Shown here: positions 1 to 64,000 of the stretch, piece after piece | How the letters are laid out: the number at the start of each line of letters is the position of its first letter | How positions within the stretch are numbered: the first letter of the stretch is position 1 | Source of the DNA: Streptomyces sp. B3I8 | GTDB taxonomy: Bacteria; Actinomycetota; Actinomycetes; Streptomycetales; Streptomycetaceae | Direction of reading: 5' to 3' | DNA length: 64,000 bases | NCBI RefSeq assembly: GCF_030816915.1 | Contig: NZ_JAUSYN010000002.1 | Span: 248,001-312,000 of the forward strand | Made by a program: the position numbers and the translations under genes | The notes under the pieces: model-generated | Databases searched by the model: none | What the model saw: only the letters and a program-made list of their open reading frames with translations | What the model was told of the DNA's origin: nothing

Positions 1-649
1 GTTCCTTCGTCGTGCGGGCAGCGTCCTGCGCCGTGGACTTCACCGCGTCCACCGCTTCCTGCGCCGGTTCGCACATCTCCTCCTTGACGTCCTGCGCCGC
101 CTGCGTGGCCTCCCGCTTCACTGGTTCGAGCAACTGGTCGGAGTGCTCACGCAGCCGGCGCCCCGCCCGCTCCTCCGCCTCGGTCGGAGGCAGCAGCGCC
201 GCGGCGAGCATGCCGGCGCCGAAGGCGATGACGCCCGCCGCCAGCGGGCTGCCCTCGGTGCCCCGCCGCACCTGTTCCGGCGTCTGCTGGATCGCCTCGC
301 CGACCTGCCCGGCGGCGTACTCCGCCGTGTCGGCCACCTGGCCCGCGGCCGACCTGGCCGTGTCCGAGACCTGGCCCGCCGTCGCACGTGCCGTGCCGGC
401 GGCGCTGCCCGCCGCCCGGCCGGCGCCGCCGGCCAAACCGTACGCGGTGTCCGTCATGCTCGACGCGGCGTCACGGGAAGTGCCCATCACGCGCTCCTTC
501 ATGTGCGTCATCCTGGTCCTGGTGGCGGCGGCCCTGCGCCGGGCGATCCGCCTCGGGGCCATCCGGTCCGCGAGGAGTTCTACGTTGCGGGCCAGATGGG
601 CGCGCCGGTACTCCACGTCGGACCTCAACTGGTCGGGTGTCGTGCCCAT
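1..649 (-). CDS. DUF3618-type envelope/stress protein (C-terminus beyond window)
   Basis: Read on the minus strand from ATG at 649, the frame stays open to base 1, so the C-terminus is outside the window. The N-terminus begins MGTTPDQLRSDVEYRRAHLA, the pattern of DUF3618 proteins (a short helical segment that counts off residues before a Gly/Ala-rich stretch). Residues 70-135 are rich in TARAAAGQVADTA-like heptads, and one hydrophobic segment (AAGVIAFGAGMLAAALL-like) sits around residue 145. Its start overlaps the end of the holin-like gene by 25 bases, so the two are probably co-transcribed and translationally coupled. The role is not known; family members are membrane-associated and often occur with DUF1469/holin-X genes, as here. 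Confidence 0.75.
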   Translation of the reverse strand, partial: MGTTPDQLRSDVEYRRAHLARNVELLADRMAPRRIARRRAAATRTRMTHMKERVMGTSRDAASSMTDTAYGLAGGAGRAAGSAAGTARATAGQVSDTARSAAGQVADTAEYAAGQVGEAIQQTPEQVRRGTEGSPLAAGVIAFGAGMLAAALLPPTEAEERAGRRLREHSDQLLEPVKREATQAAQDVKEEMCEPAQEAVDAVKSTAQDAARTTKE

Positions 650-1080
650 TGCGCGTCCTCCTTGAGGGTCTGCACGGTCTGTTCGGGCTTGACGTGGACG
701 GCCCGCAGCCGGGCCCGGCCGGTCGTGTAGAGCACGCCTCCGGTCACCGCCCACACGGCGGTGACGACGAGTGCCGCCCAGGCGAGGTCCATGACGTGGG
801 CGAGGCCGAACATGGCTGTCAGGCTGCCCATCAGCACGACGAGGTGGCCCGCGTATCCGGCGCCGCCCAGCATGCCGAAGGCCTTGCCGGCCTTGGCCGA
901 CTCCTGTTTGATCTCCGCCTTGGCGAGGTCGATCTCGTCGCGGACGAGCCGCGAGAGGTCGCTGCCGATCTCACCGACGAGCTCGCCGAGCGAGGACTCG
1001 GCCCCGTCGGCCGAGGGCATCACCGGTTCCTGCGGCGCGTAGGGTCGCGCCGTTCCCGGTTCCCAGTAGGAGGTGGCCAT
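625..1080 (-). CDS. Holin-X / DUF1469-like membrane protein
   Basis: A 151-residue protein. The first 60 residues are polar and helical, including LGELVGEIGSDLSRLVRDE, the typical amphipathic start of the actinobacterial holin superfamily X (DUF1469). Two transmembrane segments follow at about residues 72-95 and 98-118, then a short basic tail. It lies 3 bases after the Gly/Tyr-rich gene and overlaps the DUF3618 gene, forming a three-gene minus-strand unit. Despite the family name there is no evidence here for a lysis function; in Streptomyces these genes are usually chromosomal membrane-stress genes. Family assignment is good, function unknown. Confidence 0.8.
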   Translation of the reverse strand: MATSYWEPGTARPYAPQEPVMPSADGAESSLGELVGEIGSDLSRLVRDEIDLAKAEIKQESAKAGKAFGMLGGAGYAGHLVVLMGSLTAMFGLAHVMDLAWAALVVTAVWAVTGGVLYTTGRARLRAVHVKPEQTVQTLKEDAQWARHPTS

Positions 1081-1083
1081 GGT

Positions 1084-1980
1084 TCAGCCCTCTCGCATCG
1101 GCCGCCGTGCGCCGGGGCGGGCCGCCGGTCCACCGGGCGGGGCCGGAGCGGCGCTGCCACCGGGCGACGTACGGGCGGGCCCCTCCGCGTACCCCGGCCG
1201 CTCCCCGTGTCCGGGCCCTTGCCCATATCCGGGTCCTCGCCCGTATCCCGCCCCCTCCCCGTATCCCGGCCCTTCCCGGTATCCGGTGCCCTCGGTGTGG
1301 CCCCCGCCCTCCCCGTATCCGGGGCCACGCCCGTACCCCGGGTCGCCGTAGGGAACCCGGCCGTGGCCGTAGCCGTGCACGGGGTCCTCGAACCCGGTGT
1401 CGGGCGGGCCGCCCGCGGCAGCCACCGGACGCCCGTTCGGGGCCGGACCGCCGGTGCGTGCCGTGTGACCGTCGTGGCCTGCCGCGCTGACGCCCTTGCC
1501 CGCCCGGGCCAGGGCGAAGCCGGCCACCGCGGCGCCGGCGAGGAAGACGCCCGGCCGGCGCCGTGCGAAGTCCCGCAGGTCCCCGAGCAGGCCGTCCGGC
1601 CCCCGTTCCTCGATCCGGGCGGCCACCTTGTGACCGCCGTCCGCGACCTGCCGTACGACGCCGGCGGCGCCGGAGTCGCGGCCGCCGCTGTCGCCCATGA
1701 CGCGCAGCTCGTCGGAGAGCTTGCGTACGTTGTCGGCGAGGCGCCGCGTCTGGACGTTCGCCTGGTCCTGGAGCTGGTCGCGCAGCTCGTCCACGAAGTC
1801 ACGGGCCTGGGCAGTGGCCTCGCCGGCCACGTTGCCCGCCTGCTCCTTGGCCGTGCCGGCCACCTCGGCGGCCTTGTCGCCCACCAGTCCGGCTCCCTCG
1901 CCCGCCTTGTCCTGGGCCGTTTTCGCCACTGCCGCCGGGGTCCCCCGGTCCGGGCGGCTGGTGCTCTGGAAGTCGCTCAA
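1084..1980 (-). CDS. Hypothetical protein with Gly-Tyr-Gly-rich C-terminal repeats
   Basis: A 298-residue protein starting MSDFQSTSRPDRGTPAAVAK. Residues 15-60 carry heptad-like KTAQDKAGEGAG / KEQAGNVAGEA repeats resembling LEA-like or CsbD-like stress helices, followed by a coiled-coil-prone region (LRDQLQDQANVQTRRLADN). A single hydrophobic segment (PGVFLAGAAVAGFALARAG) lies around residue 145. From about residue 200 the sequence is disordered, with repeated GYGxGPGYGEG units. It heads the unit with the holin-like and DUF3618 genes, and a GGAGG-type RBS precedes it. Probably a membrane-tethered envelope stress protein (inference from the neighbours); the repeat tail has no assigned function. 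Confidence 0.7.
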   Translation of the reverse strand: MSDFQSTSRPDRGTPAAVAKTAQDKAGEGAGLVGDKAAEVAGTAKEQAGNVAGEATAQARDFVDELRDQLQDQANVQTRRLADNVRKLSDELRVMGDSGGRDSGAAGVVRQVADGGHKVAARIEERGPDGLLGDLRDFARRRPGVFLAGAAVAGFALARAGKGVSAAGHDGHTARTGGPAPNGRPVAAAGGPPDTGFEDPVHGYGHGRVPYGDPGYGRGPGYGEGGGHTEGTGYREGPGYGEGAGYGRGPGYGQGPGHGERPGYAEGPARTSPGGSAAPAPPGGPAARPGARRPMREG

Positions 1981-2115
1981 GGCTCCTCCTGGTCGATCGA
2001 GCCTTCCGCAGCCCTATGCCGCGAATATCCCTTTTATGGGGAATGTGCGGATATCGGGTGCCCCTGCCTCTGTGGGGGAAACGCGGCGGCGACACCGGGA
2101 CACCTCCCCTGGGCA

Positions 2116-2175
2116 GCCGCCGATCGTGGTCCGGGGCCCCACCGTGCGGTGGGGCCCCGGACCACGATCGGCGGC
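2116..2175. terminator. Perfect 28-bp hairpin terminator
   Basis: Bases 2116-2143 and 2148-2175 are an exact inverted repeat of 28 bp with a GTGC loop. It sits just past the stop codon of the MFS gene on the minus strand, so it most likely ends that transcript before the downstream three-gene unit begins. Confidence 0.85.
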
Positions 2176-2180
2176 GGGGC

Positions 2181-3920
2181 TCAGACCCTGCCGGTGCGCA
2201 GCTCCGGCAGCGACGCCGGGGTCAACGGCCGAGGGTCGTCCTCGGGTTCGACGAGGACGACGGTGCAGGTGGCGGCGTGCGTCAGGGCGGTGGTGAGGCT
2301 GCCGTCGGCGAACTGGGCGAGCGGTCCGCGCGGGGAGCGGCCGACGGCGACGGTCCGGGCGTGGACGTCGGCGGCGTGCCGGGCCAGTGCCTGTCCGGCG
2401 GCCGCGTGGTCGCCGACGCTGGTGAGGATCTGCCCGGTGGCGCCGATGCCGATGCCGGCGAGCCGGGCGAGGTGCGCGGTGACGGCGTCCCGGGCCTCCT
2501 CCTCGGTCTCGGTGTCGACGGCCTGCCCCTCGACGACGGCGGTCTGCCGCACGTGCACGACCTCCAGCGGGCTGCCCGTGTCGCGGGCGAGCCGGGCGGC
2601 GGCGTCCACGATCGCGGCGGCCCGGTCGTGGGCACCGACGGCGACCACGACCGGCGGGTGGCCGCCGCTCGTCGTGCGGCCCACCGGCGTGAACACGGGG
2701 GCGCCACTCCGGGCGGGTTCGACCGGCTTCCCCTCCCCGTCGCGCCGCTCGGCCCGCGCCAGCAGCCGGTGTCCGCCGGCGAGCACCGGGACGGCCAGGA
2801 CGAAGGTGCCGGCGCCGAGGTAGAAGGGGACGCTCAGGTCGGTCGCGTCGGCGAGCTTGCCCGCGACGTACGGGGCGAGGCCGCCGCCGATGAAGCGCAG
2901 GAAGCCGTACGCCGAGGAGGCGACCGGGCGCTCGACGGGCGAGACGAGCATGACGGCCTGCGTGGTGAGCGTGTTGTTGATGCCGATGAAGGCACCGCTG
3001 GCGATGACCGCGACGATGACGACGGTCGGGTCGTCGACGCCCGCCGCGATGACCGCCATGACGACGCCCAGGCAGAGCAGGTTGGCGTAGAGGACGGGCG
3101 CGGTGCCGTACCGGCCCTGCAGACGCGGGGCGAAGAACACGCTGAACGCGGCGACCAGCAGCCCCCAGCCGGTGAAGACGAGCCCGAGCTGGTGGGCGCT
3201 CAGCTCCATCGGGTACGGGGCGTATCCGAGCATGGTGAAGAAGCCCCAGTTGTAGAGCAGCGCCATGATGCCCATGGTGAGCAGACCGCGGTGGCGCAGC
3301 GCCTTGAGCGGGGCGACGGGTGAGGTGGGGCGCTCGGGTTTCGGCAGGGACGGCACGAAGGCGAGGGTGGCGACGAGAGCGACGGCCATGAGGACGGCGA
3401 CACCGAAGAAGGGCCCGCGCCAACTGATGGCGCCCAGTTCACCGCCGAGCAGCGGGCCGACGGCGATACCGAGGCCCAGCGCGGTCTCGTACAGGATGAT
3501 CGCGCCGCCGAATCCGCCGCTCGCGGAGGCCACGATGACGGCGAGGGAGGTGGCGATGAACAGGGCGTTGCCCAGGCCCCAGCCGGCCCGGAAGCCGACT
3601 ATGCCGTTGATGGAGTCGGTGGTTCCGGCGAGGGCCGCGAACACGACGATGACGGCGAGGCCCGTGACCAGGGTGCGCTTGGCGCCGATGCGGCTGGAGA
3701 CCGCGCCGACGAAGAGCATGGCGACCGCGGTGACGATCAGATAGCTGCTGAACAGCAGGGAGACCTGGCTGGGCGTGGCGTGCAGGCTGCCGGCCAGGGC
3801 GGGGAGGATCGGGTCGACCAGGCCGATGCCCATGAACGAGATCACGCAGGCGAACGCGACGGCCCAGACGGCCTTGGGCTGCCGGAACGGACCGGCGGCC
3901 TTTGCGTGCGGTGCACTCAT
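2181..3920 (-). CDS. MFS transporter with C-terminal universal stress (Usp) domain
   Basis: The 579-residue product starts at ATG 3920 (MSAPHAKAAGPFRQPKAVWA), preceded by GGAAGAG. Residues 15-400 form about twelve membrane segments of a drug-efflux type MFS carrier (DPILPALAGSLHATPSQVSL early loop; RIGAKRTLVTG in the loop 2-3 motif position). From about residue 435 a cytoplasmic Usp domain follows: VVVAVGAHDRAAAIVDAA at its start and VGRSPRGPLAQFADGSL near its end, which fits the Usp ATP-loop pattern (Gly...Gly-Ser). A MarR-type gene lies directly upstream. The frame is open upstream of this ATG into the second half of that MarR gene with no stop, so a longer fusion cannot be excluded. Probable exporter whose activity may respond to nucleotide or stress. 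Confidence 0.85.
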   Translation of the reverse strand: MSAPHAKAAGPFRQPKAVWAVAFACVISFMGIGLVDPILPALAGSLHATPSQVSLLFSSYLIVTAVAMLFVGAVSSRIGAKRTLVTGLAVIVVFAALAGTTDSINGIVGFRAGWGLGNALFIATSLAVIVASASGGFGGAIILYETALGLGIAVGPLLGGELGAISWRGPFFGVAVLMAVALVATLAFVPSLPKPERPTSPVAPLKALRHRGLLTMGIMALLYNWGFFTMLGYAPYPMELSAHQLGLVFTGWGLLVAAFSVFFAPRLQGRYGTAPVLYANLLCLGVVMAVIAAGVDDPTVVIVAVIASGAFIGINNTLTTQAVMLVSPVERPVASSAYGFLRFIGGGLAPYVAGKLADATDLSVPFYLGAGTFVLAVPVLAGGHRLLARAERRDGEGKPVEPARSGAPVFTPVGRTTSGGHPPVVVAVGAHDRAAAIVDAAARLARDTGSPLEVVHVRQTAVVEGQAVDTETEEEARDAVTAHLARLAGIGIGATGQILTSVGDHAAAGQALARHAADVHARTVAVGRSPRGPLAQFADGSLTTALTHAATCTVVLVEPEDDPRPLTPASLPELRTGRV

Positions 3921-4025
3921 GTGCGGTTCTCTTCCGAAGGAGGGCGGACGGGAGGGGAGACGAGGGGACGGAAGGCGGGGAAACGAAGGCAGGGAGACGC
4001 AGGCGGGGACGGGCGCTGGGCACGG

Positions 4026-4504
4026 GCCTCGCCCACGTTCCTGGCGGCGTTCCCGGATCACCCGCGCCAGGGCGGACAGCGCGACCTCGGTCGCGCGCCG
4101 CTCCGCTTCGGTCAGTTCGGCCATGAGCACCCCCAGTGCACGCGCCCGCTCGGCACGGCGCTGGGCGAAGACCTGCGCACCGGCCTCGGTGACCGCCACG
4201 AGCACGCCGCGCCCGTCACTCCGGTCGGCGGTACGGCGCACCGGACCCGCCCGCTCCATACGGGTGATGAGCTGGGCCGCGTTGGGCTGCGGACCCCCTC
4301 CGCCCGGGCCGGCTCGGTGAGCCGCGAGGGCCCCTCGCGGCTGAGCCGCCCCAGCAGCGCGGACGCGGCGGTGCCGAGCCCACCGGCGGTGGCGCTCTGC
4401 CGCACGTGACGCAGCACCTGCTCCACGGCGACGACGAGGTCTTCCGTCGCGCCGTGGGGCTCCTCGGGGAGCGCGGCGGGCATGTCCATCACTGCATCAT
4501 GCAT
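4026..4504 (-). pseudogene. MarR-family regulator, frameshifted
   Basis: The first half reads from ATG 4504 (MHDAVMDMPAALPEEPHGA) to about 4290 as a normal MarR N-terminus (SALLGRLSREGPSRLTEPA). The expected continuation, with Gln-Pro-Asn-Ala-Ala-Gln-Leu-Ile-Thr-Arg, appears only in another frame; restoring one base near 4288-4292 rejoins it to MERAGPVRRTADRSDGRG, the MarR wing, and on to VIRERRQERG. So either a one-base deletion inactivates the gene or there is a sequencing error. The second half is in frame with the downstream MFS-Usp gene. A TACATGTA palindrome at 4506-4513, against the start codon, could be an autoregulatory operator (weak). It would be expected to control the adjacent exporter. 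Confidence 0.7.
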
Positions 4505-4540
4505 TTACATGTACGGTGAAACAAGATGCGCGCGACCCGC

Positions 4541-5464
4541 TCAGGCGTCGCCCATCACCAGGCCCTCGATGGTGTGCAACTGCGTCACCGGGGTCAGTTC
4601 GTCCACGATCGCGCAGTCGAGGTGCCGGCGGACCCGCTCGGGAAGCGTCTCCCAGTAGGCACGGGTGACGGCCGCGTCGTGCCGTTCGCCGTTGGTGGCC
4701 TCCGGCCCGTCGACGCCCAGGACCAGCACGGGGCGGGACTTGGCGGACTGGTTCGCCGTGCCCCGGTGGATCGTCAGCGCGGTGCGCGCGGAGATGTCAC
4801 CGCGCCGCGGGTACTTGCGCACCGCCCGCTCCAGGTAGCGCCCGTGGTCCGCCTTGGGCGGGAACATGCCGTGCTCGAAGTCCTCGCCGTCGTCCCACTG
4901 GGTGCCCGGGGCGATCTCGAAGGGGCCCATGTCCTCCTCGGTGTCCACCGTGGTCACGTTGAAGGCGAGCGAGGTGAGGCGCCGCTCGCGGCGGGTCTCC
5001 TCGGGCATGGGGAAGTCGCGGTGCCAGGGCTGGTTGACCGCACCCTCCAGCGGGACGTCGAAGCCGAGCTCCACGATGCGGTAGTCGGGGCCGAGCGTCG
5101 CCGTGCACAGGGAGCGCACCCAGGGGTGGTCCACCAACTCCGCGAAACCCCTGATCTGCTCCGGGTGGATCTCCACGTAGTACCGGTTCGGTCCGCGCCC
5201 CACGGCGCCGCCGGGCCGGGAACGGGCTTCCTCGAACGCCCCGGCCACGTCCTCACCAAGCCGGTCCGCCCACTCGGGCGTGAAGGCGCCCTTGCGTGCC
5301 GTGATGCCGTCCGAGTAGAGGGCCGTCACATCCGCGGAGACGTCGACGTCCAGGGCGGCGGGGTCGACACCGGGGAATACCGGGGAGCCGGTCGGAACCG
5401 GGGAATCGGGCGGGACCGGGGAATCGGGCGGGACCGGAGAGCCGGGGGAAACGGACACGTTCAT
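4541..5464 (-). CDS. Phytanoyl-CoA dioxygenase (PhyH)-like Fe(II)/2OG oxygenase
   Basis: A 307-residue protein preceded by a strong AGGAGG RBS. The N-terminal 30 residues are a Pro/Ser repeat (SPVPPDSPVPPDSPVPTGSP) of unknown use. The double-stranded beta-helix core has the Fe(II) site: His-x-Asp in NQPWHRDFPMPEE (about residue 145) and the distal His in ALTIHRGTANQSAKSRPVL (about residue 240), with the Arg that would bind 2-oxoglutarate nearby. Family members hydroxylate unactivated carbons of varied substrates; the substrate here is unknown. It is divergent from a LacI-family gene with a LacI-type operator between them, so it is probably controlled by that repressor. It is far from the peptide cluster at 42 kb, so I do not link it to amino-acid hydroxylation there. 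Confidence 0.8.
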   Translation of the reverse strand: MNVSVSPGSPVPPDSPVPPDSPVPTGSPVFPGVDPAALDVDVSADVTALYSDGITARKGAFTPEWADRLGEDVAGAFEEARSRPGGAVGRGPNRYYVEIHPEQIRGFAELVDHPWVRSLCTATLGPDYRIVELGFDVPLEGAVNQPWHRDFPMPEETRRERRLTSLAFNVTTVDTEEDMGPFEIAPGTQWDDGEDFEHGMFPPKADHGRYLERAVRKYPRRGDISARTALTIHRGTANQSAKSRPVLVLGVDGPEATNGERHDAAVTRAYWETLPERVRRHLDCAIVDELTPVTQLHTIEGLVMGDA

Positions 5465-5511
5465 ACTGCGCCTCCTCGCGCTGTGCTTGCCCGACCCATG
5501 GTGCGACGATG

Positions 5512-5527
5512 ATTGCGACGTTGCAAT
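5512..5527. promoter_or_regulatory. LacI-type operator between phyH-like gene and lacI-like gene
   Basis: ATTGCGACGTTGCAAT is a 16-bp near-perfect palindrome with a central ACGT, matching the TTGC-N-ACGT-N-GCAA form typical of LacI-family sites. It lies 48 bp before the dioxygenase start and 54 bp before the regulator start, so it can serve both promoters. Confidence 0.65.
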
Positions 5528-5580
5528 AGGTGGCGGCAGAGATCTTCTCGGCGCCGTCGGCGCGTGCGAGGATGTGGGTC

Positions 5581-6597
5581 GTGAGCAGTCGCCTGAAGGA
5601 CGTCGCCGCCCTCGCCGGGGTGTCGACGCGTACGGTCTCCAACGTCGTCAGCGGATCGGCCTCGGTGGCGGAGGAGACTCGCGCACGCGTCCAGGCGGCG
5701 CTGGACGAACTGGGCTACCGGCCGAACGTCGCCGCTCGCAATCTGCGCGCCGGCCGCACCGGAATGATCGGCCTCGCCATTCCCGAACTCCACTCACCGT
5801 ACTTCGGCGAACTCGCCGGCCTGATCGTCCGGGCCGCCCAGCAACGTTCGTGGACCGTCGTCATCGACCAGACCTTCGGCGACCCGGAGGCGGAGAGCCG
5901 ACTGCTGGACGGCGGTGACGGCCGTTTGGTGGACGGTCTGATCATCAGTCCGTGGGCGCTCGGACCGGAGGAGGTGACCGGCCGCTCCCGGAACGTGCCC
6001 GTCGTCCTCCTGGGCGAACGACGACCGCACGGACTCGCAGATCGCGTCGCCGCCGACAACGTGCTCGCGGCCGACGAGGCCACGACCCATCTGCTCGAAG
6101 CGGGGCACAGGCGCATCGCGGCCATCGGCCCCCAACCGCACCTGCACAACGAGACGGCCAGGCAGCGCCTGGAGGGGTACCGCAACGCGCTCCGCCGCGC
6201 CGGCCTCACCCCGGCTCCCGCACTCGAGCAGCCCGTGACGACGCTGCACCGCGAGGAGGGGGCACGGGCGATGACCGCCTTGCTGGACGCCGGCGCCCGG
6301 CCCGACGCCGTCTTCGCGTTCACCGACGAGCTCGCCCTCGGCGCGATGCACGTGGCGCACCGGCGGGGCCTGCGCGTCCCGGACGACGTGGCCTTCGCCG
6401 GCTTCGACGACGTCGAGGACGGCCGCTACGCCAACCCTCCCCTGACGACGGTGGCCCCCGACAAACGACAGATCGCCGAGCGGGCCCTGCAGTGTCTGGC
6501 CGACCGCATCTACAGTCCGGCGTCGGCGGTCCCACCCCTGGACGTGGTGATCCCGCACCGCCTCGTGGTACGCGAGAGCAGCACGCGGAAGCCCTGA
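5581..6597 (+). CDS. LacI-family transcriptional regulator
   Basis: Chosen start is GTG 5581 with GAGG nine bases upstream, giving a 338-residue product that begins with the LacI helix-turn-helix ([20 protein letters not shown]) and hinge helix ([20 protein letters not shown]). An upstream in-frame start at 5530 would add a non-homologous 17 residues. The periplasmic-binding-protein-like effector domain follows ([18 protein letters not shown], then [20 protein letters not shown] and [20 protein letters not shown]). The effector is probably a sugar or nucleoside, but the sequence does not say which. The operator at 5512-5527 suggests autoregulation and control of the divergent dioxygenase gene. 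Confidence 0.9.
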
Positions 6598-6888
6598 CGA
6601 CGAAGGCAAGGGCGAGGGCGGGGCGGTGGTGCGCGTTCCGCGTTCACCTGTCTCTGGAGGCCGCACCTCCGCGGCAGCGGGGCGACGACGCGGCTGACAT
6701 CCACCACTGCGTCGTGGAGGTGCGCGTGGACAGGCCAGCCCTGCTTCACGCCGCCGATCGACGGGATCTCGCGCCGGCCGCGTTCCCGACTCGCTGTATC
6801 GCCGGCGACCCTGGCCCCGACGTCCCGCCCGGCAGGAACTCTGTGCGCGACGCCGCCCTCCGGTCGGCGAGGGACGGCGATCGGGCTG

Positions 6889-7533
6889 TCAGCGCCCTCC
6901 CACCGGCACGGCCGCGGACGCCGTGCCAGCCCGGTGCTCATCCGACTCCCGGGAGGAGGACGACGCGGGGATGGCGTTGTCGATGAGGACGGCGGCGATG
7001 GCGGCAGCGGTGGAGAAGGACTCGCTGTTGAGCACTCGGGTGCGGGCGGAGGCGCCGTCGATGAGCAACGCCAGTTGTTCGCCGAGTTGTTCGGGGTCGG
7101 TGGCGCCGGCTTCACGGGCGGCTTCGGTGAGCCGCGCGGCGATGGCGGTCTTGTATTCGCGTGCGTACCGGGATGCCGGGTGCTGGGGGTCGTGCAGTTC
7201 GACAGCCGCCGCGATGTAGGGGCACAGGGGCGTGGACGCGGGCATGTCGAAGGCGGCGAGGAGCCGTTCGCGCGGCGTGAGGTCGGTGCGGTCGAACACT
7301 CCGGGCATGACGTCGGGATCGAACCGGCGCAGGTATTCGGCGACGAGTTCGTCCTTGCCCGCGAAGTGCTGGTAGGCCGTGCGCTTGGAGACCTGGGCCG
7401 CTGCGCAGAGCTGGTCCATGCCGGTGCGATTGATGCCCTGGTCGCGGAACAACTGTTGTGACGCACTGAGGATGCGCTCACGCGCGCCCCTGCCCCGGCG
7501 ACGCCCCGATGGTCCCTTCTCCAACTCCGTCAT
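6889..7533 (-). CDS. TetR-family regulator
   Basis: A 214-residue protein with an N-terminal TetR helix-turn-helix ([20 protein letters not shown], then [20 protein letters not shown]). The C-terminal ligand-binding part is the type that carries [18 protein letters not shown] and is common next to short-chain dehydrogenase genes. It is divergent from the SDR at 7831; an inverted repeat overlaps its promoter and a second related palindrome lies before the SDR. It probably represses itself and the SDR in the absence of a small-molecule inducer (inference). No convincing RBS precedes the ATG. The 291 bp between the LacI gene and this gene hold no gene I recognise. Confidence 0.85.
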
Positions 7534-7542
7534 AGCGGCCAG

Positions 7543-7572
7543 TGTAGACCGTTCGGTACAGATCGGTCTACA
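7543..7572. promoter_or_regulatory. TetR operator at the tetR promoter
   Basis: TGTAGACCG (7543-7551) and CGGTCTACA (7564-7572) are exact inverted 9-bp arms separated by 12 bp, just upstream of the TetR gene start at 7533. This is the usual size and symmetry of a TetR-family operator. Confidence 0.65.
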
Positions 7573-7704
7573 TAGCGTGCGCCCGGCCGACCGGCGGACG
7601 CCTCACCGGGCGAGAAAGGGTTCACGGCCCCGACGACCGCCGCGCGCCACGGCACTCGCCAGGCGTCCCGCCATCCGGCCGTCCGACCATCCGGCCAACG
7701 GCGG

Positions 7705-7720
7705 GTACCGATCGGTGTAC
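7705..7720. promoter_or_regulatory. Second candidate TetR operator before the SDR gene
   Basis: GTACCGATCGGTGTAC is a near palindrome that shares the CGGT half-sites of the operator at 7543-7572. It is 111 bp upstream of the SDR start, so it may be the site through which the TetR protein controls the SDR. Inferred from symmetry only. Confidence 0.4.
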
Positions 7721-7830
7721 TTAGCTTGCGCCGCGATCGACATCCACGTACGTTAAGTACACGGTTCGGTTTCCTTAAGCCCCTCGAACCGCGCACCGCT
7801 TCGGACACCTCTCGATTCATTGGAGTGATC

Positions 7831-8565
7831 ATGGGAAAGCTCGACGGCAAGGTCGCGGTCGTCACCGGCGCGTCCACCGGCATGGCACTGGCCGGCGCCA
7901 AGCTCTTCGTGGAGGAAGGAGCGCACGTCTTCATCCAGGCCCGGCGGCAGGAGGCGCTGGACGACGCCGTCGCACTGATCGGCCGCAACGTCACCGCCGT
8001 GCAGGGTGACGCGTCCGTACTGAAGGACCTGGACCGCCTGTACGACACCGTCAAGCGGGAGAAGGGCTCGATCGATGTGCTGTGGGCCAGCGCCGGGGCG
8101 GGCGAGCCCGCCCCCCTCGGCGAGATCACCGAGGAGCAGTTCCACCGCGCCTTCTGGCTCAACGCGCGCGGCACCCTGTTCACCGTGCAGAAGGCACTGC
8201 CGCTGTTCAACGACAACGGTTCGATCCTGATGACCGGGTCGAACGCCTCCCTCGGCGCCTTCCCCGGCTGGAGCCTCTACGCGGGGAGCAAGGCCGTCCA
8301 GCAGGCCTGGGCCCGCGTCTGGCTCAACGAACTGCGCGACCGCAACATCCGGGTCAACGTCCTGACACCCGGCCAGGTCGCCACCGCCAAGCAGGAAGAA
8401 CTGTTCGACGAGGCGACCAGGACCGCGTTCGAGTCCCTCATCCCCCGCGGGAAGATGGGCCGCCCCGAGGAGATCGCCACCGTCGCCCTCTTCCTCGCTT
8501 CCGACGACTCCAGCTACGTCAACGGCCTCGAACTGGTCAGCGACGGCGGCACCACCGCCATCTGA
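7831..8565 (+). CDS. Short-chain dehydrogenase/reductase (SDR)
   Basis: The 244-residue product starts at ATG 7831 after a GGAG RBS (MGKLDGKVAVVTGASTGMA). It is a classical SDR: cofactor loop TGASTGMALAGA, where the usual GIG reads GMA; NAG-equivalent region reads WASAGAGEPAPL; the catalytic set is Ser in TGSNASLGAFPGWS and Tyr/Lys in YAGSKAVQ; the C-terminus VNGLELVSDGGTTAI is typical. It lies downstream of a TetR operator and is followed 62 bp later by the interrupted F420/NADP oxidoreductase gene, perhaps in the same operon. Substrate unknown; it probably reduces or oxidises a small carbonyl/alcohol with NAD(P)(H). Confidence 0.85.
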   Translation: MGKLDGKVAVVTGASTGMALAGAKLFVEEGAHVFIQARRQEALDDAVALIGRNVTAVQGDASVLKDLDRLYDTVKREKGSIDVLWASAGAGEPAPLGEITEEQFHRAFWLNARGTLFTVQKALPLFNDNGSILMTGSNASLGAFPGWSLYAGSKAVQQAWARVWLNELRDRNIRVNVLTPGQVATAKQEELFDEATRTAFESLIPRGKMGRPEEIATVALFLASDDSSYVNGLELVSDGGTTAI

Positions 8566-8939
8566 CCCACGGGCGCCCACCGGACGAGGCGGGACCAACG
8601 CCTCCAGCGCAGGAAGAGAGACACCTCATGAGCAGCATCACTCTCCTCGGTACGGGAAACATGGCCCGCGCCCTCGGCACACTCGCGGTGGCGGGCGGCA
8701 ACACCGTCGAGGTCGTGGGACGCGATCAGTCCAAGGCCGAAGGCCTGGCCAAGGCTCTGGGCGGCGGCGCGACGACGGGAGAGTGGGGCGCCGTTCCGGC
8801 CGGGGACATCGTCATCACGGCCCTGTTGTACGACGGCGTCGTTCCGGTCGTCACCGAGTACGCAGACGCCCTCGCCGGGAAAGTCGTCGTCGACATCAGC
8901 AACCCGTTCAACGCCGCGTTCGACGGACTCGCACACAGT

Positions 8940-9823
8940 GAGCATTTTCAGCGTTGCTTCTCCAGGGTGAGGACGGCCTTGGTGATGACGCTCATGCGGT
9001 TGGGACTGATGCGGGATCTGCGGAAGATCTGCCAGGACTTCAGCCGTGCCATGCCACGTTCAACAGGTGCCCTGGCCGCAGACAGGGCCCGGTTGCTGGT
9101 CCGCTCGGTGAGGGTGAGTTCACCGCCCGGCGGGCGGCGCTTGGCGGTGGTGACCCAGTCGCCCGCACCGATGTAGGCCATGTCAGCAAGGATCGGGACG
9201 CCCTGGCGCGCACAGATCCGGAGGATCTGGTGGGTGCGGGCGGCCGTCAGGTCGTGGGTCCGGCCCGGCAGCGCCGGCGAGAGCCACAGAATCTCGCCGG
9301 CCGGGTCCGTGACGACCTGCACGTTCACCCCGTGCCGCTTGTGTTTCGAGGAGTAATCGGCCCTGCCGTCGCCGACGCGGTCGCACTCGGCGAGCGTGCC
9401 GTCCAGGAGGACGAAGTCCGGGTCGTGCGCGCGCAGCGTCTTCAGCAGGCCCGGTGCCTGCTCGGCGAGCAGACCCGTGACCGCGGTGACGTAGGCGTGG
9501 GCGGTACCGACGGATATACCGAAGGCTCCGGCGATACGGGCGAGGGTGTCGTGGCGACGCAGGTACACGAGTGCGACCAGCGCACGGCGGTGCGGCGGGA
9601 GTTTGCACCGCCGGTCACCCTCACGGGTGACGATGAGCATCGTGACCGACTCGACCACGGCGTGAGGCAGGTCGAGTACGGCAGGATACGGAACCAACAG
9701 GGCTCCTGTGCTGCTGAGTTGAGACGTCGAACACCTCCCTCAACGGCACGGGAGCCCTGTCCGTTGCGCACCCCAACCTCACACCACTCCGTCACCCGAT
9801 CGGTGGCCGTACTGAAAATGCTC
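8940..9823. mobile_element. IS5-superfamily insertion sequence, 884 bp
   Basis: The ends are exact 12-bp inverted repeats, GAGCATTTTCAG at 8940-8951 and its complement at 9812-9823. The element is flanked by direct AGT copies (8937-8939 and 9824-9826), a 3-bp target duplication. It carries one transposase gene reading on the minus strand. Intact ends, exact duplication and clean frame restoration suggest a recent insertion. Confidence 0.92.
8948..9697 (-). CDS. IS5-family DDE transposase
   Basis: A 249-residue transposase filling the insertion sequence. Residues 1-70 contain a helix-turn-helix ([20 protein letters not shown]). The DDE_Tnp_4-like catalytic core has the first Asp in [17 protein letters not shown], the second in [13 protein letters not shown] and the Glu in [17 protein letters not shown]. 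The sequence closely resembles the small transposases abundant in Streptomyces. It is in the opposite orientation to the gene it interrupts. No frameshift or stop is visible, so it may be active. Confidence 0.92.
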
Positions 9824-10214
9824 AGTGAGCGGACCTCGATCGCGCAGGAAGTAGCCAAGGTGGCCCCGGCCGGCACCGCCGTGGTGAAGGCCTTCAACAC
9901 CATTTTCCGCAATGTCCTGGAGAGCGGCCGGCCCGACGTCTTCCTCGCCGGCGACAGCGCACAGGCCAAGACGGACGTGGCGAGGTTCGTCGAGAGCCTC
10001 GGGCTGCGCCCGCTGGACGTCGGCGGCCTCGGGATGGCGCACTGGCTGGAAGGAATGGGTCTGGTCACAGTGGGCCTCGCCCGCGACGGAGTCGGCCACT
10101 GGGACTTCTCGCTCGGCGTCGACGAGTTCACCGACTGAGCTTTCCCTCCCGCCGCGGCCCGCCGATGCCGTGGCCGCGACGTGGCGGTCGTCGTCGATCC
10201 GTCGGGCCCTGCCC

Positions 10215-10652
10215 TCAGCGCCGGCTGTTCGCCACAGCGGGCGCCTCCGGCATGTCGGCGTCGTAGGCGACCTGAGCCGCCTGGATCGTGCTCGTGTGGT
10301 GATTGACCCAGAGGACCAGCTCTCGAATGCGCGGGGCGATGTCTCTCCCCAGATCGGTCAAGTCATAGGTGACCTGCACCGGCACGGTAGCGGTGGCGGT
10401 GCGGCTGATGAGCCCGTTCCGAGTGAGGGCCCGCAGGGTCTGGGTGAGCATCTTCTCGCTGACGCCGCCGATACGGGCAGTGAGCTGCGCGAAGCGGTGC
10501 GGTCGTTCCTGCAGCGCGGTGATCACCAGAGCGGCCCAGCGGCTGGTGATGTCTTTGAAGATCGGCCTGGCCGCACAGTCGGCGGCGGAGACGTCGTGCC
10601 GCGAGTGCACCTGCTCCCGGTCGCCGGCAGCCGCCGTCGTGGATCGGTTCAT
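10215..10652 (-). CDS. HxlR-family winged-helix regulator
   Basis: A 145-residue product from ATG 10652 (MNRSTTAAAGDREQVHSRHD). The HxlR core is clear: PIFKDITSRWAALVITALQE, then RFAQLTARIGGVSEKMLTQT and LRALTRNGLISRTATATVPV, the winged-helix with the ligand/dimer helix at the end (VLWVNHHTSTIQAAQ). Cys residues near position 26 (AADCAARPIF) are in the position of the redox-sensing Cys in some HxlR proteins such as YodB, which raises but does not prove thiol sensing. It is divergent from the SDR at 10751, with a candidate operator between them. Confidence 0.88.
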   Translation of the reverse strand: MNRSTTAAAGDREQVHSRHDVSAADCAARPIFKDITSRWAALVITALQERPHRFAQLTARIGGVSEKMLTQTLRALTRNGLISRTATATVPVQVTYDLTDLGRDIAPRIRELVLWVNHHTSTIQAAQVAYDADMPEAPAVANSRR

Positions 10653-10664
10653 GAGGAAAGAGCT

Positions 10665-10676
10665 TACTAAAAAGTA
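10665..10676. promoter_or_regulatory. Candidate HxlR operator
   Basis: TACT-AAAA-AGTA forms a 12-bp palindrome in the 98-bp divergent region, extended by an outer AC on the right. It is 13 bp upstream of the HxlR gene start. Short AGTAC/GTACT-like palindromes are common for this regulator family. Confidence 0.45.
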
Positions 10677-10750
10677 CGTTCTTCCGACGGCTGGGCCTCC
10701 TGCATACCGTTTCCCGGGAAGGCAGTCAGCACCGAAAAAGGAGCGGATGA

Positions 10751-11500
10751 ATGGTCGACCTGGAAGGACGAGTCGCCCTGGTGACCGGAGGCGGCAAGGG
10801 CATCGGCCGGGGAATCGCATCCGCGCTCGCCGCCGGCGGTGCGGCGGTCGCGGTCAACTACGCGACCGACCGTACGTCCGCGGATTCCGCCGTGGCCGAG
10901 ATCATCAAAAACGGCGGAAAAGCCACGCCAGTGGCCGGCGACGTCGGAGATCCTGAGGACGTCGAGCGTATTTTCGCCGAAGCCAATGCCGCTTTCGGCC
11001 CCGTCGACATACTGGTGAACAATGCGGCGGTCTATTCTTTCCAACCCCTGGAGGACATCACGCCGAGCGAATTCGATCGGCAGTACCGAACCAACGTGCT
11101 CGGCGCATTTCTTACCTGTCAGGCCTTCGTCAAGCAGGTTCCCGGGGACGGCGGGTCGATCGTGAACATCGCGACCTCCGGAATCTCCAGCAACAGTCCG
11201 GGATCGGCCCTCCACACCTCCACCAAGGGGGCCGTCACCCAGCTGACCCGAGTCCTGGCCAACGAACTCGGGGCACGGAACATCAGGGTCAACGCCATAG
11301 CGGCGGGCGCCACCGACACCGAGGGCTCCCGGGCGGCCGGCCTCATCAACGAGGAGAGCGTCACCGCGGTGAGCCGCATCACGCCCCTGGGCCGTCTCGG
11401 GCAGCCGCAAGACATCGGTTCCGCGGTGGCACTCCTCGCCTCCGCGGACGCCGCGTGGATCACCGGAGACGTCGTCTTCGCCTCGGGCGGACTGCGCTGA
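10751..11500 (+). CDS. SDR-family protein with catalytic Tyr replaced by His
   Basis: A 249-residue SDR preceded by AAGGAG. The cofactor site is intact (VTGGGKGIGRGIASALAAGG), as are Asp (AGDVGDPEDVER) and the NNAA motif (DILVNNAAVYSF). The active-site segment reads NIATSGISSNSPGSALHTST followed by KGAV: Ser and Lys are present, but the Tyr of YxxxK is His. The C-terminus RLGQPQDIGSAVALLASADA and WITGDVVFASGG is standard. It is controlled probably by the divergent HxlR protein. With His in place of Tyr it may be catalytically altered or be a binding protein; the rest of the fold shows no decay. Confidence 0.85.
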   Translation: MVDLEGRVALVTGGGKGIGRGIASALAAGGAAVAVNYATDRTSADSAVAEIIKNGGKATPVAGDVGDPEDVERIFAEANAAFGPVDILVNNAAVYSFQPLEDITPSEFDRQYRTNVLGAFLTCQAFVKQVPGDGGSIVNIATSGISSNSPGSALHTSTKGAVTQLTRVLANELGARNIRVNAIAAGATDTEGSRAAGLINEESVTAVSRITPLGRLGQPQDIGSAVALLASADAAWITGDVVFASGGLR

Positions 11501-11643
11501 CCCGGACACCCTGCGCCGGCTCCCCACCGGGCACCCACACCCCGACCTGAGCCGACCGGCCCCGGACGCGAAGGGCGCCCGGGGCCGTCGGCCCGGCACG
11601 GCCCCGACACGAGGCCGTGATCGAGCGTCCCCCAGTGCGTGTG

Positions 11644-12471
11644 TCAGTCGCGCGCGAACGCGAGGAGGTCGGCGTTGAACCGCTCGGCGTATTTCGGCAC
11701 CATGGCCAGGCCGTGCGGTGCGCCCTCGTAGATTCTGTAGTCCACGTCCTTGACCAGCTTGGAACTCTTGTCCCCGGACGCCACGATGGGAACGATCTGA
11801 TCGTCGTCCCCGTGCACGATGAGCGTGGGCACGTCGATCTTCTTGAGGTCCTCGGTGAGGTCGGTCTCGGAGAAGGCCTTGACGCAGTCGTAGGCGCCCT
11901 TGATGCCCACCCCCATGCTCCAGAGCCAGAACTGGTCGCGAGTGCCTTGGGTGACCGTCGAGTCGTCGCGGTTGGCGCCGTAGAACGGACCGCTGAGATC
12001 CCGGTAGAACTGGGACCGGTCCGATGCGACGCCGGCGCGGATTCCGTCGAAGACGTCACGCGGCAGGCCCTCGGGGTTGGCCTCCGTCCTGAGCATCAGC
12101 GGCGGTATCGCACCGACCAGTACCGCCTTGGCGACCCGCCCCGTACCGTGCCGGCCGATGTAGCGGGTGACCTCGCCTCCGCCGGTGGAGTGGCCGACCA
12201 GAATGACGTCCCGCAGGTCGAGGGATTCGATGACTGCCGCGAGGTCGTCGGCGTACTGGTCGAGGTTGTTGCCGTCCCAGGGCTGGCCGGAACGTCCGCC
12301 TCCACGCCGGTCGTGGGCAATGGCGCGGAAACCGTTGTCCGCCATCACCTTCATCTGACCGTCCCAGGCGTCGGCGTTCAGGGGCCAGCCGTGGGAGAAG
12401 ACCACCGGTCGGCCCGATCCCCAGTCCTTGTAGAAGATCTGCGTCTCGTCGTTGGCGGTGACGAAAGGCAT
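11644..12471 (-). CDS. Alpha/beta hydrolase, non-heme chloroperoxidase/esterase type
   Basis: A 275-residue product from ATG 12471 ([20 protein letters not shown]). The oxyanion region is [16 protein letters not shown], the nucleophile elbow [14 protein letters not shown] carries Ser about residue 97, the acid is Asp in [10 protein letters not shown], and the His is in [17 protein letters not shown]. These are the marks of the cofactor-free haloperoxidase/arylesterase group of alpha/beta hydrolases. The physiological substrate is unknown; bromoperoxidase-like activity in this group is usually a side reaction with peracids. It faces the HxlR-SDR pair tail to tail, with about 140 bp between stops. 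Confidence 0.88.
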
Positions 12472-13058
12472 GACATCCCCTCTCGTGGTGCGTGAACTCA
12501 GCCTGATGACAGCGTTCAGTGCCCCAACCGGATGTCGAGTGCGAAGGCCGGGAAGCCGCAGAAGAGTAAGAGGACGACGGCATGACCAGTGACAAAGGGT
12601 GACCGGGAAGAGCACGTCCCGCACGTCACTCTACTGGAGCAACGAGGTCCCGTCTCGTTGAAAGCGCCCCTTCCTGACGGGGCCCCACCCGGCCGCCACA
12701 CACGCTGACGCAAAAGGTGAATTGCGAGAGAAGCGGACCGGGAACCGCGGCGACGCGCTCAACGACGCACCGTCGGCCGGTCATTCACACAGCGGAATGG
12801 AACCAGGGCGCAGGACAGCGGGTATTCCCGGGGTCGATGGAGAGGCTGATGGATGCACGTGACATCGAAGTGGCTGACGTGCGGCGACACTGCGGCGGGC
12901 GACAGAGCCGGACCCACGGCGAGGACCCTCTCCACGTCCACGTGGACGACGACCCTCTCCACGTCCACGTGGGCATGGAGCAGACCATGGACAGGGGTGG
13001 ACAGTCCTGAAGGACCGATCTCACGGAGCACGTGCGGAGCCAGTCCTCCACCGGCCGG
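12472..13058. other. 587-bp intergenic region with a short tandem repeat
   Basis: No gene with a recognisable protein pattern was found. The only structure is at 12924-12972, where a 22-bp sequence (GACCCTCTCCACGTCCACGT plus GG) is repeated with a 27-bp period; each copy contains the palindrome core CCACGTGG. The left end holds the promoter of the chloroperoxidase-like gene. Confidence 0.5.
12924..12972. repeat. Two-copy direct repeat, 27-bp period
   Basis: Bases 12924-12945 and 12951-12972 are identical 22-mers separated by 5 bp. Each includes CCACGTGG, so the region could bind a dimeric regulator, but no flanking gene start is close enough to make this clear. Confidence 0.5.
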
Positions 13059-13808
13059 TCACTTCGCCTGGGCGAGCAGGACCGCGTCGGGGCCGGCCGG
13101 GAAGCGGAGCTGGCCGGTCGTGTCGTGCGCGGCTCGCCAGACCGTCTCGGCGACGTCGCTCTCCTTGGTGAACAGAACCTGGCCCGTGAAGTCGGCCATG
13201 GCCTCCTTCGCCCATAGTGCGTAGGGCGCCGGGATCAACTCGTCCGGCGCGGCGCCCTTCGTCGCGTTGGCTGCGAAGTTCGTGGTCAGGCAGGCGCCGG
13301 GCTCGACCGTCTTCGCTCCCACGCCGAAGGGCGCGAGTTCGAGTGCGAGGGACGCGGTGAACCCTTCGACGGCCATCTTGCTGGCCTTGTAGACAGCTGA
13401 GAGCGGCATGTGGCCCAGCACCACACTGGAGGTCACGTTGACCACCACGCCGGAGCCGCGCTCGCGGAACTGGGGCAGCACCGCCTGTGTCGTCGCCATC
13501 ACGCCGAAGGTGTTGGTGTCGAAGACTTCCCGCACGCGGGACATGGGGGTTCCCTCGAACACTCCGAACGAGGGAATGCCCGCGTTGTTGACCAGGACGT
13601 CGACAGGACCGGCCGTCTCGAACGCGGCGACGATGGTCTCGGGCTCGGTGACGTCGAGCGGGATGACACGCAGTCGGTCCGACTCGGGCAGGATGCCGGC
13701 ACGCGGAGTGCGCATCGTGGCGATGACGTTCCATCCCTGGGAGTGGAAGTGGAGGGCGGTCTCCCGCCCATATCCGGATGACGCACCGGTGATCAGGACT
13801 GTCTTCAT
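13059..13808 (-). CDS. SDR-family oxidoreductase (AraC-linked)
   Basis: A 249-residue classical SDR from ATG 13808 (MKTVLITGASSGYGRETALH). Cofactor loop TGASSGYG, adenine-ring Asp (IPLDVTEPETIV), NNAG (DVLVNNAGIPSFGVFEG), catalytic Ser in VVNVTSSVVLGHM and YKASK at about residue 150 are all present. The long C-terminal part resembles the oxidoreductase/ketoreductase group that acts on hydrophobic ketones, but the substrate is not known. It lies directly downstream of the AraC gene on the same strand; a 70-bp promoter element (13877-13946), nearly identical to one before the ABM gene, sits in front of it, implying shared AraC control. Confidence 0.88.
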   Translation of the reverse strand: MKTVLITGASSGYGRETALHFHSQGWNVIATMRTPRAGILPESDRLRVIPLDVTEPETIVAAFETAGPVDVLVNNAGIPSFGVFEGTPMSRVREVFDTNTFGVMATTQAVLPQFRERGSGVVVNVTSSVVLGHMPLSAVYKASKMAVEGFTASLALELAPFGVGAKTVEPGACLTTNFAANATKGAAPDELIPAPYALWAKEAMADFTGQVLFTKESDVAETVWRAAHDTTGQLRFPAGPDAVLLAQAK

Positions 13809-13876
13809 GCTGGGATCCTCGCGAGATGGTGGGATCCGCGGTGGGCCAGGCTCTTTCCCGCCCCGCGGAGAACTAC

Positions 13877-13946
13877 TGATCCCATTGAATCGCGCTGACC
13901 TGCGCAAACAGTAGAACGATCCTCGCTTCCCCTTGCACGATCCTCC
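13877..13946 (-). promoter_or_regulatory. AraC-linked promoter element, copy 2 (before the SDR)
   Basis: Read on the minus strand, this 70-bp segment matches 14905-14974 without gaps at 59 of 70 positions, including the blocks GTGCAAGGGG, ATCGTTCTA and CGCAGGTCAG. It ends 68 bp before the SDR start. The conservation across a non-coding region implies a functional promoter/operator, most simply the binding site of the AraC protein encoded between the two copies. Confidence 0.7.
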
Positions 13947-13964
13947 TCCGTGAGGTTCTTCCGC

Positions 13965-14861
13965 TCAGGGCAGGACGCCCACCGGAGCGTCGCGGAGACG
14001 AATCGCGTCCCGGCTGGGGGGTGCGCCGAACTGGCGGCGGTACTCGCGGCTGAACTGCGACGGGTTGTCGTAGCCGACACGGTGGCCCACCCCGGTGACG
14101 TCACCGGGGTGGGTGGCGAGCAACAGCCGCGCTTCCTGGAGCCGGATCTGTTTCTGGAACTGGATGGGGCTCATCGCAGTCACCGCCTGGAAGTTGCGGT
14201 AGAAGGCGGAGACGCTCATGCCGGACAGGCGCGCCACGTCCTCGACCCGGAAGGGTTCCGCGTAGTGTTCGCGGATCCAGCGCACAGCCCGCGAGACATG
14301 GCTGAGGCCGCTGTCGGCGAGGCCGAGTTGACGCACCGTCGCACCCTGCTCGCCGGTGATCAGCCGCCATAGGATCTCGCGTACGACCAATGGGGCCAGT
14401 ACGGCGCGGTCGCGGGGCTCGTCGAGAAGGCGCAGCAGGCGGACCGCCGCGTCGAGCAGCGCGGGCGGGGCGTCGCTGACGGCGATGCCCGACGGAGTGC
14501 CCGCGCCGGCGCGGGGAATGTCGCCGGGACCGGCCCGCAGCAACAGTTCGGCGACGGCGGAGGGTTCCAGCGCGAGTCCGAAGCCGAGGGCCGGCCGCTC
14601 GGGGGCGGCCTGGGTGAACTGCCCGGTGACGGGCAGATCGACGGAGGCGACCAGGTACTGCCCGGCGCCGTATGTGAAGACCCGATCGCCCAGCGCGAGG
14701 CGTTTGGCGCCCTGGGCGATGACCGCGAGCACCGTCCCTGTCATGGCGGGTGCCGGCGGATCCGGCCGGTCGACCTTCGAGATCAGAACGCCGTCGATGG
14801 CCGTGGTCCAGTCCGTGCGGGCATGTCGGGCCAGCAGGGTGCGGAGTTCTTCGAGGCACAT
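13965..14861 (-). CDS. AraC-family transcriptional activator
   Basis: Start chosen at ATG 14861 (MCLEELRTLLARHARTDWTT), giving 298 residues; an upstream start at 14918 would add an unconserved 19 residues. The N-terminal AraC_N cupin-like sensor domain spans about 20-170 (VFTYGAGQYLVASVDLPVTG). The C-terminal double helix-turn-helix is VEDVARLSGMSVSAFYRNFQ and, ending the second helix, GYDNPSQFSREYRRQFGAPP. The gene lies between two inverted copies of a 70-bp promoter element, one facing the SDR and one facing the ABM gene, so it probably activates both. AraC_N regulators of this kind often respond to aldehydes or other small organic inducers. Confidence 0.9.
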   Translation of the reverse strand: MCLEELRTLLARHARTDWTTAIDGVLISKVDRPDPPAPAMTGTVLAVIAQGAKRLALGDRVFTYGAGQYLVASVDLPVTGQFTQAAPERPALGFGLALEPSAVAELLLRAGPGDIPRAGAGTPSGIAVSDAPPALLDAAVRLLRLLDEPRDRAVLAPLVVREILWRLITGEQGATVRQLGLADSGLSHVSRAVRWIREHYAEPFRVEDVARLSGMSVSAFYRNFQAVTAMSPIQFQKQIRLQEARLLLATHPGDVTGVGHRVGYDNPSQFSREYRRQFGAPPSRDAIRLRDAPVGVLP

Positions 14862-14904
14862 GCGTCCATTGCAGCACCCTCGGTTGTCCCGGCTCGCGCG
14901 GCCG

Positions 14905-14974
14905 GGAGGATTGTGCAAGGGGCAGCGAGCATCGTTCTAACGTTTCCGCAGGTCAGGGCAGTTGAATGGAATCA
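14905..14974 (+). promoter_or_regulatory. AraC-linked promoter element, copy 1 (before the ABM gene)
   Basis: This 70-bp segment in the AraC/ABM divergent region is 84% identical, without gaps, to the minus-strand segment 13946-13877. It ends 31 bp before the ABM gene start. Position, orientation and conservation point to an AraC-controlled promoter. Confidence 0.7.
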
Positions 14975-15005
14975 CTTCATTCCACCGACACAGGAGAAGA
15001 CTTCC

Positions 15006-15293
15006 GTGATTGCCACGCACGGCTTCCACGCCACCCTGACCGCCAGGCTTGGAATGGGCGACCGACTGGTCGAGCTGCTGCTGACCGGCCTGGACGAGGG
15101 CGGCCCCGCCGCGAGCGAACACTGCGTCGTCCACCTCGTCTCCCGCTCCGCGTCCGCCCCCGACGTCGTCCACATCATCGAGGGCTGGACCAGCGAGGAG
15201 GACCACCACCGCGTCTTCGCCGGCGCGGCCGCCCAGGCCGTCGTGGCCGGGATCGACGGACCGCCGGCCGAGGAGCTCCAGTACAGCGACTAG
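15006..15293 (+). CDS. Antibiotic biosynthesis monooxygenase (ABM)-like small protein
   Basis: GTG 15006 follows AGGAGAAG and gives 95 residues (MIATHGFHATLTARLGMGDR). The ferredoxin-like dimeric alpha+beta barrel pattern is visible: TLTARLGMGDRLVELLL, then CVVHLVSRSASAPDVVHIIE-like strands and EGWTSEEDHHRVFAG, close to the YgiN/ABM family. These act as cofactor-free quinol or polyketide monooxygenases or in detoxification of reactive quinones. It is downstream of the AraC-linked promoter copy 1 and is followed 145 bp later by an alpha/beta hydrolase, so a small catabolic or detoxifying unit with the AraC-linked SDR is likely (inference). Confidence 0.8.
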   Translation: MIATHGFHATLTARLGMGDRLVELLLTGLDEGGPAASEHCVVHLVSRSASAPDVVHIIEGWTSEEDHHRVFAGAAAQAVVAGIDGPPAEELQYSD

Positions 15294-15438
15294 ATCCCGG
15301 TCCACGGCAGGGCCGTCTTCTGAACCCCGGATCCCCCGCCCGTCGACCCGACGGCCCGCAGGCCCGTCGACGCCTGCCGAATCAGCCCCCTCCCCTGTCC
15401 CACCGTCCGGCACCGCCCGGCGACGAAAGGCAACGACC

Positions 15439-16428
15439 GTGACCACATCCCGCCCCGCCCTGGACCCCGAACTCCGTGAGCTTCTGGCCGACATACCGCT
15501 GATGCCCCAGCTCGACGCAGAGGGTCTCGCCCGACTCCGCCAGTTCCCTGCGACGCCCGTCGACTCCCTCCTCGCGCACCGGCAGGTCGAGCGGCGCGAG
15601 ATCACCGTGCCCGCCAAGGACGGCACCGCGATCCCCCTGTCGGTTCTCAGCCCCACGCGCACCGATCGCACCGACGCCGCACCCTGTGTCTACTGGATGC
15701 ACGGCGGCGGGATGGTCATGGGCGACCGTTTCTCGCAGCTCGACATCCCCCTGGAGTGGCTCGACGAGTGCGGCGCGGTCGTCGTCTCCGTGGACTACCG
15801 GCTCGCGCCGGAGGCCACCGGCACCACACCGGTCGACGACTGCTACCAGGGACTGCTCTGGGTCGCCGAACACTCCGCCGAACTCGGCATCGACCCGGCC
15901 CGGATCGTCGTCGCCGGGGCCAGCGCGGGCGGTGGCCTCGCCGCCGGCGTCACCCTGCTGGCCCGCGATCTCGGTACTCCGGCGATCGCCGCGCAGATAC
16001 TGATCTGTCCCATGCTCGACCACCGGAACACGAGCACCTCCAGCCACCAGTACACCGGCGAGCCCGGCGTCTGGACCCGCCAGATGAACGAGTTCGGATG
16101 GCTGGCCGTCCTCGGCGACCTCACCGGCGACGAGGTGCCGGCCTACGTCTCCCCCGCACTGGCCGACGATCTCTCGGGCCTGCCGACCACCTACATCGAC
16201 ACCGGCTCCGCCGAAGTGTTCCGCGACGAGGACGCCGAGTACGCCGGCCGCATCTGGGCGGCCGGCGGCCAGGCCGAACTCCACGTCTGGGCGGGCGGCT
16301 TCCACGGGTTCGACGCGTTGTGTCCGCAGGCCACCATCTCGGCCACGGCGCGTCGGACCCGCACCGACTGGCTCGCCCGACTCCTGCCCTCGAACGGCGC
16401 CGCCGCCTGGACAGCGCTCAGTACGTGA
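15439..16428 (+). CDS. Alpha/beta hydrolase of the hormone-sensitive lipase (HSL) group
   Basis: GTG 15439 follows CGAAAGG; the product has 329 residues. The HSL signature is complete: oxyanion motif CVYWMHGGGMVMGD, nucleophile IVVAGASAGGGLAAG (Ser about residue 160), acid in EVFRDEDAEYA and His in GGFHGFDAL. Such enzymes hydrolyse short acyl esters of varied alcohols; the true substrate is not visible. It follows the ABM gene in the same direction and may be in the AraC-controlled unit. Its end is about 135 bp from the convergent, broken P450 gene. Confidence 0.9.
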   Translation: MTTSRPALDPELRELLADIPLMPQLDAEGLARLRQFPATPVDSLLAHRQVERREITVPAKDGTAIPLSVLSPTRTDRTDAAPCVYWMHGGGMVMGDRFSQLDIPLEWLDECGAVVVSVDYRLAPEATGTTPVDDCYQGLLWVAEHSAELGIDPARIVVAGASAGGGLAAGVTLLARDLGTPAIAAQILICPMLDHRNTSTSSHQYTGEPGVWTRQMNEFGWLAVLGDLTGDEVPAYVSPALADDLSGLPTTYIDTGSAEVFRDEDAEYAGRIWAAGGQAELHVWAGGFHGFDALCPQATISATARRTRTDWLARLLPSNGAAAWTALST

Positions 16429-16563
16429 ACGGCGCCTCCAAGGGCGGCAGCGGGGCAGGGGCAGGCCACGCCCCGGTCGGGCCGGCCCGGCCCGACCGGA
16501 TGGGCCCGGATCTGGGCGCACCTGGGCGGACCTGGGGAGTTCACCGGAGGACGGGGTGCCCGC

Positions 16564-17787
16564 CTAGAGCGCCGGCTGTTGCGACCCGGGCCGCACGGGC
16601 AGGGTGACGAGGCCGCGCGAGCGCATGGACGCGCGGTGCCGCAGGTCCTGCGGAGGGCAGGCGAGTGTCAGGTCCGGGAAGCGGTCGAAGAGCGCGGTGA
16701 GTGCGACCGACGTCTCCATGCGGGCGAGCGGGGCGCCGAGGCAGTAGTGAATGCCGTGGCCCAGGGCGAGGTGCCCGGTGGCGTCGCGGGTGAGGTCGAG
16801 CCGGTCGGGCTCGGGAAAGCGGCGCGGGTCCCGGTGGGCGGCGGCAAGGGACAGCAGCACCGTCTCCCCCGCGGGCACGGTGACACCACCGATGGCGACG
16901 TCCTCCACGGGGAAACGCCGGACGGCCAGCGGCATCGGGCCGTCTTAGCGGGCGAGTTCCTCCACCGCCCCGTCCAGCAGAGCCGGATCCGCTCGCAGTG
17001 CGGCCAGTTGCGCGGGGTGGGCGAGCAGCGCGGCGACGGCGTTGCCGATCAGGTGGACGGTGTTCTCGTATCCGGCGACGAGGATGAGGAAGGCCAAGGA
17101 CATCAACTCGTCCTCGCTGAGGCGGTCCTCCTCGTCGCGTACGGCGATGAGTGCGGACAGCAGGTCGTCGCCCGGGTGCCTTCGCCTGTCCGCGACGAGG
17201 CCGGTGAAGAAGGCCAGCAGACGGCCGACGGCGTCGCGGGCCCGGGCCGGCCGTGTGGGGTCGGGTGCCATCAGCGCGTCGGTCCAGGCGCGGAAGTCGT
17301 ACCGGTTGTCCCCCGGGATGCGCAGGAGGTCACAGATGACGGTGATCGGCAGAGGGGCGGCGTAGGCGGCGATCAGGTCGAACTCCTCGTCGCCGGCGCA
17401 GGCGTCGAGGAGGAGTTCCGCGGTACGCCGGACGGGCTCGCGAAGCTCCTCGATGTGCCGGGGGGTGAACGCCCGGGAGACCAGCCTGCGGATCCGCGTG
17501 TGGTCGGGAGGGTCCATGTTCAGCAGGTTGGCGTCCAGCGCGGGCGGCAGGGCCATCCCGCGGTAGCCGCCGGGCGGGGCGTGGCGTTTGTCCAGGGACA
17601 GGCGCCGGTCGCCGAGGGCCTGCCGCACATCGTCGTAGCGGGTGACCAGCCAGGCGGGAAGACCGTCGGTGCCGGTGATGCGGTGCACCGGCCCTTCCTC
17701 ACGGAGGCGGCCGTAGACGGCGTAGGGATCGTCGAACAGCGCTGCGGGGTCAATGCCGCCCGTGGCAGGGGAAGTTGTCTCGCTCAT
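16564..17787 (-). pseudogene. Cytochrome P450 gene interrupted by an in-frame TAA
   Basis: From ATG 17787 (MSETTSPATGGIDPAALFDD) a bacterial class I P450 reads normally: I-helix AFLILVAGYENTVHLI and the K-helix ExxR as VEELAR. The next codon is TAA (16945-16947) where the family has a residue such as Tyr in ELLRYDGP. The same frame then continues DGPMPLAVRRFPVEDVAIGG, to the haem loop LALGHGIHYCLGAPLARME and stop at 16564. Everything else, including the haem Cys, is intact, so a single TAC-to-TAA change is enough to explain it. The haem loop has Leu in place of the first Phe. Either a recent nonsense mutation or a sequencing error. Confidence 0.88.
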
Positions 17788-17863
17788 GGGATCAGCCAAC
17801 CAGATCGCGCCTGCCCGGCCCCGCACGACAGCCAGGCACGGATGCCGTGCCGTGCCGAGCCGG

Positions 17864-17909
17864 TTGGTCACTGGTCAGTGACCAACGATCAGTGACCAGT
17901 GATCAGTGG
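17864..17909. repeat. Cluster of inverted/direct CAGTGACC-type repeats
   Basis: TTGGTCACTG-GT-CAGTGACCAA (17864-17885) is a perfect inverted repeat with 10-bp arms and a 2-bp gap. It is followed at once by GATCAGTGACCAGTGATCAG (17887-17906), which repeats the same half-site. It lies at the end of the XRE gene and 77 bp before the P450 start, so it could be a stacked operator or a terminator for the XRE gene. Confidence 0.55.
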
Positions 17910-18778
17910 TGCGTGGTGGCCGGTGGGCCGGCGATGGTGGTCAGTCGGAGCTTGGTCTCGTCCTCGCTGCCGGGTACGGCAGTCATGATCACGATCTTGA
18001 GTTCGCAGTCGCCGTCGGTCAGGGTGTCGCAGTCGACAGTGACAGGTCCGACCGAGGGATGGTCGATCGTCTTGTGGTCCTCGCGGTGCGAGGCCACCTC
18101 TCCGGTCGCCCACAGCTCGGCGAACTCGCTGTTGCCGGCGATCAGTTCGCGGATCAGGGCGGCAAGGCGCGGGTCGTGGGGGAAGCGGCCGGTGGCGCGG
18201 CGCAGGTCCGAGACGACGGCGGCGTCGGTGGCGTGCCGGTCCGACTCGGTCACCGGCCACAGTGCGAGGCGGGCGGGGCTGCCGTCGACCGGGAATCTGT
18301 CCCGGGCGAAATTGCGCAGGCGCGGCGGCGAGGCGGAGGGGTCGCCGAGAAGTGCGGCCCAACCGCGGTTCCACCAGAGCAACCGCCAGTCGGCGGCGAA
18401 GACGGCGACCGCGACGTCTCCGAGCCGGGCGAGGACCCGCTGCACACCGGGCGGGAGATGATCGGGGACCGTTCCGTGCGCCGGCGGGACCAGGTCCGCC
18501 AGCCGGTACAGGTGGTCCCGCTCGGCGGTGGACAGTTGCAGGGCGCGCGCCAGGGATGCCACCACGCTCGCCGAGGGTGTGGTGGCGCGTCCCTGTTCCA
18601 GACGCACGATGTAGTCGACCGACATCCCCGCGAGGTCGGCCAGTTCCTCGCGCCGCAGCCCGGCCGCGCGGCGCCCTCGTGCCGTCGGCAGTCCGGCGGC
18701 CGACGGGGGCAGCCGGTCGCGCCACGTGCGGATCATCGCGCCCAGTCCGCTTCCTGGTCTTGCCGTCATGTTCCTCAT
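17903..18778 (-). CDS. XRE-type regulator with MmyB-like C-terminal domain
   Basis: A 291-residue protein. The N-terminal helix-turn-helix includes GLRREELADLAGMSVDYIVR and LEQGRATTPSASVVASLARA. The C-terminal ligand-binding (MmyB-like PAS) domain begins at VFAADWRLLWWNRGWAALLG and includes RNFARDRFPVDGSPARLALW and ATDAAVVSDLRRATGRFPHD. This regulator type is common in Streptomyces and often divergent from an SDR gene that it controls, exactly as here (SDR at 18884). The tail IDHPSVGPVTVDCDTLTDGD is also typical. The P450 gene lies downstream on the same strand. Confidence 0.9.
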   Translation of the reverse strand: MRNMTARPGSGLGAMIRTWRDRLPPSAAGLPTARGRRAAGLRREELADLAGMSVDYIVRLEQGRATTPSASVVASLARALQLSTAERDHLYRLADLVPPAHGTVPDHLPPGVQRVLARLGDVAVAVFAADWRLLWWNRGWAALLGDPSASPPRLRNFARDRFPVDGSPARLALWPVTESDRHATDAAVVSDLRRATGRFPHDPRLAALIRELIAGNSEFAELWATGEVASHREDHKTIDHPSVGPVTVDCDTLTDGDCELKIVIMTAVPGSEDETKLRLTTIAGPPATTHH

Positions 18779-18883
18779 TCTCCCGCGTTCATGGTCGTCG
18801 GGGCGGGCGCGAGGGTGGTACTGCCCTTCCTACCGTCGAAGTCTCCCTGGCCCGCGCTTCCCGGCCGCAGGAGGATCGAACGC

Positions 18884-19582
18884 ATGACGATCACTTTCAT
18901 CACCGGAGCCAACAAGGGTCTCGGACGCGAGACCGCCCGCCGCCTGATCGAGTGCGGTCACACCGTGCTCGTGGGAGCCCGCGACCACGAGCAGGGCGAG
19001 GAGGCCGCCGCGGCGCTCGGCGCACGGTACGTTCCCATCGACGTGAGGGACGACGCGTCCGTGGCCGCCGCGGCCGCGGACGTCGCCGAGCACGAGGGCA
19101 GGATCGACGTCCTGATCAACAACGCCGGTGTGCACGGCGCCGCCGGCGATCCCAGCGGTCTCACCGCCGCCGACGCCCTCGCCGTCTACGACGTCAACCT
19201 TGTCGGCGTCATCCGCACCACCACCGCGTTCCTGCCGCTGCTGCGCCGCTCCGACGATCCTGTGATCGTCAACGTGAGCAGCGGCATGGGGTCCCTCGCC
19301 CTCACCCACGACCCCGACCGGCCCGAGTCGCACGTCGTCGCACCGCTGTACACGTCCTCGAAGGCGGCGCTGACGATGCTGACCACGCAGTACGCCAAGG
19401 CGCTCGGGGACATTCGCGTCAATGCCGCCGACCCCGGCTACACCGCGACCGACCTCAACGGCCACAGCGGCCCCCAGTCCGTCACCGAAGGCACGGACGC
19501 GATCGTGGCACTCGCCACCGAGGGGCCCGGCGCCGGATCCGGGCGCTTCGTCTCCCGCCACGGCGAGATGGCCTGGTCCTGA
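18884..19582 (+). CDS. SDR-family oxidoreductase (XRE-linked)
   Basis: ATG 18884 follows GGAGGAT; 232 residues. Motifs: ITFITGANKGLGRETARRLI for the cofactor site, YVPIDVRDDASV, DVLINNAGVHGAAG, Ser in IVNVSSGMGSLAL and catalytic YTSSK near residue 160, with NAADPGYTATDLNGHSG after it. The NKGLG variant and short length are typical of the SDRs controlled by MmyB-type regulators in Streptomyces. Divergent from that regulator. Substrate unknown, probably a small carbonyl compound with NADPH. Confidence 0.9.
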   Translation: MTITFITGANKGLGRETARRLIECGHTVLVGARDHEQGEEAAAALGARYVPIDVRDDASVAAAAADVAEHEGRIDVLINNAGVHGAAGDPSGLTAADALAVYDVNLVGVIRTTTAFLPLLRRSDDPVIVNVSSGMGSLALTHDPDRPESHVVAPLYTSSKAALTMLTTQYAKALGDIRVNAADPGYTATDLNGHSGPQSVTEGTDAIVALATEGPGAGSGRFVSRHGEMAWS

Positions 19583-19595
19583 ACCCGTACGGCCC

Positions 19596-19622
19596 GTACG
19601 GCCCGAGCCGTCCGGGCCGTAC
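19596..19622. terminator. Hairpin terminator after the SDR gene
   Basis: GTACGGCCCG (19596-19605) pairs with CGGGCCGTAC (19613-19622) across a 7-nt loop, 14 bp after the SDR stop codon. A 10-bp GC-rich stem without a U-tract, normal for Streptomyces. Confidence 0.7.
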
Positions 19623-19700
19623 GCCAAGTCGGTGAATGCCCGGTGACGTCGCACCACGATCGGACCTCACGTATCGGATCTCTGTCCTGTCGTAGTGGGT

Positions 19701-20150
19701 ATGACTCTCACATCTCGCCGTGCACTGCTGGCTCTGCTTGCCCTCGTCGGCCTCTACACCGGAGGCTGGGCCTATGCCGCGCCGAAGAACTGGTATGCGA
19801 ACTTCCCGGGCCTCGGGTTCAGTTGGCTGCCGCAGCTCGGCCCGTACAACATGCATCTCGCCAAGGACACCGGCGCCATGTTCCTCGCGCTGGCGGTCCT
19901 GGCCCTGATCACCATCGGCTACGCACGTCACACGATGGTCGTCCAGATCACCGCTTCGACCTGGCTCGTCTTCAACGTGCTCCACTGCGCCTTCCACATG
20001 CAGCACCTGCACGTTTACGGCACCACCGACAAGGTCCTCAACGTCGTGTCCCTCTGCCTCCTGGTGCTCGTCACCGCTGCCCTGTTCATTCCGGAACGGC
20101 GACGCGGCACGCGCCCTGCTCCGACCCACGCCACCACATCACGCGGCTGA
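19701..20150 (+). CDS. Small four-helix membrane protein, hypothetical
   Basis: A 149-residue protein from ATG 19701 (an in-frame GTG two codons upstream is an alternative). Four hydrophobic segments are visible: about residues 8-25 (ALLALLALVGLYTGGWAYA), 53-72 (MFLALAVLALITIGYA), 78-97 (VQITASTWLVFNVLHCAFHM) and 110-128 (VLNVVSLCLLVLVTAALFI). The loop FHMQHLHVYGTTDKVLN is His-rich (metal or haem binding cannot be excluded). I do not recognise a named family. It lies 70 bp before the ECF sigma gene in the same direction and may be transcribed with it. Confidence 0.75.
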   Translation: MTLTSRRALLALLALVGLYTGGWAYAAPKNWYANFPGLGFSWLPQLGPYNMHLAKDTGAMFLALAVLALITIGYARHTMVVQITASTWLVFNVLHCAFHMQHLHVYGTTDKVLNVVSLCLLVLVTAALFIPERRRGTRPAPTHATTSRG

Positions 20151-20220
20151 TGGTGAAAGCCGCCGTGATCAAACCCTGCGATCGGGTCGCGGTCAGCGCC
20201 CGCCGACTGTCACCGGACAT

Positions 20221-21129
20221 ATGAGCATCTCCACAGCCACAGCCCCAGCCACCGACGCCGCCACCGACGCCACGGCGTTCGAGCAGCACCGGGGGATGCT
20301 CCTGGGCGTCGCCTATCGCATGCTGGGCAGTTTCGCCGACGCCGAGGACGTGGTGCAGGAGGCCTGGCTGCGCTGGTCGGCGGATGACCGGTCGGACGTC
20401 GAGGCGCCCCGCCGGTTCCTGGTCACGGTGGTCACCCGCCTGTCGATCGACCGCATGCGACTGGCCTACCGGCAGCGGGAGACCCAGGTCGGCCCGTGGC
20501 TGCCCGAACCGGTGCTCACCGACGAGGGGCGTCCGCTGGGCCCTGCCGAGACCGCCGCGCAGCGTGAAACGCTGTCGCTCGCCATGCTGAGGCTGTTGCA
20601 ACGGCTCTCGGCACCCGAGCGTGCGGTGTTCGTCCTCCGCGAGGCCTTCGACCTGCCGTACGAGGAGATCGGCGGCATCCTGGGGCTGGGCGAGGCACAT
20701 GCCCGCCAGCTGTACCGCCGTGGCTCCGCTCGTGTTGCCGGTGGCCATGACCGCTTCACCACCGCCCCGGGCAAACATCGTGAACTGGTGGAGAAGTTCC
20801 TGGCCGCGGCCCGTACCGGGGACCGGGCGACGTTGGAAGGGCTGCTGGCCCAGGACGTGACGCTGTGGAGCGACAGCGGCGGCAAGGTCAGTGCGGCACT
20901 GCGACCGGTGCACGGTGCCGGGCGCGTGGCCCGGCTGCTGATCGGAACGATCGCCAAGCAGTCCTCCGTCGATTTCCGGATCGCCGAGTTCAACGGACAG
21001 AGCGGACTGCAGGTCCGCCTCGGAGCGCGGTGGCAGGTCTGTGCGTTCGAGATCGCCGACGACCGCGTCACCGGCGTGCAGTGGATGGCGAACCCGGACA
21101 AGCTCGCACTGCTCACACCGAAGGACTGA
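20221..21129 (+). CDS. ECF41-type RNA polymerase sigma factor with SnoaL-like C-terminal domain
   Basis: 302 residues from ATG 20221. Sigma-2 region: HRGMLLGVAYRMLGSFADAE and DVVQEAWLRW; sigma-4: LSAPERAVFVLREAFDLPYE and IGGILGLGEAHARQLYRRGS. The linker carries VGPWLPEPVL, a mark of the ECF41 group, and the SnoaL-like extension from about residue 185 has SDSGGKVSAALRPVHG and ends with NPDKLALLTPKD, matching the conserved C-terminal NPDKL. In ECF41 factors this domain regulates sigma activity, and there is no separate anti-sigma gene, as here. It is followed by a secreted lipase-like gene. Confidence 0.92.
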   Translation: MSISTATAPATDAATDATAFEQHRGMLLGVAYRMLGSFADAEDVVQEAWLRWSADDRSDVEAPRRFLVTVVTRLSIDRMRLAYRQRETQVGPWLPEPVLTDEGRPLGPAETAAQRETLSLAMLRLLQRLSAPERAVFVLREAFDLPYEEIGGILGLGEAHARQLYRRGSARVAGGHDRFTTAPGKHRELVEKFLAAARTGDRATLEGLLAQDVTLWSDSGGKVSAALRPVHGAGRVARLLIGTIAKQSSVDFRIAEFNGQSGLQVRLGARWQVCAFEIADDRVTGVQWMANPDKLALLTPKD

Positions 21130-21161
21130 GCAGTCTCTGTGTCCGTCGTCACGGCTCGGAC

Positions 21162-21189
21162 TGTCACGCGGGACGCGGTCCCTCCCGTC
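21162..21189 (+). promoter_or_regulatory. Possible ECF41-type promoter before the lipase gene
   Basis: TGTCACG (21162-21168) and CGTC (21186-21189) are separated by 17 bp. The ECF41 consensus is about TGTCACA, 15-16 bp, CGTC, so this is a near match with one mismatch and a slightly long spacer. Weak evidence by itself. Confidence 0.3.
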
Positions 21190-21213
21190 ATCAAGGCGAC
21201 GGCGGAAAAGGAA

Positions 21214-21238
21214 ACCGGCCCGCTTTCCGCGGGCCGGT
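21214..21238 (+). terminator. Hairpin between the sigma gene and the lipase gene
   Basis: ACCGGCCCGC (21214-21223) pairs with GCGGGCCGGT (21229-21238), loop TTTCC. It is 84 bp past the sigma stop codon and 20 bp before the lipase start, so it may end the sigma transcript or act as a leader hairpin for the lipase gene. Confidence 0.7.
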
Positions 21239-21258
21239 GTGATCCCAGGAGAGTCTCC

Positions 21259-22497
21259 GTGCAACGCATGAAGCCCCGCAATCTCACGCTCGGCGTGATG
21301 GCGACCACGGCCGCGGCCCTTGCTGTGGGGGTGCCACTGTCCCTGCACACCGGCGACGACACCCCGGTCGCGGTGACACGCACGGCCACCACGACGCGAG
21401 TGAGCCCGGTGACGGGACCGGAAGGCGCCGGACGGCTCGAGTCGGCCGAGCCCCTCGCCCACCTGGACCCGGCGCTGGCGTCGGTGGCCGGACGCGCCGA
21501 CCGCATCCTGTATCACTCACGGTCCCTGAAGGGGGACGACATCACGGTCAGCGGTGCTGTGCTCACACCGAAGGGCAAGGCACCGAAGGGCGGCTGGCCG
21601 GTGGTGTCATGGGCGCACGGCTCCAGCGGCATCGGCGACCGCTGTGCACCGTCCACCACACCCGACGCGGCCGGCAGGATCGACCTGTACGGATACGGTG
21701 CCTTCCTCGCCGAGCTGCTCAAGGCCGGTTACGCGGTCGCCGCGACCGACTACGAGGGCCTGGGCACGGCCGGGGAGCACCCCTACATCGTGGCCGACAG
21801 CGAGGGCCGCAGTGTCATCGACGCCGCCCGCGCCGCCATCCAGGCCGACCCCACACTGTCGAGGTCGGTCACTTTCGTCGGGCACTCCCAGGGCGGCCAG
21901 GCCGCCATCGCGGCCGGTGAGCTCGCCAGGACGTGGGGCCGGGGCCTGGACTTCCGGGGCACGGTCGGGCTGGCTCCGGTGACCAATGTCGGGGTGGCCT
22001 ACTCCTACGGCACCCCCGGCCCGGTGGACCGGGGTTTCTATCTGCTGGCCCTGCACGGCTTGAAGAGCGTGCATCCCGAGCTTCGGTACGACCGGTTCCT
22101 CGGGCGCCAGGCGCTCGCGATGATGCCGCGGGTCGAGAAGGACTGCACCGCGAAGATCTGGAAGGACTTCTCCGCCGACTTCGGCGACAAGCTGAACGAC
22201 TACCAGTTCGCCCCGCAGTCCCCGGAGGCCGCGCTGAAGATGCAGAGCTGGCTCGACGAGCAGAGTGTGCCTCGCGAGAAGACCTCGAAGCCCATGCTGC
22301 TGCTTCAGGGCGACCACGACCCGTCCATCAGGATCGCGGTGACCGAGCAGGCGGTGCGCAACGCCCGCGGGGGCGGTGTCCCCGTCGAGTTCCGGCTGTA
22401 CCCGGGCAAGGACCACTACTCGGTGCTCACCCCGCGCAGCGCGGGCGGCGCGGCCACCGACGTCGTCGACTGGCTGAACCACCACAGCAAGCACTGA
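21259..22497 (+). CDS. Secreted alpha/beta hydrolase, secretory-lipase type
   Basis: GTG 21259 has AGGAGAG just upstream; ATG 21268 is an alternative. Of 412 residues the first 30 or so form a signal peptide (LTLGVMATTAAALAVGVPLS after a basic start). The domain resembles fungal/actinobacterial secretory lipases: WPVVSWAHGSSGIGDRCAPS, ATDYEGLGTAGEHPYIV, nucleophile FVGHSQGGQAAIAAGEL (Ser about residue 215), acid in LLQGDHDPSIRIAVTEQ and His in YPGKDHYSVLTP. It is exported and probably degrades lipids or esters. It may belong to the regulon of the ECF factor upstream. Confidence 0.85.
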   Translation: MQRMKPRNLTLGVMATTAAALAVGVPLSLHTGDDTPVAVTRTATTTRVSPVTGPEGAGRLESAEPLAHLDPALASVAGRADRILYHSRSLKGDDITVSGAVLTPKGKAPKGGWPVVSWAHGSSGIGDRCAPSTTPDAAGRIDLYGYGAFLAELLKAGYAVAATDYEGLGTAGEHPYIVADSEGRSVIDAARAAIQADPTLSRSVTFVGHSQGGQAAIAAGELARTWGRGLDFRGTVGLAPVTNVGVAYSYGTPGPVDRGFYLLALHGLKSVHPELRYDRFLGRQALAMMPRVEKDCTAKIWKDFSADFGDKLNDYQFAPQSPEAALKMQSWLDEQSVPREKTSKPMLLLQGDHDPSIRIAVTEQAVRNARGGGVPVEFRLYPGKDHYSVLTPRSAGGAATDVVDWLNHHSKH

Positions 22498-22620
22498 CCG
22501 GGACACAGAACTCGCACTGCCTCGGTCCACCACCCCGTCGCTGCCCTCCTCACATACCGAGGGCGGCGACGGTCATACAGGGAGACGGACGAATTCGTCG
22601 TCCCGAAAGGAGTATCGGAC

Positions 22621-23016
22621 ATGGTCGACCCCGCACCTGTCATGCAGCTGTTGGATCAAGCCCACGTCGAGAACGGTCTCGGCCCTTCTCATGTCATGAC
22701 CGTCAGCATCGCGCTCGAGCCCGGATCGGCCGGATCGCCCCCGCACCGGCACTCCGGACCGGTCTTCGGCTATCTCGTCGAAGGTGAACTCGTCTTCGAG
22801 CTCGAAGGTGAGCCGGAGCGCGTCATCCGTGCGGGAGAGGCGTTCTGGGAGCCCGGTGGTGACGTCATCCACTATCAGGCCGCCAATAATCTCCCCGATG
22901 CCCGGACGACGTTCATCGCGGTGATGGTCTGCACCCCGGGGAAGGACATGCTGACCTACGTCAGCGCCGAGGAGCTCGTGGAGCGCGCCCACCTGCGCCA
23001 CCCCCGGCCCGCGTGA
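22621..23016 (+). CDS. Cupin-domain protein
   Basis: A 131-residue single-domain cupin with AAAGGAG upstream. Motif 1 is GSPPHRHSGPVFGYLVEGEL, with two His and a Glu as likely metal ligands; motif 2 is GEAFWEPGGDVIHYQAANNL, with the last His. Such small cupins often bind Mn or Fe and act as dioxygenases, isomerases or sensors; the activity here is unknown. It faces the epimerase-like gene tail to tail with a shared terminator between them. Confidence 0.88.
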   Translation: MVDPAPVMQLLDQAHVENGLGPSHVMTVSIALEPGSAGSPPHRHSGPVFGYLVEGELVFELEGEPERVIRAGEAFWEPGGDVIHYQAANNLPDARTTFIAVMVCTPGKDMLTYVSAEELVERAHLRHPRPA

Positions 23017-23046
23017 CAGTACGCGCGGCATGAGTCCGCGCGTCGT

Positions 23047-23089
23047 AAAGGGGCGGGAACACGGCTCGATGTCGTGTTCCCGCCCCTTT
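23047..23089. terminator. Bidirectional hairpin terminator
   Basis: AAAGGGGCGGGAACAC (23047-23062) pairs exactly with 23074-23089 over an 11-nt loop. The A-run on the left and T-run on the right make it suitable for both convergent genes. Confidence 0.85.
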
Positions 23090-23143
23090 GCCATCAGTGC
23101 GTAAGGTGATCGGCCGACCGGCGGCCGCACTGAAGCACTGGAC

Positions 23144-23971
23144 TCAGCTCCGGCGCGGGAACCCCTCGCGCCAGGACTCGTACTGCGGAACCCAACCGAC
23201 CGCGCGGGCCTTGGCGTTGGACGCTCCGCGTCCCCTCTGCGCCCCCTCCGGCAACTCGGCGACCCCCGGTGCGGGTGCGCCCAGGCCGGAGGCGTAGACG
23301 GGCAGCCACTCGGTGGCCGGGGCCGGCTCGTCGTCGACGATGTTGTAGGCGCCGTCGGGCCAGTCGATCGCCTCCACCGTCGCGGCGACCACGTCGTCGA
23401 TGTGGACGAACGACGTGATCGCCGCAGTGGCCGTCATCAGACCGGCGGCGACCGCGTTGGCCATCCGTGCGCCGGGGGCGTACCACGTGTCGGGCCCGTA
23501 GAGCATGCCGTAGCGGAGTACGGTCGCGTGCGGCATCCGGCGCACCGAGCCCTCCATGGCTTCCACGGCCGAGTCCGGCGCGATCGGCTCGTCCTCGGTG
23601 GCGGGGGTGTCGCCGGCGTCGTACGCCCAGGCGATGCTCTGCACCATCATGCGGTCCACACCCGCGGCCTCCGCGGCGGCGACGAGGTTCGCCGTCCCCG
23701 CCCGGCGGAGACGCGCGTTGGCCTCGGTGTCGAAGTCACTCAGGTCGGTCAGTTCGTGCAGGACGAGTGCGGGGCGGGCCTCCTTCACGACCGCCGCCAG
23801 GCGCGGGGCGTCGTAGACGTCGACGACGACGCCTCGGGCTCCGCGCTCGCGCAGATGGTCCAGATTCTCGGCGCGGCGGGTCGTCGCGACGATGTCGTGG
23901 CCCGCCTTCGCCAGCGCCGGTATGAGTCTGCTTCCTATGACGCCGGATCCACCGGCGAGAAAGACGCGCAT
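23144..23971 (-). CDS. NAD-dependent epimerase/dehydratase-type protein
   Basis: 275 residues from ATG 23971. The extended-SDR cofactor motif is MRVFLAGGSGVIGSRLIPAL. Later elements are MMVQSIAWAYDAGDTPA, YGMLYGPDTWYAPG and the substrate-side segment FVHIDDVVAATVEAIDWPDG typical of atypical/extended SDRs. The YxxxK set is not clear by eye, since the segment after MMVQSIAWAY has no YxxxK. It lies with a second NAD(P)-binding gene and an ECF41 sigma factor, and oxidoreductases or epimerases are the usual neighbours of ECF41 genes. Confidence 0.85.
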   Translation of the reverse strand: MRVFLAGGSGVIGSRLIPALAKAGHDIVATTRRAENLDHLRERGARGVVVDVYDAPRLAAVVKEARPALVLHELTDLSDFDTEANARLRRAGTANLVAAAEAAGVDRMMVQSIAWAYDAGDTPATEDEPIAPDSAVEAMEGSVRRMPHATVLRYGMLYGPDTWYAPGARMANAVAAGLMTATAAITSFVHIDDVVAATVEAIDWPDGAYNIVDDEPAPATEWLPVYASGLGAPAPGVAELPEGAQRGRGASNAKARAVGWVPQYESWREGFPRRS

Positions 23972-24080
23972 GGTCACCCTTCTGCGTGCTGTGCTGCGTT
24001 CTTGCCTGTCATGTGCTGCCTTCGAGTGCGTTGTGGGCCCTCGGCACCGTGCCGAAGCGGCGTGAAGGACCCTGGGCAGG

Positions 24081-24830
24081 TCAGCCGAGCTGCTCGGACA
24101 GCCACTCGTCGAAGGTCTGCCGGCCGAGGCGCGCGCCGGGTCCCGGAAGCAGCGACCCGTCCCGCATACCGCGACCCCAGGCACCAGGGATCGACACCTC
24201 GACGACAGGTCGGCGCTGTCCGGTTGCCGCCAGGTAGCGCCGGACCAGGTCCGCCATCCGTTCCTCACGCGGTCCGGCGAGGTCGGGCCCGAGGCCGCGG
24301 GGCTCGCCCGCGGCGATGGTGACGAGCTCGGCCGCGACCTCCGCTGCCGCCACCGGCTGCGCTCGCATGCTCGGCACCACTTGCAGCGGGCCGACCTTGC
24401 CGTGCCCGACGAGTTGCTTGGCGAACTCGTGGAACTGGGCCGTCCTCAGGAGCGACCAGCCACCCTCATGGGCCGCGGTGAGGATCTTCTCCTGGGCCGC
24501 CTTGCCCGCGTAGTAGTTCGCGTCGACCTTCGCGGCGCCGATGATCGAGACTGCCACGTGGTGCGGCACGCCCGCGGCACGTTCCGCGGCCAGCAGATTG
24601 CGGGTGACGGTGCTGAAGAAGTCGGTGGACTTCTTCGCCGAGGTGCTGCTGGTCGCCGAGGCGTCGACGACGGCCGACGCCCCGCGCAGGGCCTCCGCGA
24701 GGCCGGAGCCGGTCATCAGGTCGATGCCGGAGCCCCGGCTGATGGAGACGGGCTCGTGTCCCGCGGCGCGCACCGCGTCCACGACGCGGCTGCCCAGCAT
24801 GCCGGTCGCGCCGGCCACAGCGATCTTCAC
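24081..24830 (-). CDS. NmrA/NAD(P)H-binding-type SDR
   Basis: 249 residues from GTG 24830, beginning MKIAVAGATGMLGSRVVDAV, the GATGxLG motif of NmrA-like atypical SDRs. Later regions include HHVAVSIIGAAKVDANYYAG, YYAGKAAQEKILTAAHEGGW and LLRTAQFHEFAKQLVGHGK. YYAGK looks like a YxxxK site. These proteins act as redox sensors or as reductases; the function here is unknown. It is divergent from the ECF41 sigma gene at 25004, with an inverted repeat between them, which fits the ECF41-oxidoreductase arrangement. Confidence 0.87.
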   Translation of the reverse strand: MKIAVAGATGMLGSRVVDAVRAAGHEPVSISRGSGIDLMTGSGLAEALRGASAVVDASATSSTSAKKSTDFFSTVTRNLLAAERAAGVPHHVAVSIIGAAKVDANYYAGKAAQEKILTAAHEGGWSLLRTAQFHEFAKQLVGHGKVGPLQVVPSMRAQPVAAAEVAAELVTIAAGEPRGLGPDLAGPREERMADLVRRYLAATGQRRPVVEVSIPGAWGRGMRDGSLLPGPGARLGRQTFDEWLSEQLG

Positions 24831-24929
24831 CGTGCCACCGCCGTGTCCTCGATGCGGGCGGGGGCCGGCAGGAGCAGGGTGGGTCGATATCCGTTGTTCA
24901 TACCCCCATGACCTCGTAGGAGACCCGAA

Positions 24930-24949
24930 TGTGAGGTTGAGGCCTCACA
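24930..24949. promoter_or_regulatory. TGTGAGG-N6-CCTCACA inverted repeat in the divergent region
   Basis: TGTGAGG (24930-24936) and CCTCACA (24943-24949) are exact inverted arms. It lies midway between the NmrA-like gene start (24830) and the ECF41 gene (25004) and could be an operator for both. The arms loosely resemble ECF41 -35 boxes (TGTCACA) in each direction. Confidence 0.45.
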
Positions 24950-25003
24950 ATGCGCCCGGCTACGCGGTCGGGTGTTCGGGTGTTCGGGTGGCTGAAGGAG
25001 AAC

Positions 25004-25909
25004 ATGATGGAACCGGATGAGCATGACGCACTGCATGCGGAGGTACTCGGCGAGCGACGCTATCTGGTCTCGCTCGCGTTCCGCATGCTCGGAACCGTCG
25101 CCGAGGCGGAGGACGCGGTGCAGGAGACATACGTCCGCTGGTATCGGCTCACCGAGGAGGAGCGCGAGGCGATCGAGGTCCCCCGGGCGTGGCTGACGCG
25201 TGTGGCTGGCCGGGTCTGTCTCAACGTCCTGGCCTCGGCACGCCGACGGCACGAAAGCTATGTCGGCCCGTGGCTCCCGGAGCCGGTCCCCGCCCATGCC
25301 TTCCCGGCGTCGCCGCCCGCCGCCGAGGACCCCTTCGAGCACGTCAGCCTCGATGAATCGGTGAGCACGGCCCTGCTCGTCGTGCTGGAGTCGATGACAC
25401 CCGCCGAGCGCATCGCGTTCGTCCTCCACGACATCTTCGCGATGCCGTTCGACGAGATCGCCGACGTGGTCGGACGCACGCCGGCCGCGTGCCGCCAGCT
25501 CGCCACCTCGGCCCGCCGCAGGGTGCGACAGAGCCGCGCCCGGCGGGCCTCCCGCGCGGAGCACGACGAGATCGTCAGGGCATTCGCCGCCGCCGCCCGC
25601 ACCGGCCGGCTCGCCGACCTCATCACCGTCCTCGACCCGAAGGTCGTTCTGCGCTCCGACGGGGGCGGCGTGGTGACAGCGGCGCGGAACCCCGTCGTCG
25701 GAGCGGAGAAGGTCGCCCGGTTCCTCCTCGGAGCACTCGGCAAGAACCCGGGAGTCACGGTCCTGGAGCAGGAGACACCCGACGGGCTCGGATTCGCGAT
25801 GTGGGACGAGGGACGGATCGTCGGCGTCGTCACCCTGGAAGAGGCTGCCGGGGCCGTGACCGACATCCGGATGATGATGAACCCGCACAAGCTGACCCTG
25901 TGGAACTGA
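25004..25909 (+). CDS. Second ECF41-type sigma factor with SnoaL-like C-terminal domain
   Basis: 301 residues from ATG 25004, which follows GAAGGAG. Region 2: RRYLVSLAFRMLGTVAEAED and AVQETYVRWYRL; region 4: MTPAERIAFVLHDIFAMPFD and EIADVVGRTPAACRQLATSA. The linker has YVGPWLPEPVPAHAF; the C-terminal domain has LRSDGGGVVTAARNPVVGAE and ends NPHKLTLWN, a variant of the NPDKL motif. So two ECF41 factors lie about 4 kb apart, each beside different target-like genes, with only moderate similarity to each other. Confidence 0.92.
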   Translation: MMEPDEHDALHAEVLGERRYLVSLAFRMLGTVAEAEDAVQETYVRWYRLTEEEREAIEVPRAWLTRVAGRVCLNVLASARRRHESYVGPWLPEPVPAHAFPASPPAAEDPFEHVSLDESVSTALLVVLESMTPAERIAFVLHDIFAMPFDEIADVVGRTPAACRQLATSARRRVRQSRARRASRAEHDEIVRAFAAAARTGRLADLITVLDPKVVLRSDGGGVVTAARNPVVGAEKVARFLLGALGKNPGVTVLEQETPDGLGFAMWDEGRIVGVVTLEEAAGAVTDIRMMMNPHKLTLWN

Positions 25910-26047
25910 CCCCGGCCCCAGCCCGCCGGGGCCGTGTCCGGGACGGAGAACCGACACTCCCGCAGCGGGACGGCAAGCACCCAGGAATGACTCCTGGCCG
26001 ACTGGGAACGCGAACTACACGATTTCGACGCCCAGTTGGAGGCAGAC

Positions 26048-26260
26048 ATGAGGGACCACACATGGCGGATCGTCCCCACGAGCCGGGGCATGAGCGTTCT
26101 CTATCTGATCATCGGCGTCGTACTGGCCGTCAACGCCGCATATCAACTGCGAAGCGACGTGGCTGTGTTGCCCGTCATCTCCGGCCTCGCTGCTCTGGCC
26201 CTCGTGGTCACCGCTGTCGCGGGTCTGACCCGTCCTGGCTCACACACGCGAACACACTGA
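26048..26260 (+). CDS. Small two-helix membrane protein
   Basis: A 70-residue protein from ATG 26048 with TTGGAGG six bases upstream. Residues 16-34 (SVLYLIIGVVLAVNAAYQL) and 41-60 (VLPVISGLAALALVVTAVAG) are transmembrane. The N-terminus RDHTWRIVPTSRGMS is basic, so the likely topology is both ends inside. I do not recognise a family. It lies 138 bp after the ECF41 gene and may be transcribed with it. Confidence 0.65.
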   Translation: MRDHTWRIVPTSRGMSVLYLIIGVVLAVNAAYQLRSDVAVLPVISGLAALALVVTAVAGLTRPGSHTRTH

Positions 26261-26658
26261 CGAGGCCGCGCCGTCAGGAGGCGGGTGTCACATCCGCCAT
26301 CACTCCGCGGGACGAAAAGGGCGGGGGGCGGCCGGCGCATCACCTACTGAGAACATACGAAGGGATGCGTGGATGTGGATGCCTTCATGGCACGCGGATC
26401 GGGACTGAAAACCCGTACACCCGGACCGACGCCTGGCCCGGTCACATCCCTGCCGCCCACAGTGGCCCGATGAGGTGAGCACCAGGCACCACGGCCGGGC
26501 GCCTCGTAGGATGAACGATGCGGGCTTGTCGTTCCGCTGGATCGAGCGTAACGATTGCAGTAGGCCTGGGCGGCTCCTGTGTCCACCCACGTATGTGTCG
26601 ACCGTCCCAGGGGCCCGGTCCGGACGGTGCGCGAAAGATACCGACAGGGGACGCACAC
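26261..26658. other. 398-bp non-coding stretch before the MOSC fusion gene
   Basis: Nothing here resembles a gene on either strand. It must include the promoter for the MOSC fusion gene at its right end. No palindrome stands out. Confidence 0.5.
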
Positions 26659-28428
26659 ATGGCCACACTGATCGCAGTGAATGTGGGCATGCCTCAGGAC
26701 GTACCGTGGAGAGGCCGCATCACTCATACGGGCGTCTGGAAACGTCCCGTGACCGGGCCACGGACGGTGCGTCGCCTCAACGTCGACGGAGACGGTCAGG
26801 GCGACCTGAAGGGGCACGGGGGACCTCACAGGGCCGTCCTCGTCTACCAGTTGGACTCGTACCGCTACTGGCAAGAACACCTCGAGCGTGACGACTTCGT
26901 CCACGGTCAGTTCGGTGAGAACTTCACCGTCGAGGGCCTGCCGGACGACGAGGTGTGCATCGGGGACCAGTACCGCATCGGCGAAGCACTGTTCGAAGTC
27001 ACCCAGCCCCGCGTCACCTGTTATCGGGTGGGTCTGCGGATGAACGAACCACAGATGCCCGCCCTTCTGGTGGCTCACGGACGCCCGGGCTTCTATCTCA
27101 AGGTCCTCACCGAGGGAGTGGTCGAAGCCGGCGACGAGATCGTCAGGACACGCACGGGTCCGGAAGCCATGACCGTGCGGGAGATCGACGCGCTCCTCTA
27201 CACGTCCGCACACCCGCGTGCCCAGCTCGAGCGTGCCCTGCGCATCCCTGCGCTGAGCCCCGGCTGGAAGCAGTCCATGCGGTCCCTCCTCGACGACCGC
27301 GACACCGGCATGAGTGCCGGGAACAGCGGACTGACCGGGGTGTCGGGGACGCCGCCGCCAGCCTGGCAGGGCTTCCGTCCACTCGAGGTCACTCGGATCA
27401 CCGTGGAAAGCGCCAGTGTCTTCTCGCTGACCCTCCGAGCGCAGGACGACAGCCCTCTCCCGCCGGCCCTTCCGGGGCAGTTCGTGACCGTTCGCATGCG
27501 CCCCGACCCACAGGGATCCCCGGTCATCCGCAGCTACTCCCTGTCCGGCACGCCCGGGGCCGGCACCTACCGGATCAGTGTCAAACAGGAAACAAACGGA
27601 GCCGGAAGTGGCTACCTTCGCCGGCACGTAGCGCTTCACGACACTCTCGAAGTCGCCGCCCCACGAGGCAGCTTCGTCCTCAGGACCACCCCCGGCCCAG
27701 TGGTGCTCATCTCGGCCGGCGTAGGGGCGACTCCCGTCCTTGCCATGCTTCGCCACCTGGCGGCCACGAAAGACGCGCGACCCGTGTGGTGGATCCACGG
27801 AGCACGCAACGGCAGCGAGCATCCTTTCGGGCAAGAGGTCCGCACCCTGCTCGCCGAGCTGCCGGCAAGCCACTGCCACATCGCCTACAGCAGGCCACGC
27901 GATGTCGATGCGCGAGGATCCGACTACCAAAGCGTCGGCAGAGTCACTCCCGCGCTACTGAGTTCGTTGGGGCTGCCGGCGGAGGCGGAGACCTACATCT
28001 GCGGGCCGGTCACCTTCATGGACGGTCTGACGTCCGCGCTGGCCGCCGACGGTGCCGACCCTTCCAAGGTCCACACGGAGATCTTCGGTTCCGCGGGCTC
28101 GATCACTCCGGGCATCGCGCCCACGGAAGCTCCTGCTCCCCACATGCCCACTGTCCTTCCCGGACCCCCCACCGGCCCCTCGGTCACCTTCACCCGTAGC
28201 AACATCACGGTGCCGTGGAACGCCGGCTACGGCACGCTCCTCGAGCTCGCAGAAGCCTGCGACGTTCCTGTCCGTTGGTCCTGCCGCAGCGGCGTCTGCC
28301 ACACCTGCCAGACAGCCCTCGTATCGGGCCAGGTCGACTACGATCTCGATCTTGTCGATCCCCCGCCGGGCGGCAGCGTCCTCATCTGCTGCTCGCAGCC
28401 GACAGCCGACATCCTTCTCGACCTTTGA
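26659..28428 (+). CDS. MOSC domain - ferredoxin-NADP reductase - [2Fe-2S] ferredoxin fusion
   Basis: 589 residues in three parts. Residues 1-200 are a YiiM-like MOSC domain (DLKGHGGPHRAVLVYQLDSY, GQFGENFTVEGLPDDEV) with the conserved Cys in EVTQPRVTCYRVGLR. Residues 235-480 are an FNR-type module: flavin site VIRSYSLSGTPGAGTYRISV and NAD(P) site VLISAGVGATPVLAMLRHLA, ending in YICGPVTFMDGLTSAL. Residues 500-589 are a plant-type ferredoxin with the cluster cysteines in WSCRSGVCHTCQTAL and LICCSQP. It probably feeds electrons from NAD(P)H to a MOSC-bound N-oxide or N-hydroxyl substrate (inference from YiiM/6-HAP detoxification). No frameshift; the gene stands alone. Confidence 0.9.
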   Translation: MATLIAVNVGMPQDVPWRGRITHTGVWKRPVTGPRTVRRLNVDGDGQGDLKGHGGPHRAVLVYQLDSYRYWQEHLERDDFVHGQFGENFTVEGLPDDEVCIGDQYRIGEALFEVTQPRVTCYRVGLRMNEPQMPALLVAHGRPGFYLKVLTEGVVEAGDEIVRTRTGPEAMTVREIDALLYTSAHPRAQLERALRIPALSPGWKQSMRSLLDDRDTGMSAGNSGLTGVSGTPPPAWQGFRPLEVTRITVESASVFSLTLRAQDDSPLPPALPGQFVTVRMRPDPQGSPVIRSYSLSGTPGAGTYRISVKQETNGAGSGYLRRHVALHDTLEVAAPRGSFVLRTTPGPVVLISAGVGATPVLAMLRHLAATKDARPVWWIHGARNGSEHPFGQEVRTLLAELPASHCHIAYSRPRDVDARGSDYQSVGRVTPALLSSLGLPAEAETYICGPVTFMDGLTSALAADGADPSKVHTEIFGSAGSITPGIAPTEAPAPHMPTVLPGPPTGPSVTFTRSNITVPWNAGYGTLLELAEACDVPVRWSCRSGVCHTCQTALVSGQVDYDLDLVDPPPGGSVLICCSQPTADILLDL

Positions 28429-28654
28429 CCTTTGCCCTTTGACCTTTGACAGGGACGGCTCGGGCCGACATGGCGGACCCGGTCCTGGCCGACGAAGTCA
28501 CGGCGCGGAACGCCGACCGGGGCTGCGGCTTCTACACGTACGTCCGCATGTCGGCGAAGCGCGGCTCAAGCCGTTGATCGCCCGGCGTGGCGTCACCCCC
28601 GGGCCTGTGCCCCAGCCTTGATCGGCTGCACCACCAAGCGGGACACTGACCAGG

Positions 28655-29122
28655 TCAGGAGATCCTGGACTCTTCGGGCGTGGTCGCATGAACCCCGGCG
28701 AGCAGACCGGTGGACTGGCCCACCTCGATGAGGTAGCCGTCGGGGTCGCGGAAGTAGCAGCGCAGCTCGGAGCCCCGGTCGACGGGTCCGGTGAGGAAGT
28801 CGGCACCGTTCGCGGCGGCATGCGCGCAGAAGGCGGCGATGTCGGCCACTCGCACATTGAGGAATCCGGAGACACGCTCACCACTTCGCGGGGCCTCGAG
28901 TGTGACGCCAGGCTTGTCGGGGGTGGGACCGCCGCCGGGGTTCATGATGATCCAGGTGTTGGCGACCTTGACGATCGCCGGGTTCTCCTCCATCACGACC
29001 TCGCCGCCGAAGACGTCGGCGTAGAAGCGCCGGGACACCGCGACGTCGCGCACCGTCAGGAAGTGTGTGAGAAGCAGGCCCTGTTGAGGAGCGGGGAGAG
29101 CGTCACCGTTGTGAAGTGTCAT
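28655..29122 (-). CDS. VOC (glyoxalase/dioxygenase-fold) protein
   Basis: 155 residues from ATG 29122. The VOC pattern is clear: LLLTHFLTVRDVAVSRRFYA, then DVFGGEVVMEENPAIVKVAN and a second module with VSGFLNVRVADIAAFCAHAA, ELRCYFRDPDGYLIEVGQST. Metal ligands likely include His in LLTHFL and Glu in LIEVGQ. Roles in this superfamily include glyoxalase, dioxygenase and drug binding; none can be picked. The 226 bp between it and the MOSC fusion carry an imperfect TTTGACC/TTTGCCC repeat at 28425-28450 and no recognised gene. Confidence 0.88.
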   Translation of the reverse strand: MTLHNGDALPAPQQGLLLTHFLTVRDVAVSRRFYADVFGGEVVMEENPAIVKVANTWIIMNPGGGPTPDKPGVTLEAPRSGERVSGFLNVRVADIAAFCAHAAANGADFLTGPVDRGSELRCYFRDPDGYLIEVGQSTGLLAGVHATTPEESRIS

Positions 29123-29226
29123 GGTCCGTCGTCCTTTCTTGGGCCCGTGCGGCCGAAGACCTGACCGGGCAGGCTCCCGGTCCGTGACACCGGGGCCCGC
29201 GTGCACGACGCCCGGCCTCCGTACGG

Positions 29227-30609
29227 TCAGTGCTGCGACAGCGCCTGGAAGGACGCCCAGGGGGTGTGGCCGTGCAGGGTGAAATCGGCCCGGACGGCCG
29301 CGCCGGGCTGCATCAGCTTCTGGTGCACCACGGGGTGGCGGCCGGGGTGGGAGACGACGAGCATGAGGTGCCCCTCGGGCAGGCCGGTCACGGCGTATTC
29401 CCCCTGCGTGTTCGTCGTGGTCCGCACCAGCTGCCGGCCGCGGCCGTCCATGACGGTGACGACGGCATGACGGACGGGTTGCCGCTCGTCGTCACGGACG
29501 GTGCCCTCCAGCATGGGCAGCGGCTCGCCGAAGTGGTGGTGAGGGCGGACCGGAAGCGCGGTCGGTGCGGGAATCTCCACGGACGGATCCTCGGCCGGGG
29601 GCTCCGGAACGTCCTGCTGCTCCTCCTCCGCGTTCTCCGTGAGGTGCTCGCGCCGATGCCGCCACGCGTCGAGTGCCAGCAGGGTTACACCCGCGGCGAT
29701 CCACGCGCAGAGCACGAGGACCGGTCTGAGCACTTCCGCGCCGTCGAAGTACAGCAGCCCTCTGAGGGCGTCCACCGCGTTGCCCAACGGCATCACGGCG
29801 TGCAGGTCCTGGAAGAACGTCGGCAGCAGTGGGACGGGAGCCACTCCACTGGTGGGGACGCTCAGCACGATGAACAGACCCATCCCCACGAGGGGGAAGA
29901 ACTTCCGCGTGAAAGGCGCGACACCGGCGGAGAATGTGCCGACCGCCATGGTGAGCAGGAAACCGATCGCCATCGCCGAGGGGTCGTCGGGGAGGTAGTC
30001 CAGCCATCTGCCGACGAGATAGCCCACCGCGCCGAAGAACGCGGCGACGCCCGCGATCGTGATCACCTTCCGGCGGCGGTCGAAGGTCACCACCCGCAGC
30101 AGGGTGGTGGCGAGGATGTAGCCGGGGACGCTCCAGGCGACGCCGAGGTAGACCAGGGTGGTGCCGTTGCGATCCTTGCTCACTGTGGGTGCCACGTCAG
30201 TGATCGTGAGCTTGTGGTGGTCGCGCGCCGCCAGCTCGGTGAAGTCCTGGGCCAGCGCCTGTTCCAGCGATGTCCCGTTGGCCTGAGCCACGTACAGCAC
30301 GGGGTGCCCGCTCTCGGCGGCGTAGCCCGCCACGGCGTCCCGCCGGAGCACCGCCCTGCGGGCCTCCCCCGCGTTCGCCACGGCCGTGACGTCGAACCCG
30401 CCGGGATGCGCCTTCCGCAGGGCGCCGCCGATCACGCGTTCCGTCCCGGGGTGGGCGACCACGACCCTGGCGTCGTGCGGCCGGGGCGCGTGGAAGGCCG
30501 ACGTGAAGCAGAACAGGAGGCCGAGGAAAAGGATCGTCGGGAACATCAGGGTTTCGGCCAGCGTCCTGAGCAGGGACGTGCCGTCGGCGCGCACCTCACG
30601 GTGTCTCAC
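29227..30609 (-). CDS. ABC-2/YhgE-like membrane protein with C-terminal carboxypeptidase-regulatory-like domain
   Basis: Start chosen at GTG 30609 (VRHREVRADGTSLLRTLAET), giving 460 residues; the first helix is MFPTILFLGLLFCFTSAF. A large extracytoplasmic loop (about 45-165) precedes five or so further helices (VITIAGVAAFFGAVGYLVGR, IGFLLTMAVGTFSAGVAPFT, FPLVGMGLFIVLSVPTSGVA, VLVLCAWIAAGVTLLAL), the layout of ABC-2/YhgE-Pip type proteins. Residues 370-460 form a beta domain of carboxypeptidase-regulatory type (MLEGTVRDDERQPVRHAVVT, NTQGEYAVTGLPEGHLMLVV). It is divergent from a TetR gene with paired operators, as for drug or lipid export genes. Confidence 0.75.
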   Translation of the reverse strand: MRHREVRADGTSLLRTLAETLMFPTILFLGLLFCFTSAFHAPRPHDARVVVAHPGTERVIGGALRKAHPGGFDVTAVANAGEARRAVLRRDAVAGYAAESGHPVLYVAQANGTSLEQALAQDFTELAARDHHKLTITDVAPTVSKDRNGTTLVYLGVAWSVPGYILATTLLRVVTFDRRRKVITIAGVAAFFGAVGYLVGRWLDYLPDDPSAMAIGFLLTMAVGTFSAGVAPFTRKFFPLVGMGLFIVLSVPTSGVAPVPLLPTFFQDLHAVMPLGNAVDALRGLLYFDGAEVLRPVLVLCAWIAAGVTLLALDAWRHRREHLTENAEEEQQDVPEPPAEDPSVEIPAPTALPVRPHHHFGEPLPMLEGTVRDDERQPVRHAVVTVMDGRGRQLVRTTTNTQGEYAVTGLPEGHLMLVVSHPGRHPVVHQKLMQPGAAVRADFTLHGHTPWASFQALSQH

Positions 30610-30782
30610 AGGACCGCCCCCCGCACGCCGAGCGCCCGTGCGCGACCACATCCTGGCCGGTGAACGACCGGTACACGCCCTGTGGCTCCGCGCTCCGTGA
30701 CCGCCCTGCGTGGTGCAGCCCGCTCCATGAGACCCCTTCGTCCTTCGCACGCGACCGTCCCCGGTGTGCTCGCCTGGTTAAT

Positions 30783-30834
30783 GTACCGATCGGCACAACA
30801 ATACTTCGCGGACTCTATGCGTACCGACCGGTAC
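30783..30834. promoter_or_regulatory. Two TetR-type operators between the membrane protein and TetR genes
   Basis: GTACCGATCGGCAC (30783-30796) and GTACCGACCGGTAC (30821-30834) are near palindromes with the same CCG-CGG core, 38 bp apart. The second is only 10 bp before the TetR start. Together they suggest cooperative autoregulation and repression of the membrane gene. Confidence 0.65.
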
Positions 30835-30844
30835 AGTCAAAGTC

Positions 30845-31414
30845 ATGGCTCGTCCGGTCAATGTCGAAAAGCGCGCCGCGTTGCTGCGGCAGGTCGTGAC
30901 GCATCTGCAACGTCATGGGCTCGCCCAGATGTCGCTGAGTCCGCTCGCCGAATCCCTCGGCACCACCAAGCGAATGCTTCTGTACTACTTCGGCAGTCGC
31001 GAGAACCTGCTGGCGCAGGCGCTGCTCGCCAACCGGCCCGACGCGCAGGCGATGTTCGACGACGTCCACGACGAGGTGGCCCTGCGCCGGGCCGCCCACG
31101 CGCTGTGGGAGGCGATGACAGTGGGGGAACAGGCCGGACCGGTCCGCATGCTGCTGCAGCTGCTGAGCCTGGCCGCCACCGACCCGGAGCAGTACGGCGC
31201 GCTGGCCTCCGACACCGTCGAGGTCATGATCGGCCCGATCGCCGCCGCCTGCGTCCGGCTGGGCCACCCGCCGGAGCAGGCCCGGGCCGCGGCCACACTG
31301 CTCGTCTCCGGCCTGCGCGGTCTGTGCCAGGACCGCCTGGTGACCCATGACGTCGCCCGTACCGACGCGGCGGCCGACCGCCTCATCGACGCGGCCACCG
31401 CGGCGTTCGGCTGA
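30845..31414 (+). CDS. TetR-family regulator
   Basis: 189 residues from ATG 30845 (MARPVNVEKRAALLRQVVTH). The helix-turn-helix is LAQMSLSPLAESLGTTKRML followed by LYYFGSRENLLAQALL. The ligand domain is the short helical type; no effector can be read. Divergent from the ABC-2-like membrane protein and probably its repressor. The 250 bp after its stop hold no recognised gene until the qcrB fragment. Confidence 0.9.
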   Translation: MARPVNVEKRAALLRQVVTHLQRHGLAQMSLSPLAESLGTTKRMLLYYFGSRENLLAQALLANRPDAQAMFDDVHDEVALRRAAHALWEAMTVGEQAGPVRMLLQLLSLAATDPEQYGALASDTVEVMIGPIAAACVRLGHPPEQARAAATLLVSGLRGLCQDRLVTHDVARTDAAADRLIDAATAAFG

Positions 31415-31699
31415 CCCGGCACGCCGACCGCTGCACCGGCTCGGACGAGTGACCGGCCGAGGGACTGTTCGAGGTCCTCGACGTGTCCGACCCCGGGCCG
31501 AGCCGCTCGTGGGGTTGTTGTGCTCCCCCGCGTGCAGAGGTCGGCATGAGTGGCAACGAGCCGGCGCGGTTGCGTGACCGGCGTCGCGAGTGTGCTGCGC
31601 CCGGCGGACGGCCTCGCGGCTGGAGGCGGGGCACAGCGCCTTACTGGTGCCGCGCGGTGACGTCGGCATCAGGAAGTCGGCTCTGCCGGACCGCCTGGT

Positions 31700-32100
31700 G
31701 GCGCGCGTAGCCGACGGCCTTGACGGCGTACACCCGGAACGGGATCACCGACGACGTTGGTTCGGGTACGGCCCGGCCCGGGATATTGAGCGTGCCGGTG
31801 GCGTACGGCCAGGGTCAGGTGGCCGACGAGCGAAGCGATCACCAGCGCGGGGACGATCAGGATGTGGAGGGTGTCGAAACGGGCGACCAGGTCCTCGCCC
31901 GGGAACTCGCCGCCGAAGAGGAAGAAGGACACGTACGTCCCGACGATCGGGATCGGGATCGGGATCGGGATCGGGAGGATCGTGCCGTTCACGACCTGCG
32001 GACCGGTTCCGGACAGCAGGTCGTCGGGCAGGTCGTAACCGGTCAGGCCGCCGAACATGGCCAGGACGAGCAGCAGGAACCCGAACACCCAGTTCAGCCG
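31700..32100 (-). pseudogene. qcrB: Internal fragment of cytochrome b subunit of the bc1 complex (qcrB)
   Basis: The minus strand encodes RLNWVFGFLLLVLAMFGG, TGYDLPDDLLSGTG, YVSFFLFGGEFPGEDLVARF and HAQYPGPGRTRTNVVG, unmistakably a central part of actinobacterial QcrB, including the two His of a haem b pair (LHIL and GHLTL). There is no N-terminal third and, near 31740, the frame shifts (FRVYAVKAVGY continues in another frame) and homology ends. The loop before VGTYV has a five-copy GATCGG repeat giving Pro-Ile repeats. A remnant of a second or transferred copy; not functional. Confidence 0.85.
31945..31974. repeat. Five tandem GATCGG units inside the qcrB fragment
   Basis: Exact hexamer repeat, five units, read on the minus strand as repeated Pro-Ile codons. 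Intact QcrB relatives have one Pro-Ile (or similar) here, so the repeat probably expanded after the fragment lost function. Confidence 0.8.
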
Positions 32101-32341
32101 AGCCTCTCCCCCGTCCGCTCCTGCCCCGGCTCGGCCGGCCGGCTGTCGTTGCCCCTCTCTTCACCCTTCATTTCCGCGTCGCCGAAGCTCGAGCTCGCTG
32201 GGTCCGATGGCGCCGCAGAACCGACTCGTCCACGGCTGTACTGTTCCGGCACGATTCGTGAACCGCTTTTGATGCGCGGCAGAACTTTCGATGCCCGGCA
32301 ACGCTTTCGTCGGCCCCTGCGACAGTCGCTGTGGCAGTCGG

Positions 32342-32971
32342 TCAGTGAGGCACGAGCAGCATCAGGGCCGTCCCCAGCGCCGTCGCTCCGTCGCGGACGT
32401 GACCGTAGGGATTCGTGGCGGCGGCGCGGCGTGCGGCGTCCGGGGCGGACCGCAGTGAGGGCATGGGGCGGGTCAAGGACCGTATGGCGCAGGCCAGGAG
32501 GTACACCGTCAGCAGCCCGGTGACCCAGGCGGCCGGCACCGGTACCCCGGTGGCGTGGCCGGGAGTCGTGGTGCCGTGCGCGGCCGGGGCTGCCGCCAAG
32601 GTCTCGTGGGGCGGCATCCCCGCGCCGTGGTGCGTGCGCGACATCCAGGCCATCGCGACCATGCCGACTGCGTGCGGCAGCCGGCCGACGATGTCCGTCA
32701 CTCTGTTCGCCGAGTGATGGCGGAGGGCGGTCAGCGGGAACCACAGTGCGGCGAGCATGAGAACAACCGTCGCGACCCGGCCGGACAGCGGTCGGCCGAG
32801 GCTCCAGGGCATGGCCGCCATGGTCACGGACATGGCGGAGTGCAGGAGGTGGTCCACCCGGTCACGGCGTCCGGCCTTCGGCCACCGGACGCAGTGCCAC
32901 AGCGCCTGCACTGCGGCGAGGGCGAAGAGCACCGTCAGCATGACGTGCACGACATCGACGGGAGTGAGCAT
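32342..32971 (-). CDS. DUF5134-family membrane protein
   Basis: 209 residues from ATG 32971 (MLTPVDVVHVMLTVLFALAA). About five transmembrane segments are visible: 8-25, 45-58 (HSAMSVTMAAMPWSLG), 66-83 (VATVVLMLAALWFPLTAL), 150-168 (AAWVTGLLTVYLLACAI) and 192-207 (GATALGTALMLLVPH). Met and His are frequent in and near helices (HSAM, MAAMPW, HHSANR, SRTHHGAGMPPHE), which suggests metal (perhaps copper) handling as an inference. A 50-residue His/Gly peptide gene ends eight bases before it and is probably in the same operon. Function unproven. Confidence 0.75.
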   Translation of the reverse strand: MLTPVDVVHVMLTVLFALAAVQALWHCVRWPKAGRRDRVDHLLHSAMSVTMAAMPWSLGRPLSGRVATVVLMLAALWFPLTALRHHSANRVTDIVGRLPHAVGMVAMAWMSRTHHGAGMPPHETLAAAPAAHGTTTPGHATGVPVPAAWVTGLLTVYLLACAIRSLTRPMPSLRSAPDAARRAAATNPYGHVRDGATALGTALMLLVPH

Positions 32972-32979
32972 GCCGCGGG

Positions 32980-33132
32980 TCAGACGGCGGGACGCGGAGC
33001 CGCGTCACCGTGTCCCTGTCCGCATCCGTGCCCGCGCCCGTATCCGTGTCCGCGCCCGTATCCGTGTCCGCGCCCGTATCCGTGTCCGCGTCCATGAAGG
33101 AAGTGGTCGTGCGCTGGGCTCCTGGTCGACAC
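32980..33132 (-). CDS. 50-residue His/Gly-rich repeat peptide, probable metal-binding small protein
   Basis: GTG 33132 follows AGGAAAGG at good spacing and the frame ends in TGA at 32980-32982, eight bases before the DUF5134 start. The peptide begins MSTRSPAHDHFLHG, then has RGHGYG three times, RGHGCG, QGHGDA and a short tail. Eight His and one Cys in 50 residues make a metal-binding role likely (inference). The DNA shows the same pattern as an 18-bp tandem repeat (CGCCCGTATCCGTGTCCG). Other frames of this repeat are low-complexity and have no comparable RBS. A longer start at GTG 33141 would have the RBS too close. Confidence 0.55.
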   Translation of the reverse strand: MSTRSPAHDHFLHGRGHGYGRGHGYGRGHGYGRGHGCGQGHGDAAPRPAV

Positions 33133-33333
33133 GGTGTGCACCTTTCCTGGTCCAAGGACCTGCCACGTCTCTGACCGGACGCGCGGTTGTTCCGTGACAC
33201 GGCTCGCTCACCACCGGTCAGAGATGCGGTTCACCGGGCGTTCCGTGACACGCGCCCGGTCCTTGATGTCGACGTGGTGACACGTGGGCCTCCCCGGGCC
33301 CCGCCGGGCACCCGCCCGGAGCACCCGACCGCG

Positions 33334-33588
33334 GAGACCGTCACCCAGGGCGCGGCGTTGGGCATCGACGACCTGGAGCGCTTCGGCATGCCCTTCGCCC
33401 GCGAGGGGGACGGCCGCATCTCGCAGCGCTGCTTCGGCGCGCACAAGTACCGCCGCACCGCTTTCGCCGGCGACTGCACCGGCCTCGAGATCCAGCACAC
33501 GCTCGTCCGGCGCGCGAGCCGGCTGGACGTGGGCATACTCGACACCGTCTGCATCACCCGCCTCCTCGTCCACGACGGTGCCGTCTTC
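33334..33588 (+). pseudogene. sdhA: Fragment of succinate dehydrogenase/fumarate reductase flavoprotein (sdhA-like)
   Basis: About 85 codons read ALGIDDLERFGMPFAREGDG, RISQRCFGAHKYRRTAFAGD, TGLEIQHTLVRRASRLDVGI and LDTVCITRLLVHDGAVF, the substrate/flavin-site region of SdhA (family: GRISQRYFGAHKYRRTAFAG). No N-terminal FAD domain and no C-terminus are present; homology stops at VF. At three places where the family has Tyr the codon is TGC (Cys). Remnant only. The ORF continues with no match to either side. Confidence 0.85.
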
Positions 33589-33713
33589 CCACGGCCGGCC
33601 GGCCCGGGCGGCGGTCGAGGACGGAGACACGTTCGTGGTGGCAGGGCACGGCTTCCGGGGGATGCGCCGCGTGCTGGGCGGCCCGGTGCCCTCCGCCCCG
33701 CGGTGAGCCCACG

Positions 33714-34014
33714 TCAGATCAGCGCCGAGGTGGCGCCGCCGTCCACATAGAGGGTGGCGCCGCTGATGAACGAAGCGTCGTCGGCGGAGCGCATGAGGAC
33801 GGCCGCGGCGACCTCTTCCGGCGCGCCCATCCGCCGCATACCCGCCATGTGGGTCCGGACCCGCTCCTCACGCATCTCGGCGAACCGTGCGCGTCGTGCT
33901 CGGCACCGAGCGACTTACGCACCATGGGGGTGTCGATGGTTCCGGGGCTCACCACGTTGACCCGGATGCCTCGCGTCCCGTAGTCGAGGGCCGCTTCGGA
34001 ACTGCCGCGCGATG
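33714..34014 (-). pseudogene. C-terminal SDR fragment with a frameshift
   Basis: On the minus strand ALDYGTRGIRVNVVSPGTID and TPMVRKSLGAEHDA read as the region after YxxxK in an SDR. Near 33895 the frame shifts; the continuation, ARFAEMREERVRTHMAGMRR and APEEVAAAVLMRSADDASFI-like with GATLYVDGGATSALI and a stop at 33714, is in another frame. The N-terminal half, including the cofactor loop, is absent. Remnant. Confidence 0.8.
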
Positions 34015-34086
34015 ACGTCGGATGCCGCCGACGGGGACGCGGCCGAAGGCGCCGAGGGCCTCGTGCAGGCGCCTCGGCCACGCCAT

Positions 34087-34123
34087 GACCGTGGCCCGGC
34101 CGCACCTCGGCCGGGCCACGGTC
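34087..34123. terminator. Hairpin terminator after pntB
   Basis: GACCGTGGCCCGGCCG (34087-34102) pairs exactly with 34108-34123 across a CACCT loop. It is 17 bp beyond the pntB stop on the minus strand. Confidence 0.85.
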
Positions 34124-34139
34124 GTATCCCCGTGAGGTC

Positions 34140-35585
34140 TCAGCTCCTGACGCGCGGTGCGAGGGAGGCGAGTTCGCGCAGTATGTCCTCGACGCGCTGC
34201 TTGGCGTCCCCGAACAGCATCGAGGTGTTGTCGCGGTGGAAGAGCGGGTTCGGTACGCCGGCGTATCCCGAGGCCATCGACCGCTTGAAGACGACGACCT
34301 GGTCGGCCGCCCACACGTGCAGCACCGGCATGCCGGCGATGGGGCTGGCCGGGTCTTCGGCGGCCGCCGGGTTGACGGTGTCGTTGGCGCCGATGACGAG
34401 CACGACGGAGGTTCCGGTGAAGTCGCCGTTGATCTCGTCGAGTTCGAGGACGATGTCGTAGGGCACCTTGGCCTCGGCCAGCAGGACGTTCATGTGGCCG
34501 GGCAGCCGGCCCGCGACCGGGTGGATGGCGAAGCGGACCTCGGTGCCGCGCGAGCGGAGCCGGCGGGTCAGCTCGGCGACGCCGTGCTGGGCCTGGGCGA
34601 CGGCCATGCCGTAGCCGGGCGCGATGATCACCGAGTCGGCGTCCGCCAGCAGTTCGGCGGTGGCGGCGGCGTCGGTCTCACGGTGTTCGCCGAGGTCCGC
34701 GGCCGCGGCCGCGGACGCCTCGATGCCGAAGCCCCCGGCGATGACGGAGAGGAAGGAGCGGTTCATCGCCTTGCACATAACATAGGACAGATAGGCACCC
34801 GAGGAGCCGACCAGCGCACCCGTGATGATCAGCAGGTCGTTCTCGAGCAGGAACCCGGACGCGGCGGCGGCCCAGCCGGAGTAGCTGTTCAGCATAGAGA
34901 CCACGACCGGCATGTCCCCGCCGCCGATGGACGCGACCAGGTGCAGCCCCAGGGCCAGCGCGACGACGGTGACGAGCACCAGCAGCCACAGCGCCGGGCT
35001 GATCACGAACCACACCGTCAGCACCGCGAAGACGCCGAGGGCTCCGAGGTTGATGGCGTTCTTGCCCGGCAGCACCAGCGGACTGGACCTGATCCGCGCC
35101 GACAGCTTGAGGAAGGCGACGACCGAACCGGTGAACGTCACGGCGCCGATGAAGACGCCGATGAACACCTCGGCGGAGTGGATCCCGGCGAGGTCGCGCA
35201 TCCTGAGCGACAGCGCCTCGGTGCCGCTGGGGTCGTGCTCGACGTCGAAGTAGCCGTTCCAGCCGACCAGTACGGCCGCGAGCCCGACGAAGGAGTGCAG
35301 CAGCGCGATCAGTTCGGGCATCCCGGTCATCTCGACCACGCGGGCACGGTGGAGCCCGATCCCACTGCCGACGGCCATCGCGGCGAGCAGCAGTACGACG
35401 TGTCCGGTGCTGAGCCCGTCGTCGATGGCGAGCACCACCGTGGCGGCCAGCGCGACGGCCATGCCGGCCATTCCGAAGAGGTTGCCGACCCTGGCGGTCT
35501 GGTGCCTGGACAGTCCGGCCAGTGCCAGGATGAAGAGCAGGGCGGCGACGATGTACGCCGCGGACGCGGCGGTTGCGACGGACAC
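34140..35585 (-). CDS. pntB: Re/Si-specific NAD(P)(+) transhydrogenase, beta subunit
   Basis: 481 residues. Residues 1-265 form about nine membrane segments of the proton channel part ([54 protein letters not shown]). Residues 300-481 are the NADP(H)-binding domain [63 protein letters not shown] and [19 protein letters not shown], all strongly conserved. It couples hydride transfer from NADH to NADP+ to proton entry, supplying NADPH. It lies 3 bp downstream of the alpha subunit gene. Confidence 0.95.
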
Positions 35586-35588
35586 GGG

Positions 35589-37151
35589 TCAGCCTCTCGT
35601 GAACATGGCGAGCATGCGGCGGGTCACCGCGAAGCCACCGAAGATGTTGATCGACGCCAGCAGGACCGCGGCGGCCGACAGGACAGTGACCACGGTGTCG
35701 CCGTGACCGAGCTGGAGCAGTGCCCCGACGACGATGATTCCGCTGATCGCGTTGGTCACCGACATCAGCGGGGTGTGCAGCGCGTGATGCACGTGCCCGA
35801 TCACGTAGTAGCCGATCACGATCGCCAGCGCGAACACCGTCAGGTGGCCGAGCAGTGCGGACGGCGCGAACCCGGCGAGCAGGAACAGCAGTACGGCGCC
35901 GGTCCCGACCGGGGCCACGCGCCGCGTCAGTTCCTGCCGCGGCGTCGGTGGCGCCTTCGCCTCGGCGGTCGCGGCAGGCGCGGCGGCCGCCCTCGGCGCC
36001 GCCGCGGGGGCCGCCGAGACCTGTACCGGCGGTGGCGGCCACAACAGGTCGGTGCCACTGTCCAGGGCGCGCGTCACGGTGATCGAGCGGATCACGACGT
36101 CGTCGAGGTCCAGGACCAGCCGGCCGTCCTTGCCCGGGGTCATCAGCGTGAGCAGGTTGACCAGGTTGGTGCCGTAGAGCTGCGAGGCCTGCGCCGGCAG
36201 CCGGCCGGCGAGGTCGGTGTAGCCGATGATCGTGACACCGTTGGCGGTGGTCACGACCTGGCCGGCGACGGTGCCCTCGACGTTCCCGCCGTTGGCGGCG
36301 GCCATGTCGACGATCACCGAGCCGGGCTTCATCGACGCGACCATCTCCGCGGTGACGAGCCGGGGCGCGGGACGCCCCGGGATCAGCGCGGTGGTCACGA
36401 CGATGTCGACGTCCGCGGCCTGCTCCGCGTAGAGCTTCGCCTCCAGTGCCTGGTAGTCCGCGGCCATCTCGGTCGCGTAGCCGGTGCCGGCTCCGGAGTC
36501 GGTGGAGGGTGCCTGGACCGGGAGGTACTCCCCGCCCAGCGACCGCACCTGGTCGGCCACTTCCGGGCGCGGATCGGTCGCCCGGACGATCGCGCCCAGG
36601 GAGCCGGCCACCCCGATCGCGGCCAGTCCCGCGACGCCGGCGCCGGCCACGAGGACCTTGGCGGGCGGGACCTTGCCCGCCGCGGTGACCTGTCCGGTGA
36701 AGAACCGTCCGAAGACGTGGGCGGCTTCCATCACCGCCCGGTAGCCCGCGATGTTGGCCATGCTGGAGAGGACGTCCAGCGACTGCGCCCGGGAGATCCG
36801 CGGGACGGCGTCCATCGCCAGTGCGGTGACCGGCAGCGTGGCGAGGTGGTCGACGAGCGCCCCGTCCAGCCGCGGCGAGAGCATCGCGATCAGCGTCGCG
36901 CCCGTCCTGAGCCGTGAGAGCTGTTCCTTCGAGGGGGCGTTGACGCCGAGCACGATGTCGCCGAGTGTTCCGGCGTCCTGGATCGTGGCTCCCGCCTCGG
37001 CGTAGGCCGCGTCCGCGAACCCCGACCGCTCTCCGGCCCCGGGAGCGACGACCACCTCGTAGCCGAGTTTCAGCAGGCGCGCGACGGTGCCGGGCGTCGC
37101 GGCGACCCGGGTTTCGCCGGGTCGGGCCTCTCGGAGTACGCCGACAATCAC
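35589..37151 (-). CDS. pntA: NAD(P)(+) transhydrogenase, alpha subunit
   Basis: Start chosen at GTG 37151 ([20 protein letters not shown]) with AGGAGG seven bases upstream; 520 residues. Domain I binds NAD(H): [20 protein letters not shown] near residue 175 and [20 protein letters not shown]. After a Pro/Ala-rich linker (about 375-410), four membrane segments follow ([60 protein letters not shown]), so the single protein equals PntAA plus PntAB of other actinobacteria. It is the first gene of pntAB and follows the MDMPI/F420 fusion gene by 47 bp. The neighbours also use NADPH, F420 or mycothiol. Confidence 0.95.
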
Positions 37152-37198
37152 ATTTGCCTCCTGGGCACGGTAGGAACGCGGTCGAGGGACGGCCGCGG

Positions 37199-38701
37199 TC
37201 ACACGTCGGTGAGCCGGACTCCCGCGTGGGACTTGTGGCGCCGGTTCATCGAGATGGGGTTCGCGGTCAGCGCCTCCACCTGGTGGGCGTTGCGCAGCCG
37301 GCCGCCGTACACGCCGCGGACGCCCGGGATGAGGGACGCGAGGTCCTGGACCAGATCGGTCGCCTCGCGCACGTCACCGAGGACAAGGACGTCGGTGTCG
37401 ACCGACGTGACGGCGGGGTCCTCCAGCAGCACTGCGGACACGTGGTGGAACGCGGCGACGACCGTCGAGTTCGGCAGGACGCCGGCCGCCTGTTGTGCGG
37501 CGGAGCCCTCGGCCACCGGCCGGGCGAAGGCGCCCTGCGCGTCGAAGCCCAGGGGGTTCACGCAGTCCACGACGACCTTGCCGGCGAGTTCGTCCCGCAG
37601 CGACACGAGGAGTTCGCGGTGGCCGTTCCACGGTACGGCGACGATCACCAGGTCGCCGGCGGCGGCCGCCTCGGCATTGGTGGCGCCCCTGGCGGACGGG
37701 CCCGGTTCCGCGGCGGTCCCGGCGGCACGGTCGGCGGAACGGGAACCGAGGACGACCGTCAGCCCGGCGGCGGCGAATCGCCGGGCGCGGCCCCGGACCT
37801 GTGGGCCGGTGCCGCCGCGTACCGAGACGGTGGTCCCGTTGAATCTCGAGCTCATGCCCGTCTCCTGGACCGTGAAGGCGGGAGTCGCCGCGATGCGTCG
37901 TCCGAGTTCGAGGTCGCCGTCGATGCCGACCCGGTCGGACACGTCGTCGAAGGGGACCCCTCCGCCGGCCAGCCGCATGAAGAGCGACGACTCCAGACGG
38001 AGGGAGACGTCCGGATCGCGGGAGATCGCGGTGACGACCCTCGCCCGGTCAGTGACCTCGACGTACAGCGTGCGCCTGACCGGACCCGTCAGCTCGAACG
38101 CCACGAGCGAGCCCTGCGGCGCGCGGCCGCGCTTGCCGGCCACGAAGCCCAGCGCCCCGACGGCCTCATCGGGCGAGGCCTCGGCGGCCGGTCCCCCGTC
38201 GTTGCCGGGCCGGCCGACGGCGTACCGGATGTCCTGGTCGTGCATCCAGCAGTCGAAGACCCGGATCCGCATGAAGGACGCGTGTGTGCCCTGGCCCGCG
38301 GGGGTCCATGACGACGAGGCGAAGTCCTCGTCGGACATGGCCTTCAGGGCCGCGAGCCGTCCGGCGGTCGTCGTGCGGAACTGCCGGAGGAGTTCGTCCG
38401 GGCTGCAGGAGCGGTGGTGCTCGACCCATGCCTCGTTGGTCACGCCGATCGGGTTGCGCACGTGCGGGCGCTCGATGTCCGCCCCGGCGGAGGCCACCAC
38501 CTGCGCCATGCGGTCCTGTATCCCGTCCACGCCGCCCTCGAGCATCCTCTCCGTACCGAGGATGTGGGCCAGGGTGTCCTTGACGTCCCAGCCGGGGAGG
38601 ACAGAGGTCTTCCACTGATCGGCCGTCAGCTCGCCGGTGAGGGCGTCCGGTTCGGCCCGGATCGCGCGCGGCGTCTCGGTCAGGTCGTGCTTCGTCGTCA
38701 C
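37199..38701 (-). CDS. MDMPI_N (mycothiol-dependent isomerase-like) protein read through into an NADPH-F420 reductase-like protein
   Basis: GTG 38701 follows GGAGG. Residues 1-280 are a DinB/MDMPI_N protein ([58 protein letters not shown], metal His residues in LAHIL and WMHDQDIR). From residue 283 the product is like Npd[79 protein letters not shown] and [19 protein letters not shown]. There is no stop between them. An internal ATG at 37855 with AGGAG six bases before it would give the 218-residue NpdG part alone. The third Gly of the cofactor motif is Val. Either a natural fusion or loss of a stop codon. Confidence 0.75.
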
Positions 38702-38744
38702 TTGAAGGCCTCCGTCCGCACGCGCTGGGGGTCCTGTCGCCGAA

Positions 38745-39360
38745 GTCGATGACCTCGCCACGGTCGAAGCTAACCCAGCCGCGTGCTTCGAGGTAGGGCC
38801 GGATCGTCGTGGTGATGTATTCCTCGTCGGCCGGGGTCTTGGGGTGCTGGAGCTCGCACAGGTGGGGGAATTCGTCCCACGCCGTCACCGCCCGCCACAG
38901 CCGGATCGCGGCATCGGCCATGGGCGGGTCCATCAGCACCGGGCCGAACGCGCAGTGCCCGCCGGGGAAGAACAGCGTCGGGACGCCGTGTCCCGAGGCG
39001 TCGAGCACGCGCTGGTGGTCGGCCTTGATCTCGTCGTTGGTGGTTTCGTCGGCGACGGCCGGGTCCACCACCGCCGGGTCGGCGCCGATGCTCTCCAGCA
39101 GGAGCCGGGCCACGACGGGGTCGTGGGGGCGTCGGCCCCGCACGTGCAGCGCCTGCCCCGCGGCCGGCAGCCACGTGTCCAGCGACTCCGGACCGGTACG
39201 GCGCACGTACGCCGCTATCCGCATCATCGACCAGCCGTAGGACCACTTACGCTCCCACAGGTGCTTCTTGCCCTCGACCCGGTTGACCTCCTCCAGGCTG
39301 AAGAAGCGCCAGTTGATCACCAGGCCGGTCTGCCGGCGCACCTCGCGCATCCACGATTCC
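38745..39360 (-). pseudogene. DsbA/Rv2466c-like thioredoxin-fold protein, N-terminus missing
   Basis: Homology begins WMREVRRQTGLVINWRFFSL and continues EEVNRVEGKKHLWERKWSYG, SGHGVPTLFFPGGHCAFGPV, AWDEFPHLCELQHPKTPADE. The family normally starts with a WFDPxCPWAWxTSRW-like segment containing the active Cys; that part is absent, and upstream codons are unrelated. No RBS fits the first ATG (39351). The frame also has no stop at the expected end but runs on into the next gene's region. So the gene is decayed; relatives are mycothiol-dependent and the surrounding genes are too. Confidence 0.75.
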
Positions 39361-39477
39361 GGTCGCCTCCGAAGCCAGCCTGCTGTGCACCGGGATGCAC
39401 CGCTCGCGCCGGGCCACGAAGGCGGAGACGAAGGCCAAGGAGGCACGCGGATGAACCTCGCCCCCGACGGTTCGGCC

Positions 39478-40205
39478 ATACGCGGCACCCGGCGGAACTC
39501 GCCCGCCTCGGTACGTCGCCGGACGCCATTCTGGACCGCATCCGCACCCTGCTGCGCCACGAGCGGCAGCTCACCGGGGAACTCTCGCACGAGCTGCGTA
39601 CACACTGAGCCGGATCATCGCCGAACTCGACCGGTGGCGGACCCGTCCCCGCACAGCCGACCAGACCCGCGCTTCCCGCGAGGTCATCGCGGATGCCGCC
39701 GAGTCCATGCGCACCCTCTGCGACACGCTCCTGGACGACACCCGGGGCGGCACACTCACCGCTCCGGGCTCCTCCGAGGTGCTGCCCACACTGCGCCATC
39801 CCACCGAATCCCTGGACATGCCGGGCAACGTGACGCTCACCGCCGACGGACCTCCTCTTGTGGCCGGAGTTCCGCCCGCCCTCCTCGAACGCGTCGTCAG
39901 CCCGCTCCTGGCCGACGCCTGCCGCTACGCCCGCTCCAGCGTCGCCGTCCGCGCCTGCTCCGCACCCGACGGCGTACGCGTGGAGATCACCGACGACGGA
40001 CCCCCGGTGTACCAGCCGCGTTCACCGGACAGCTCTTCGAACCCGGTCGACGCGGCGACCCCGACGACGGGCACGGCGGAGCCGGCCTGGAGCTGACGCC
40101 GGCTCGACGCCTCGCCCACTCCGCCGGCGGCGAAGTGACGCACGACCCCGGACACACCCCCGGGACACGGTTCCTGGTCAGCCTGCCTGCCGGGGGACGG
40201 CAGGC
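39478..40205 (+). pseudogene. Sensor histidine kinase remnant with two frameshifts
   Basis: Three frames together give a HAMP/HisKA/HATPase sequence. Part 1: LARLGTSPDAILDRIRTLLR, HERQLTGELSHELRT, the H-box, ending at TGA 39606-39608. Part 2 in the next frame: ESMRTLCDTLLDDTRGGTLT, LLERVVSPLLADACRYARSS and GVRVEITDDGPPV (N and G1 boxes). Part 3, after a second shift near 40015: FTGQLFEPGRRGDPDDGHGG, AGLELTPARRLAHSAGGEVT, ending in LVSLPAGGRQ. The sensor N-terminus is missing and no response regulator gene remains beside it. Confidence 0.8.
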
Positions 40206-40493
40206 CCGCTCGACGATCCCGCGTGTCACGGCATGGCGTCGGCCGGACGTCCTTGCGAGACGGCCAGACAGCCGACGAAGCCGAGAATGGCCACCGTCCA
40301 GGACAACGTGACCGGTTCCAGACCCAGGTCGAGCCGACGGGCGCCGGGTTCGTCGGTCGGGCCACCACCCTGCGCATACCTCGTGCACGCGCGACTGCGG
40401 CAGGAATCACGAGCCGTCAGCCCGACCGACATCACGGTCTGAAGGCCAGTGACTTCCCGACCCTCGGGGAAAGAAGCCCTCACCGCGGTGGCA

Positions 40494-40886
40494 TCAAGAG
40501 AGCCCCTCGTGCCGCAAAGTGAAGGCTGGTCCGCGGTGGCGGAACACCGGGAGGAATGCCGAGTTGGGCGGCAGGGTCGAAGGTTCCTCGCGTGGCGCAC
40601 TCTCGTGACTGCCGTCCCTCGCCCGTCCCGGCCGAGGACGGGGTTCTTCCGCCGCCCATTCGGTGTCCTCGTCCAGACGCAGGGCGTACATGAGTAACTG
40701 CATGCGGTTGCGCACGCCGGTCTTGGCGCGAATTCGCCGGAAGTAGGTGTCGACAGTATGCCGACTGATCTGCATGCGTTTCGCGATCGCGGAGTACGTC
40801 AGCCCGTTGGCCATATGCGCCAGCACCTGTCGTTCCCGCAGGCTGAGCGACGTCCAGGCACCATCGGTGATTTCGCCCATTCGCAT
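40494..40886 (-). CDS. LuxR-type helix-turn-helix regulator with a TTA codon
   Basis: 130 residues. The LuxR domain (about 12-70) is complete: LSLRERQVLAHMANGLTYSA, IAKRMQISRHTVDTYFRRIR, AKTGVRNRMQLLMYALRL. The remaining C-terminal 60 residues are Arg/Pro-rich and have no known pattern. There is no receiver domain, so it is a stand-alone DNA-binding protein. The Leu codon at 40695-40697 (minus strand) is TTA, which in Streptomyces requires the bldA tRNA. It lies at the left edge of the peptide cluster and is a candidate cluster activator. Between it and the histidine-kinase remnant, 40206-40493 has no recognised gene. Confidence 0.85.
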   Translation of the reverse strand: MRMGEITDGAWTSLSLRERQVLAHMANGLTYSAIAKRMQISRHTVDTYFRRIRAKTGVRNRMQLLMYALRLDEDTEWAAEEPRPRPGRARDGSHESAPREEPSTLPPNSAFLPVFRHRGPAFTLRHEGLS

Positions 40887-42429
40887 ACCGTCTTCCTGGT
40901 CGTCGAGTGAGTGTCATCGCCCTTCAACGGAGGGCGTACACACCGCGCCTCTCGCACGTAGAGGTAGGGGGACCCGAGCAGGCCGCACGAAGCGAGTCGT
41001 GCGTTCCGCGCGCTCTTCGCGAGTTGAATCCTCACAGAGAAACCGCCGGCGGGGTCTCGGCCGCCCCCTCATCAACCTGCCGGACATCAAGAGGACAAGA
41101 CACGTAACGGGAAAAGGGAACAAAGGGCCGCAGCTGTCGATGAGGCCTGCAACGGCTGAACCAACAAAGGAGACAGCTCGTCCCGGACGGCAGTGCACCG
41201 GCCCGGATCCGGCACCTTCGCCAGGAGCCCGGTCTCCGTGCGTCAGTCGTGCCGGGTGCGCCGGGTGCCGGTCGCCATCCAGCCCACCGCTCCAGTGCGC
41301 GGACCACTTCGCCGGGAGCGGGAATGTCGTACGGAGGCCTTCGACAGTGTGCCGCATCTCCTGCCTTGCGCCGCCGCGTTGAGGGAGGGCCACCTCCGCC
41401 TCAGTGCCCGGAAGGACGGTTACCCCGCGCGTGGAGGTGAGAGTCCATGGCGGGCGACGCCACGTACCGCGCGTCCGGCAGGCTGCCACTTGACGCCGGG
41501 TGCCAGTGGTGTCGAAGGCTGCTCGGATCCTCCGCTCCGGCCGGCGTCCCAGGCGGACTCCGGCACATCACCAGTGAGCGGTCGCCGCGTTCCCGGGCCG
41601 GGACGGCGACCGGCAGGAAGGGACGGAACACGGAAAACACCGCCTCCTCGGCGGTGATCCCGTCGACGCCCTCGTGGCCCACCACCGCGGGCGCTGTCTC
41701 AGTGCCAGGCCACAGGCTGCGCCCGGTTCCGGTGCGCGTCCGGCCCTGACCGTCGGGGTGCTCGGCGGACGTGGCGGGGCGGGCGCCTCCAGCGCAGTAC
41801 CGGACTTCACCCTCGGCGAGCCTTCACACGGGCTCCCGCCACCCGAGCGAATGCCGTCTCGCGCGGACGGACGAGGAGTACACGCGGCGCGGACCCAGAG
41901 GCAACCAACGACCGCGACCAGGGCGATTCGCACAACCGTCAGCGCGCCCAGCCGGCGAGAAGGGCCATCGTGAGCTCCCGTGCGCGGAACCGGCTGATGG
42001 AGATGGCGAAAATCGGCCGGCCGAGAATCGCATCGGCCGGATTCCCAGGCACATGGCGGCTGCGGCGCCATGGCGATTCCAATCGGTCACCACACGCGAC
42101 GGATGCGACCGGCTCCACACCTCCACGGAGATCGCCCTCCCCCGGAGTTGGCATCGATGCCTCGCCAACGGGGCAGGTTCAGCCCGCTCACCAGGCACGA
42201 CGCGGTTCGACGCCCACTGTGTCACGTATTCGCGTTACTTGCGCCGGCCGCACCGATGCGGATCTAATCAATCCGGTCGACTCGGTCCGGTCCATGTCGG
42301 TTTCATGCCGCATTCATCCGGCGCATGCCTCACTCCCACCAGTGCCGGACTCACCCTTCGCTCATTCCCTCACCCTCCCATTCTTCCGGAAACTTACACC
42401 CCGGGGTTTTCGTCGTGCCGCAGACTCGA
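40887..42429. other. 1.5-kb region without a recognised gene
   Basis: Open frames here on both strands are Arg/Pro/Ser-rich and lack a protein pattern or good RBS. GC content falls from about 42200 to 42430, which suggests a promoter or leader for the PLP-enzyme gene at 42430. It may hold the cluster boundary or decayed genes. A GCACGA/TCGTGC hairpin lies near 40985. Confidence 0.45.
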
Positions 42430-43572
42430 ATGTATTCCAACTCAGCCTTGTCCGAGAAACCACCGGTGCTCGAAGAGTGGTACCGGCGTCACCTCGACCG
42501 AGCGGAACGGGACATCAGTTCCAGCGGAGTGCTTCCCTATACGTACGCCGAGATGCGTCGGCTGACCGGTCTCGGTGCGACAGACCTCGACGACCTCCTG
42601 GTCGACGACAGCACCTCTCAGGGATCGCCCGAACTGCGCCAGGCCATCGCCGACCGTTATCTGTCGGGCCGGGCCGAACGGGTCATGGTCACCCATGGCT
42701 CGAGTGAGGCGATCGCCCTCACGCTGGCGACACTCTTACAGCCGGGTGACCTCGTGGTACTGCCGGACATGCTGTACCACGCACTGGTCCACTATCCCGA
42801 ACTGGCCGGCTGCCGGCTGCGCCTCCTGCCTCTGGACCACTTCACCGCTGCCGGAACCGACCCCGGGGCCATGGACCGGGCGATCCCGCCGGACACCCGG
42901 GCCGTCATCGTCAACTTCCCGCACAATCCCACCGGTACAACGCTGACTCCGGCCGCGTACCGACGGCTCATCGACCGGGTGCGGGAGGTGGGAGCGGTCC
43001 TGGTGTGGGACGCGGCGACCGCGGAGATCTCCTGGAGCGGCCCGGTCCTGCCGGACCCAGGTCTGGAACATCCGGACACCATCAGCTACGGCACGCTCTC
43101 CAAAGCCTTCGGGCTGCCGGGGCTACGGGTGGGATGGTGCACCGCCCCTCCCGAACTGATCGAGCGCAGTTTCGCCCTGCGTGACCGCAGCACCCTGTTC
43201 CTGTCCCCGATCGTGGAGACGATCGCCACGGCGGCGATGCGCTCGGCGGACGCCCTCGTCGAGCCGAGGCGGGACCGCGCTCGTGCCAACCTCGCCGTAC
43301 TGGAGCGATGGGTCGCGGAACACGAAGGGCTGGTGACCTGGAAGCCGCCGCAGGGAGGGGTCTGCTGCCTGCTGGAACTCTCCGGCGTCACGGACTCGGA
43401 GCGGTTCTGCCTCGACCTCCTGGAGCAGGACGGGACGTTGCTGGTACCCGGTACCGCGTTCGGGCGTGAGGGCACCGTCCGGCTCGGCTTCGGCGGTGGC
43501 GAGAAGGACTTCACCGACGGGCTGATGTCTCTTTCCCAGCTGCTGCGAGCCGGAGGAGGACCGCGTCGATGA
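42430..43572 (+). CDS. PLP-dependent enzyme related to capreomycidine synthase (VioD-like)
   Basis: 380 residues from ATG 42430 (GTG 42415 is an alternative). It is a fold-type I aminotransferase-like PLP enzyme. Features that recall VioD, which cyclises 3-hydroxyarginine to capreomycidine, are RDISSSGVLPYTYAEMR near residue 28, VTHGSSEAIALTLATLL, VIVNFPHNPTGTTLTP (about 163), and SYGTLSKAFGLPGLRVGW with the PLP Lys (about 224), then RDRSTLFLSPIVETIA. Its stop overlaps the A-T gene start by ATGA. A TTA codon at 42736-42738 suggests bldA control. No arginine hydroxylase (VioC) gene is nearby, so the substrate may differ; assignment to the family is firmer than to the reaction. Confidence 0.85.
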   Translation: MYSNSALSEKPPVLEEWYRRHLDRAERDISSSGVLPYTYAEMRRLTGLGATDLDDLLVDDSTSQGSPELRQAIADRYLSGRAERVMVTHGSSEAIALTLATLLQPGDLVVLPDMLYHALVHYPELAGCRLRLLPLDHFTAAGTDPGAMDRAIPPDTRAVIVNFPHNPTGTTLTPAAYRRLIDRVREVGAVLVWDAATAEISWSGPVLPDPGLEHPDTISYGTLSKAFGLPGLRVGWCTAPPELIERSFALRDRSTLFLSPIVETIATAAMRSADALVEPRRDRARANLAVLERWVAEHEGLVTWKPPQGGVCCLLELSGVTDSERFCLDLLEQDGTLLVPGTAFGREGTVRLGFGGGEKDFTDGLMSLSQLLRAGGGPRR

Positions 43573-45461
43573 CCGCACCCGGCCCCGTCGCCGAGTCCGA
43601 CGCACTGCTTGAGTCGTGGCGATGTGTCGTGGCGCGCCACGGTGAACGTATCGCCCTCAGCAACGGTCGGCGCACCCTGACCTATCGCCAACTGGCCGCG
43701 GTCGCACAGCGGATCGGGGGCCGGCTGGCCGCTGCCGGTGCTGCCCCGGGGCGGCAGGTGATGCTCCAGGTGAACGCTCCCATCGATGCCGTCATGAGCA
43801 TGTTGGGTGTGCTGGAAGCGGGCGCGGCCTTCGCCCTGCTGGAGGACGGGTTGCCGCAGGCGGCTCGGGCGGCCCGAATGGACCGGGTCAGCGCCGTGCT
43901 GTCGGCCGGACGCGGACAGCCGGCGGACGCGTTGCCCCTTCCGTGGGTCGACCTGGCCCCGGAACTGGACGGCGTAGAACCGGACGGACCCGTGCCCGCC
44001 GGGGGCATATGCCCGGGCCCGGCGGCATACGTGATGTTCACCTCCGGCTCCACCGGTCGCCCCAAAGCGGTCGAGATCGGACGCGACGCGCTGCACGGCT
44101 TCTCGCTCGCCGCTGCGGACCGCCTCGCGCTCCGCCCCGGGGACCGGTGGCTGCAGCTGGCCTCCCTGGGCTTCGACGTGCTCATCGAGGAGGTCTTCCC
44201 GGCATTGATGACCGGGAGCACAGTGGTCTGTCGCCCCGACAGCGTTGCGCCGGACCCGCAGGAACTGCACGCCATGCTGAGCGACATGGGTGTCACGATC
44301 GTGGAATTGTCCACCCAGTACTGGCGCGAGTACGCCCGTTGGCTCGACGTCCGGAACGAGACGACACCACCTGGACTGCGGCGTGTGCTCGTCGGAGGTG
44401 AACGAATGGATCCCGACGACTGGCGCCGCTGGGAGCGCTCCGGACACGCTCCCCTGGTGCACGTCTACGGGCTCACCGAGTGCACCGTCACCTCGACCAT
44501 GTACGACGGCCGGCTGCCCGCGGACGCCCAGGAAGTACCCATTGGCACACCGCTCGCCAACGCCGAGGTCACCGTACGTGGCGCCGACAGGCTACCGGTC
44601 ACGCCCGGCGAACTCGGTGAGATCTGCATCGGGGGCCCCTCACTGGCGTCGGGCTACATAGGCGATCCGGAACAGACCGCTCGGCGGTTCGTCCCGGATC
44701 CCCGTTCACCGGAGCGGCACCTGTACGTCACCGGGGACCGCGGCAGGATCCTGCCGGACGGCAATCTGGAGTTCAGGGGCCGCCTGGACGACCAGCTCAA
44801 GGTACGGGGGCACCGGCTGGAGCCCGCGTCGGTGGAACGACTGCTCACGGCGGACCCCGGGGTGGCCCAGGCCGTGGTCCTCCTCGACGTGAACACCCGG
44901 ACCACCTTGTCGGCCTGCCTCGTCCCGGCCGGACCCGTTCCGGGAGTGACCGGGGACCGTGTGCTGCCCGTCACAGGGGAGCGACGCGAGGAACTGCTGG
45001 CCGTTCTCGGCGCGGAGCTGCCCGACTGGGCCGTTCCCCGTCGGCTGTTCTGGACGGCTGAGCTGCCGAAGAACGCACACGGCAAGCTCGACCGCCACTC
45101 CCTCGACACCATGCTCGCCGCCGCGTCCCGACCCACCGCCGAGGCCACCGCCCCGGCAGCCGATGCCGACACGTCCCGCGAGCGGGGCCAGGAACCCGGG
45201 GAGGGACCGGCCCAACTGGCCGCCGTCCTGGAGCGTTTCCGAGTGCTGCTGGGCGACCCCGGGTTCGGGCCCGACTCCGACTTCTTCGAAGGCGGCGGGC
45301 AGTCGATTCTCGCCATGCGTCTGGTCACCGAGCTGCGCGCGACTCTCCCCAGCACACCCGGACTGCGGACGAGTACCGTTTTCGACCATCCCACCCCGCG
45401 CCGGCTGGCTCACTGGGTGGCCGCCCGGACCGGCCGCAGCCGGAACGCTCCCGAGCGGTAG
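43569..45461 (+). CDS. NRPS adenylation-carrier (A-T) didomain
   Basis: 630 residues. The A domain core motifs are A3 YVMFTSGSTGRPKAVEIG (about 155), A4 LGFDVLIEEVF (about 201), A5 HVYGLTECTVTSTMY (about 299), A7 YVTGDRG, A8 FRGRLDDQLKVRGHRLEP and A10 PKNAHGKLDR. By hand alignment with GrsA the pocket is Asp, Val, Glu, Glu, Leu, Gly, Val, Val, Thr, Lys, acidic at positions 239 and 278, which suggests a basic side chain (Arg, Lys, Orn or capreomycidine type). The carrier domain is SDFFEGGGQSILAMRLVTEL with the phosphopantetheine Ser about 576. There is no C domain in cis. ATGA-coupled to the VioD-like gene. Confidence 0.9.
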   Translation: MTAPGPVAESDALLESWRCVVARHGERIALSNGRRTLTYRQLAAVAQRIGGRLAAAGAAPGRQVMLQVNAPIDAVMSMLGVLEAGAAFALLEDGLPQAARAARMDRVSAVLSAGRGQPADALPLPWVDLAPELDGVEPDGPVPAGGICPGPAAYVMFTSGSTGRPKAVEIGRDALHGFSLAAADRLALRPGDRWLQLASLGFDVLIEEVFPALMTGSTVVCRPDSVAPDPQELHAMLSDMGVTIVELSTQYWREYARWLDVRNETTPPGLRRVLVGGERMDPDDWRRWERSGHAPLVHVYGLTECTVTSTMYDGRLPADAQEVPIGTPLANAEVTVRGADRLPVTPGELGEICIGGPSLASGYIGDPEQTARRFVPDPRSPERHLYVTGDRGRILPDGNLEFRGRLDDQLKVRGHRLEPASVERLLTADPGVAQAVVLLDVNTRTTLSACLVPAGPVPGVTGDRVLPVTGERREELLAVLGAELPDWAVPRRLFWTAELPKNAHGKLDRHSLDTMLAAASRPTAEATAPAADADTSRERGQEPGEGPAQLAAVLERFRVLLGDPGFGPDSDFFEGGGQSILAMRLVTELRATLPSTPGLRTSTVFDHPTPRRLAHWVAARTGRSRNAPER

Positions 45462-45521
45462 GGCGTTCACCTCCCCCGACAGCAGCGAAGGACTCATCCT
45501 CAATGGGCACCGATCACCACC

Positions 45522-45928
45522 ATGTCCTGCCCCTTACTCGCGACCGAGCGCGACAGTCGGCCGAGGAGCCGGGTCCTGGTGATCGCCCCGCACCCGGACG
45601 ACGAGGTCATCGGGTGCGGTGGCTCCATCGCCAAGCCCGCCCGGTCCGGCGCGGAGGTCTCGAGGAGGCCGGGCCGCCCGTCCCGCCTCCGTCCCTGGTG
45701 CTCGGCTACGAGATCCGGGTCCCGCTGGGAGAGGTCCAGTACACCGAGGACGTGACCGCGCGGATCGATGTGGAGGCGGAAGCCATGAGGTGCTGCTGCT
45801 CCCGGTCGCGGCACGCGGCCCGGGACGAGGCCGTGCGCGAACTGGCCTCCTGCCGGGCCGTCACGAGCACCGGCCGGCGGTGGAGCGAGACCCTCGGTGT
45901 CATCCGGGTGTCCGGCTCCCCGGCCTGA
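45522..45928 (+). pseudogene. PIG-L/LmbE-type deacetylase remnant
   Basis: From ATG 45522, RVLVIAPHPDDEVIGCGGSI is the metal-binding N-terminus of PIG-L deacetylases (HPDDE). After about 45 codons homology is lost, and a second frame carries the C-terminal pattern GYEIRVPLGEVQYTEDVTAR and AVTSTGRRWSETLGVIRVS. The middle of the protein, including the other metal His, is missing, so an internal deletion plus frameshift has inactivated it. The first frame has a TTA codon at 45534-45536. The remnant may show that the cluster once handled an N-acyl sugar or amine. Confidence 0.8.
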
Positions 45929-45954
45929 GCCGCGGAGCCGCTCACCCTGCCCGC

Positions 45955-47343
45955 TCAGTCGACCCGAGCCACCGACGGCAGCAGTTCCTCGACCGCGGTG
46001 TCCGGAGAGCTCAGGAAGCTGTGCACCAAGGAGGTGAAAACATGCGCCAGTTCCCGTACCCCTGCCTCACCGAAGACATCCGCGGGGAACAGCACGGTGA
46101 AGTCCACGCTCTCCTCGTCGGCCGAGGCGAACAGCTCCAGGCTCTCTATCTGCTGCAGCTGTCCGGGGACCTCGGCCGGCTCCACCGCGAGGCCGGCGGC
46201 CCGGCGGCTGCCGCCGGTCCAGCCTCCGGGTGCCACGTCGAAGAACGTGCAGGGGCGCTCCAGCAGCCTGCCGAGCATGTGCGGAGCGAGGGCCGACGTC
46301 ACCTCGGGCGCCGGGACCTGCCCCAACCGCTGGCTCTCCATGACCGCCGAACGCACCTGGCGTGTCAGCTGACGGAACGAGACGGAGGTGTCCAGCTTCA
46401 CTCGCACGGTGACGTAGGTGGACAGGAAGCACACCAGGTTGAGCAGGTGCTCCTGGGTGCGGCGGGTCACCGGGATGAGCGCCGTGAGATCGGCGCGACC
46501 ATTGCGGGCGTGCAGTGCGCACAGGTACGAGGAGAACAGCACGATGAACGGGGTCGTCCGGGCGGACCGGCAGTACTCCGTGAGCAGCCGGAACGTCTCC
46601 GGAGGCAGCGAGACGTCGAAGGTGCCGACCTCGTAGCGGTCGTTGGTCTCGCGCCGCATCTCCGGCAGAAAGACGGGGGCGTTGGTCCCGATCCCGTCGA
46701 GCAGTTCGGCGAAGCGAGCGATCAGCTGCCTGGGCTCGGGATCGCGGCCGAGCCACTCGGCCTCCCAGCGGACGAAGTCGGAGTAGGTGAAGGGCTGGTC
46801 GGGCAGCTTCGCCTCCCGGCCCTCCACCTCCGCGGCGTACAGCTCCCACAGCTCGTTCGCGAGGATCTCGAACGACTGGCCATCGGCTACGAGATGGTCG
46901 ACGGCGACGCCGAGCAGGTGATCCTCGTCGCCGAGCCGGTATACGACGGCGCTGAACAGCAGCCCGCCGTCGAGGTCGGGATTGCGGCTGAGGTACGCAC
47001 CGGCCCGGCGCAGCGCCTCGTCCAGCCGCTCCGCCTCGGGCAGATCCCGCAGGTCCTCCTCGTCCGGTACGAAGGACCGGGCCGGCCGGATCTCCTGGCG
47101 CCCGGCTTTGCCACGTTCCGGGAACGCCACGCGCAGCGCCTCGTGGCGGGCGACGAGCGCGGTCAGCGCCGAGTGCAGCGCGTCGGACCGCAGCGGTCCG
47201 CCGAGCCTGAACGCCCTGCTGATCATGCGGACCTCGACGCCCAGACCGCGCTGCTCCACCCACTCCTGAATCGCCAGGCGGTCCGCCTGGTCGGACAGCA
47301 GCGGAAGCCCTTCGAAAGGGCCTCCCTCGTTCACGGTGTGCAT
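45955..47343 (-). CDS. Stand-alone NRPS condensation (C) domain
   Basis: 462 residues from ATG 47343 after GGGAG. It is a complete C domain: DQADRLAIQEWVEQRGLGVE near the start, the acceptor/donor core VAVDHLVADGQSFEILANEL (HHxxxDG with Asp for the first His; the second, catalytic His and the Asp-Gly are kept) near residue 150, then DLTALIPVTRRTQEHLLNLV and CFLSTYVTVRVKLDTSVS. It reads opposite to the other cluster genes. With no carrier or A domain attached it must act in trans on carrier proteins encoded elsewhere in the cluster (inference). Confidence 0.9.
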   Translation of the reverse strand: MHTVNEGGPFEGLPLLSDQADRLAIQEWVEQRGLGVEVRMISRAFRLGGPLRSDALHSALTALVARHEALRVAFPERGKAGRQEIRPARSFVPDEEDLRDLPEAERLDEALRRAGAYLSRNPDLDGGLLFSAVVYRLGDEDHLLGVAVDHLVADGQSFEILANELWELYAAEVEGREAKLPDQPFTYSDFVRWEAEWLGRDPEPRQLIARFAELLDGIGTNAPVFLPEMRRETNDRYEVGTFDVSLPPETFRLLTEYCRSARTTPFIVLFSSYLCALHARNGRADLTALIPVTRRTQEHLLNLVCFLSTYVTVRVKLDTSVSFRQLTRQVRSAVMESQRLGQVPAPEVTSALAPHMLGRLLERPCTFFDVAPGGWTGGSRRAAGLAVEPAEVPGQLQQIESLELFASADEESVDFTVLFPADVFGEAGVRELAHVFTSLVHSFLSSPDTAVEELLPSVARVD

Positions 47344-47496
47344 GTGAATTCTCCCTTCGGAAAAATCATGACACGCCGGATGCGAAGGCACCCGGAATGA
47401 GAACCGAGACTACTGAAGGGAATGCTGCCGATGCAATACGGTCACGCGATAATTTCTTCGGAGATTACGCCGAGATGCACGTGGAGGCGCCTTACA

Positions 47497-47733
47497 ATGG
47501 CTCCACCGAAGGGGGTAGCGAAAAACCTCTCCGAACTGCTTTCCTTCTACAGGGCGGGCACCGGGTCGCACCTGGGCCTCGACTGCCGCACCGGCACTTC
47601 GCCGTTCACGCCGACCGGCCGATTGGGCCGGCCGGCGGCGATGGACCGGCCGTCGGACCTGCTGCGCGAGGTCGGGGCCGCCGTACCGCGGGCTCCCCCG
47701 AGCGACTTCGTCGAACACCTCGCCATATGGTGA
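47497..47733 (+). CDS. Possible 78-residue protein, unrecognised
   Basis: ATG 47497 has GTGGAGG nine bases upstream. The product MAPPKGVAKNLSELLSFYRA continues GTGSHLGLDCRTGTSPFTPT and ends PRAPPSDFVEHLAIW; the composition is protein-like but I match it to no family. Just beyond its stop another frame reads ETFDICEINPGTGRSLIRMK, so this could be one gene broken by a frameshift. It lies in the divergent region between the lone C domain gene and the MFS gene. Confidence 0.3.
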   Translation: MAPPKGVAKNLSELLSFYRAGTGSHLGLDCRTGTSPFTPTGRLGRPAAMDRPSDLLREVGAAVPRAPPSDFVEHLAIW

Positions 47734-47825
47734 ATGACCGGCGCCCGAGACTTTTGACATCTGCGAAATCAACCCCGGGACGGGCAGATCACTCATCCGC
47801 ATGAAGGACATGGGAGATCCCCGCC

Positions 47826-47885
47826 ATGGCCGTGACCGAGCAGATCAGCAGGCCCACCGAAAAGGCAGTGGATTCGGCCGCGTGA
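47826..47885 (+). CDS. Possible 19-residue peptide
   Basis: GGGAG at 47813-47817 is eight bases before ATG 47826, and the frame MAVTEQISRPTEKAVDSAA stops at 47885. Too short for a homology judgement; might be a leader peptide or chance. Recorded because the RBS spacing is good. The rest of 47734-48191 has no recognised gene. Confidence 0.2.
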   Translation: MAVTEQISRPTEKAVDSAA

Positions 47886-47957
47886 GGCGCTCCCGATCGC
47901 CGCGGAAACGCGTTTTCGGCATTCACAAGGGACCGGCCGGGTAATGTTTCGGACGTC

Positions 47958-47989
47958 ATGTCCCTATGCCCCTATGTCCCTATGTCCCT
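47958..47989. repeat. Four-copy octamer tandem repeat
   Basis: ATGTCCCT, ATGCCCCT, ATGTCCCT, ATGTCCCT in series, with one base change in the second copy. It is about 200 bp before the MFS gene at 48192. Confidence 0.7.
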
Positions 47990-48191
47990 CAGAAATGGCG
48001 ATCGCCCTGCGGTGGCGCGCCCGGCCGCCGTGCGCCGGGGCGCCCGGTGTCGTGCGGTTCCGCCGGCGTCACTGGCCGGCAGCGGCGGAGCGGCGACTGT
48101 CCCCGCCCTCGCCGGTCCTCCTCAACAGGGCTGATCCGTCAGCGAGTTGAGCAACATCTGTTAACATCCTCCTATGCCTCCTTAGGTCAAG

Positions 48192-49520
48192 ATGCCGCAC
48201 TCATCGTCGCGTTCCTTCCGCGTGGGCTTCGTGTACCTGTACACCGGCCTCACCGAACTCCTCCCGCTGCACGCCGTCTACGCCCTGCTGATGGCTTCGC
48301 ACGGGGTCTCGACCTCGGAACTGTCACTCCTGTTCGCCCTGTGGACAGTGACCACCTTCCTCTTCGAGATTCCTTCCGGAGCGGTGGCCGACCGCTTCCC
48401 CCGCCATCGGGTCCTGGCGTCCGCGGCGCTCGCACAGTGCACGGGCTTCGTCCTGTGGACGGCGCTGCCTTCACTGGGCTCGTTCGCTGCGGGCTTCGTC
48501 CTATGGGGCCTCTCCACCGCCCTCACCTCCGGAACCCTGCAGTCCCTGCTCTACGACGGACTGGCCGCCGACGGCAGATCCGAGGAGTACACGCGGGTCA
48601 GCAGCCGGATGGCGACCGTCCAGGCCTGCTCGATCGCCGTCAGCTCGCTGGTCGCCTCGCCGGTAGTGCTGTTGGGCGGCTACAGCGCCGCCGGCTGGAT
48701 CTCGGCGGTGCTCACCCTGCTCGCGGTCCCCACCGCGCTGGCCCTGGGCCGCCGCCGACAGGACATCCCCGCCACGGACACCCCTGTCACGGACGGTACC
48801 GACACCTCCCCGGCAAAGGGCTGGCTGTTCCTGCTGCGCGCCGGTCTGGCCGAAGCACGCGACACACCCCAGGTGCGATCCTGCCTGCTGATGATCTCGG
48901 TCCTGGCGGGACTCGGTGTCGTGGACGAGTACCTTCCCGTGCTCGCCAAGGAGGGGAACGCTCCGTCGGCCGTCATCCCGCTGCTTCTGCTGCTCCCCTG
49001 GGGCGCGATGGCTCTCGGCAGTTTCATGGGATGGCGGCTCGCCAAGGCGGGCAACCGCGCCCTGGCCGGTCTGCTTCTCCTCGGCGGCTCGGCCCTGGCA
49101 CTGGGCGCGCTCAGCCGCCACCCCGGCGGGTTCCTGGGCATCGCCGTCTTCTACTGGGTACTGCGCATGCTCCAGGTCGTCATGGGCGCCCGCCTGCAAC
49201 ACGCCATCACCGGCCCGGCCCGGGCGACGGTCTCCTCGGTCGCGGGGCTGGGCGCGCAGACGGTGTCACTCATGATCTTCCTTGGTTCCGCCCTCTGCGC
49301 CCGGTGGGTCTCCGCCTCCATGCTGGTCGCCCTCACGTCCATCCCGGTGTTCCTGACCGCGACACTGCTCCTCCTGCGTCCGCGGCACCTTTCCACAGCC
49401 ACCGCGCAGAGCGCACAGGACGGCCCTGGCGGCGTTCCGCCTGTGTCCGTTTCCGGACCGGCACCTCAGGCCGACCTCCGTGAGGACCGATCGGCGCCCA
49501 CAGGGGAGAGCGACACATGA
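48192..49520 (+). CDS. MFS transporter, cluster-linked
   Basis: 442 residues. About twelve helices, with VYALLMASHGVSTSELSLLF early and the motif-A-like GAVADRFPRHRVLASAAL in the loop after helix 2. FEIPSGAVADRF matches the drug/peptide exporter subfamily. The C-terminal 50 residues are Pro/Gln-rich and probably cytoplasmic. Its last four bases, ATGA, are shared with the NRPS gene start, so it is co-translated with the peptide machinery and is a likely product exporter or self-resistance pump. Confidence 0.88.
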   Translation: MPHSSSRSFRVGFVYLYTGLTELLPLHAVYALLMASHGVSTSELSLLFALWTVTTFLFEIPSGAVADRFPRHRVLASAALAQCTGFVLWTALPSLGSFAAGFVLWGLSTALTSGTLQSLLYDGLAADGRSEEYTRVSSRMATVQACSIAVSSLVASPVVLLGGYSAAGWISAVLTLLAVPTALALGRRRQDIPATDTPVTDGTDTSPAKGWLFLLRAGLAEARDTPQVRSCLLMISVLAGLGVVDEYLPVLAKEGNAPSAVIPLLLLLPWGAMALGSFMGWRLAKAGNRALAGLLLLGGSALALGALSRHPGGFLGIAVFYWVLRMLQVVMGARLQHAITGPARATVSSVAGLGAQTVSLMIFLGSALCARWVSASMLVALTSIPVFLTATLLLLRPRHLSTATAQSAQDGPGGVPPVSVSGPAPQADLREDRSAPTGESDT

Positions 49521-52519
49521 CGGGCAAGACGATCACCTCCGTCGTGGAGAGCCTGGCCGGCGACGTACGGCAGGCCCTCGGCCTCGCTCCCCAGGAACCG
49601 CTCGACAGGTCGTTCGCGGGTCTGGGCGGCAGTTCCATGGAAGCCGCGCAGCTCAGCCTCCGCCTGCGCCGCGTGCGGGGATTGACCCTCGGCGCACATG
49701 AACTCCTCGACGCCGCCGACGTACAGCGTCTGCTGGACGAACTCGTCACCCGCCCCCGCGCCGAGCCCGCGGGGCACCCGGTCGACGCGCCGCCCACCGG
49801 CCGCGCGCCGCTCACCTGGCAGCAGCGGGTGATCTGGTACCGGTCCGTCCTGGACCCCGGCTCCTCCCGGTACGTCTTCCACGCACTGTTCCACTTCACC
49901 GGGGCGCCCCGCCCGTCCGCCCTGCGCGCGGAACTGCGTCGGCTGCTGCGCCGGCACCCCGTCCTGCGCACCCGGATCGTCATCGACGACGGCAACCCCT
50001 GGCAGGTGGTGCCGCCCGCCGACGTCACGGACGCCGAGGTCGACCTGACCGTGGTGGACCTGCCGGGTGACGCCGTCTCTCCGGAGGAACTGGTCCGGCT
50101 CAGTGGTTCCGACCGTCCTTTCGACCTCGCCGCGGGCCCGCTGCTGCGCTGGGTGCTGGTACGGCTGCCGGACGGCCGGGGCGTGCTCGTGCACACCGAG
50201 CACCACATGATCCACGACGGCAAGTCCTTCGTCGCCCTGCTGGACAGCCTGGCCGACGGCGACACCGCCCCGGATCTGCGCTACTTCGCCCATGCCTCGG
50301 CCCAGTCGCCGGCGGAGCCTGCCGAGGTCCGCGAGGCCGCTGCCCGAGCCGCGCGGATCACCGGCCCGATACCGGGCGCGGAAACCCCCGGAGCCGTCCG
50401 AAGCACCTTCTTGCGCCTGCCCGTACCCGCCGCTCTCCTGCGAGCGGTCAGGGACGCCTCACGGCGAACGTCGGTGTCCCTGTTCACGGCGCTGTTCACG
50501 GCCTTCTCCCAAGCACTGACGCGGTACGAGGGCGTGAACGCCGTCGTCCTGGGCAGTGCCGTGGAGAACCGTCCACCGGGCCACGAGGACACCGTAGGAA
50601 GGTTCGTCTCGATCATCCCAGTGGTGGTCGAGCGGCGTCCTGGCGAACTGCCCGAGGCCACCCTGCGCCGCACGAAGGGAGCCCTGCGCGAGGCGATGGA
50701 CCACTCCGCGGTCCCGCTGCCGGACATCGTCCAGGCCCTCGGCGGTACGGCCGGACGCGATGACAGTGCCGTGGTGCGGGCCGCTTTCAGCATGCACCAG
50801 CAGAGCGACCGCGAGGTCCGGCTCGGCGGTGCCACCGCCCGTGTCCAGCTCGGCGTGTTCAACGGGGCTCCCACATTCCCGGTCGACGTGGTGGCCCTCA
50901 CGTCGGGAACGGGCGACGACACCCGGGTCGAACTGCTGATGGAGGCCCAGGGCGGCGCGGTCGACCGGGACGTTCTGTGGGCCCTGTGGACCTACACCCT
51001 GGACTGGCTGCGCACCTGGGTCCAGCTGCTGCCCAAGATGCGAACCCCGTCGGTGCCCACGCTGGTACAGCGGGTGCGAGCCCGGGCCACGACCGACCCG
51101 GACGCGGTGGCTCTCGACGACGGCACGCACCAGGTGACCTACGGACGGCTGACGGCTCTCGGGGAATCCGTCCGGCACATCGTGGGCCGGCCCGGGGAGG
51201 TCGTAGGTCTCCTGGGGTCGGCGTCCCCGAACTTCTTCGCCTGCGCCTACGCCGTCCTGGACGCCGGCGGGACCTATCTTCCGCTGGAGGCCGGACAGCC
51301 GGCCGCGCGGCTCGCCTCCATGGCGGACCATGCGCGCTGTGGGGCGATCGTCCGGCTCCCCGGTGTGCCGGACACGCTCGCCGACGCCCTCGAAAGGCCC
51401 GACCACCCGCCTCGGCGACTGCTGGACTGGGCGGAGCTGTCGGCCGGACTGCACACCGGGCCCACCCGCGCCGTCGTCGGCCACGGCCTGGAGAGCGCGG
51501 CGCCCGCCTGCGTGATGTTCACCTCCAGAAGCACCGGCGACCCCCTGGGCGTCATGGTGCCGCGCCCCGCTCTGGACCGGCTCGCCGACTGGGCCGTACG
51601 CGAACTACGCCTGGGCCCGGCCACTGTCGTCGGCCAGTCGGCCAACGCGGCTTGCGGTGCCTCCGCCTTCGAGGTCTGGTCCGCCCTGTACGCCGGAGCC
51701 CGGGTCTGCTTCGCCCCCTTCGAAGTCCGCTCCGACCCTCAGGGGCTGGCGACCTGGTTCGCCGAGGCCGACGTCGAGTACGCCTTCGTGCCCACCCCGA
51801 TCGCCGAGCTCCTCGCGCGGGTGCCGAAGCCGGCAGGCAGCCGACTGACCCGTGTCTCCACCGGCGGGGACCGGCTGCACGCCCTGCCCGGCGATGCGCC
51901 GTTCGAGGTGCTGAACATGTACGGCGCGACCGAGACGACGGTGGTTGCCACGGCCGGCTGGATCGAACCGGGCGACACCGCGCTCCCCCCGATCGGCCGT
52001 CCTCTGCCGTACGGCTACGTCCGGGTGGTGACCGGCTCCGGCGCTCCGGCGGCCCCCGGCGAGCCCGGCGAACTGTGGGTCGGCGGCGACGGTGTGGCCG
52101 CCGGCTACACGGGAGCCCCCCAGCGGAGCGCCTCGGCCTTCGTCGCCGATCCGCACACCGAGGACGGTGCGCTCGTCTACCGCACCGGCGACATCGTCCG
52201 GGTGGACAGCGGGGGTCGGCTGCACCACTCAGCAGGCCACTTGAGTGTTCATCACCTCGAGGCGTTGCCCTGCACCGCCGGCGGAAAGGTCGACCGGCGG
52301 CTGCTCGCCGACCTCGCCGAGAGCGGCCGGCCGCACACCACCGGTCCGGCCGGCCGCACCGATCCTCCGCGGGACTCGGCAGCACGTCCCGTGAACGGCA
52401 CCGAGAGCACGGACCTGGACCAGTGGCTCCGCCTGATCACCCCGCTCCCCCGGAATGAACGCCTGAGCCTCGTACACCAACTGATCGGCTCTTTACTCAG
52501 CGACAAGGAGACACGATGA
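49517..52519 (+). CDS. NRPS protein T-C-A, A domain lacks core motifs
   Basis: 1000 residues. An N-terminal carrier (FAGLGGSSMEAAQLSL, Ser about 38) is followed by a complete C domain with HTEHHMIHDGKSFVALLDSL (HHxxxDG about 230), then an A domain from about 510. The A domain is degraded: A3 is FTSRSTGDPLGVMVP (SGS to SRS, Lys lost), the A4 Asp235 position is Gly (ACGASAFEVWSAL), and after YRTGDIVRVDSGGRL the sequence jumps to LEALPCTAGGKVDRRLLADL, so A8-A9, about 85 residues, are missing. It should not adenylate. A TTA codon at 52493-52495. ATGA overlaps on both sides (MFS gene and half-C-T gene). The C domain and carrier may work with trans-loading A domains. Confidence 0.88.
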   Translation: MTGKTITSVVESLAGDVRQALGLAPQEPLDRSFAGLGGSSMEAAQLSLRLRRVRGLTLGAHELLDAADVQRLLDELVTRPRAEPAGHPVDAPPTGRAPLTWQQRVIWYRSVLDPGSSRYVFHALFHFTGAPRPSALRAELRRLLRRHPVLRTRIVIDDGNPWQVVPPADVTDAEVDLTVVDLPGDAVSPEELVRLSGSDRPFDLAAGPLLRWVLVRLPDGRGVLVHTEHHMIHDGKSFVALLDSLADGDTAPDLRYFAHASAQSPAEPAEVREAAARAARITGPIPGAETPGAVRSTFLRLPVPAALLRAVRDASRRTSVSLFTALFTAFSQALTRYEGVNAVVLGSAVENRPPGHEDTVGRFVSIIPVVVERRPGELPEATLRRTKGALREAMDHSAVPLPDIVQALGGTAGRDDSAVVRAAFSMHQQSDREVRLGGATARVQLGVFNGAPTFPVDVVALTSGTGDDTRVELLMEAQGGAVDRDVLWALWTYTLDWLRTWVQLLPKMRTPSVPTLVQRVRARATTDPDAVALDDGTHQVTYGRLTALGESVRHIVGRPGEVVGLLGSASPNFFACAYAVLDAGGTYLPLEAGQPAARLASMADHARCGAIVRLPGVPDTLADALERPDHPPRRLLDWAELSAGLHTGPTRAVVGHGLESAAPACVMFTSRSTGDPLGVMVPRPALDRLADWAVRELRLGPATVVGQSANAACGASAFEVWSALYAGARVCFAPFEVRSDPQGLATWFAEADVEYAFVPTPIAELLARVPKPAGSRLTRVSTGGDRLHALPGDAPFEVLNMYGATETTVVATAGWIEPGDTALPPIGRPLPYGYVRVVTGSGAPAAPGEPGELWVGGDGVAAGYTGAPQRSASAFVADPHTEDGALVYRTGDIVRVDSGGRLHHSAGHLSVHHLEALPCTAGGKVDRRLLADLAESGRPHTTGPAGRTDPPRDSAARPVNGTESTDLDQWLRLITPLPRNERLSLVHQLIGSLLSDKETR

Positions 52520-53244
52520 ACTCCACCCCAGCACCGGCCCCGACACTGGCAGCGACCGAATATCAGGCGGCCCGACTGACCGCCTCGGCCCGGCCCGGGC
52601 ACCACCACGCCGGCACACTGTCCGTGCGTATCGCCTTGGACGAGTCCGGGCTCGGGAAAGCGGGCGCGGCGGTGAGCCCGTCCGCGGTGCAGCAGGCCTG
52701 GTCGGCCGTACTGCGCTCGTCGGCGGCACTGCGCGTGCGTTTTCACGACACCCCCGGCCGGCTGCTGCAGGAGCCGCGTGACTACGACGACCTGCCCCAG
52801 GAGACCACCCTCGTGAGTGTGGGCGATGACGACGACGCCGATGGCTTCGCCCCCTTCGGGCCGGTTCTGTTGAAGGCCCGCCTGGACCTGGGCGGACAAC
52901 GCCCCGAGCTGGTCGTACTCGTCCATCACGCACTGATGGACGAGTATCCCGCGTCGCTGATCGAGCACTCGTTCCGGCATGCGCTGGCGCACCTCGACGC
53001 CGGCACGGGGGACCCGGACCCGGCACTCTCCGCCATCCTGGCGGCGGCGGAGGAGATCTTCAAACGGCCGATCGGGCCCGCCGAGAACTTCTTCGATCTG
53101 GGTGGAAACTCGCTCGCGGCACTTCGGTTGATCGCTCTGGTCGAGGGTGAGGGCTTCCAGCTCACGGTGGACGACGTGTTCGATCTCCCCGACATGCAGG
53201 CCCTCGCCGCAAGCGCCGTACGCACCTCCGACAGCCTCGGCTGA
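52516..53244 (+). CDS. NRPS half-condensation domain plus carrier (T) domain
   Basis: 242 residues. Residues 10-170 look like the N-lobe of a C domain only (EYQAARLTASARPGHHHAGT to LLKARLDLGGQRPELVVLVH); the HHxxxDG motif is HHALMDE (about 137), with Glu in place of Gly. The C-lobe is absent. Residues 175-238 are a normal carrier: PAENFFDLGGNSLAALRLIA with Ser about 197. No A domain, so the carrier must be loaded in trans. Starts ATGA-coupled to the T-C-A gene. Confidence 0.85.
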   Translation: MNSTPAPAPTLAATEYQAARLTASARPGHHHAGTLSVRIALDESGLGKAGAAVSPSAVQQAWSAVLRSSAALRVRFHDTPGRLLQEPRDYDDLPQETTLVSVGDDDDADGFAPFGPVLLKARLDLGGQRPELVVLVHHALMDEYPASLIEHSFRHALAHLDAGTGDPDPALSAILAAAEEIFKRPIGPAENFFDLGGNSLAALRLIALVEGEGFQLTVDDVFDLPDMQALAASAVRTSDSLG

Positions 53245-53360
53245 CCGGTGCGCGGGCCAGGACGCGCGGCTGCGTACGTCCAGGACCAGTTCCCCGATCC
53301 CGGCGTCGTCGCCCCACGTGCCGACCCCCCAGGACCCACCGATGCTGCCGAGGAGAATCC

Positions 53361-54113
53361 ATGACACGCGATGTCACCGTCATCCATGCGGGCCGGCCCT
53401 GGCCCGCGCACTGGTCGGTGTCCATCTACCTGTGCGGCCCCACCCCCCGCGATCCGCTGACTCCCTCCTGGCGTCCACACGCCGAGTCCTTGCTGCGCGA
53501 GCGGTGGGGCGGAGACGGCCGGCTCGCCGTGTTCCTGCCCGAAGCCTTCGAGGGCGAGTCCGAACCGCCCTACGCGCAGCAGGTCGCCTGGGAAGAGGCC
53601 GCCATGCACGCGGCCGACGCCATTCTGTTTCATGTGCCGCGGGACCTCGCCACGCTGCCCGGTCTCGTCAGCAACGTGAAGTGGGGCGCCTGGCACGACT
53701 GTGGCCGAGTCGTTCTCTGCTCTCCGCCGACGGCGCAACGCAACGAGTATCTGCTGCACTTCGCCAACGCGCTGGCGGTTCCCGTGACGGACAACCTGCC
53801 CGACGCTGTGACCGAGGCGCTCAGGCTGGCCGGACCGAGCACCCGGCGCGCGGGTGCCGAGCGTCAGATACCACTGGCTCTGTGGCTGTCGCCGGAGTTC
53901 CAGCGGTGGTACAACACCCTGGTCGTACGAGGTGACACCCTCTTGACGGGACGCCTCCTGTGGAGCCGGGGCAACCCTGTCACCCACTGGGTCCTGGAGG
54001 CCACGCTGCGGTCGGTCGATTCCGGGGTGGAACGGGTCGAGGTGGTCTCGCGCGGAGCGGGCCTCGACCGCCCGCTCGCACCGTCCCGGGAGTCGGACGG
54101 CCTCGGCGTGTGA
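53361..54113 (+). CDS. Nucleoside 2-deoxyribosyltransferase-like domain protein
   Basis: 250 residues from ATG 53361. The NDT-like (Nuc_deoxyrib_tr_2) fold is suggested by SIYLCGPTPRDPLTPSWRPH, AVFLPEAFEG, YAQQVAWEEAAMHAADAILF and SNVKWGAWHDCGRVVLCSPP. The Glu in WEEAAM is in the place of the nucleophile seen in NDT enzymes. The C-terminal 80 residues (IPLALWLSPEFQRWYNTLVV) have no clear family. The stop TGA at 54111-54113 is followed in the same frame by 60 further codons. NDT-like proteins cleave or exchange the glycosidic bond of nucleosides; pairing with the SAM-cleaving-fold gene downstream suggests nucleoside handling. Confidence 0.7.
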   Translation: MTRDVTVIHAGRPWPAHWSVSIYLCGPTPRDPLTPSWRPHAESLLRERWGGDGRLAVFLPEAFEGESEPPYAQQVAWEEAAMHAADAILFHVPRDLATLPGLVSNVKWGAWHDCGRVVLCSPPTAQRNEYLLHFANALAVPVTDNLPDAVTEALRLAGPSTRRAGAERQIPLALWLSPEFQRWYNTLVVRGDTLLTGRLLWSRGNPVTHWVLEATLRSVDSGVERVEVVSRGAGLDRPLAPSRESDGLGV

Positions 54114-54444
54114 CCGGGTGTTCCGGGGCAGCCGGCGCTCAGGCATTCCGCGGGCCCGCACCGGTTCGTCGACCCGGTCGACCGACGGGCATATCCTTAC
54201 GCGAGGTTCCGAGCAACGTATGTCCGCCACGCCTTCGCCGACTTCCGGCAGTCGGCCCTGAAAGCCATCCACCAATTCATCCTCAAGGCGCCGTGATCAC
54301 CCCTCGCACCTATGGCCGCACATGACCGATATGCGGAGCAATGGGCCCCTGTCCTCATGATGCCAAACAGCTTGGTGAAGACCGCGGAATCTGGAGCGAT
54401 GATCTAATCGCTGACATAATCGAGCTCGGCAGAGGAGGTATTGC
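54114..54444 (+). other. 331-bp gap: in-frame extension of the previous gene, then promoter/leader
   Basis: Bases 54114-54296 are 60 open codons in the frame of the deoxyribosyltransferase-like gene and end in TGA. They read RFVDPVDRRAYPYARFRATY and VRHAFADFRQSALKAIHQFI, a convincing protein-like sequence. From 54297 to 54444 the sequence is less GC-rich and contains AGAGGAGG, the strong RBS of the DUF62 gene. Confidence 0.5.
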
Positions 54445-55227
54445 ATGACCCGAATCGTCATGGTTACCGATTGCAGAGATGTCGCTTTCAGCGAAATCTG
54501 CGGCGCCATCCATAAAGAGGCGGACGAGATAGGGCACCCGATCACGATCGAGCCGATCGTGGCCGTGGAGAACTTCTCGGAATTCAACGCGGCCTTTCTC
54601 ACCCGCTTGGTGGCGGAGAGTTACCCGGCGGGGACGGTGATCTACACGCTCGTCTCGAAGTCCTCCAACGTGCGGCCGCTGCATGACGTCATCTGGGGCG
54701 AGACCCGCTCGGGGCACATCTTTGTCGGTTCGAACTTCGGCTATTTCGGCTGGCTTGCGCGAGACCTCGGCATCAAGCACGTGTACGAGATCCGGGACGT
54801 GCCGCAGATGAATTTCTCCGGGAAGAGCTTCATCCCTCCGATCGTGGCACGGATCGCGGCTGACGACACTGCGAGCCTCACCACGTACCCGTACGAGGAA
54901 TCGGAGATCGACGACACGCCGTTCGTCGAGGGAACCGTCGCGCACGTCGACAACTTCGGCAACGTCAAGGTCACGAAAGATCTCGGCGAACTGCCGCACG
55001 GGAAGACGCTCGCACTCGCCCTGAACGGGACCGCCCTGTGCGAGGCGGTGCACATCACGAACCAGATCTATCTACAGCCCGAGTCCAGCAAGATCGTCGC
55101 CTATCGCTCCACCTCTTTCCCGGACATGACCGACATCGGCATGGTGCGCGGGAACTTCGCCCAGAGCCACGGGATCCGTGTGGGGGATCGACTGACCTGG
55201 ACCACCGAGTCGTCGGACAAGGACTGA
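54445..55227 (+). CDS. DUF62-family (SAM hydroxide adenosyltransferase / fluorinase-fold) protein
   Basis: 260 residues with a strong AGAGGAGG RBS. The N-terminus TRIVMVTDCRDVAFSEICGA has the Asp that binds the ribose of SAM in this fold; YPAGTVIYTLVSKSSNVR replaces the usual EGTVFATTTYP; GHIFVGSNFGYFGWLARDLG replaces the GPDNG loop; VAHVDNFGNVKVTKDL is the DxFGN motif at about 168; and GMVRGNFAQSHGIRVG is the adenine-binding tail. The DPGVG motif of ordinary DUF62 is absent, so it is a divergent member. Known members make adenosine plus methionine or 5-halo-adenosine from SAM. Next to an NDT-like gene, so a nucleoside-linked tailoring or recycling step is likely. Confidence 0.8.
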   Translation: MTRIVMVTDCRDVAFSEICGAIHKEADEIGHPITIEPIVAVENFSEFNAAFLTRLVAESYPAGTVIYTLVSKSSNVRPLHDVIWGETRSGHIFVGSNFGYFGWLARDLGIKHVYEIRDVPQMNFSGKSFIPPIVARIAADDTASLTTYPYEESEIDDTPFVEGTVAHVDNFGNVKVTKDLGELPHGKTLALALNGTALCEAVHITNQIYLQPESSKIVAYRSTSFPDMTDIGMVRGNFAQSHGIRVGDRLTWTTESSDKD

Positions 55228-55229
55228 CC

Positions 55230-57029
55230 GTGGCCGCAATCACCGGATGGACGGACCCGGCGCGCGATCTGCGCGAGGCCGACGCCACTGTCGCTCAGCT
55301 GATCGCGGCTCTCACCCCCCGCGCGCGGGGCGCCGCATCGCTGTGGTCGGACCGGGAGACGATGCTCGCCCATCGCGCCGATCCGACGTGTCCCCAAGGC
55401 ACCGGACTCGCCGAGCTCCGGGACAACGGCCGCACCATCGCGGTCGCTGTTCTCGACGGCTACCTCCAGAACACCGAGGAACTGGCCGGCGTCCTCGGGG
55501 TGGGGCGCGGTGCGGCACCGGCTGACGTACTGCTGCACGGATACCTGGCCTGGGGGCCGGCCGTGGCCGAGCGTCTCGAGGGCAACTTCGCATTCGCCGT
55601 CTGGGACGCACGCGCCCGGCGGCTCGTCCTGGGGCGCGACCGTATCGGCATCACGCCGCTGCACTACGCGCGCGCAGGTGACGGCACGTTGTTCTCCTCG
55701 GATCTCGCCGCGCTGGTCGACCATCCGATGCTCCGGGCCGAGATGGACAAGGAGGGCCTGTGCGCCCTCATCACGCAGATCCGTCCCCCCGGCCGATCGG
55801 CCCTGCGCGGAGTCCGGGAGGTTCCCGCCGGCTGTGTCGTCGTGCTCTCCGGAGCGAACGAGGAAGTGCGCCGCTACTGGACGCTGGAGGCCCGTCCCCA
55901 CGAGGACGACCTCGACGTCACCCTGACCCGCGTGCGCGAACTGGTGGAGGACGCCATCACCCGCGATGTGCGCGGCGCCCACCCGGCGGTGCTCCTCTCC
56001 GGCGGCCTCGACTCCAGTGCGCTGACGGGCTGGGCCACGAAGCTCACCGCTCAGCCGCCGCTCACGTTCACCGTGGCCTTCGGAGACGGCGCGTCGGCGG
56101 TACCCGACCGCCCCTACTCCCAGGACGTGGCCCGGATGTGGCGCACCGATCACCGTGAGATCCTCGTCCGTCCCCAGGAGCTCTCGGACCCGGTCGTGCT
56201 CGCCGCGGTGCTCGCGGCCAAGGACTACCCGTCCCCGTTCGGCGACAAGAACATCACCCCCTTCCTGTTCAGCAGGCGCGTCGCCGAGCACACCGAGGTG
56301 GCGCTCAGCGGTGAAGCGGCCGACACCGTCTTCGGCAGCCTCGGCGGCCAGATCAAGACCGGATACGAACTGAGCACCTTCCCATGGGTCGAGAAAGCGT
56401 GGAAATGGGGTGCGCGCAGCGGACTCGGCACCAGGCTGTTCGATCCGAAGCTGCTGGCCGAGATCGGGGCGGAGTCCTACCTCGACCTCAGATTCCGGGA
56501 GGCACTCGACGAGGTGCCGCACTTGCCCGGCGACCCTCAACGCAACCGCCTGGGCCGGCAGTACGACTACCTCACTGTCACGCGCATGCTCGACCAGGCC
56601 ATCAACCACTCCGAGCGCCTCGCTGCCGCCGCCGGGCTGCAACTGCGCTACCCGTTCAGCGACCACCGGCTCTTCTCCTATCTCTACAACGTGCCCGTGG
56701 AGATGAAGTGGTACGACGGGCGGGGCAAGAGCCTGCTGCGTACCCTCGCGAAGACCCTCGTTCCGGAATCGGTGCTCACCCGGCCCAAGGTGCCCTATCC
56801 GATCACCTACGCGCCGCAGTACAAGGCCGCGCTGGCGGCACGGCTGCGCGGCCTGCTCGACGACTCCGACGCCCCCGTACTGCCGTTGCTCGACATCGCC
56901 GCGGCACACCGGATCGCCGCCGATCCCGACCTGCTCGACCGCGGCGGCTGGTTCGGCCGGGCGGATGTCGAGTTCGCCCTCAACCTCGACGCCTGGCTGC
57001 GCCGCCTCCGTGTGCACCTGCACCTATGA
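55230..57029 (+). CDS. Asparagine-synthetase-like ATP-dependent ligase lacking the glutaminase Cys
   Basis: 599 residues from GTG 55230, three bases after the DUF62 gene. The first residues are MAAITGWTDPARDLREADAT where AsnB has MCGIxGxxD: Cys2 is Ala, so no glutamine hydrolysis. The C-terminal synthetase domain is intact: PPGRSALRGVREVPAGCVVV, ATP loop AVLLSGGLDSSALTGWATKL (about 257), YPSPFGDKNITPF, ALSGEAADTVFGSLGGQI and LPGDPQRNRLGRQYDYLTVT. Cys-less members such as beta-lactam synthetase and lasso cyclase form amides or rings from a free amine or a carboxyl adenylate. That role, on the NRPS product, is inferred here. Confidence 0.85.
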   Translation: MAAITGWTDPARDLREADATVAQLIAALTPRARGAASLWSDRETMLAHRADPTCPQGTGLAELRDNGRTIAVAVLDGYLQNTEELAGVLGVGRGAAPADVLLHGYLAWGPAVAERLEGNFAFAVWDARARRLVLGRDRIGITPLHYARAGDGTLFSSDLAALVDHPMLRAEMDKEGLCALITQIRPPGRSALRGVREVPAGCVVVLSGANEEVRRYWTLEARPHEDDLDVTLTRVRELVEDAITRDVRGAHPAVLLSGGLDSSALTGWATKLTAQPPLTFTVAFGDGASAVPDRPYSQDVARMWRTDHREILVRPQELSDPVVLAAVLAAKDYPSPFGDKNITPFLFSRRVAEHTEVALSGEAADTVFGSLGGQIKTGYELSTFPWVEKAWKWGARSGLGTRLFDPKLLAEIGAESYLDLRFREALDEVPHLPGDPQRNRLGRQYDYLTVTRMLDQAINHSERLAAAAGLQLRYPFSDHRLFSYLYNVPVEMKWYDGRGKSLLRTLAKTLVPESVLTRPKVPYPITYAPQYKAALAARLRGLLDDSDAPVLPLLDIAAAHRIAADPDLLDRGGWFGRADVEFALNLDAWLRRLRVHLHL

Positions 57030-57050
57030 ATCGCGACGAATGGACGTGCG

Positions 57051-58580
57051 ATGTACTCCCTCTTTCGTGACCAGGCAGCCAGGCACGGCACGCGTCCCGC
57101 CGTCCGTGACGAGCAACGAACTCTGAACTACGCCGAGTTGGCCGACCGCGCCGGAGCGATCGCCGGTTCACTGCGTGAGCGCTTCGGCGACGACGATGTG
57201 CGGATCGGGCTCTACTGCGGGCGCACGGTCGACTTGGTGACCGCGGTGCTCGGGGTCGCCGCAGCCGGATACACCTATGTGCCGCTCGATCCCACCTACC
57301 CGGAGTCCCGCCTGGACTTCATGGCGAAGGACAGCGGTCTCGCTGCGATCGTCTCGGACCGCGTCCTGCCCGGAGGTCTGGCCGGGATCGAGGTGCTGCG
57401 GATCGACGAGTACGACCAGGACGCCGCGACACAGCCACGGGAGGAGCTTCCGGAGCCGTCCCCGGACTCCACCGCGTACATCATCTACACATCGGGCTCG
57501 ACCGGCAGGCCCAAGGGCGTGGCGGTCCGCCGCCGGTCGGTCACCGCGTTGGTCCGCGGCATGCTGGACCAGTACGACTTCGACAGCGATGACGTCTGGA
57601 CGCTGCTGCACTCCTACTGCTTCGACGTCTCCGTCTGGGAGATGTGGGGCGCGCTGGCCAGCGGCGCCACCCTGGTGGTGGTACCCACCGAGGTTGTGCG
57701 CTCACCGCGGGCCACGATCGACCTGATGACCCGTCACCGCGTCACGATCACGAGCGTGGTACCCACGGTGTTCCGGTATCTGGCCGCCCATGTGCGCACG
57801 TCCGGACACTGGCCGAGCACGCTGCGGCGCGTCGTCTTCGGTGGCGAGGCGGTCGACGCGGCCGATGTCAGAATCTGGCGCGCGACCGCCGGGAGCCGCT
57901 GCGAGTTCATGAACACGTACGGCATCACCGAGACCACCGTCTACGTCAGTACCCGGACCTTCACCGACGCCGAACTCGACGCGACCGGGGACGAGCGGGG
58001 GTTCGCCACCGAACTCGGCCGCCCGATTCCCGGGTGGGAGATAGCGGTGCTCGACGACGAGGGCGTACCCGTCGCGGTCGGGGAGACCGGCGAGATCTGG
58101 GTCGCCGGCGCGGGAGTCGCAGAGGGCTATGTCAACCGTCCCGACCTCACCGCGGAGCGTTTTCGCATGCTGGAACCAGCGGGAGGGCCTCCCCGCCTGT
58201 TCTACCGCAGCGGCGACCTCGCGGTCCGCGCCGCGAAGGAGACATACCGCATCGTCGGCCGGGCGGACCTCCAGGTCAAGATCAACGGTTTTCGCATCGA
58301 ACCGGGAGAGATCGAGGTGGCGTTGCGAGGTATCCCCGGGGTGCTCGACGCCATCGTCACCGCGGGCAACAGCCGCCGCGGCGAGCCGATGCTCACCGCG
58401 CACTACACCAGTGAGTCCGGACTGAGCCCTGAGCGGCTGCGCGAACTCTTCGCGGCCGAGGTACCCGCCCATCTCGTGCCCGGCGCGTTCGTCCGCATGG
58501 CCGACCTCCCCCGCACCGCGTCAGGCAAGAGCGATCGCAGGGCGCTGAGCGAGGAACTCACCGAAAGCAGGTTCGCATGA
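57051..58580 (+). CDS. Stand-alone NRPS adenylation (A) domain
   Basis: 509 residues. All core motifs are present: A3 YIIYTSGSTGRPKGVAVRRR (about 145), A4 SYCFDVSVWEMWGALASGAT (about 190), A5 FMNTYGITETTVYVS, A7 FYRSGDLAVR, A8 IVGRADLQVKINGFRIEPGE and A10 LPRTASGKSDRR (about 492). By hand alignment with GrsA, the pocket reads Asp, Val, Trp, Ser, Val, Gly, Thr, Val, Tyr, Lys, for which I know no firm substrate; Asp235 and Lys517 are kept, so it should be an amino-acid-activating enzyme. Having no carrier, it may load those of the T-C-A, half-C-T and C-T-C proteins. ATGA overlap with the C-T-C gene. Confidence 0.9.
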   Translation: MYSLFRDQAARHGTRPAVRDEQRTLNYAELADRAGAIAGSLRERFGDDDVRIGLYCGRTVDLVTAVLGVAAAGYTYVPLDPTYPESRLDFMAKDSGLAAIVSDRVLPGGLAGIEVLRIDEYDQDAATQPREELPEPSPDSTAYIIYTSGSTGRPKGVAVRRRSVTALVRGMLDQYDFDSDDVWTLLHSYCFDVSVWEMWGALASGATLVVVPTEVVRSPRATIDLMTRHRVTITSVVPTVFRYLAAHVRTSGHWPSTLRRVVFGGEAVDAADVRIWRATAGSRCEFMNTYGITETTVYVSTRTFTDAELDATGDERGFATELGRPIPGWEIAVLDDEGVPVAVGETGEIWVAGAGVAEGYVNRPDLTAERFRMLEPAGGPPRLFYRSGDLAVRAAKETYRIVGRADLQVKINGFRIEPGEIEVALRGIPGVLDAIVTAGNSRRGEPMLTAHYTSESGLSPERLRELFAAEVPAHLVPGAFVRMADLPRTASGKSDRRALSEELTESRFA

Positions 58581-61522
58581 CCGACGAGACCCAACGCCTT
58601 CCGCTTTCCGTCAATCAGGAGGCCATGTGGGTCGCGTGGCAGCGCGACCCCGAGCAGCGGTCGCACATCATCCCGCTCCCGTTCGAGGTGGAGGGGCGTC
58701 TCGACCTGCCCCGGCTGCGCCGGGCCGTGGGGGCGCTCGCCGCCAGGTATCCGCAGTTGCGTGGACGAGTCGTCGCCACCCCGAAAGGCCCGGTACTGGA
58801 CTGGTCGGATGCTCCCGCGATACCGGTGCGCGAGACCGAACAGGCCGGCGCTCGGAAAGAGGCTCTGCGACAGCTGTGGCAGCGGCCCTTCGACCTGCGC
58901 AGCGGTCCGCTGCTGCGGATAGACGTCCTGAACGACAAAGACTCGCAAACCCTGCTGGTGGCAGCGCACCACCTCGTCAACGACGGCGCGGGCGTCCTGA
59001 TCATGATGGAGGCGCTGCGCGCCGCGTACAACGACGGATCGGTCGCCGACGGGACGGTGGCCCCTCTCGGAGCGGCACGCCTCCACGCCGAGCGCACCAG
59101 GGAACTCGCCGACGGGGATTCGGGGCAGGCGCACCGTGCCTACTGGCGCGCGATCCTCGGCGACGGCGGCCCGGACTTCGAGCTGCCGCGCAACACCGAG
59201 CCGGGCGGTTACACGATGCTCGGCGACTACATACCCCAGGAACTCGAGATCCGGCTGCGGGCGTCCGCCGAGGAGCATGGCGTCTCCTACGTCACGGTCC
59301 TGCTCACCGGCTACTTCGCGCTGCTACGCCGGTACTCGGCCTCCGACGACCTCTTGGCCTTCGTGCCCTTCCACGGCAGGACGGATCCCGAACTCGCCGA
59401 TCAGGTGGGCTATTTCGTCAATCCGCTCCCAGTCCGGCATCGGATCCGCGCCTTTGACCGGTACCGTGATCTGTTGACGCGGGTGCGTTTGGAGGTCAAG
59501 GACGCCCTGCGGTTCGGCGAGCTGCCGTTGCCCAGCATCATGCGCGCGGCCGGGCTCTCCGGCCCGCAGGCCCACGCCCGGACCCACCAGGCGCTGTTCC
59601 AGTACTGGAACGCGGGACTGCGCTCCGGCACAGATCTGCAGCATCTGGAGTTCGACGGTGCCGTACTGCGGATGTCCGACGTGGAGAGCAGTGCCGGGTT
59701 CACACTCGCCGTCATGGTGCGGGAAGACAGCTCCGGCACCCACGTGCTGTGGAAGGACCCGGAGGGTGTCCTCGGGCTCGCCCAGGTGCGGGCCATGGCT
59801 TCGGACTACCTCGACGTGCTCGCGGACATCGCGGACCGCCCGGGCTCGACAGTCGCCGCCCCGCTCGCCTCGTCCACCGATCCGGCGGCCGGCCACCCGC
59901 TGGCCGGGCCGCAGCCGGAGTCCGGGCCGGAGGCCGGCCCCGGTGCCACCGTTGAGCGTTCAGGCATGATCGAGGTCTGGCAGGAGGTGCTGGGCGTCCC
60001 TGACATCGACTGGCGGGATTCATTCTTCGAACTCGGAGGGCACTCACTGCTGGCCGAGTCACTGATCCACTCCGTGGGCGAACGTTTCGGCGTCGAGGTC
60101 TCGCTCCGCACGCTGTTCGACTACCCGCGGCTGTCGGACTTCACCGAGCAGGTGCTGGGTGCCCCCCGGGCCGAGTCGGTGGACAGCGAGCCCGAGGCGG
60201 GCCGCGCGGAGGACGCGGATGCGCACTGGCGGCCCCTGCCCCACCGGATGGCCCTGGGACTGAGCCGGGAGCAGCGGCCGGACGGCGTCATTCCCGCGGA
60301 GAGCATCATCTGCAAGGTCTTCGAGTTCCCCGGCGTCCGTGTCGACCCACCCCGGCTGGACCGTGCGGTGCGGTGGGCCGCGGCGGCCAATCCCTCGCTG
60401 ACAGCCGAATACCGCATCGACGCGTCACACGGCCCGTTGTACCGGCCCCGCCCGCCCCGTCCCGGACTGGTGGAACTGGTACGGACGGCATCGGACGACT
60501 GGGAGACGGTGCGGCGCGTCGCGGACAAGATCGCCAGTGAGGAGATCGTGCGCGACCTGGACGTACGTGAAGGGCAAGCGCTCTACGTGGCCTGTGTGCA
60601 CGGACCCGGAGCCGGCTTCGCGCTCGTGATCAGGATCGACCACTCGGTGTGCGACGGCCTGTCCTTCAACCGCTTCCTCAAAGACATGAGCGATGCCTAC
60701 GCGACGGACGACGAACGGGAGTTCCAGGCCGGCCACACTCGTGCCGCCCTCTCGGACGTCGCCGTCGCAGAGCGCATCGCGCTCGAAGACACCCGCACCG
60801 AGGCACTGCGCGCAGCCTGGCGCGCCCGCCTTCCTCGGGGTGTACCGGAGATGTTCATCAACGACACGACACCGTGGTCGAAGTGCCCGCCCCACGGGAG
60901 CAACGTCCAGATCGTGCTGCGCGGCGAGGAGTACCAGCGGCACCTGGCGGAGGCACGGCAGCACCGGGCGACCGGGTTCATGGTCGCCATCACGAAGATC
61001 CTGCGTGCCCTGCGGCCCGTGCTGCTCAATGACGAACTCGCCTTCTTCTGCCCGTTCCCCGGACGCTTCGTGCCGGAGGCCACGGGTACTGTCGGCAACT
61101 TCGTCAACCTGCTGCCGGTGGTGGTCGACGCACCGCGCGGCACGGACGCGCCGAACACGCTCAAAGCGGTCCGCAACGCGATGCTCTGGACCCTCCAGCA
61201 TCAGGGGCTGCCCTTCGCCACGGTGCTCGACGAGGTGCGCGAGGTCGACCCGACGGGTGAGCAGTACCCGAAGAAGCGCCGCTCCATCTTCATCGCGGGC
61301 AACGAGCCCGACCGCTTCACGCTCGACGGCGTCTCCGCCACGACGCGGGTCCCCGACCTCACCTCCGCCATGTTCGATCTCAGTGTCTGGGTCACCGACA
61401 CCGGCTCGGAGCTGGTCTGTTCCGCGGTCTTCCGCCGCTCCCTGCTGGATCTCGAAGCAGTGCGCAAGGTGCTCACCGCGATCGGTGCGCCGTTGGAGTC
61501 CCTCCCGGACAGCGGCATGTGA
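58577..61522 (+). CDS. NRPS protein with C-T-C domains
   Basis: 981 residues. C1 (1-410) has VAAHHLVNDGAGVLIMMEAL (HHxxxDG at about 131). The carrier (FFELGGHSLLAESLIHSVGE, Ser about 489) is complete. C2 (540-981) has VIRIDHSVCDGLSFNRFLKD (about 689, HHxxxDG with Asp for the first His), and FCPFPGRFVPEATGTVGNFV and HQGLPFATVLDEVREVDPTG late motifs. There is no A domain and no thioesterase, so the carrier is loaded in trans and the C2 domain may release or transfer the chain to a free amine. No TE gene was seen anywhere in the cluster, making the Cys-less ligase or C2 a possible release step (inference). Confidence 0.9.
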   Translation: MTDETQRLPLSVNQEAMWVAWQRDPEQRSHIIPLPFEVEGRLDLPRLRRAVGALAARYPQLRGRVVATPKGPVLDWSDAPAIPVRETEQAGARKEALRQLWQRPFDLRSGPLLRIDVLNDKDSQTLLVAAHHLVNDGAGVLIMMEALRAAYNDGSVADGTVAPLGAARLHAERTRELADGDSGQAHRAYWRAILGDGGPDFELPRNTEPGGYTMLGDYIPQELEIRLRASAEEHGVSYVTVLLTGYFALLRRYSASDDLLAFVPFHGRTDPELADQVGYFVNPLPVRHRIRAFDRYRDLLTRVRLEVKDALRFGELPLPSIMRAAGLSGPQAHARTHQALFQYWNAGLRSGTDLQHLEFDGAVLRMSDVESSAGFTLAVMVREDSSGTHVLWKDPEGVLGLAQVRAMASDYLDVLADIADRPGSTVAAPLASSTDPAAGHPLAGPQPESGPEAGPGATVERSGMIEVWQEVLGVPDIDWRDSFFELGGHSLLAESLIHSVGERFGVEVSLRTLFDYPRLSDFTEQVLGAPRAESVDSEPEAGRAEDADAHWRPLPHRMALGLSREQRPDGVIPAESIICKVFEFPGVRVDPPRLDRAVRWAAAANPSLTAEYRIDASHGPLYRPRPPRPGLVELVRTASDDWETVRRVADKIASEEIVRDLDVREGQALYVACVHGPGAGFALVIRIDHSVCDGLSFNRFLKDMSDAYATDDEREFQAGHTRAALSDVAVAERIALEDTRTEALRAAWRARLPRGVPEMFINDTTPWSKCPPHGSNVQIVLRGEEYQRHLAEARQHRATGFMVAITKILRALRPVLLNDELAFFCPFPGRFVPEATGTVGNFVNLLPVVVDAPRGTDAPNTLKAVRNAMLWTLQHQGLPFATVLDEVREVDPTGEQYPKKRRSIFIAGNEPDRFTLDGVSATTRVPDLTSAMFDLSVWVTDTGSELVCSAVFRRSLLDLEAVRKVLTAIGAPLESLPDSGM

Positions 61523-62414
61523 TCCGAACCGGACGGAACGCGGGCACGCGGCGGGACGGCACCCCCGGTCCTGGTCCGGCCGGGCGCGGGTGCCGTCCAC
61601 GATCCGTGGCCGGTCCGCGGCATCGGCCGGCAGGACCACCGGCCCGAGCCCGCATCGTCACGTCGGTACAGCAGCGAACCGCCACGGCCAGGACCCTCGG
61701 ACGGCCGCGGCGCCCACGGCCGCCCGTGCGGCCCGCCGTTCCCGCCGCGCGCCCGCTCGGCCCTCGACACGCCGGCCACACACCGGAGATGTCCTGTCAC
61801 GGCCTTGCGGCCGATGGCCCCGGTCGTCCCCTGCACGAGGACGTCCTGCCCGGCCCGCACCGAGACAGCGCCGGCCTGCCGGCCTTCGGTCCGGGCCGAC
61901 CCGACCGGCGACGGGCCCCGCCGGTCCCTCGGACCACCGCTCCGCGTCACCGCCCTGGTCCGAGCGCGATCGGCAGACCGACGGCCATGACCGCGCAGGC
62001 AGACAGCGGCGGCGAACTCGCCTCTGCTCCGCCGAGGTCGGCGCAGAGGCCGCACGACTTCCCCGGCCGTGGGACCGAGGCCGTCCCTCGCGAAGCGCGC
62101 CTGGATCGAAGTGCGAAGCGGGGCCGGGGAAGTGTGTCCCACTCGGTGCGGATCAGCCCTGCCGTTCGGGGCGGCGCGCTATCGTAAGCGTTCGGTCGGT
62201 GGGTCCGAAGAGTGGGACGGGCGGTCCACACCTCCCCCGGCCGGGTCACGCGCTCCCGGGCGGCCGGGTCGTCGAACGGTCGTGGCCGTGTGCCATGCCG
62301 CAGCCTCGGCCGACCCGCCCCTCGCGCCGGTCGGTCCCTTCCGGTCCCGGCATGCCGTGCGTCCACGGGCATCCTGCCGCACGCCATGACCAACGACCAC
62401 AGGAAGGTCCTCCC
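61523..62414. other. 892-bp region without a recognised gene
   Basis: No frame has a convincing RBS plus protein pattern. A minus-strand stretch near 61810-61870 reads GQDVLVQGTTGAIGRKAV, which resembles a zinc-dehydrogenase cofactor loop and may be a small remnant. The promoter of the MFS gene lies at the right end. Confidence 0.4.
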
Positions 62415-63716
62415 GTGCACCCGTCCGCCCCCGAGGAGACCGTCGCTCCCGCGCCCCGACCGGCCGACCGCTCCCACGCCCTGTCCTGGACACCCGACCT
62501 GCTGCGCGACACCGCCTTCCGCCGTTACTGGACCGCCCAGACCGTGTCGTACCTCGGCGACCAGGTGTCCGCCCTCACCCTCCCCCTCATCGCCGTCACC
62601 GTGGTGCACGCGGGCGCGGTGCAGATGGGCTGTCTCAGCGCCGCGGCCTGGCTGCCGCACCTGCTGTTCGGGCCGTACGCCGGGCTGTGGGCGGACCGCC
62701 GCAGCCACCGGCGCCGTGTCATGATCGCCGCCGATCTGGGCCGCTTCACGCTGCTGCTCGGCCTGGCCCTCTTCTACGCCTTCGGCACGCTGACGTTCAC
62801 CGTCCTGTTCGCGATGGCCTTCGGCGTCGGGCTGCTGTCGGTCCTCTTCGAGGTGTGCAACCCCCCGCTCTTCAAAGCCCTGGTGCCGCCCGAGCACTAT
62901 GTGTCCGGCAACTCGCTGAGCAGCGGCAGCCGAGCCATGGCGAAGATCGTCGGCCCGAGCGCCGGCGGTTTCCTGGTGCAGCTGCTCTCCGCGCCTGCCG
63001 CCCTGCTGGTGGACGCGGTGTCGTACCTCGTCTCGGCCGTGCAGCTGGCGCGGATCGCCCCGCAGGAGGCACCACCCTCGACGGAGCGTGCCCGGTTGCG
63101 GACGGCCTGCCGGTTCATCGTCCGCTCCCGGACCCTCCGGGCGGCACTGGCCGCCACCGCCACGGTCAACTTCTTCTGCTTCGTGACCACCACCCTCTTC
63201 GTGCTGTACGCCACTACCTCGCTCGGTCTCGGCGCGGGCCTGTTGGGCACGGTGCTGGGCGCCGGGGCCGTCGGCGCGGTGGTGGGCGCCGTTTCGGCGA
63301 CTCCGCTGACCCGAGGCCTGGGAGTGGGCCGGACCTTCCTGCTCGGCTGCCTGGCGTCCACCGCTCCGCTGCTGCTGATTCCGGCGGCCCACGGGGCCAA
63401 ACGCACGATGCTGCTGATGCTGGTCGGCGCCCAGTTCGGCTCGGCCATGGGTGTCATCTGGATCGACATCACCGCCGCGACCCTGCTGACCTCGCACGTC
63501 CCGGACGCCATGCGCTCCAGCGTGTTCGGCGCCTACCAGGGCGTGAACCTCGGCATGCGGCCGCTCGCCGCCCTGCTCGCCGGTGCCGCCGCCGGGCCGC
63601 TCGGGCTGCGGACGACGCTGTGGATCGCCACGGCCGGGGCCCTCACCGCCTGTCTGTGGATCCTGCCCTCACCGCTGTCCCGCAGGACCCCGCCCGACGC
63701 CGTCCATGAGTCCTGA
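62415..63716 (+). CDS. MFS transporter of the enterobactin-exporter-like type
   Basis: 433 residues from GTG 62415 (RBS AGGAAGG). Typical MFS_3 features: LRDTAFRRYWTAQTVSYLGD, QVSALTLPLIAVTVVHAGAV, motif-A-like GPYAGLWADRRSHRRRVMIA and FEVCNPPLFKALVPPEHYVS. About twelve helices. It is the second exporter in the cluster, beyond the 0.9-kb gap, and is a candidate for secretion of the peptide product or a siderophore-like molecule. Its end is 284 bp before the window edge. Confidence 0.88.
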   Translation: MHPSAPEETVAPAPRPADRSHALSWTPDLLRDTAFRRYWTAQTVSYLGDQVSALTLPLIAVTVVHAGAVQMGCLSAAAWLPHLLFGPYAGLWADRRSHRRRVMIAADLGRFTLLLGLALFYAFGTLTFTVLFAMAFGVGLLSVLFEVCNPPLFKALVPPEHYVSGNSLSSGSRAMAKIVGPSAGGFLVQLLSAPAALLVDAVSYLVSAVQLARIAPQEAPPSTERARLRTACRFIVRSRTLRAALAATATVNFFCFVTTTLFVLYATTSLGLGAGLLGTVLGAGAVGAVVGAVSATPLTRGLGVGRTFLLGCLASTAPLLLIPAAHGAKRTMLLMLVGAQFGSAMGVIWIDITAATLLTSHVPDAMRSSVFGAYQGVNLGMRPLAALLAGAAAGPLGLRTTLWIATAGALTACLWILPSPLSRRTPPDAVHES

Positions 63717-64000
63717 GCGGCACAACCGGCAGCGAAAAGTGCCGCCGAGGCTGCCTGTGACAGTGCCGTTCCGGCCGTCGCAGGGCGGTTAGCGTGGCTG
63801 TACCGATCGATGATCGCCGTCGCACGTACCGCGCACGCAGCTCGTACGCACCCCGTTTCCCGGACGTCCGCCCGCGTCTGCCCACAACCGTCGAAGCAGG
63901 GCGACCGGGACGGCGGACGCACTTCGGCAGACTCCCGGGCCGGCCGAAGTCGCCCCCGTCCCCCGGTCCTCGCCCGTCCGTCACCGCCCCTCATGGAGAC
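63717..64000. other. Right-edge stretch with nothing recognised
   Basis: Only short Arg/Pro-rich frames were seen on either strand. The cluster may continue beyond the window. Confidence 0.4.

Follow-up and report, generated by a model that had tools for sequence, protein, structure and literature searches.

A Streptomyces sp. B3I8 locus that probably holds a streptothricin-class gene cluster in two complementary halves

The closest described relatives of the locus analysed here are the streptothricin-type clusters. Among the 23 genomes with a VioD match, we read the gene context in the B3I8 genome itself, in strain G172, in five of the six with VioD matches of 58-59% (all save G309), and in three of the 15 with matches of 41-46% (G084, G211 and G140). 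All five genomes read in the 58-59% group share the block VioD-A-T-VioC-GNAT-Gfo-NAD-PIG-L-ATP-grasp-glycosyltransferase together with a carbamoyltransferase. Plasmid NZ_CP030864.1 of S. globosus LZH-48, whose gene set we read as a probable streptothricin cluster, carries the same block plus NDT and a phosphotransferase, and 13 of its 18 proteins have a specific counterpart here. In the related BD-12 pathway of S. luteocolor, the FemABX-like Orf11 reportedly uses Gly-tRNA, replacing beta-lysine. Faulknamycin, viomycin and capreomycin have the VioD-family enzyme in common with our locus, which differs from them in its OrfP-like hydroxylase, sugar genes and other partners. A further close relative is a cluster of Streptomyces sp. 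NBRC 110468 (TP-A0890; contig NZ_BBYG01000022.1), for which the genome paper names no product (PMC4611700).

The window, that is, the whole 64,000-nt stretch analysed, covers part of this locus; positions above 64,000 continue its numbering past its end, and features are on the plus strand unless stated. One full gene set is spread over two stretches, at 42.4-61.5 kb and 91-108 kb, with a separate thioesterase-containing NRPS cluster (63993-82682) between them. We consider it highly probable that the genes at 42.4-61.5 kb form the left half of an antibiotic cluster of the streptothricin class, whose missing half lies ~30 kb downstream on the same chromosome (91966-108733). The unit thus does not end at 63716, as a sequence-only reading of the window had it, since the NRPS cluster and then the streptothricin-type genes follow. 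Shared with S. globosus and the canonical clusters are the carbamoyltransferase, VioD/OrfR, A-T, VioC/OrfP, GNAT-like, Gfo and NAD epimerase, PIG-L, ATP-grasp and glycosyltransferase genes, as well as those for a CocE/XPro hydrolase, a phosphotransferase, an alpha/beta hydrolase and the NDT-like protein. Unlike the canonical clusters, the locus is split into two halves, has no lysine 2,3-aminomutase or NAT match, and adds FemAB-like, lone C, T-C-A, DUF62, AsnB, lone A and C-T-C genes and two methyltransferases.

All genes of the sequence-only list (VioD-like, A-T, lone C, T-C-A, half-C-T, NDT-like, DUF62, AsnB, lone A, C-T-C and two MFS) were recovered with Pfam/NCBIfam profiles and gene calling. 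The VioD-like enzyme (42430-43572), the only match reported in the genome at E<=1e-60, indeed belongs to the capreomycidine synthase family, as it scores 460 bits with TIGR03947 (cut-off 390.9); its best PDB hit is 4m2j (427 bits), which we take to be OrfR, and it is annotated as a putative OrfR/VioD-type (hydroxy)capreomycidine synthase. The A-T gene (43569-45461) overlaps the VioD stop, a position also occupied in canonical clusters, and its specificity code reads DVELLGVVTK versus DVELVGVVSK. Further downstream lie the lone C gene (45955-47343, or to 47391 with the first GTG; minus strand; motif DHLVADG), which NBRC 110468 and G172 have between their PIG-L and methyltransferase genes, and a streptothricin-type MFS transporter gene (48222-49520; 80% aa in NBRC 110468). 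The NDT-like protein (53361-54113; PF15891) has relatives in S. luteocolor (52%) and in Streptomyces sp. TP-A0356 (StnB), and its gene lies ~15 kb from VioD in all five canonical-type genomes examined. Because NDT is part of streptothricin-type clusters, it is no sign of the nucleoside-derived feature that had been suggested. VioD, A-T and the NDT-like gene are core genes of the streptothricin class, which leaves unsupported the idea that the set has no known relatives; the partner genes lie outside the window. A second MFS gene (62415-63716) more likely belongs to the NRPS cluster starting at 63993, since it is present in P3, a second strain, and absent from the NBRC 110468 cluster. On the minus strand, a LuxR-type HTH regulator gene (40494-40880) has a partner copy at about 109.1-109.3 kb, with 40674-40903 matching 109294-109065 at 74% DNA identity.

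The TIGR03947 equivalog score would also fit a stand-alone capreomycidine peptide cluster of the faulknamycin or viomycin kind, complete within 42-64 kb, and the accessible part of a study on S. albus describes a synthase gene outside the cluster that was shown to serve faulknamycin (PMC8399532). We nevertheless reject this reading on gene context and regard it as extremely improbable: an arginine hydroxylase match is absent from the 64-kb window, the A-T and NDT partners are of the streptothricin class, and the VioD genes with an NRPS-type context, different from the canonical one, were those of the three genomes read in the 41-46% group.

The downstream stretch at 91-108 kb contains genes for the OrfP-like arginine hydroxylase and a FemAB-type protein, together with the sugar, carbamoyl and glycosyl genes. 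The hydroxylase, at 104.1 kb, is the single VioC/OrfP-family gene above cut-off in the genome and scores 484 bits with 4m23, presumably OrfP, versus 293 with VioC (2wbq) and 276 with CmnC. Gln and Gly, along with Tyr257, set OrfP apart from VioC and CmnC in the portion of PMC9513391 available to us; the protein carries the OrfP-type Gln and Gly, and the third site, judged by eye, is Phe. An OrfP-type hydroxylase and an OrfR-type PLP cyclase thus both appear to be encoded, as expected for the streptothricin class. Candidate sugar-modifying, deacetylase, glycosyltransferase and carbamoyltransferase genes accompany them (versus S. globosus, PIG-L 63%, glycosyltransferase 76%, carbamoyltransferase 68%, Gfo part 66%), with roles taken by homology according to reference titles in PMC10156733. 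Second genomic copies were sought for VioD, VioC, NDT and FemAB.

The FemAB-like protein matches Pfam Acetyltransf_6 and FemAB, as a FemABX-like aminoacyl-tRNA transferase of the BD-12 type would; a FemAB-family gene beside a streptothricin-type core is the likeness to BD-12. Matches at E<=1e-30 occur in two of 392 genomes of the genus (B3I8 and G172), and the five canonical genomes yielded none save a weak one (E 3.5e-5, 26%) in G092, far from the cluster. No match to lysine 2,3-aminomutase was detected in the region or the genome, a weak negative as the search had no positive control, and the C and two A proteins of S. globosus (beta-lysine) match only other NRPS domains here, at 26-33%. These results suggest that the canonical beta-lysine chain is not made. 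The earlier prediction of a guanidino-type, arginine-derived product with trans-acting NRPS parts fits the gene set.

The NRPS pieces of the left half are unequally preserved. T-C-A (49517-52519) has its T and C motifs, and in its A domain the P-loop reads TSRSTGDPLG and ~75 lid residues including motif A8 are missing; this damage is confined to B3I8, as the counterparts in P3, NBRC 110468 and G172 have a normal P-loop and a lid. The C domain of the NBRC 110468 protein reads HRLVHDG and so lacks the second histidine normally present, and Gly occupies position 235 in both B3I8 and NBRC 110468, where G172 has Asp; on these grounds T-C-A could be a vestige in clusters of this type. T-C-A also has the highest dN/dS of the left half (0.61 against P3), and these features count against a working joint pathway. 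The half-C-T gene (52516-53244; motif LGGNSL) corresponds to a C-A-T of 1075 aa in G172 and an 80-aa T alone in NBRC 110468, and looks like an internally shortened C-A-T module with a surviving carrier domain. The lone A domain (57051-58580) retains A3, A8 and A10, with the code DVW(V or S)VGTVYK, and C-T-C (58577-61522) has the motifs HHLVNDG, LGGHSL and DHSVCDG, its C-T part being 91% identical in P3 and 83% in NBRC 110468. Specificity codes were extracted by alignment to an NRPS of the same genome at the code positions, with no substrate assigned, and that of NRPS1-A2/NRPS2 may be shifted.

The DUF62-like protein (54445-55227; PF01887) was modeled from 16 sequences (pLDDT 90; a model from four, at 58.7, was too poor to use). 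In a structure search, ranks 1-40 share the SAM hydroxide adenosyltransferase-chlorinase-fluorinase fold (TM 0.67-0.82), including a few labelled uncharacterized that presumably also belong to it. The catalytic residues of these enzymes are Asp-Arg-His; in a sequence alignment, SGKS of this protein stands opposite HGRD of MJ1651. Three of 295 genomes of the genus have a match, namely B3I8 itself and two in which the gene (35-40%) stands in a different context, and none of the plasmids searched has one. The AsnB-like ligase (55230-57029; best PDB 7ylz, a hydroxyamidotransferase) starts with MAAITGW, having Ala instead of the Cys2 that is the hallmark of glutamine-dependent asparagine synthetases. 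Its lack of Cys2, which the sequence-only reading had picked out, recurs as Ser, Ala or Gly in 10 of the 10 relatives beside C-T genes whose start was read (starts taken from the match). AsnB homology by itself is uninformative because 209 of 392 genomes of the genus match at E<=1e-90; among the matches listed, only five besides the own one reach at least 50% identity.

By sequence comparison, DUF62, AsnB, lone A and C-T-C appear to be additions to a known streptothricin-class core, although it is possible, if doubtful, that they serve the NRPS cluster at 63993-82682, with its predicted four-residue peptide, rather than a streptothricin-type product. They lie directly upstream of that cluster here and in P3. 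Its genes resemble, we assume, those for 2,3-diaminobutyrate, and a 44-kb stretch of a plasmid of Streptomyces sp. NBC_01707 combines AsnB, C-T and C genes (~50% identity) with a set of the same diaminobutyrate type. This plasmid lacks a VioD match at E<=1e-30 (among 60 records, the two from Streptomyces being S. globosus and S. tendae). In NBRC 110468, however, APH and VioD are the neighbours of these four genes (83-90% aa), the 75 kb read there contain no NRPS of this kind, and the lyase of the NRPS cluster has no relative in that genome beyond 37% identity.

Comparison with other strains indicates that two related but distinct streptothricin-class clusters, one of the NBRC 110468 type and one of the G172 type, probably lie head to head around the NRPS cluster. 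NBRC 110468 has the left and right genes in one unsplit 32-kb run, mostly at 68-91% aa, without the second MFS gene or an NRPS cluster inside, whereas P3, assembled independently, shows the B3I8 arrangement with less decay. The synteny expected in other Streptomyces thus holds for NBRC 110468 and P3, and in part for G172. Gene content, gene order, remnants and the differing affinities of the two halves were read directly from the DNA. The remnants are inverted and collinear relative to the opposite arm and comprise an APH-family phosphotransferase in two reading frames (41094-41669, minus strand; intact copy at 106583-107572), PIG-L with ~300 bases deleted inside (45555-45932; intact at 100577-101242), and methyltransferase MT2 plus the start of the ATP-grasp gene (47368-47965; intact at 98381-100497). 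P3 and G172 retain a stand-alone carrier protein that is disrupted in B3I8 at 107.7 kb, a further point against a working joint pathway.

Such inverted collinearity could also arise if a single cluster had been copied within the genome to give an inverted repeat that later decayed, and a 105-base PIG-L stretch is 95% identical between arms versus 90% to NBRC 110468. Nevertheless, all 7 comparable left genes are nearer NBRC 110468 and all 13 right genes nearer G172, intact genes by 7-17 points of DNA identity, and each of the other remnants resembles its own cluster type more closely than the opposite arm. The APH remnant is 78% identical to NBRC 110468 and 64% to G172. On these affinities we reject local duplication as very improbable, save for the 105-base patch, which may reflect gene conversion.

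Half of each parental cluster has decayed, and the surviving copies are complementary: each of the 20 genes common to both types retains one full reading frame in the region. Independent losses would give this pattern by chance with a probability of 7.6e-6, and losses in six blocks with 0.07. The latter value, the many remnants and the damaged T-C-A adenylation domain would suit two decaying clusters of which neither half is functional, complementary by chance block loss. We consider this unlikely, since dN/dS against P3 is 0.15-0.61 in retained genes of both halves (frameshifts abound in P3, which makes both dN and dS noisy), lengths resemble those in G172 and NBRC 110468 except for T-C-A and half-C-T, and P3 retains the same layout. 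Silent decay, which had been named as a refutation, is thus partly true: it describes the lost copies, while the complementary survivors show dN/dS below 1.

We tentatively propose that reciprocal gene loss has merged two clusters of different lineages, on either side of a foreign NRPS cluster, into one working two-half pathway. It would make a new analogue of streptothricin in which trans-acting NRPS parts and the Cys-less AsnB extend the amino acid delivered by tRNA; the four-residue peptide produced between the halves might contribute to this extension as well. The two types would have come to lie head to head, each then losing genes kept by the other, and we infer that the halves work together in trans. 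The right-half OrfP-like oxygenase would hydroxylate arginine twice, left-half OrfR/VioD would cyclise the product, and the left A-T with other right-half genes would finish the streptolidine lactam and join it to gulosamine bearing a carbamoyl group. Next, the FemAB-like enzyme would add an amino acid from aminoacyl-tRNA, replacing beta-lysine as Orf11 does in BD-12, and methyltransferases would decorate the product. In the least certain step, the lone A would load the carriers (A-T, T-C-A, half-C-T, C-T-C), and these, together with the C domains, AsnB and the DUF62-like protein, would lengthen the side chain or cap it. The most probable product of the two half-clusters is a streptothricin-like antibiotic whose side chain is built by tRNA- and NRPS-dependent steps; as anticipated, no described product was found in the literature searched, which excluded most subscription journals.

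A fixed window may present half a pathway as a new one, and here the wider locus looks like the complementary decay of two gene clusters, with P3 as an intermediate stage. Streptothricins are under re-examination against resistant Gram-negative bacteria (PMC13248635, as far as its text was available), and resistance by acetylation is known to act on their beta-lysine side chain, according to the part of PMC11702664 consulted. A branch of the class that lacks beta-lysine and builds its side chains by tRNA- and NRPS-dependent steps would offer a natural supply of analogues.

We read the region as a split streptothricin-class cluster, with a left half at 42.4-61.5 kb and a right half at 91-108 kb (numbering beyond 64000 carries window numbering on past the window end). 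The genome of Streptomyces sp. B3I8 (G000; 7.98 Mb, two contigs, 99.6% complete) was assigned to Streptomyces by named relatives, and the window occupies positions 248001-312000 of its contig 2. Profiles bore out the gene list of the sequence-only reading, with some starts and ends altered by gene calling. Gene calling and profiles further placed an NRPS cluster with a thioesterase between the halves, at 63993-82682 (G000:C2:311993-330682), encoding A-T-C-A-T (domain order read from motifs only), C-A-T and C-A-T-TE proteins, a GHMP kinase, PALP, ATP-grasp, lyase, beta-eliminating lyase and MbtH, a gene set that we take to be of the 2,3-diaminobutyrate type. In this cluster one code is shared by the first protein's second A domain and the A domain of the second protein, and plasmid NZ_CP109191.1 bears a related gene set. 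In the right half, Pfam identified FemAB-like (93927), hydrolase (94824), glycosyltransferase (96521), methyltransferase (97588 and 99622), ATP-grasp (98381), PIG-L (100577), Gfo/Idh (102210), GNAT (103339), TauD/VioC-like (104093), phosphotransferase (106583) and alpha/beta hydrolase (107936) genes, the carbamoyltransferase (91966) and NAD epimerase (101239) being named from S. globosus relatives. A second VioC-family gene (G000:C2:7469310-7470152; 217 bits, under the family cut-off) lies near the other contig end.

The class assignment builds on the OrfR-type PLP cyclase VioD (42430-43572), matched at E<=1e-60 in 23 of 392 genus genomes including B3I8, with identities in the other 22 of 77% (one genome, G172), 58-59% (six) and 41-46% (fifteen). 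All five genomes read among the six at 58-59% concordantly show VioD followed by A-T, VioC, GNAT, Gfo, NAD, PIG-L, ATP-grasp and glycosyltransferase, with the carbamoyltransferase on the opposite side; NDT-VioD distance in these canonical-type genomes is 14.6-15.1 kb. No match to the sugar genes was found near VioD in the three genomes read of the fifteen at 41-46%. The annotated S. globosus LZH-48 plasmid carries the same VioD block plus a lysine 2,3-aminomutase, and the accessible part of PMC13248635 describes streptothricin D as suggested by LC-MS in a different S. globosus strain. Relatives of the NDT-like protein (53361-54113) include StnB of Streptomyces sp. TP-A0356, a strain with a mined streptothricin cluster according to the title of a listed reference. 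Comparison of 18 S. globosus proteins revealed specific counterparts in our region for 13, none for lysine 2,3-aminomutase and NAT, and for the C and two A proteins only matches to other NRPS domains (26-33%).

Matching stretches occur in inverted order in the left (40.7-48 kb) and right (109.3-99.4 kb) arms, with identities of 74% (LuxR), 66% (phosphotransferase), 62% (A-T), 95% and 76% (PIG-L), 67% (MT2) and 62% (MT2/ATP-grasp). Thirteen proteins of Streptomyces sp. NBRC 110468, which holds the entire set in single copy within 32 kb, were tried against 38.7-48.3 kb; remnants of phosphotransferase, PIG-L, MT2 and ATP-grasp were recovered, and the remaining nine (VioC, GNAT, Gfo, NAD, MT1, glycosyltransferase, hydrolase, FemAB, carbamoyltransferase) had no match there. 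The G172 cluster is a sister type; the 60 kb read there contain no DUF62, AsnB, lone A or C-T-C. Nine of its proteins, tried against 88-112 kb, uncovered A-T, carrier protein, MFS0 and C-A-T remnants, a single 26-residue T-C-A piece inside the carrier remnant, and no match for VioD, lone C, MFS1 or NDT. Each of the 20 genes common to both types, counting T-C-A despite its damaged A domain, has one full reading frame in our region, seven on the left (VioD, A-T, lone C, MFS1, T-C-A, T, NDT) and 13 on the right (phosphotransferase, VioC, GNAT, Gfo, NAD, PIG-L, MT2, ATP-grasp, MT1, glycosyltransferase, hydrolase, FemAB, carbamoyltransferase). The genome-wide check for additional copies covered only VioD, VioC, NDT and FemAB. 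Retained frames resemble those of relatives in length, except T-C-A and half-C-T, and LuxR is retained on both sides. Independent retention of 20 out of 40 copies would give this complementary pattern with a chance of 7.6e-6, and counting in six blocks raises it to 0.07, so the pattern by itself is no proof.

Where a left gene could be compared with G172, it was always closer to NBRC 110468 (7/7; 84-91% vs 71-80% DNA identity; for half-C-T the NBRC 110468 comparison spans only 228 bases). The remaining four left genes, lacking a full G172 counterpart, are 86-91% identical to NBRC 110468. Conversely, all 13 right genes are closer to G172 (90-96% vs 73-86%). The left stretches (LuxR and five remnants) likewise side with NBRC 110468 (6/6; the margin is just 1.6 points for the PIG-L 5' end) and the right ones with G172 (4/4; the margin is roughly one point for the carrier remnant, and for 106092-106586 the NBRC 110468 match spans only 22 bases). 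These arm-specific affinities indicate that two clusters of different origin met at this locus, and render local duplication unlikely. A counter-example to two origins is a 105-base PIG-L patch (window 45555-45659), 95% identical between arms while the adjoining piece is 76%, perhaps reflecting gene conversion.

The layout recurs in Streptomyces sp. P3 (JAFEKX020000001.1). Four of the five left P3 stretches are closer to NBRC 110468, the hydrolase piece being tied (69.6 and 69.8%), and all seven right ones to G172. Gene loss looks gradual, since P3 retains VioC and a full-length MT2 frame on the left, and long stretches of C-A-T and MFS1 on the right. Most P3 genes (L081-L085) carry frameshifts, probably sequencing errors, so single P3 lesions are untrustworthy. 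These frameshifts add noise to dN/dS between both strains (Nei-Gojobori, tblastn segments), which ranged 0.19-0.61 in the left half (DUF62 0.19; VioD and C-T-C 0.22; T-C-A 0.61) and 0.15-0.53 in the right (VioC and carbamoyltransferase 0.15; MT1 0.53). Within T-C-A (49517-52519), the A part scored 0.74 and T-C 0.46 relative to P3; with NBRC 110468 as the comparison the values were 0.47 and 0.49, so relaxed selection on the A part is not firm. In the T-C-A of NBRC 110468 (L087/L088, G393:C22:22261-25485), the C domain reads HRLVHDG where HHxxxDG is expected; B3I8, P3 and G172 retain HHxxHDG. T-C-A may thus be losing catalysis and acting as a carrier in NBRC 110468-type clusters.

The predicted structure of the DUF62-like protein (54445-55227) has the fold of SAM hydroxide adenosyltransferases, chlorinases and fluorinases, but SGKS aligns with HGRD of MJ1651, making SAM cleavage doubtful. 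Only 14 proteins, counting the window's own or a near-identical one, came up in a large protein search, which makes this a small family. DUF62-like relatives (33-40%) in G200 (L020 16019-17689) and G111 (L022 16467-18427) adjoin a similar gene, methyltransferase-looking by eye. AsnB (55230-57029) is closest to the hydroxyamidotransferase 7ylz (312 bits); it lacks Cys2, as do all ten relatives read adjoining C-T genes, and should therefore not be a glutamine user. A second AsnB-like gene (L018 4249-6090), 37% identical to the AsnB of the window, has a normal Cys2. Scanning genome contigs yielded 12 loci with C-T relatives (one at 30%), nine with AsnB and eight with a lone-A relative nearby. The AsnB/A/C-T group looks like a movable module recurring beside differing NRPS genes. 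Several Streptomycetaceae (L064, L066-L071, L024, L025) have a Cys-less AsnB adjoining C-T, often plus lone A, in the neighbourhood of other NRPS genes. The A-T (43569-45461) code resembles those of canonical A-T proteins, so this protein is a likelier contributor to the core than to a new side chain.

Beyond gene identity, we infer every step of the following pathway. Arginine would be hydroxylated twice by the OrfP-like enzyme and cyclised by the OrfR-like one, chemistry summarised in the accessible part of PMC9513391, and the product would be coupled to carbamoylated gulosamine. The FemAB-like enzyme would next add an amino acid taken from aminoacyl-tRNA, modelled on BD-12, where Orf11 performs such a transfer with Gly-tRNA according to the accessible parts of PMC12945691 and PMC10156733. 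NRPS parts would extend or cap the side chain, and the terminal C domain of C-T-C (58577-61522) could pass the chain to a free amine, replacing a thioesterase. Complementarity, single copies and dN/dS suggest that both halves would act in trans.
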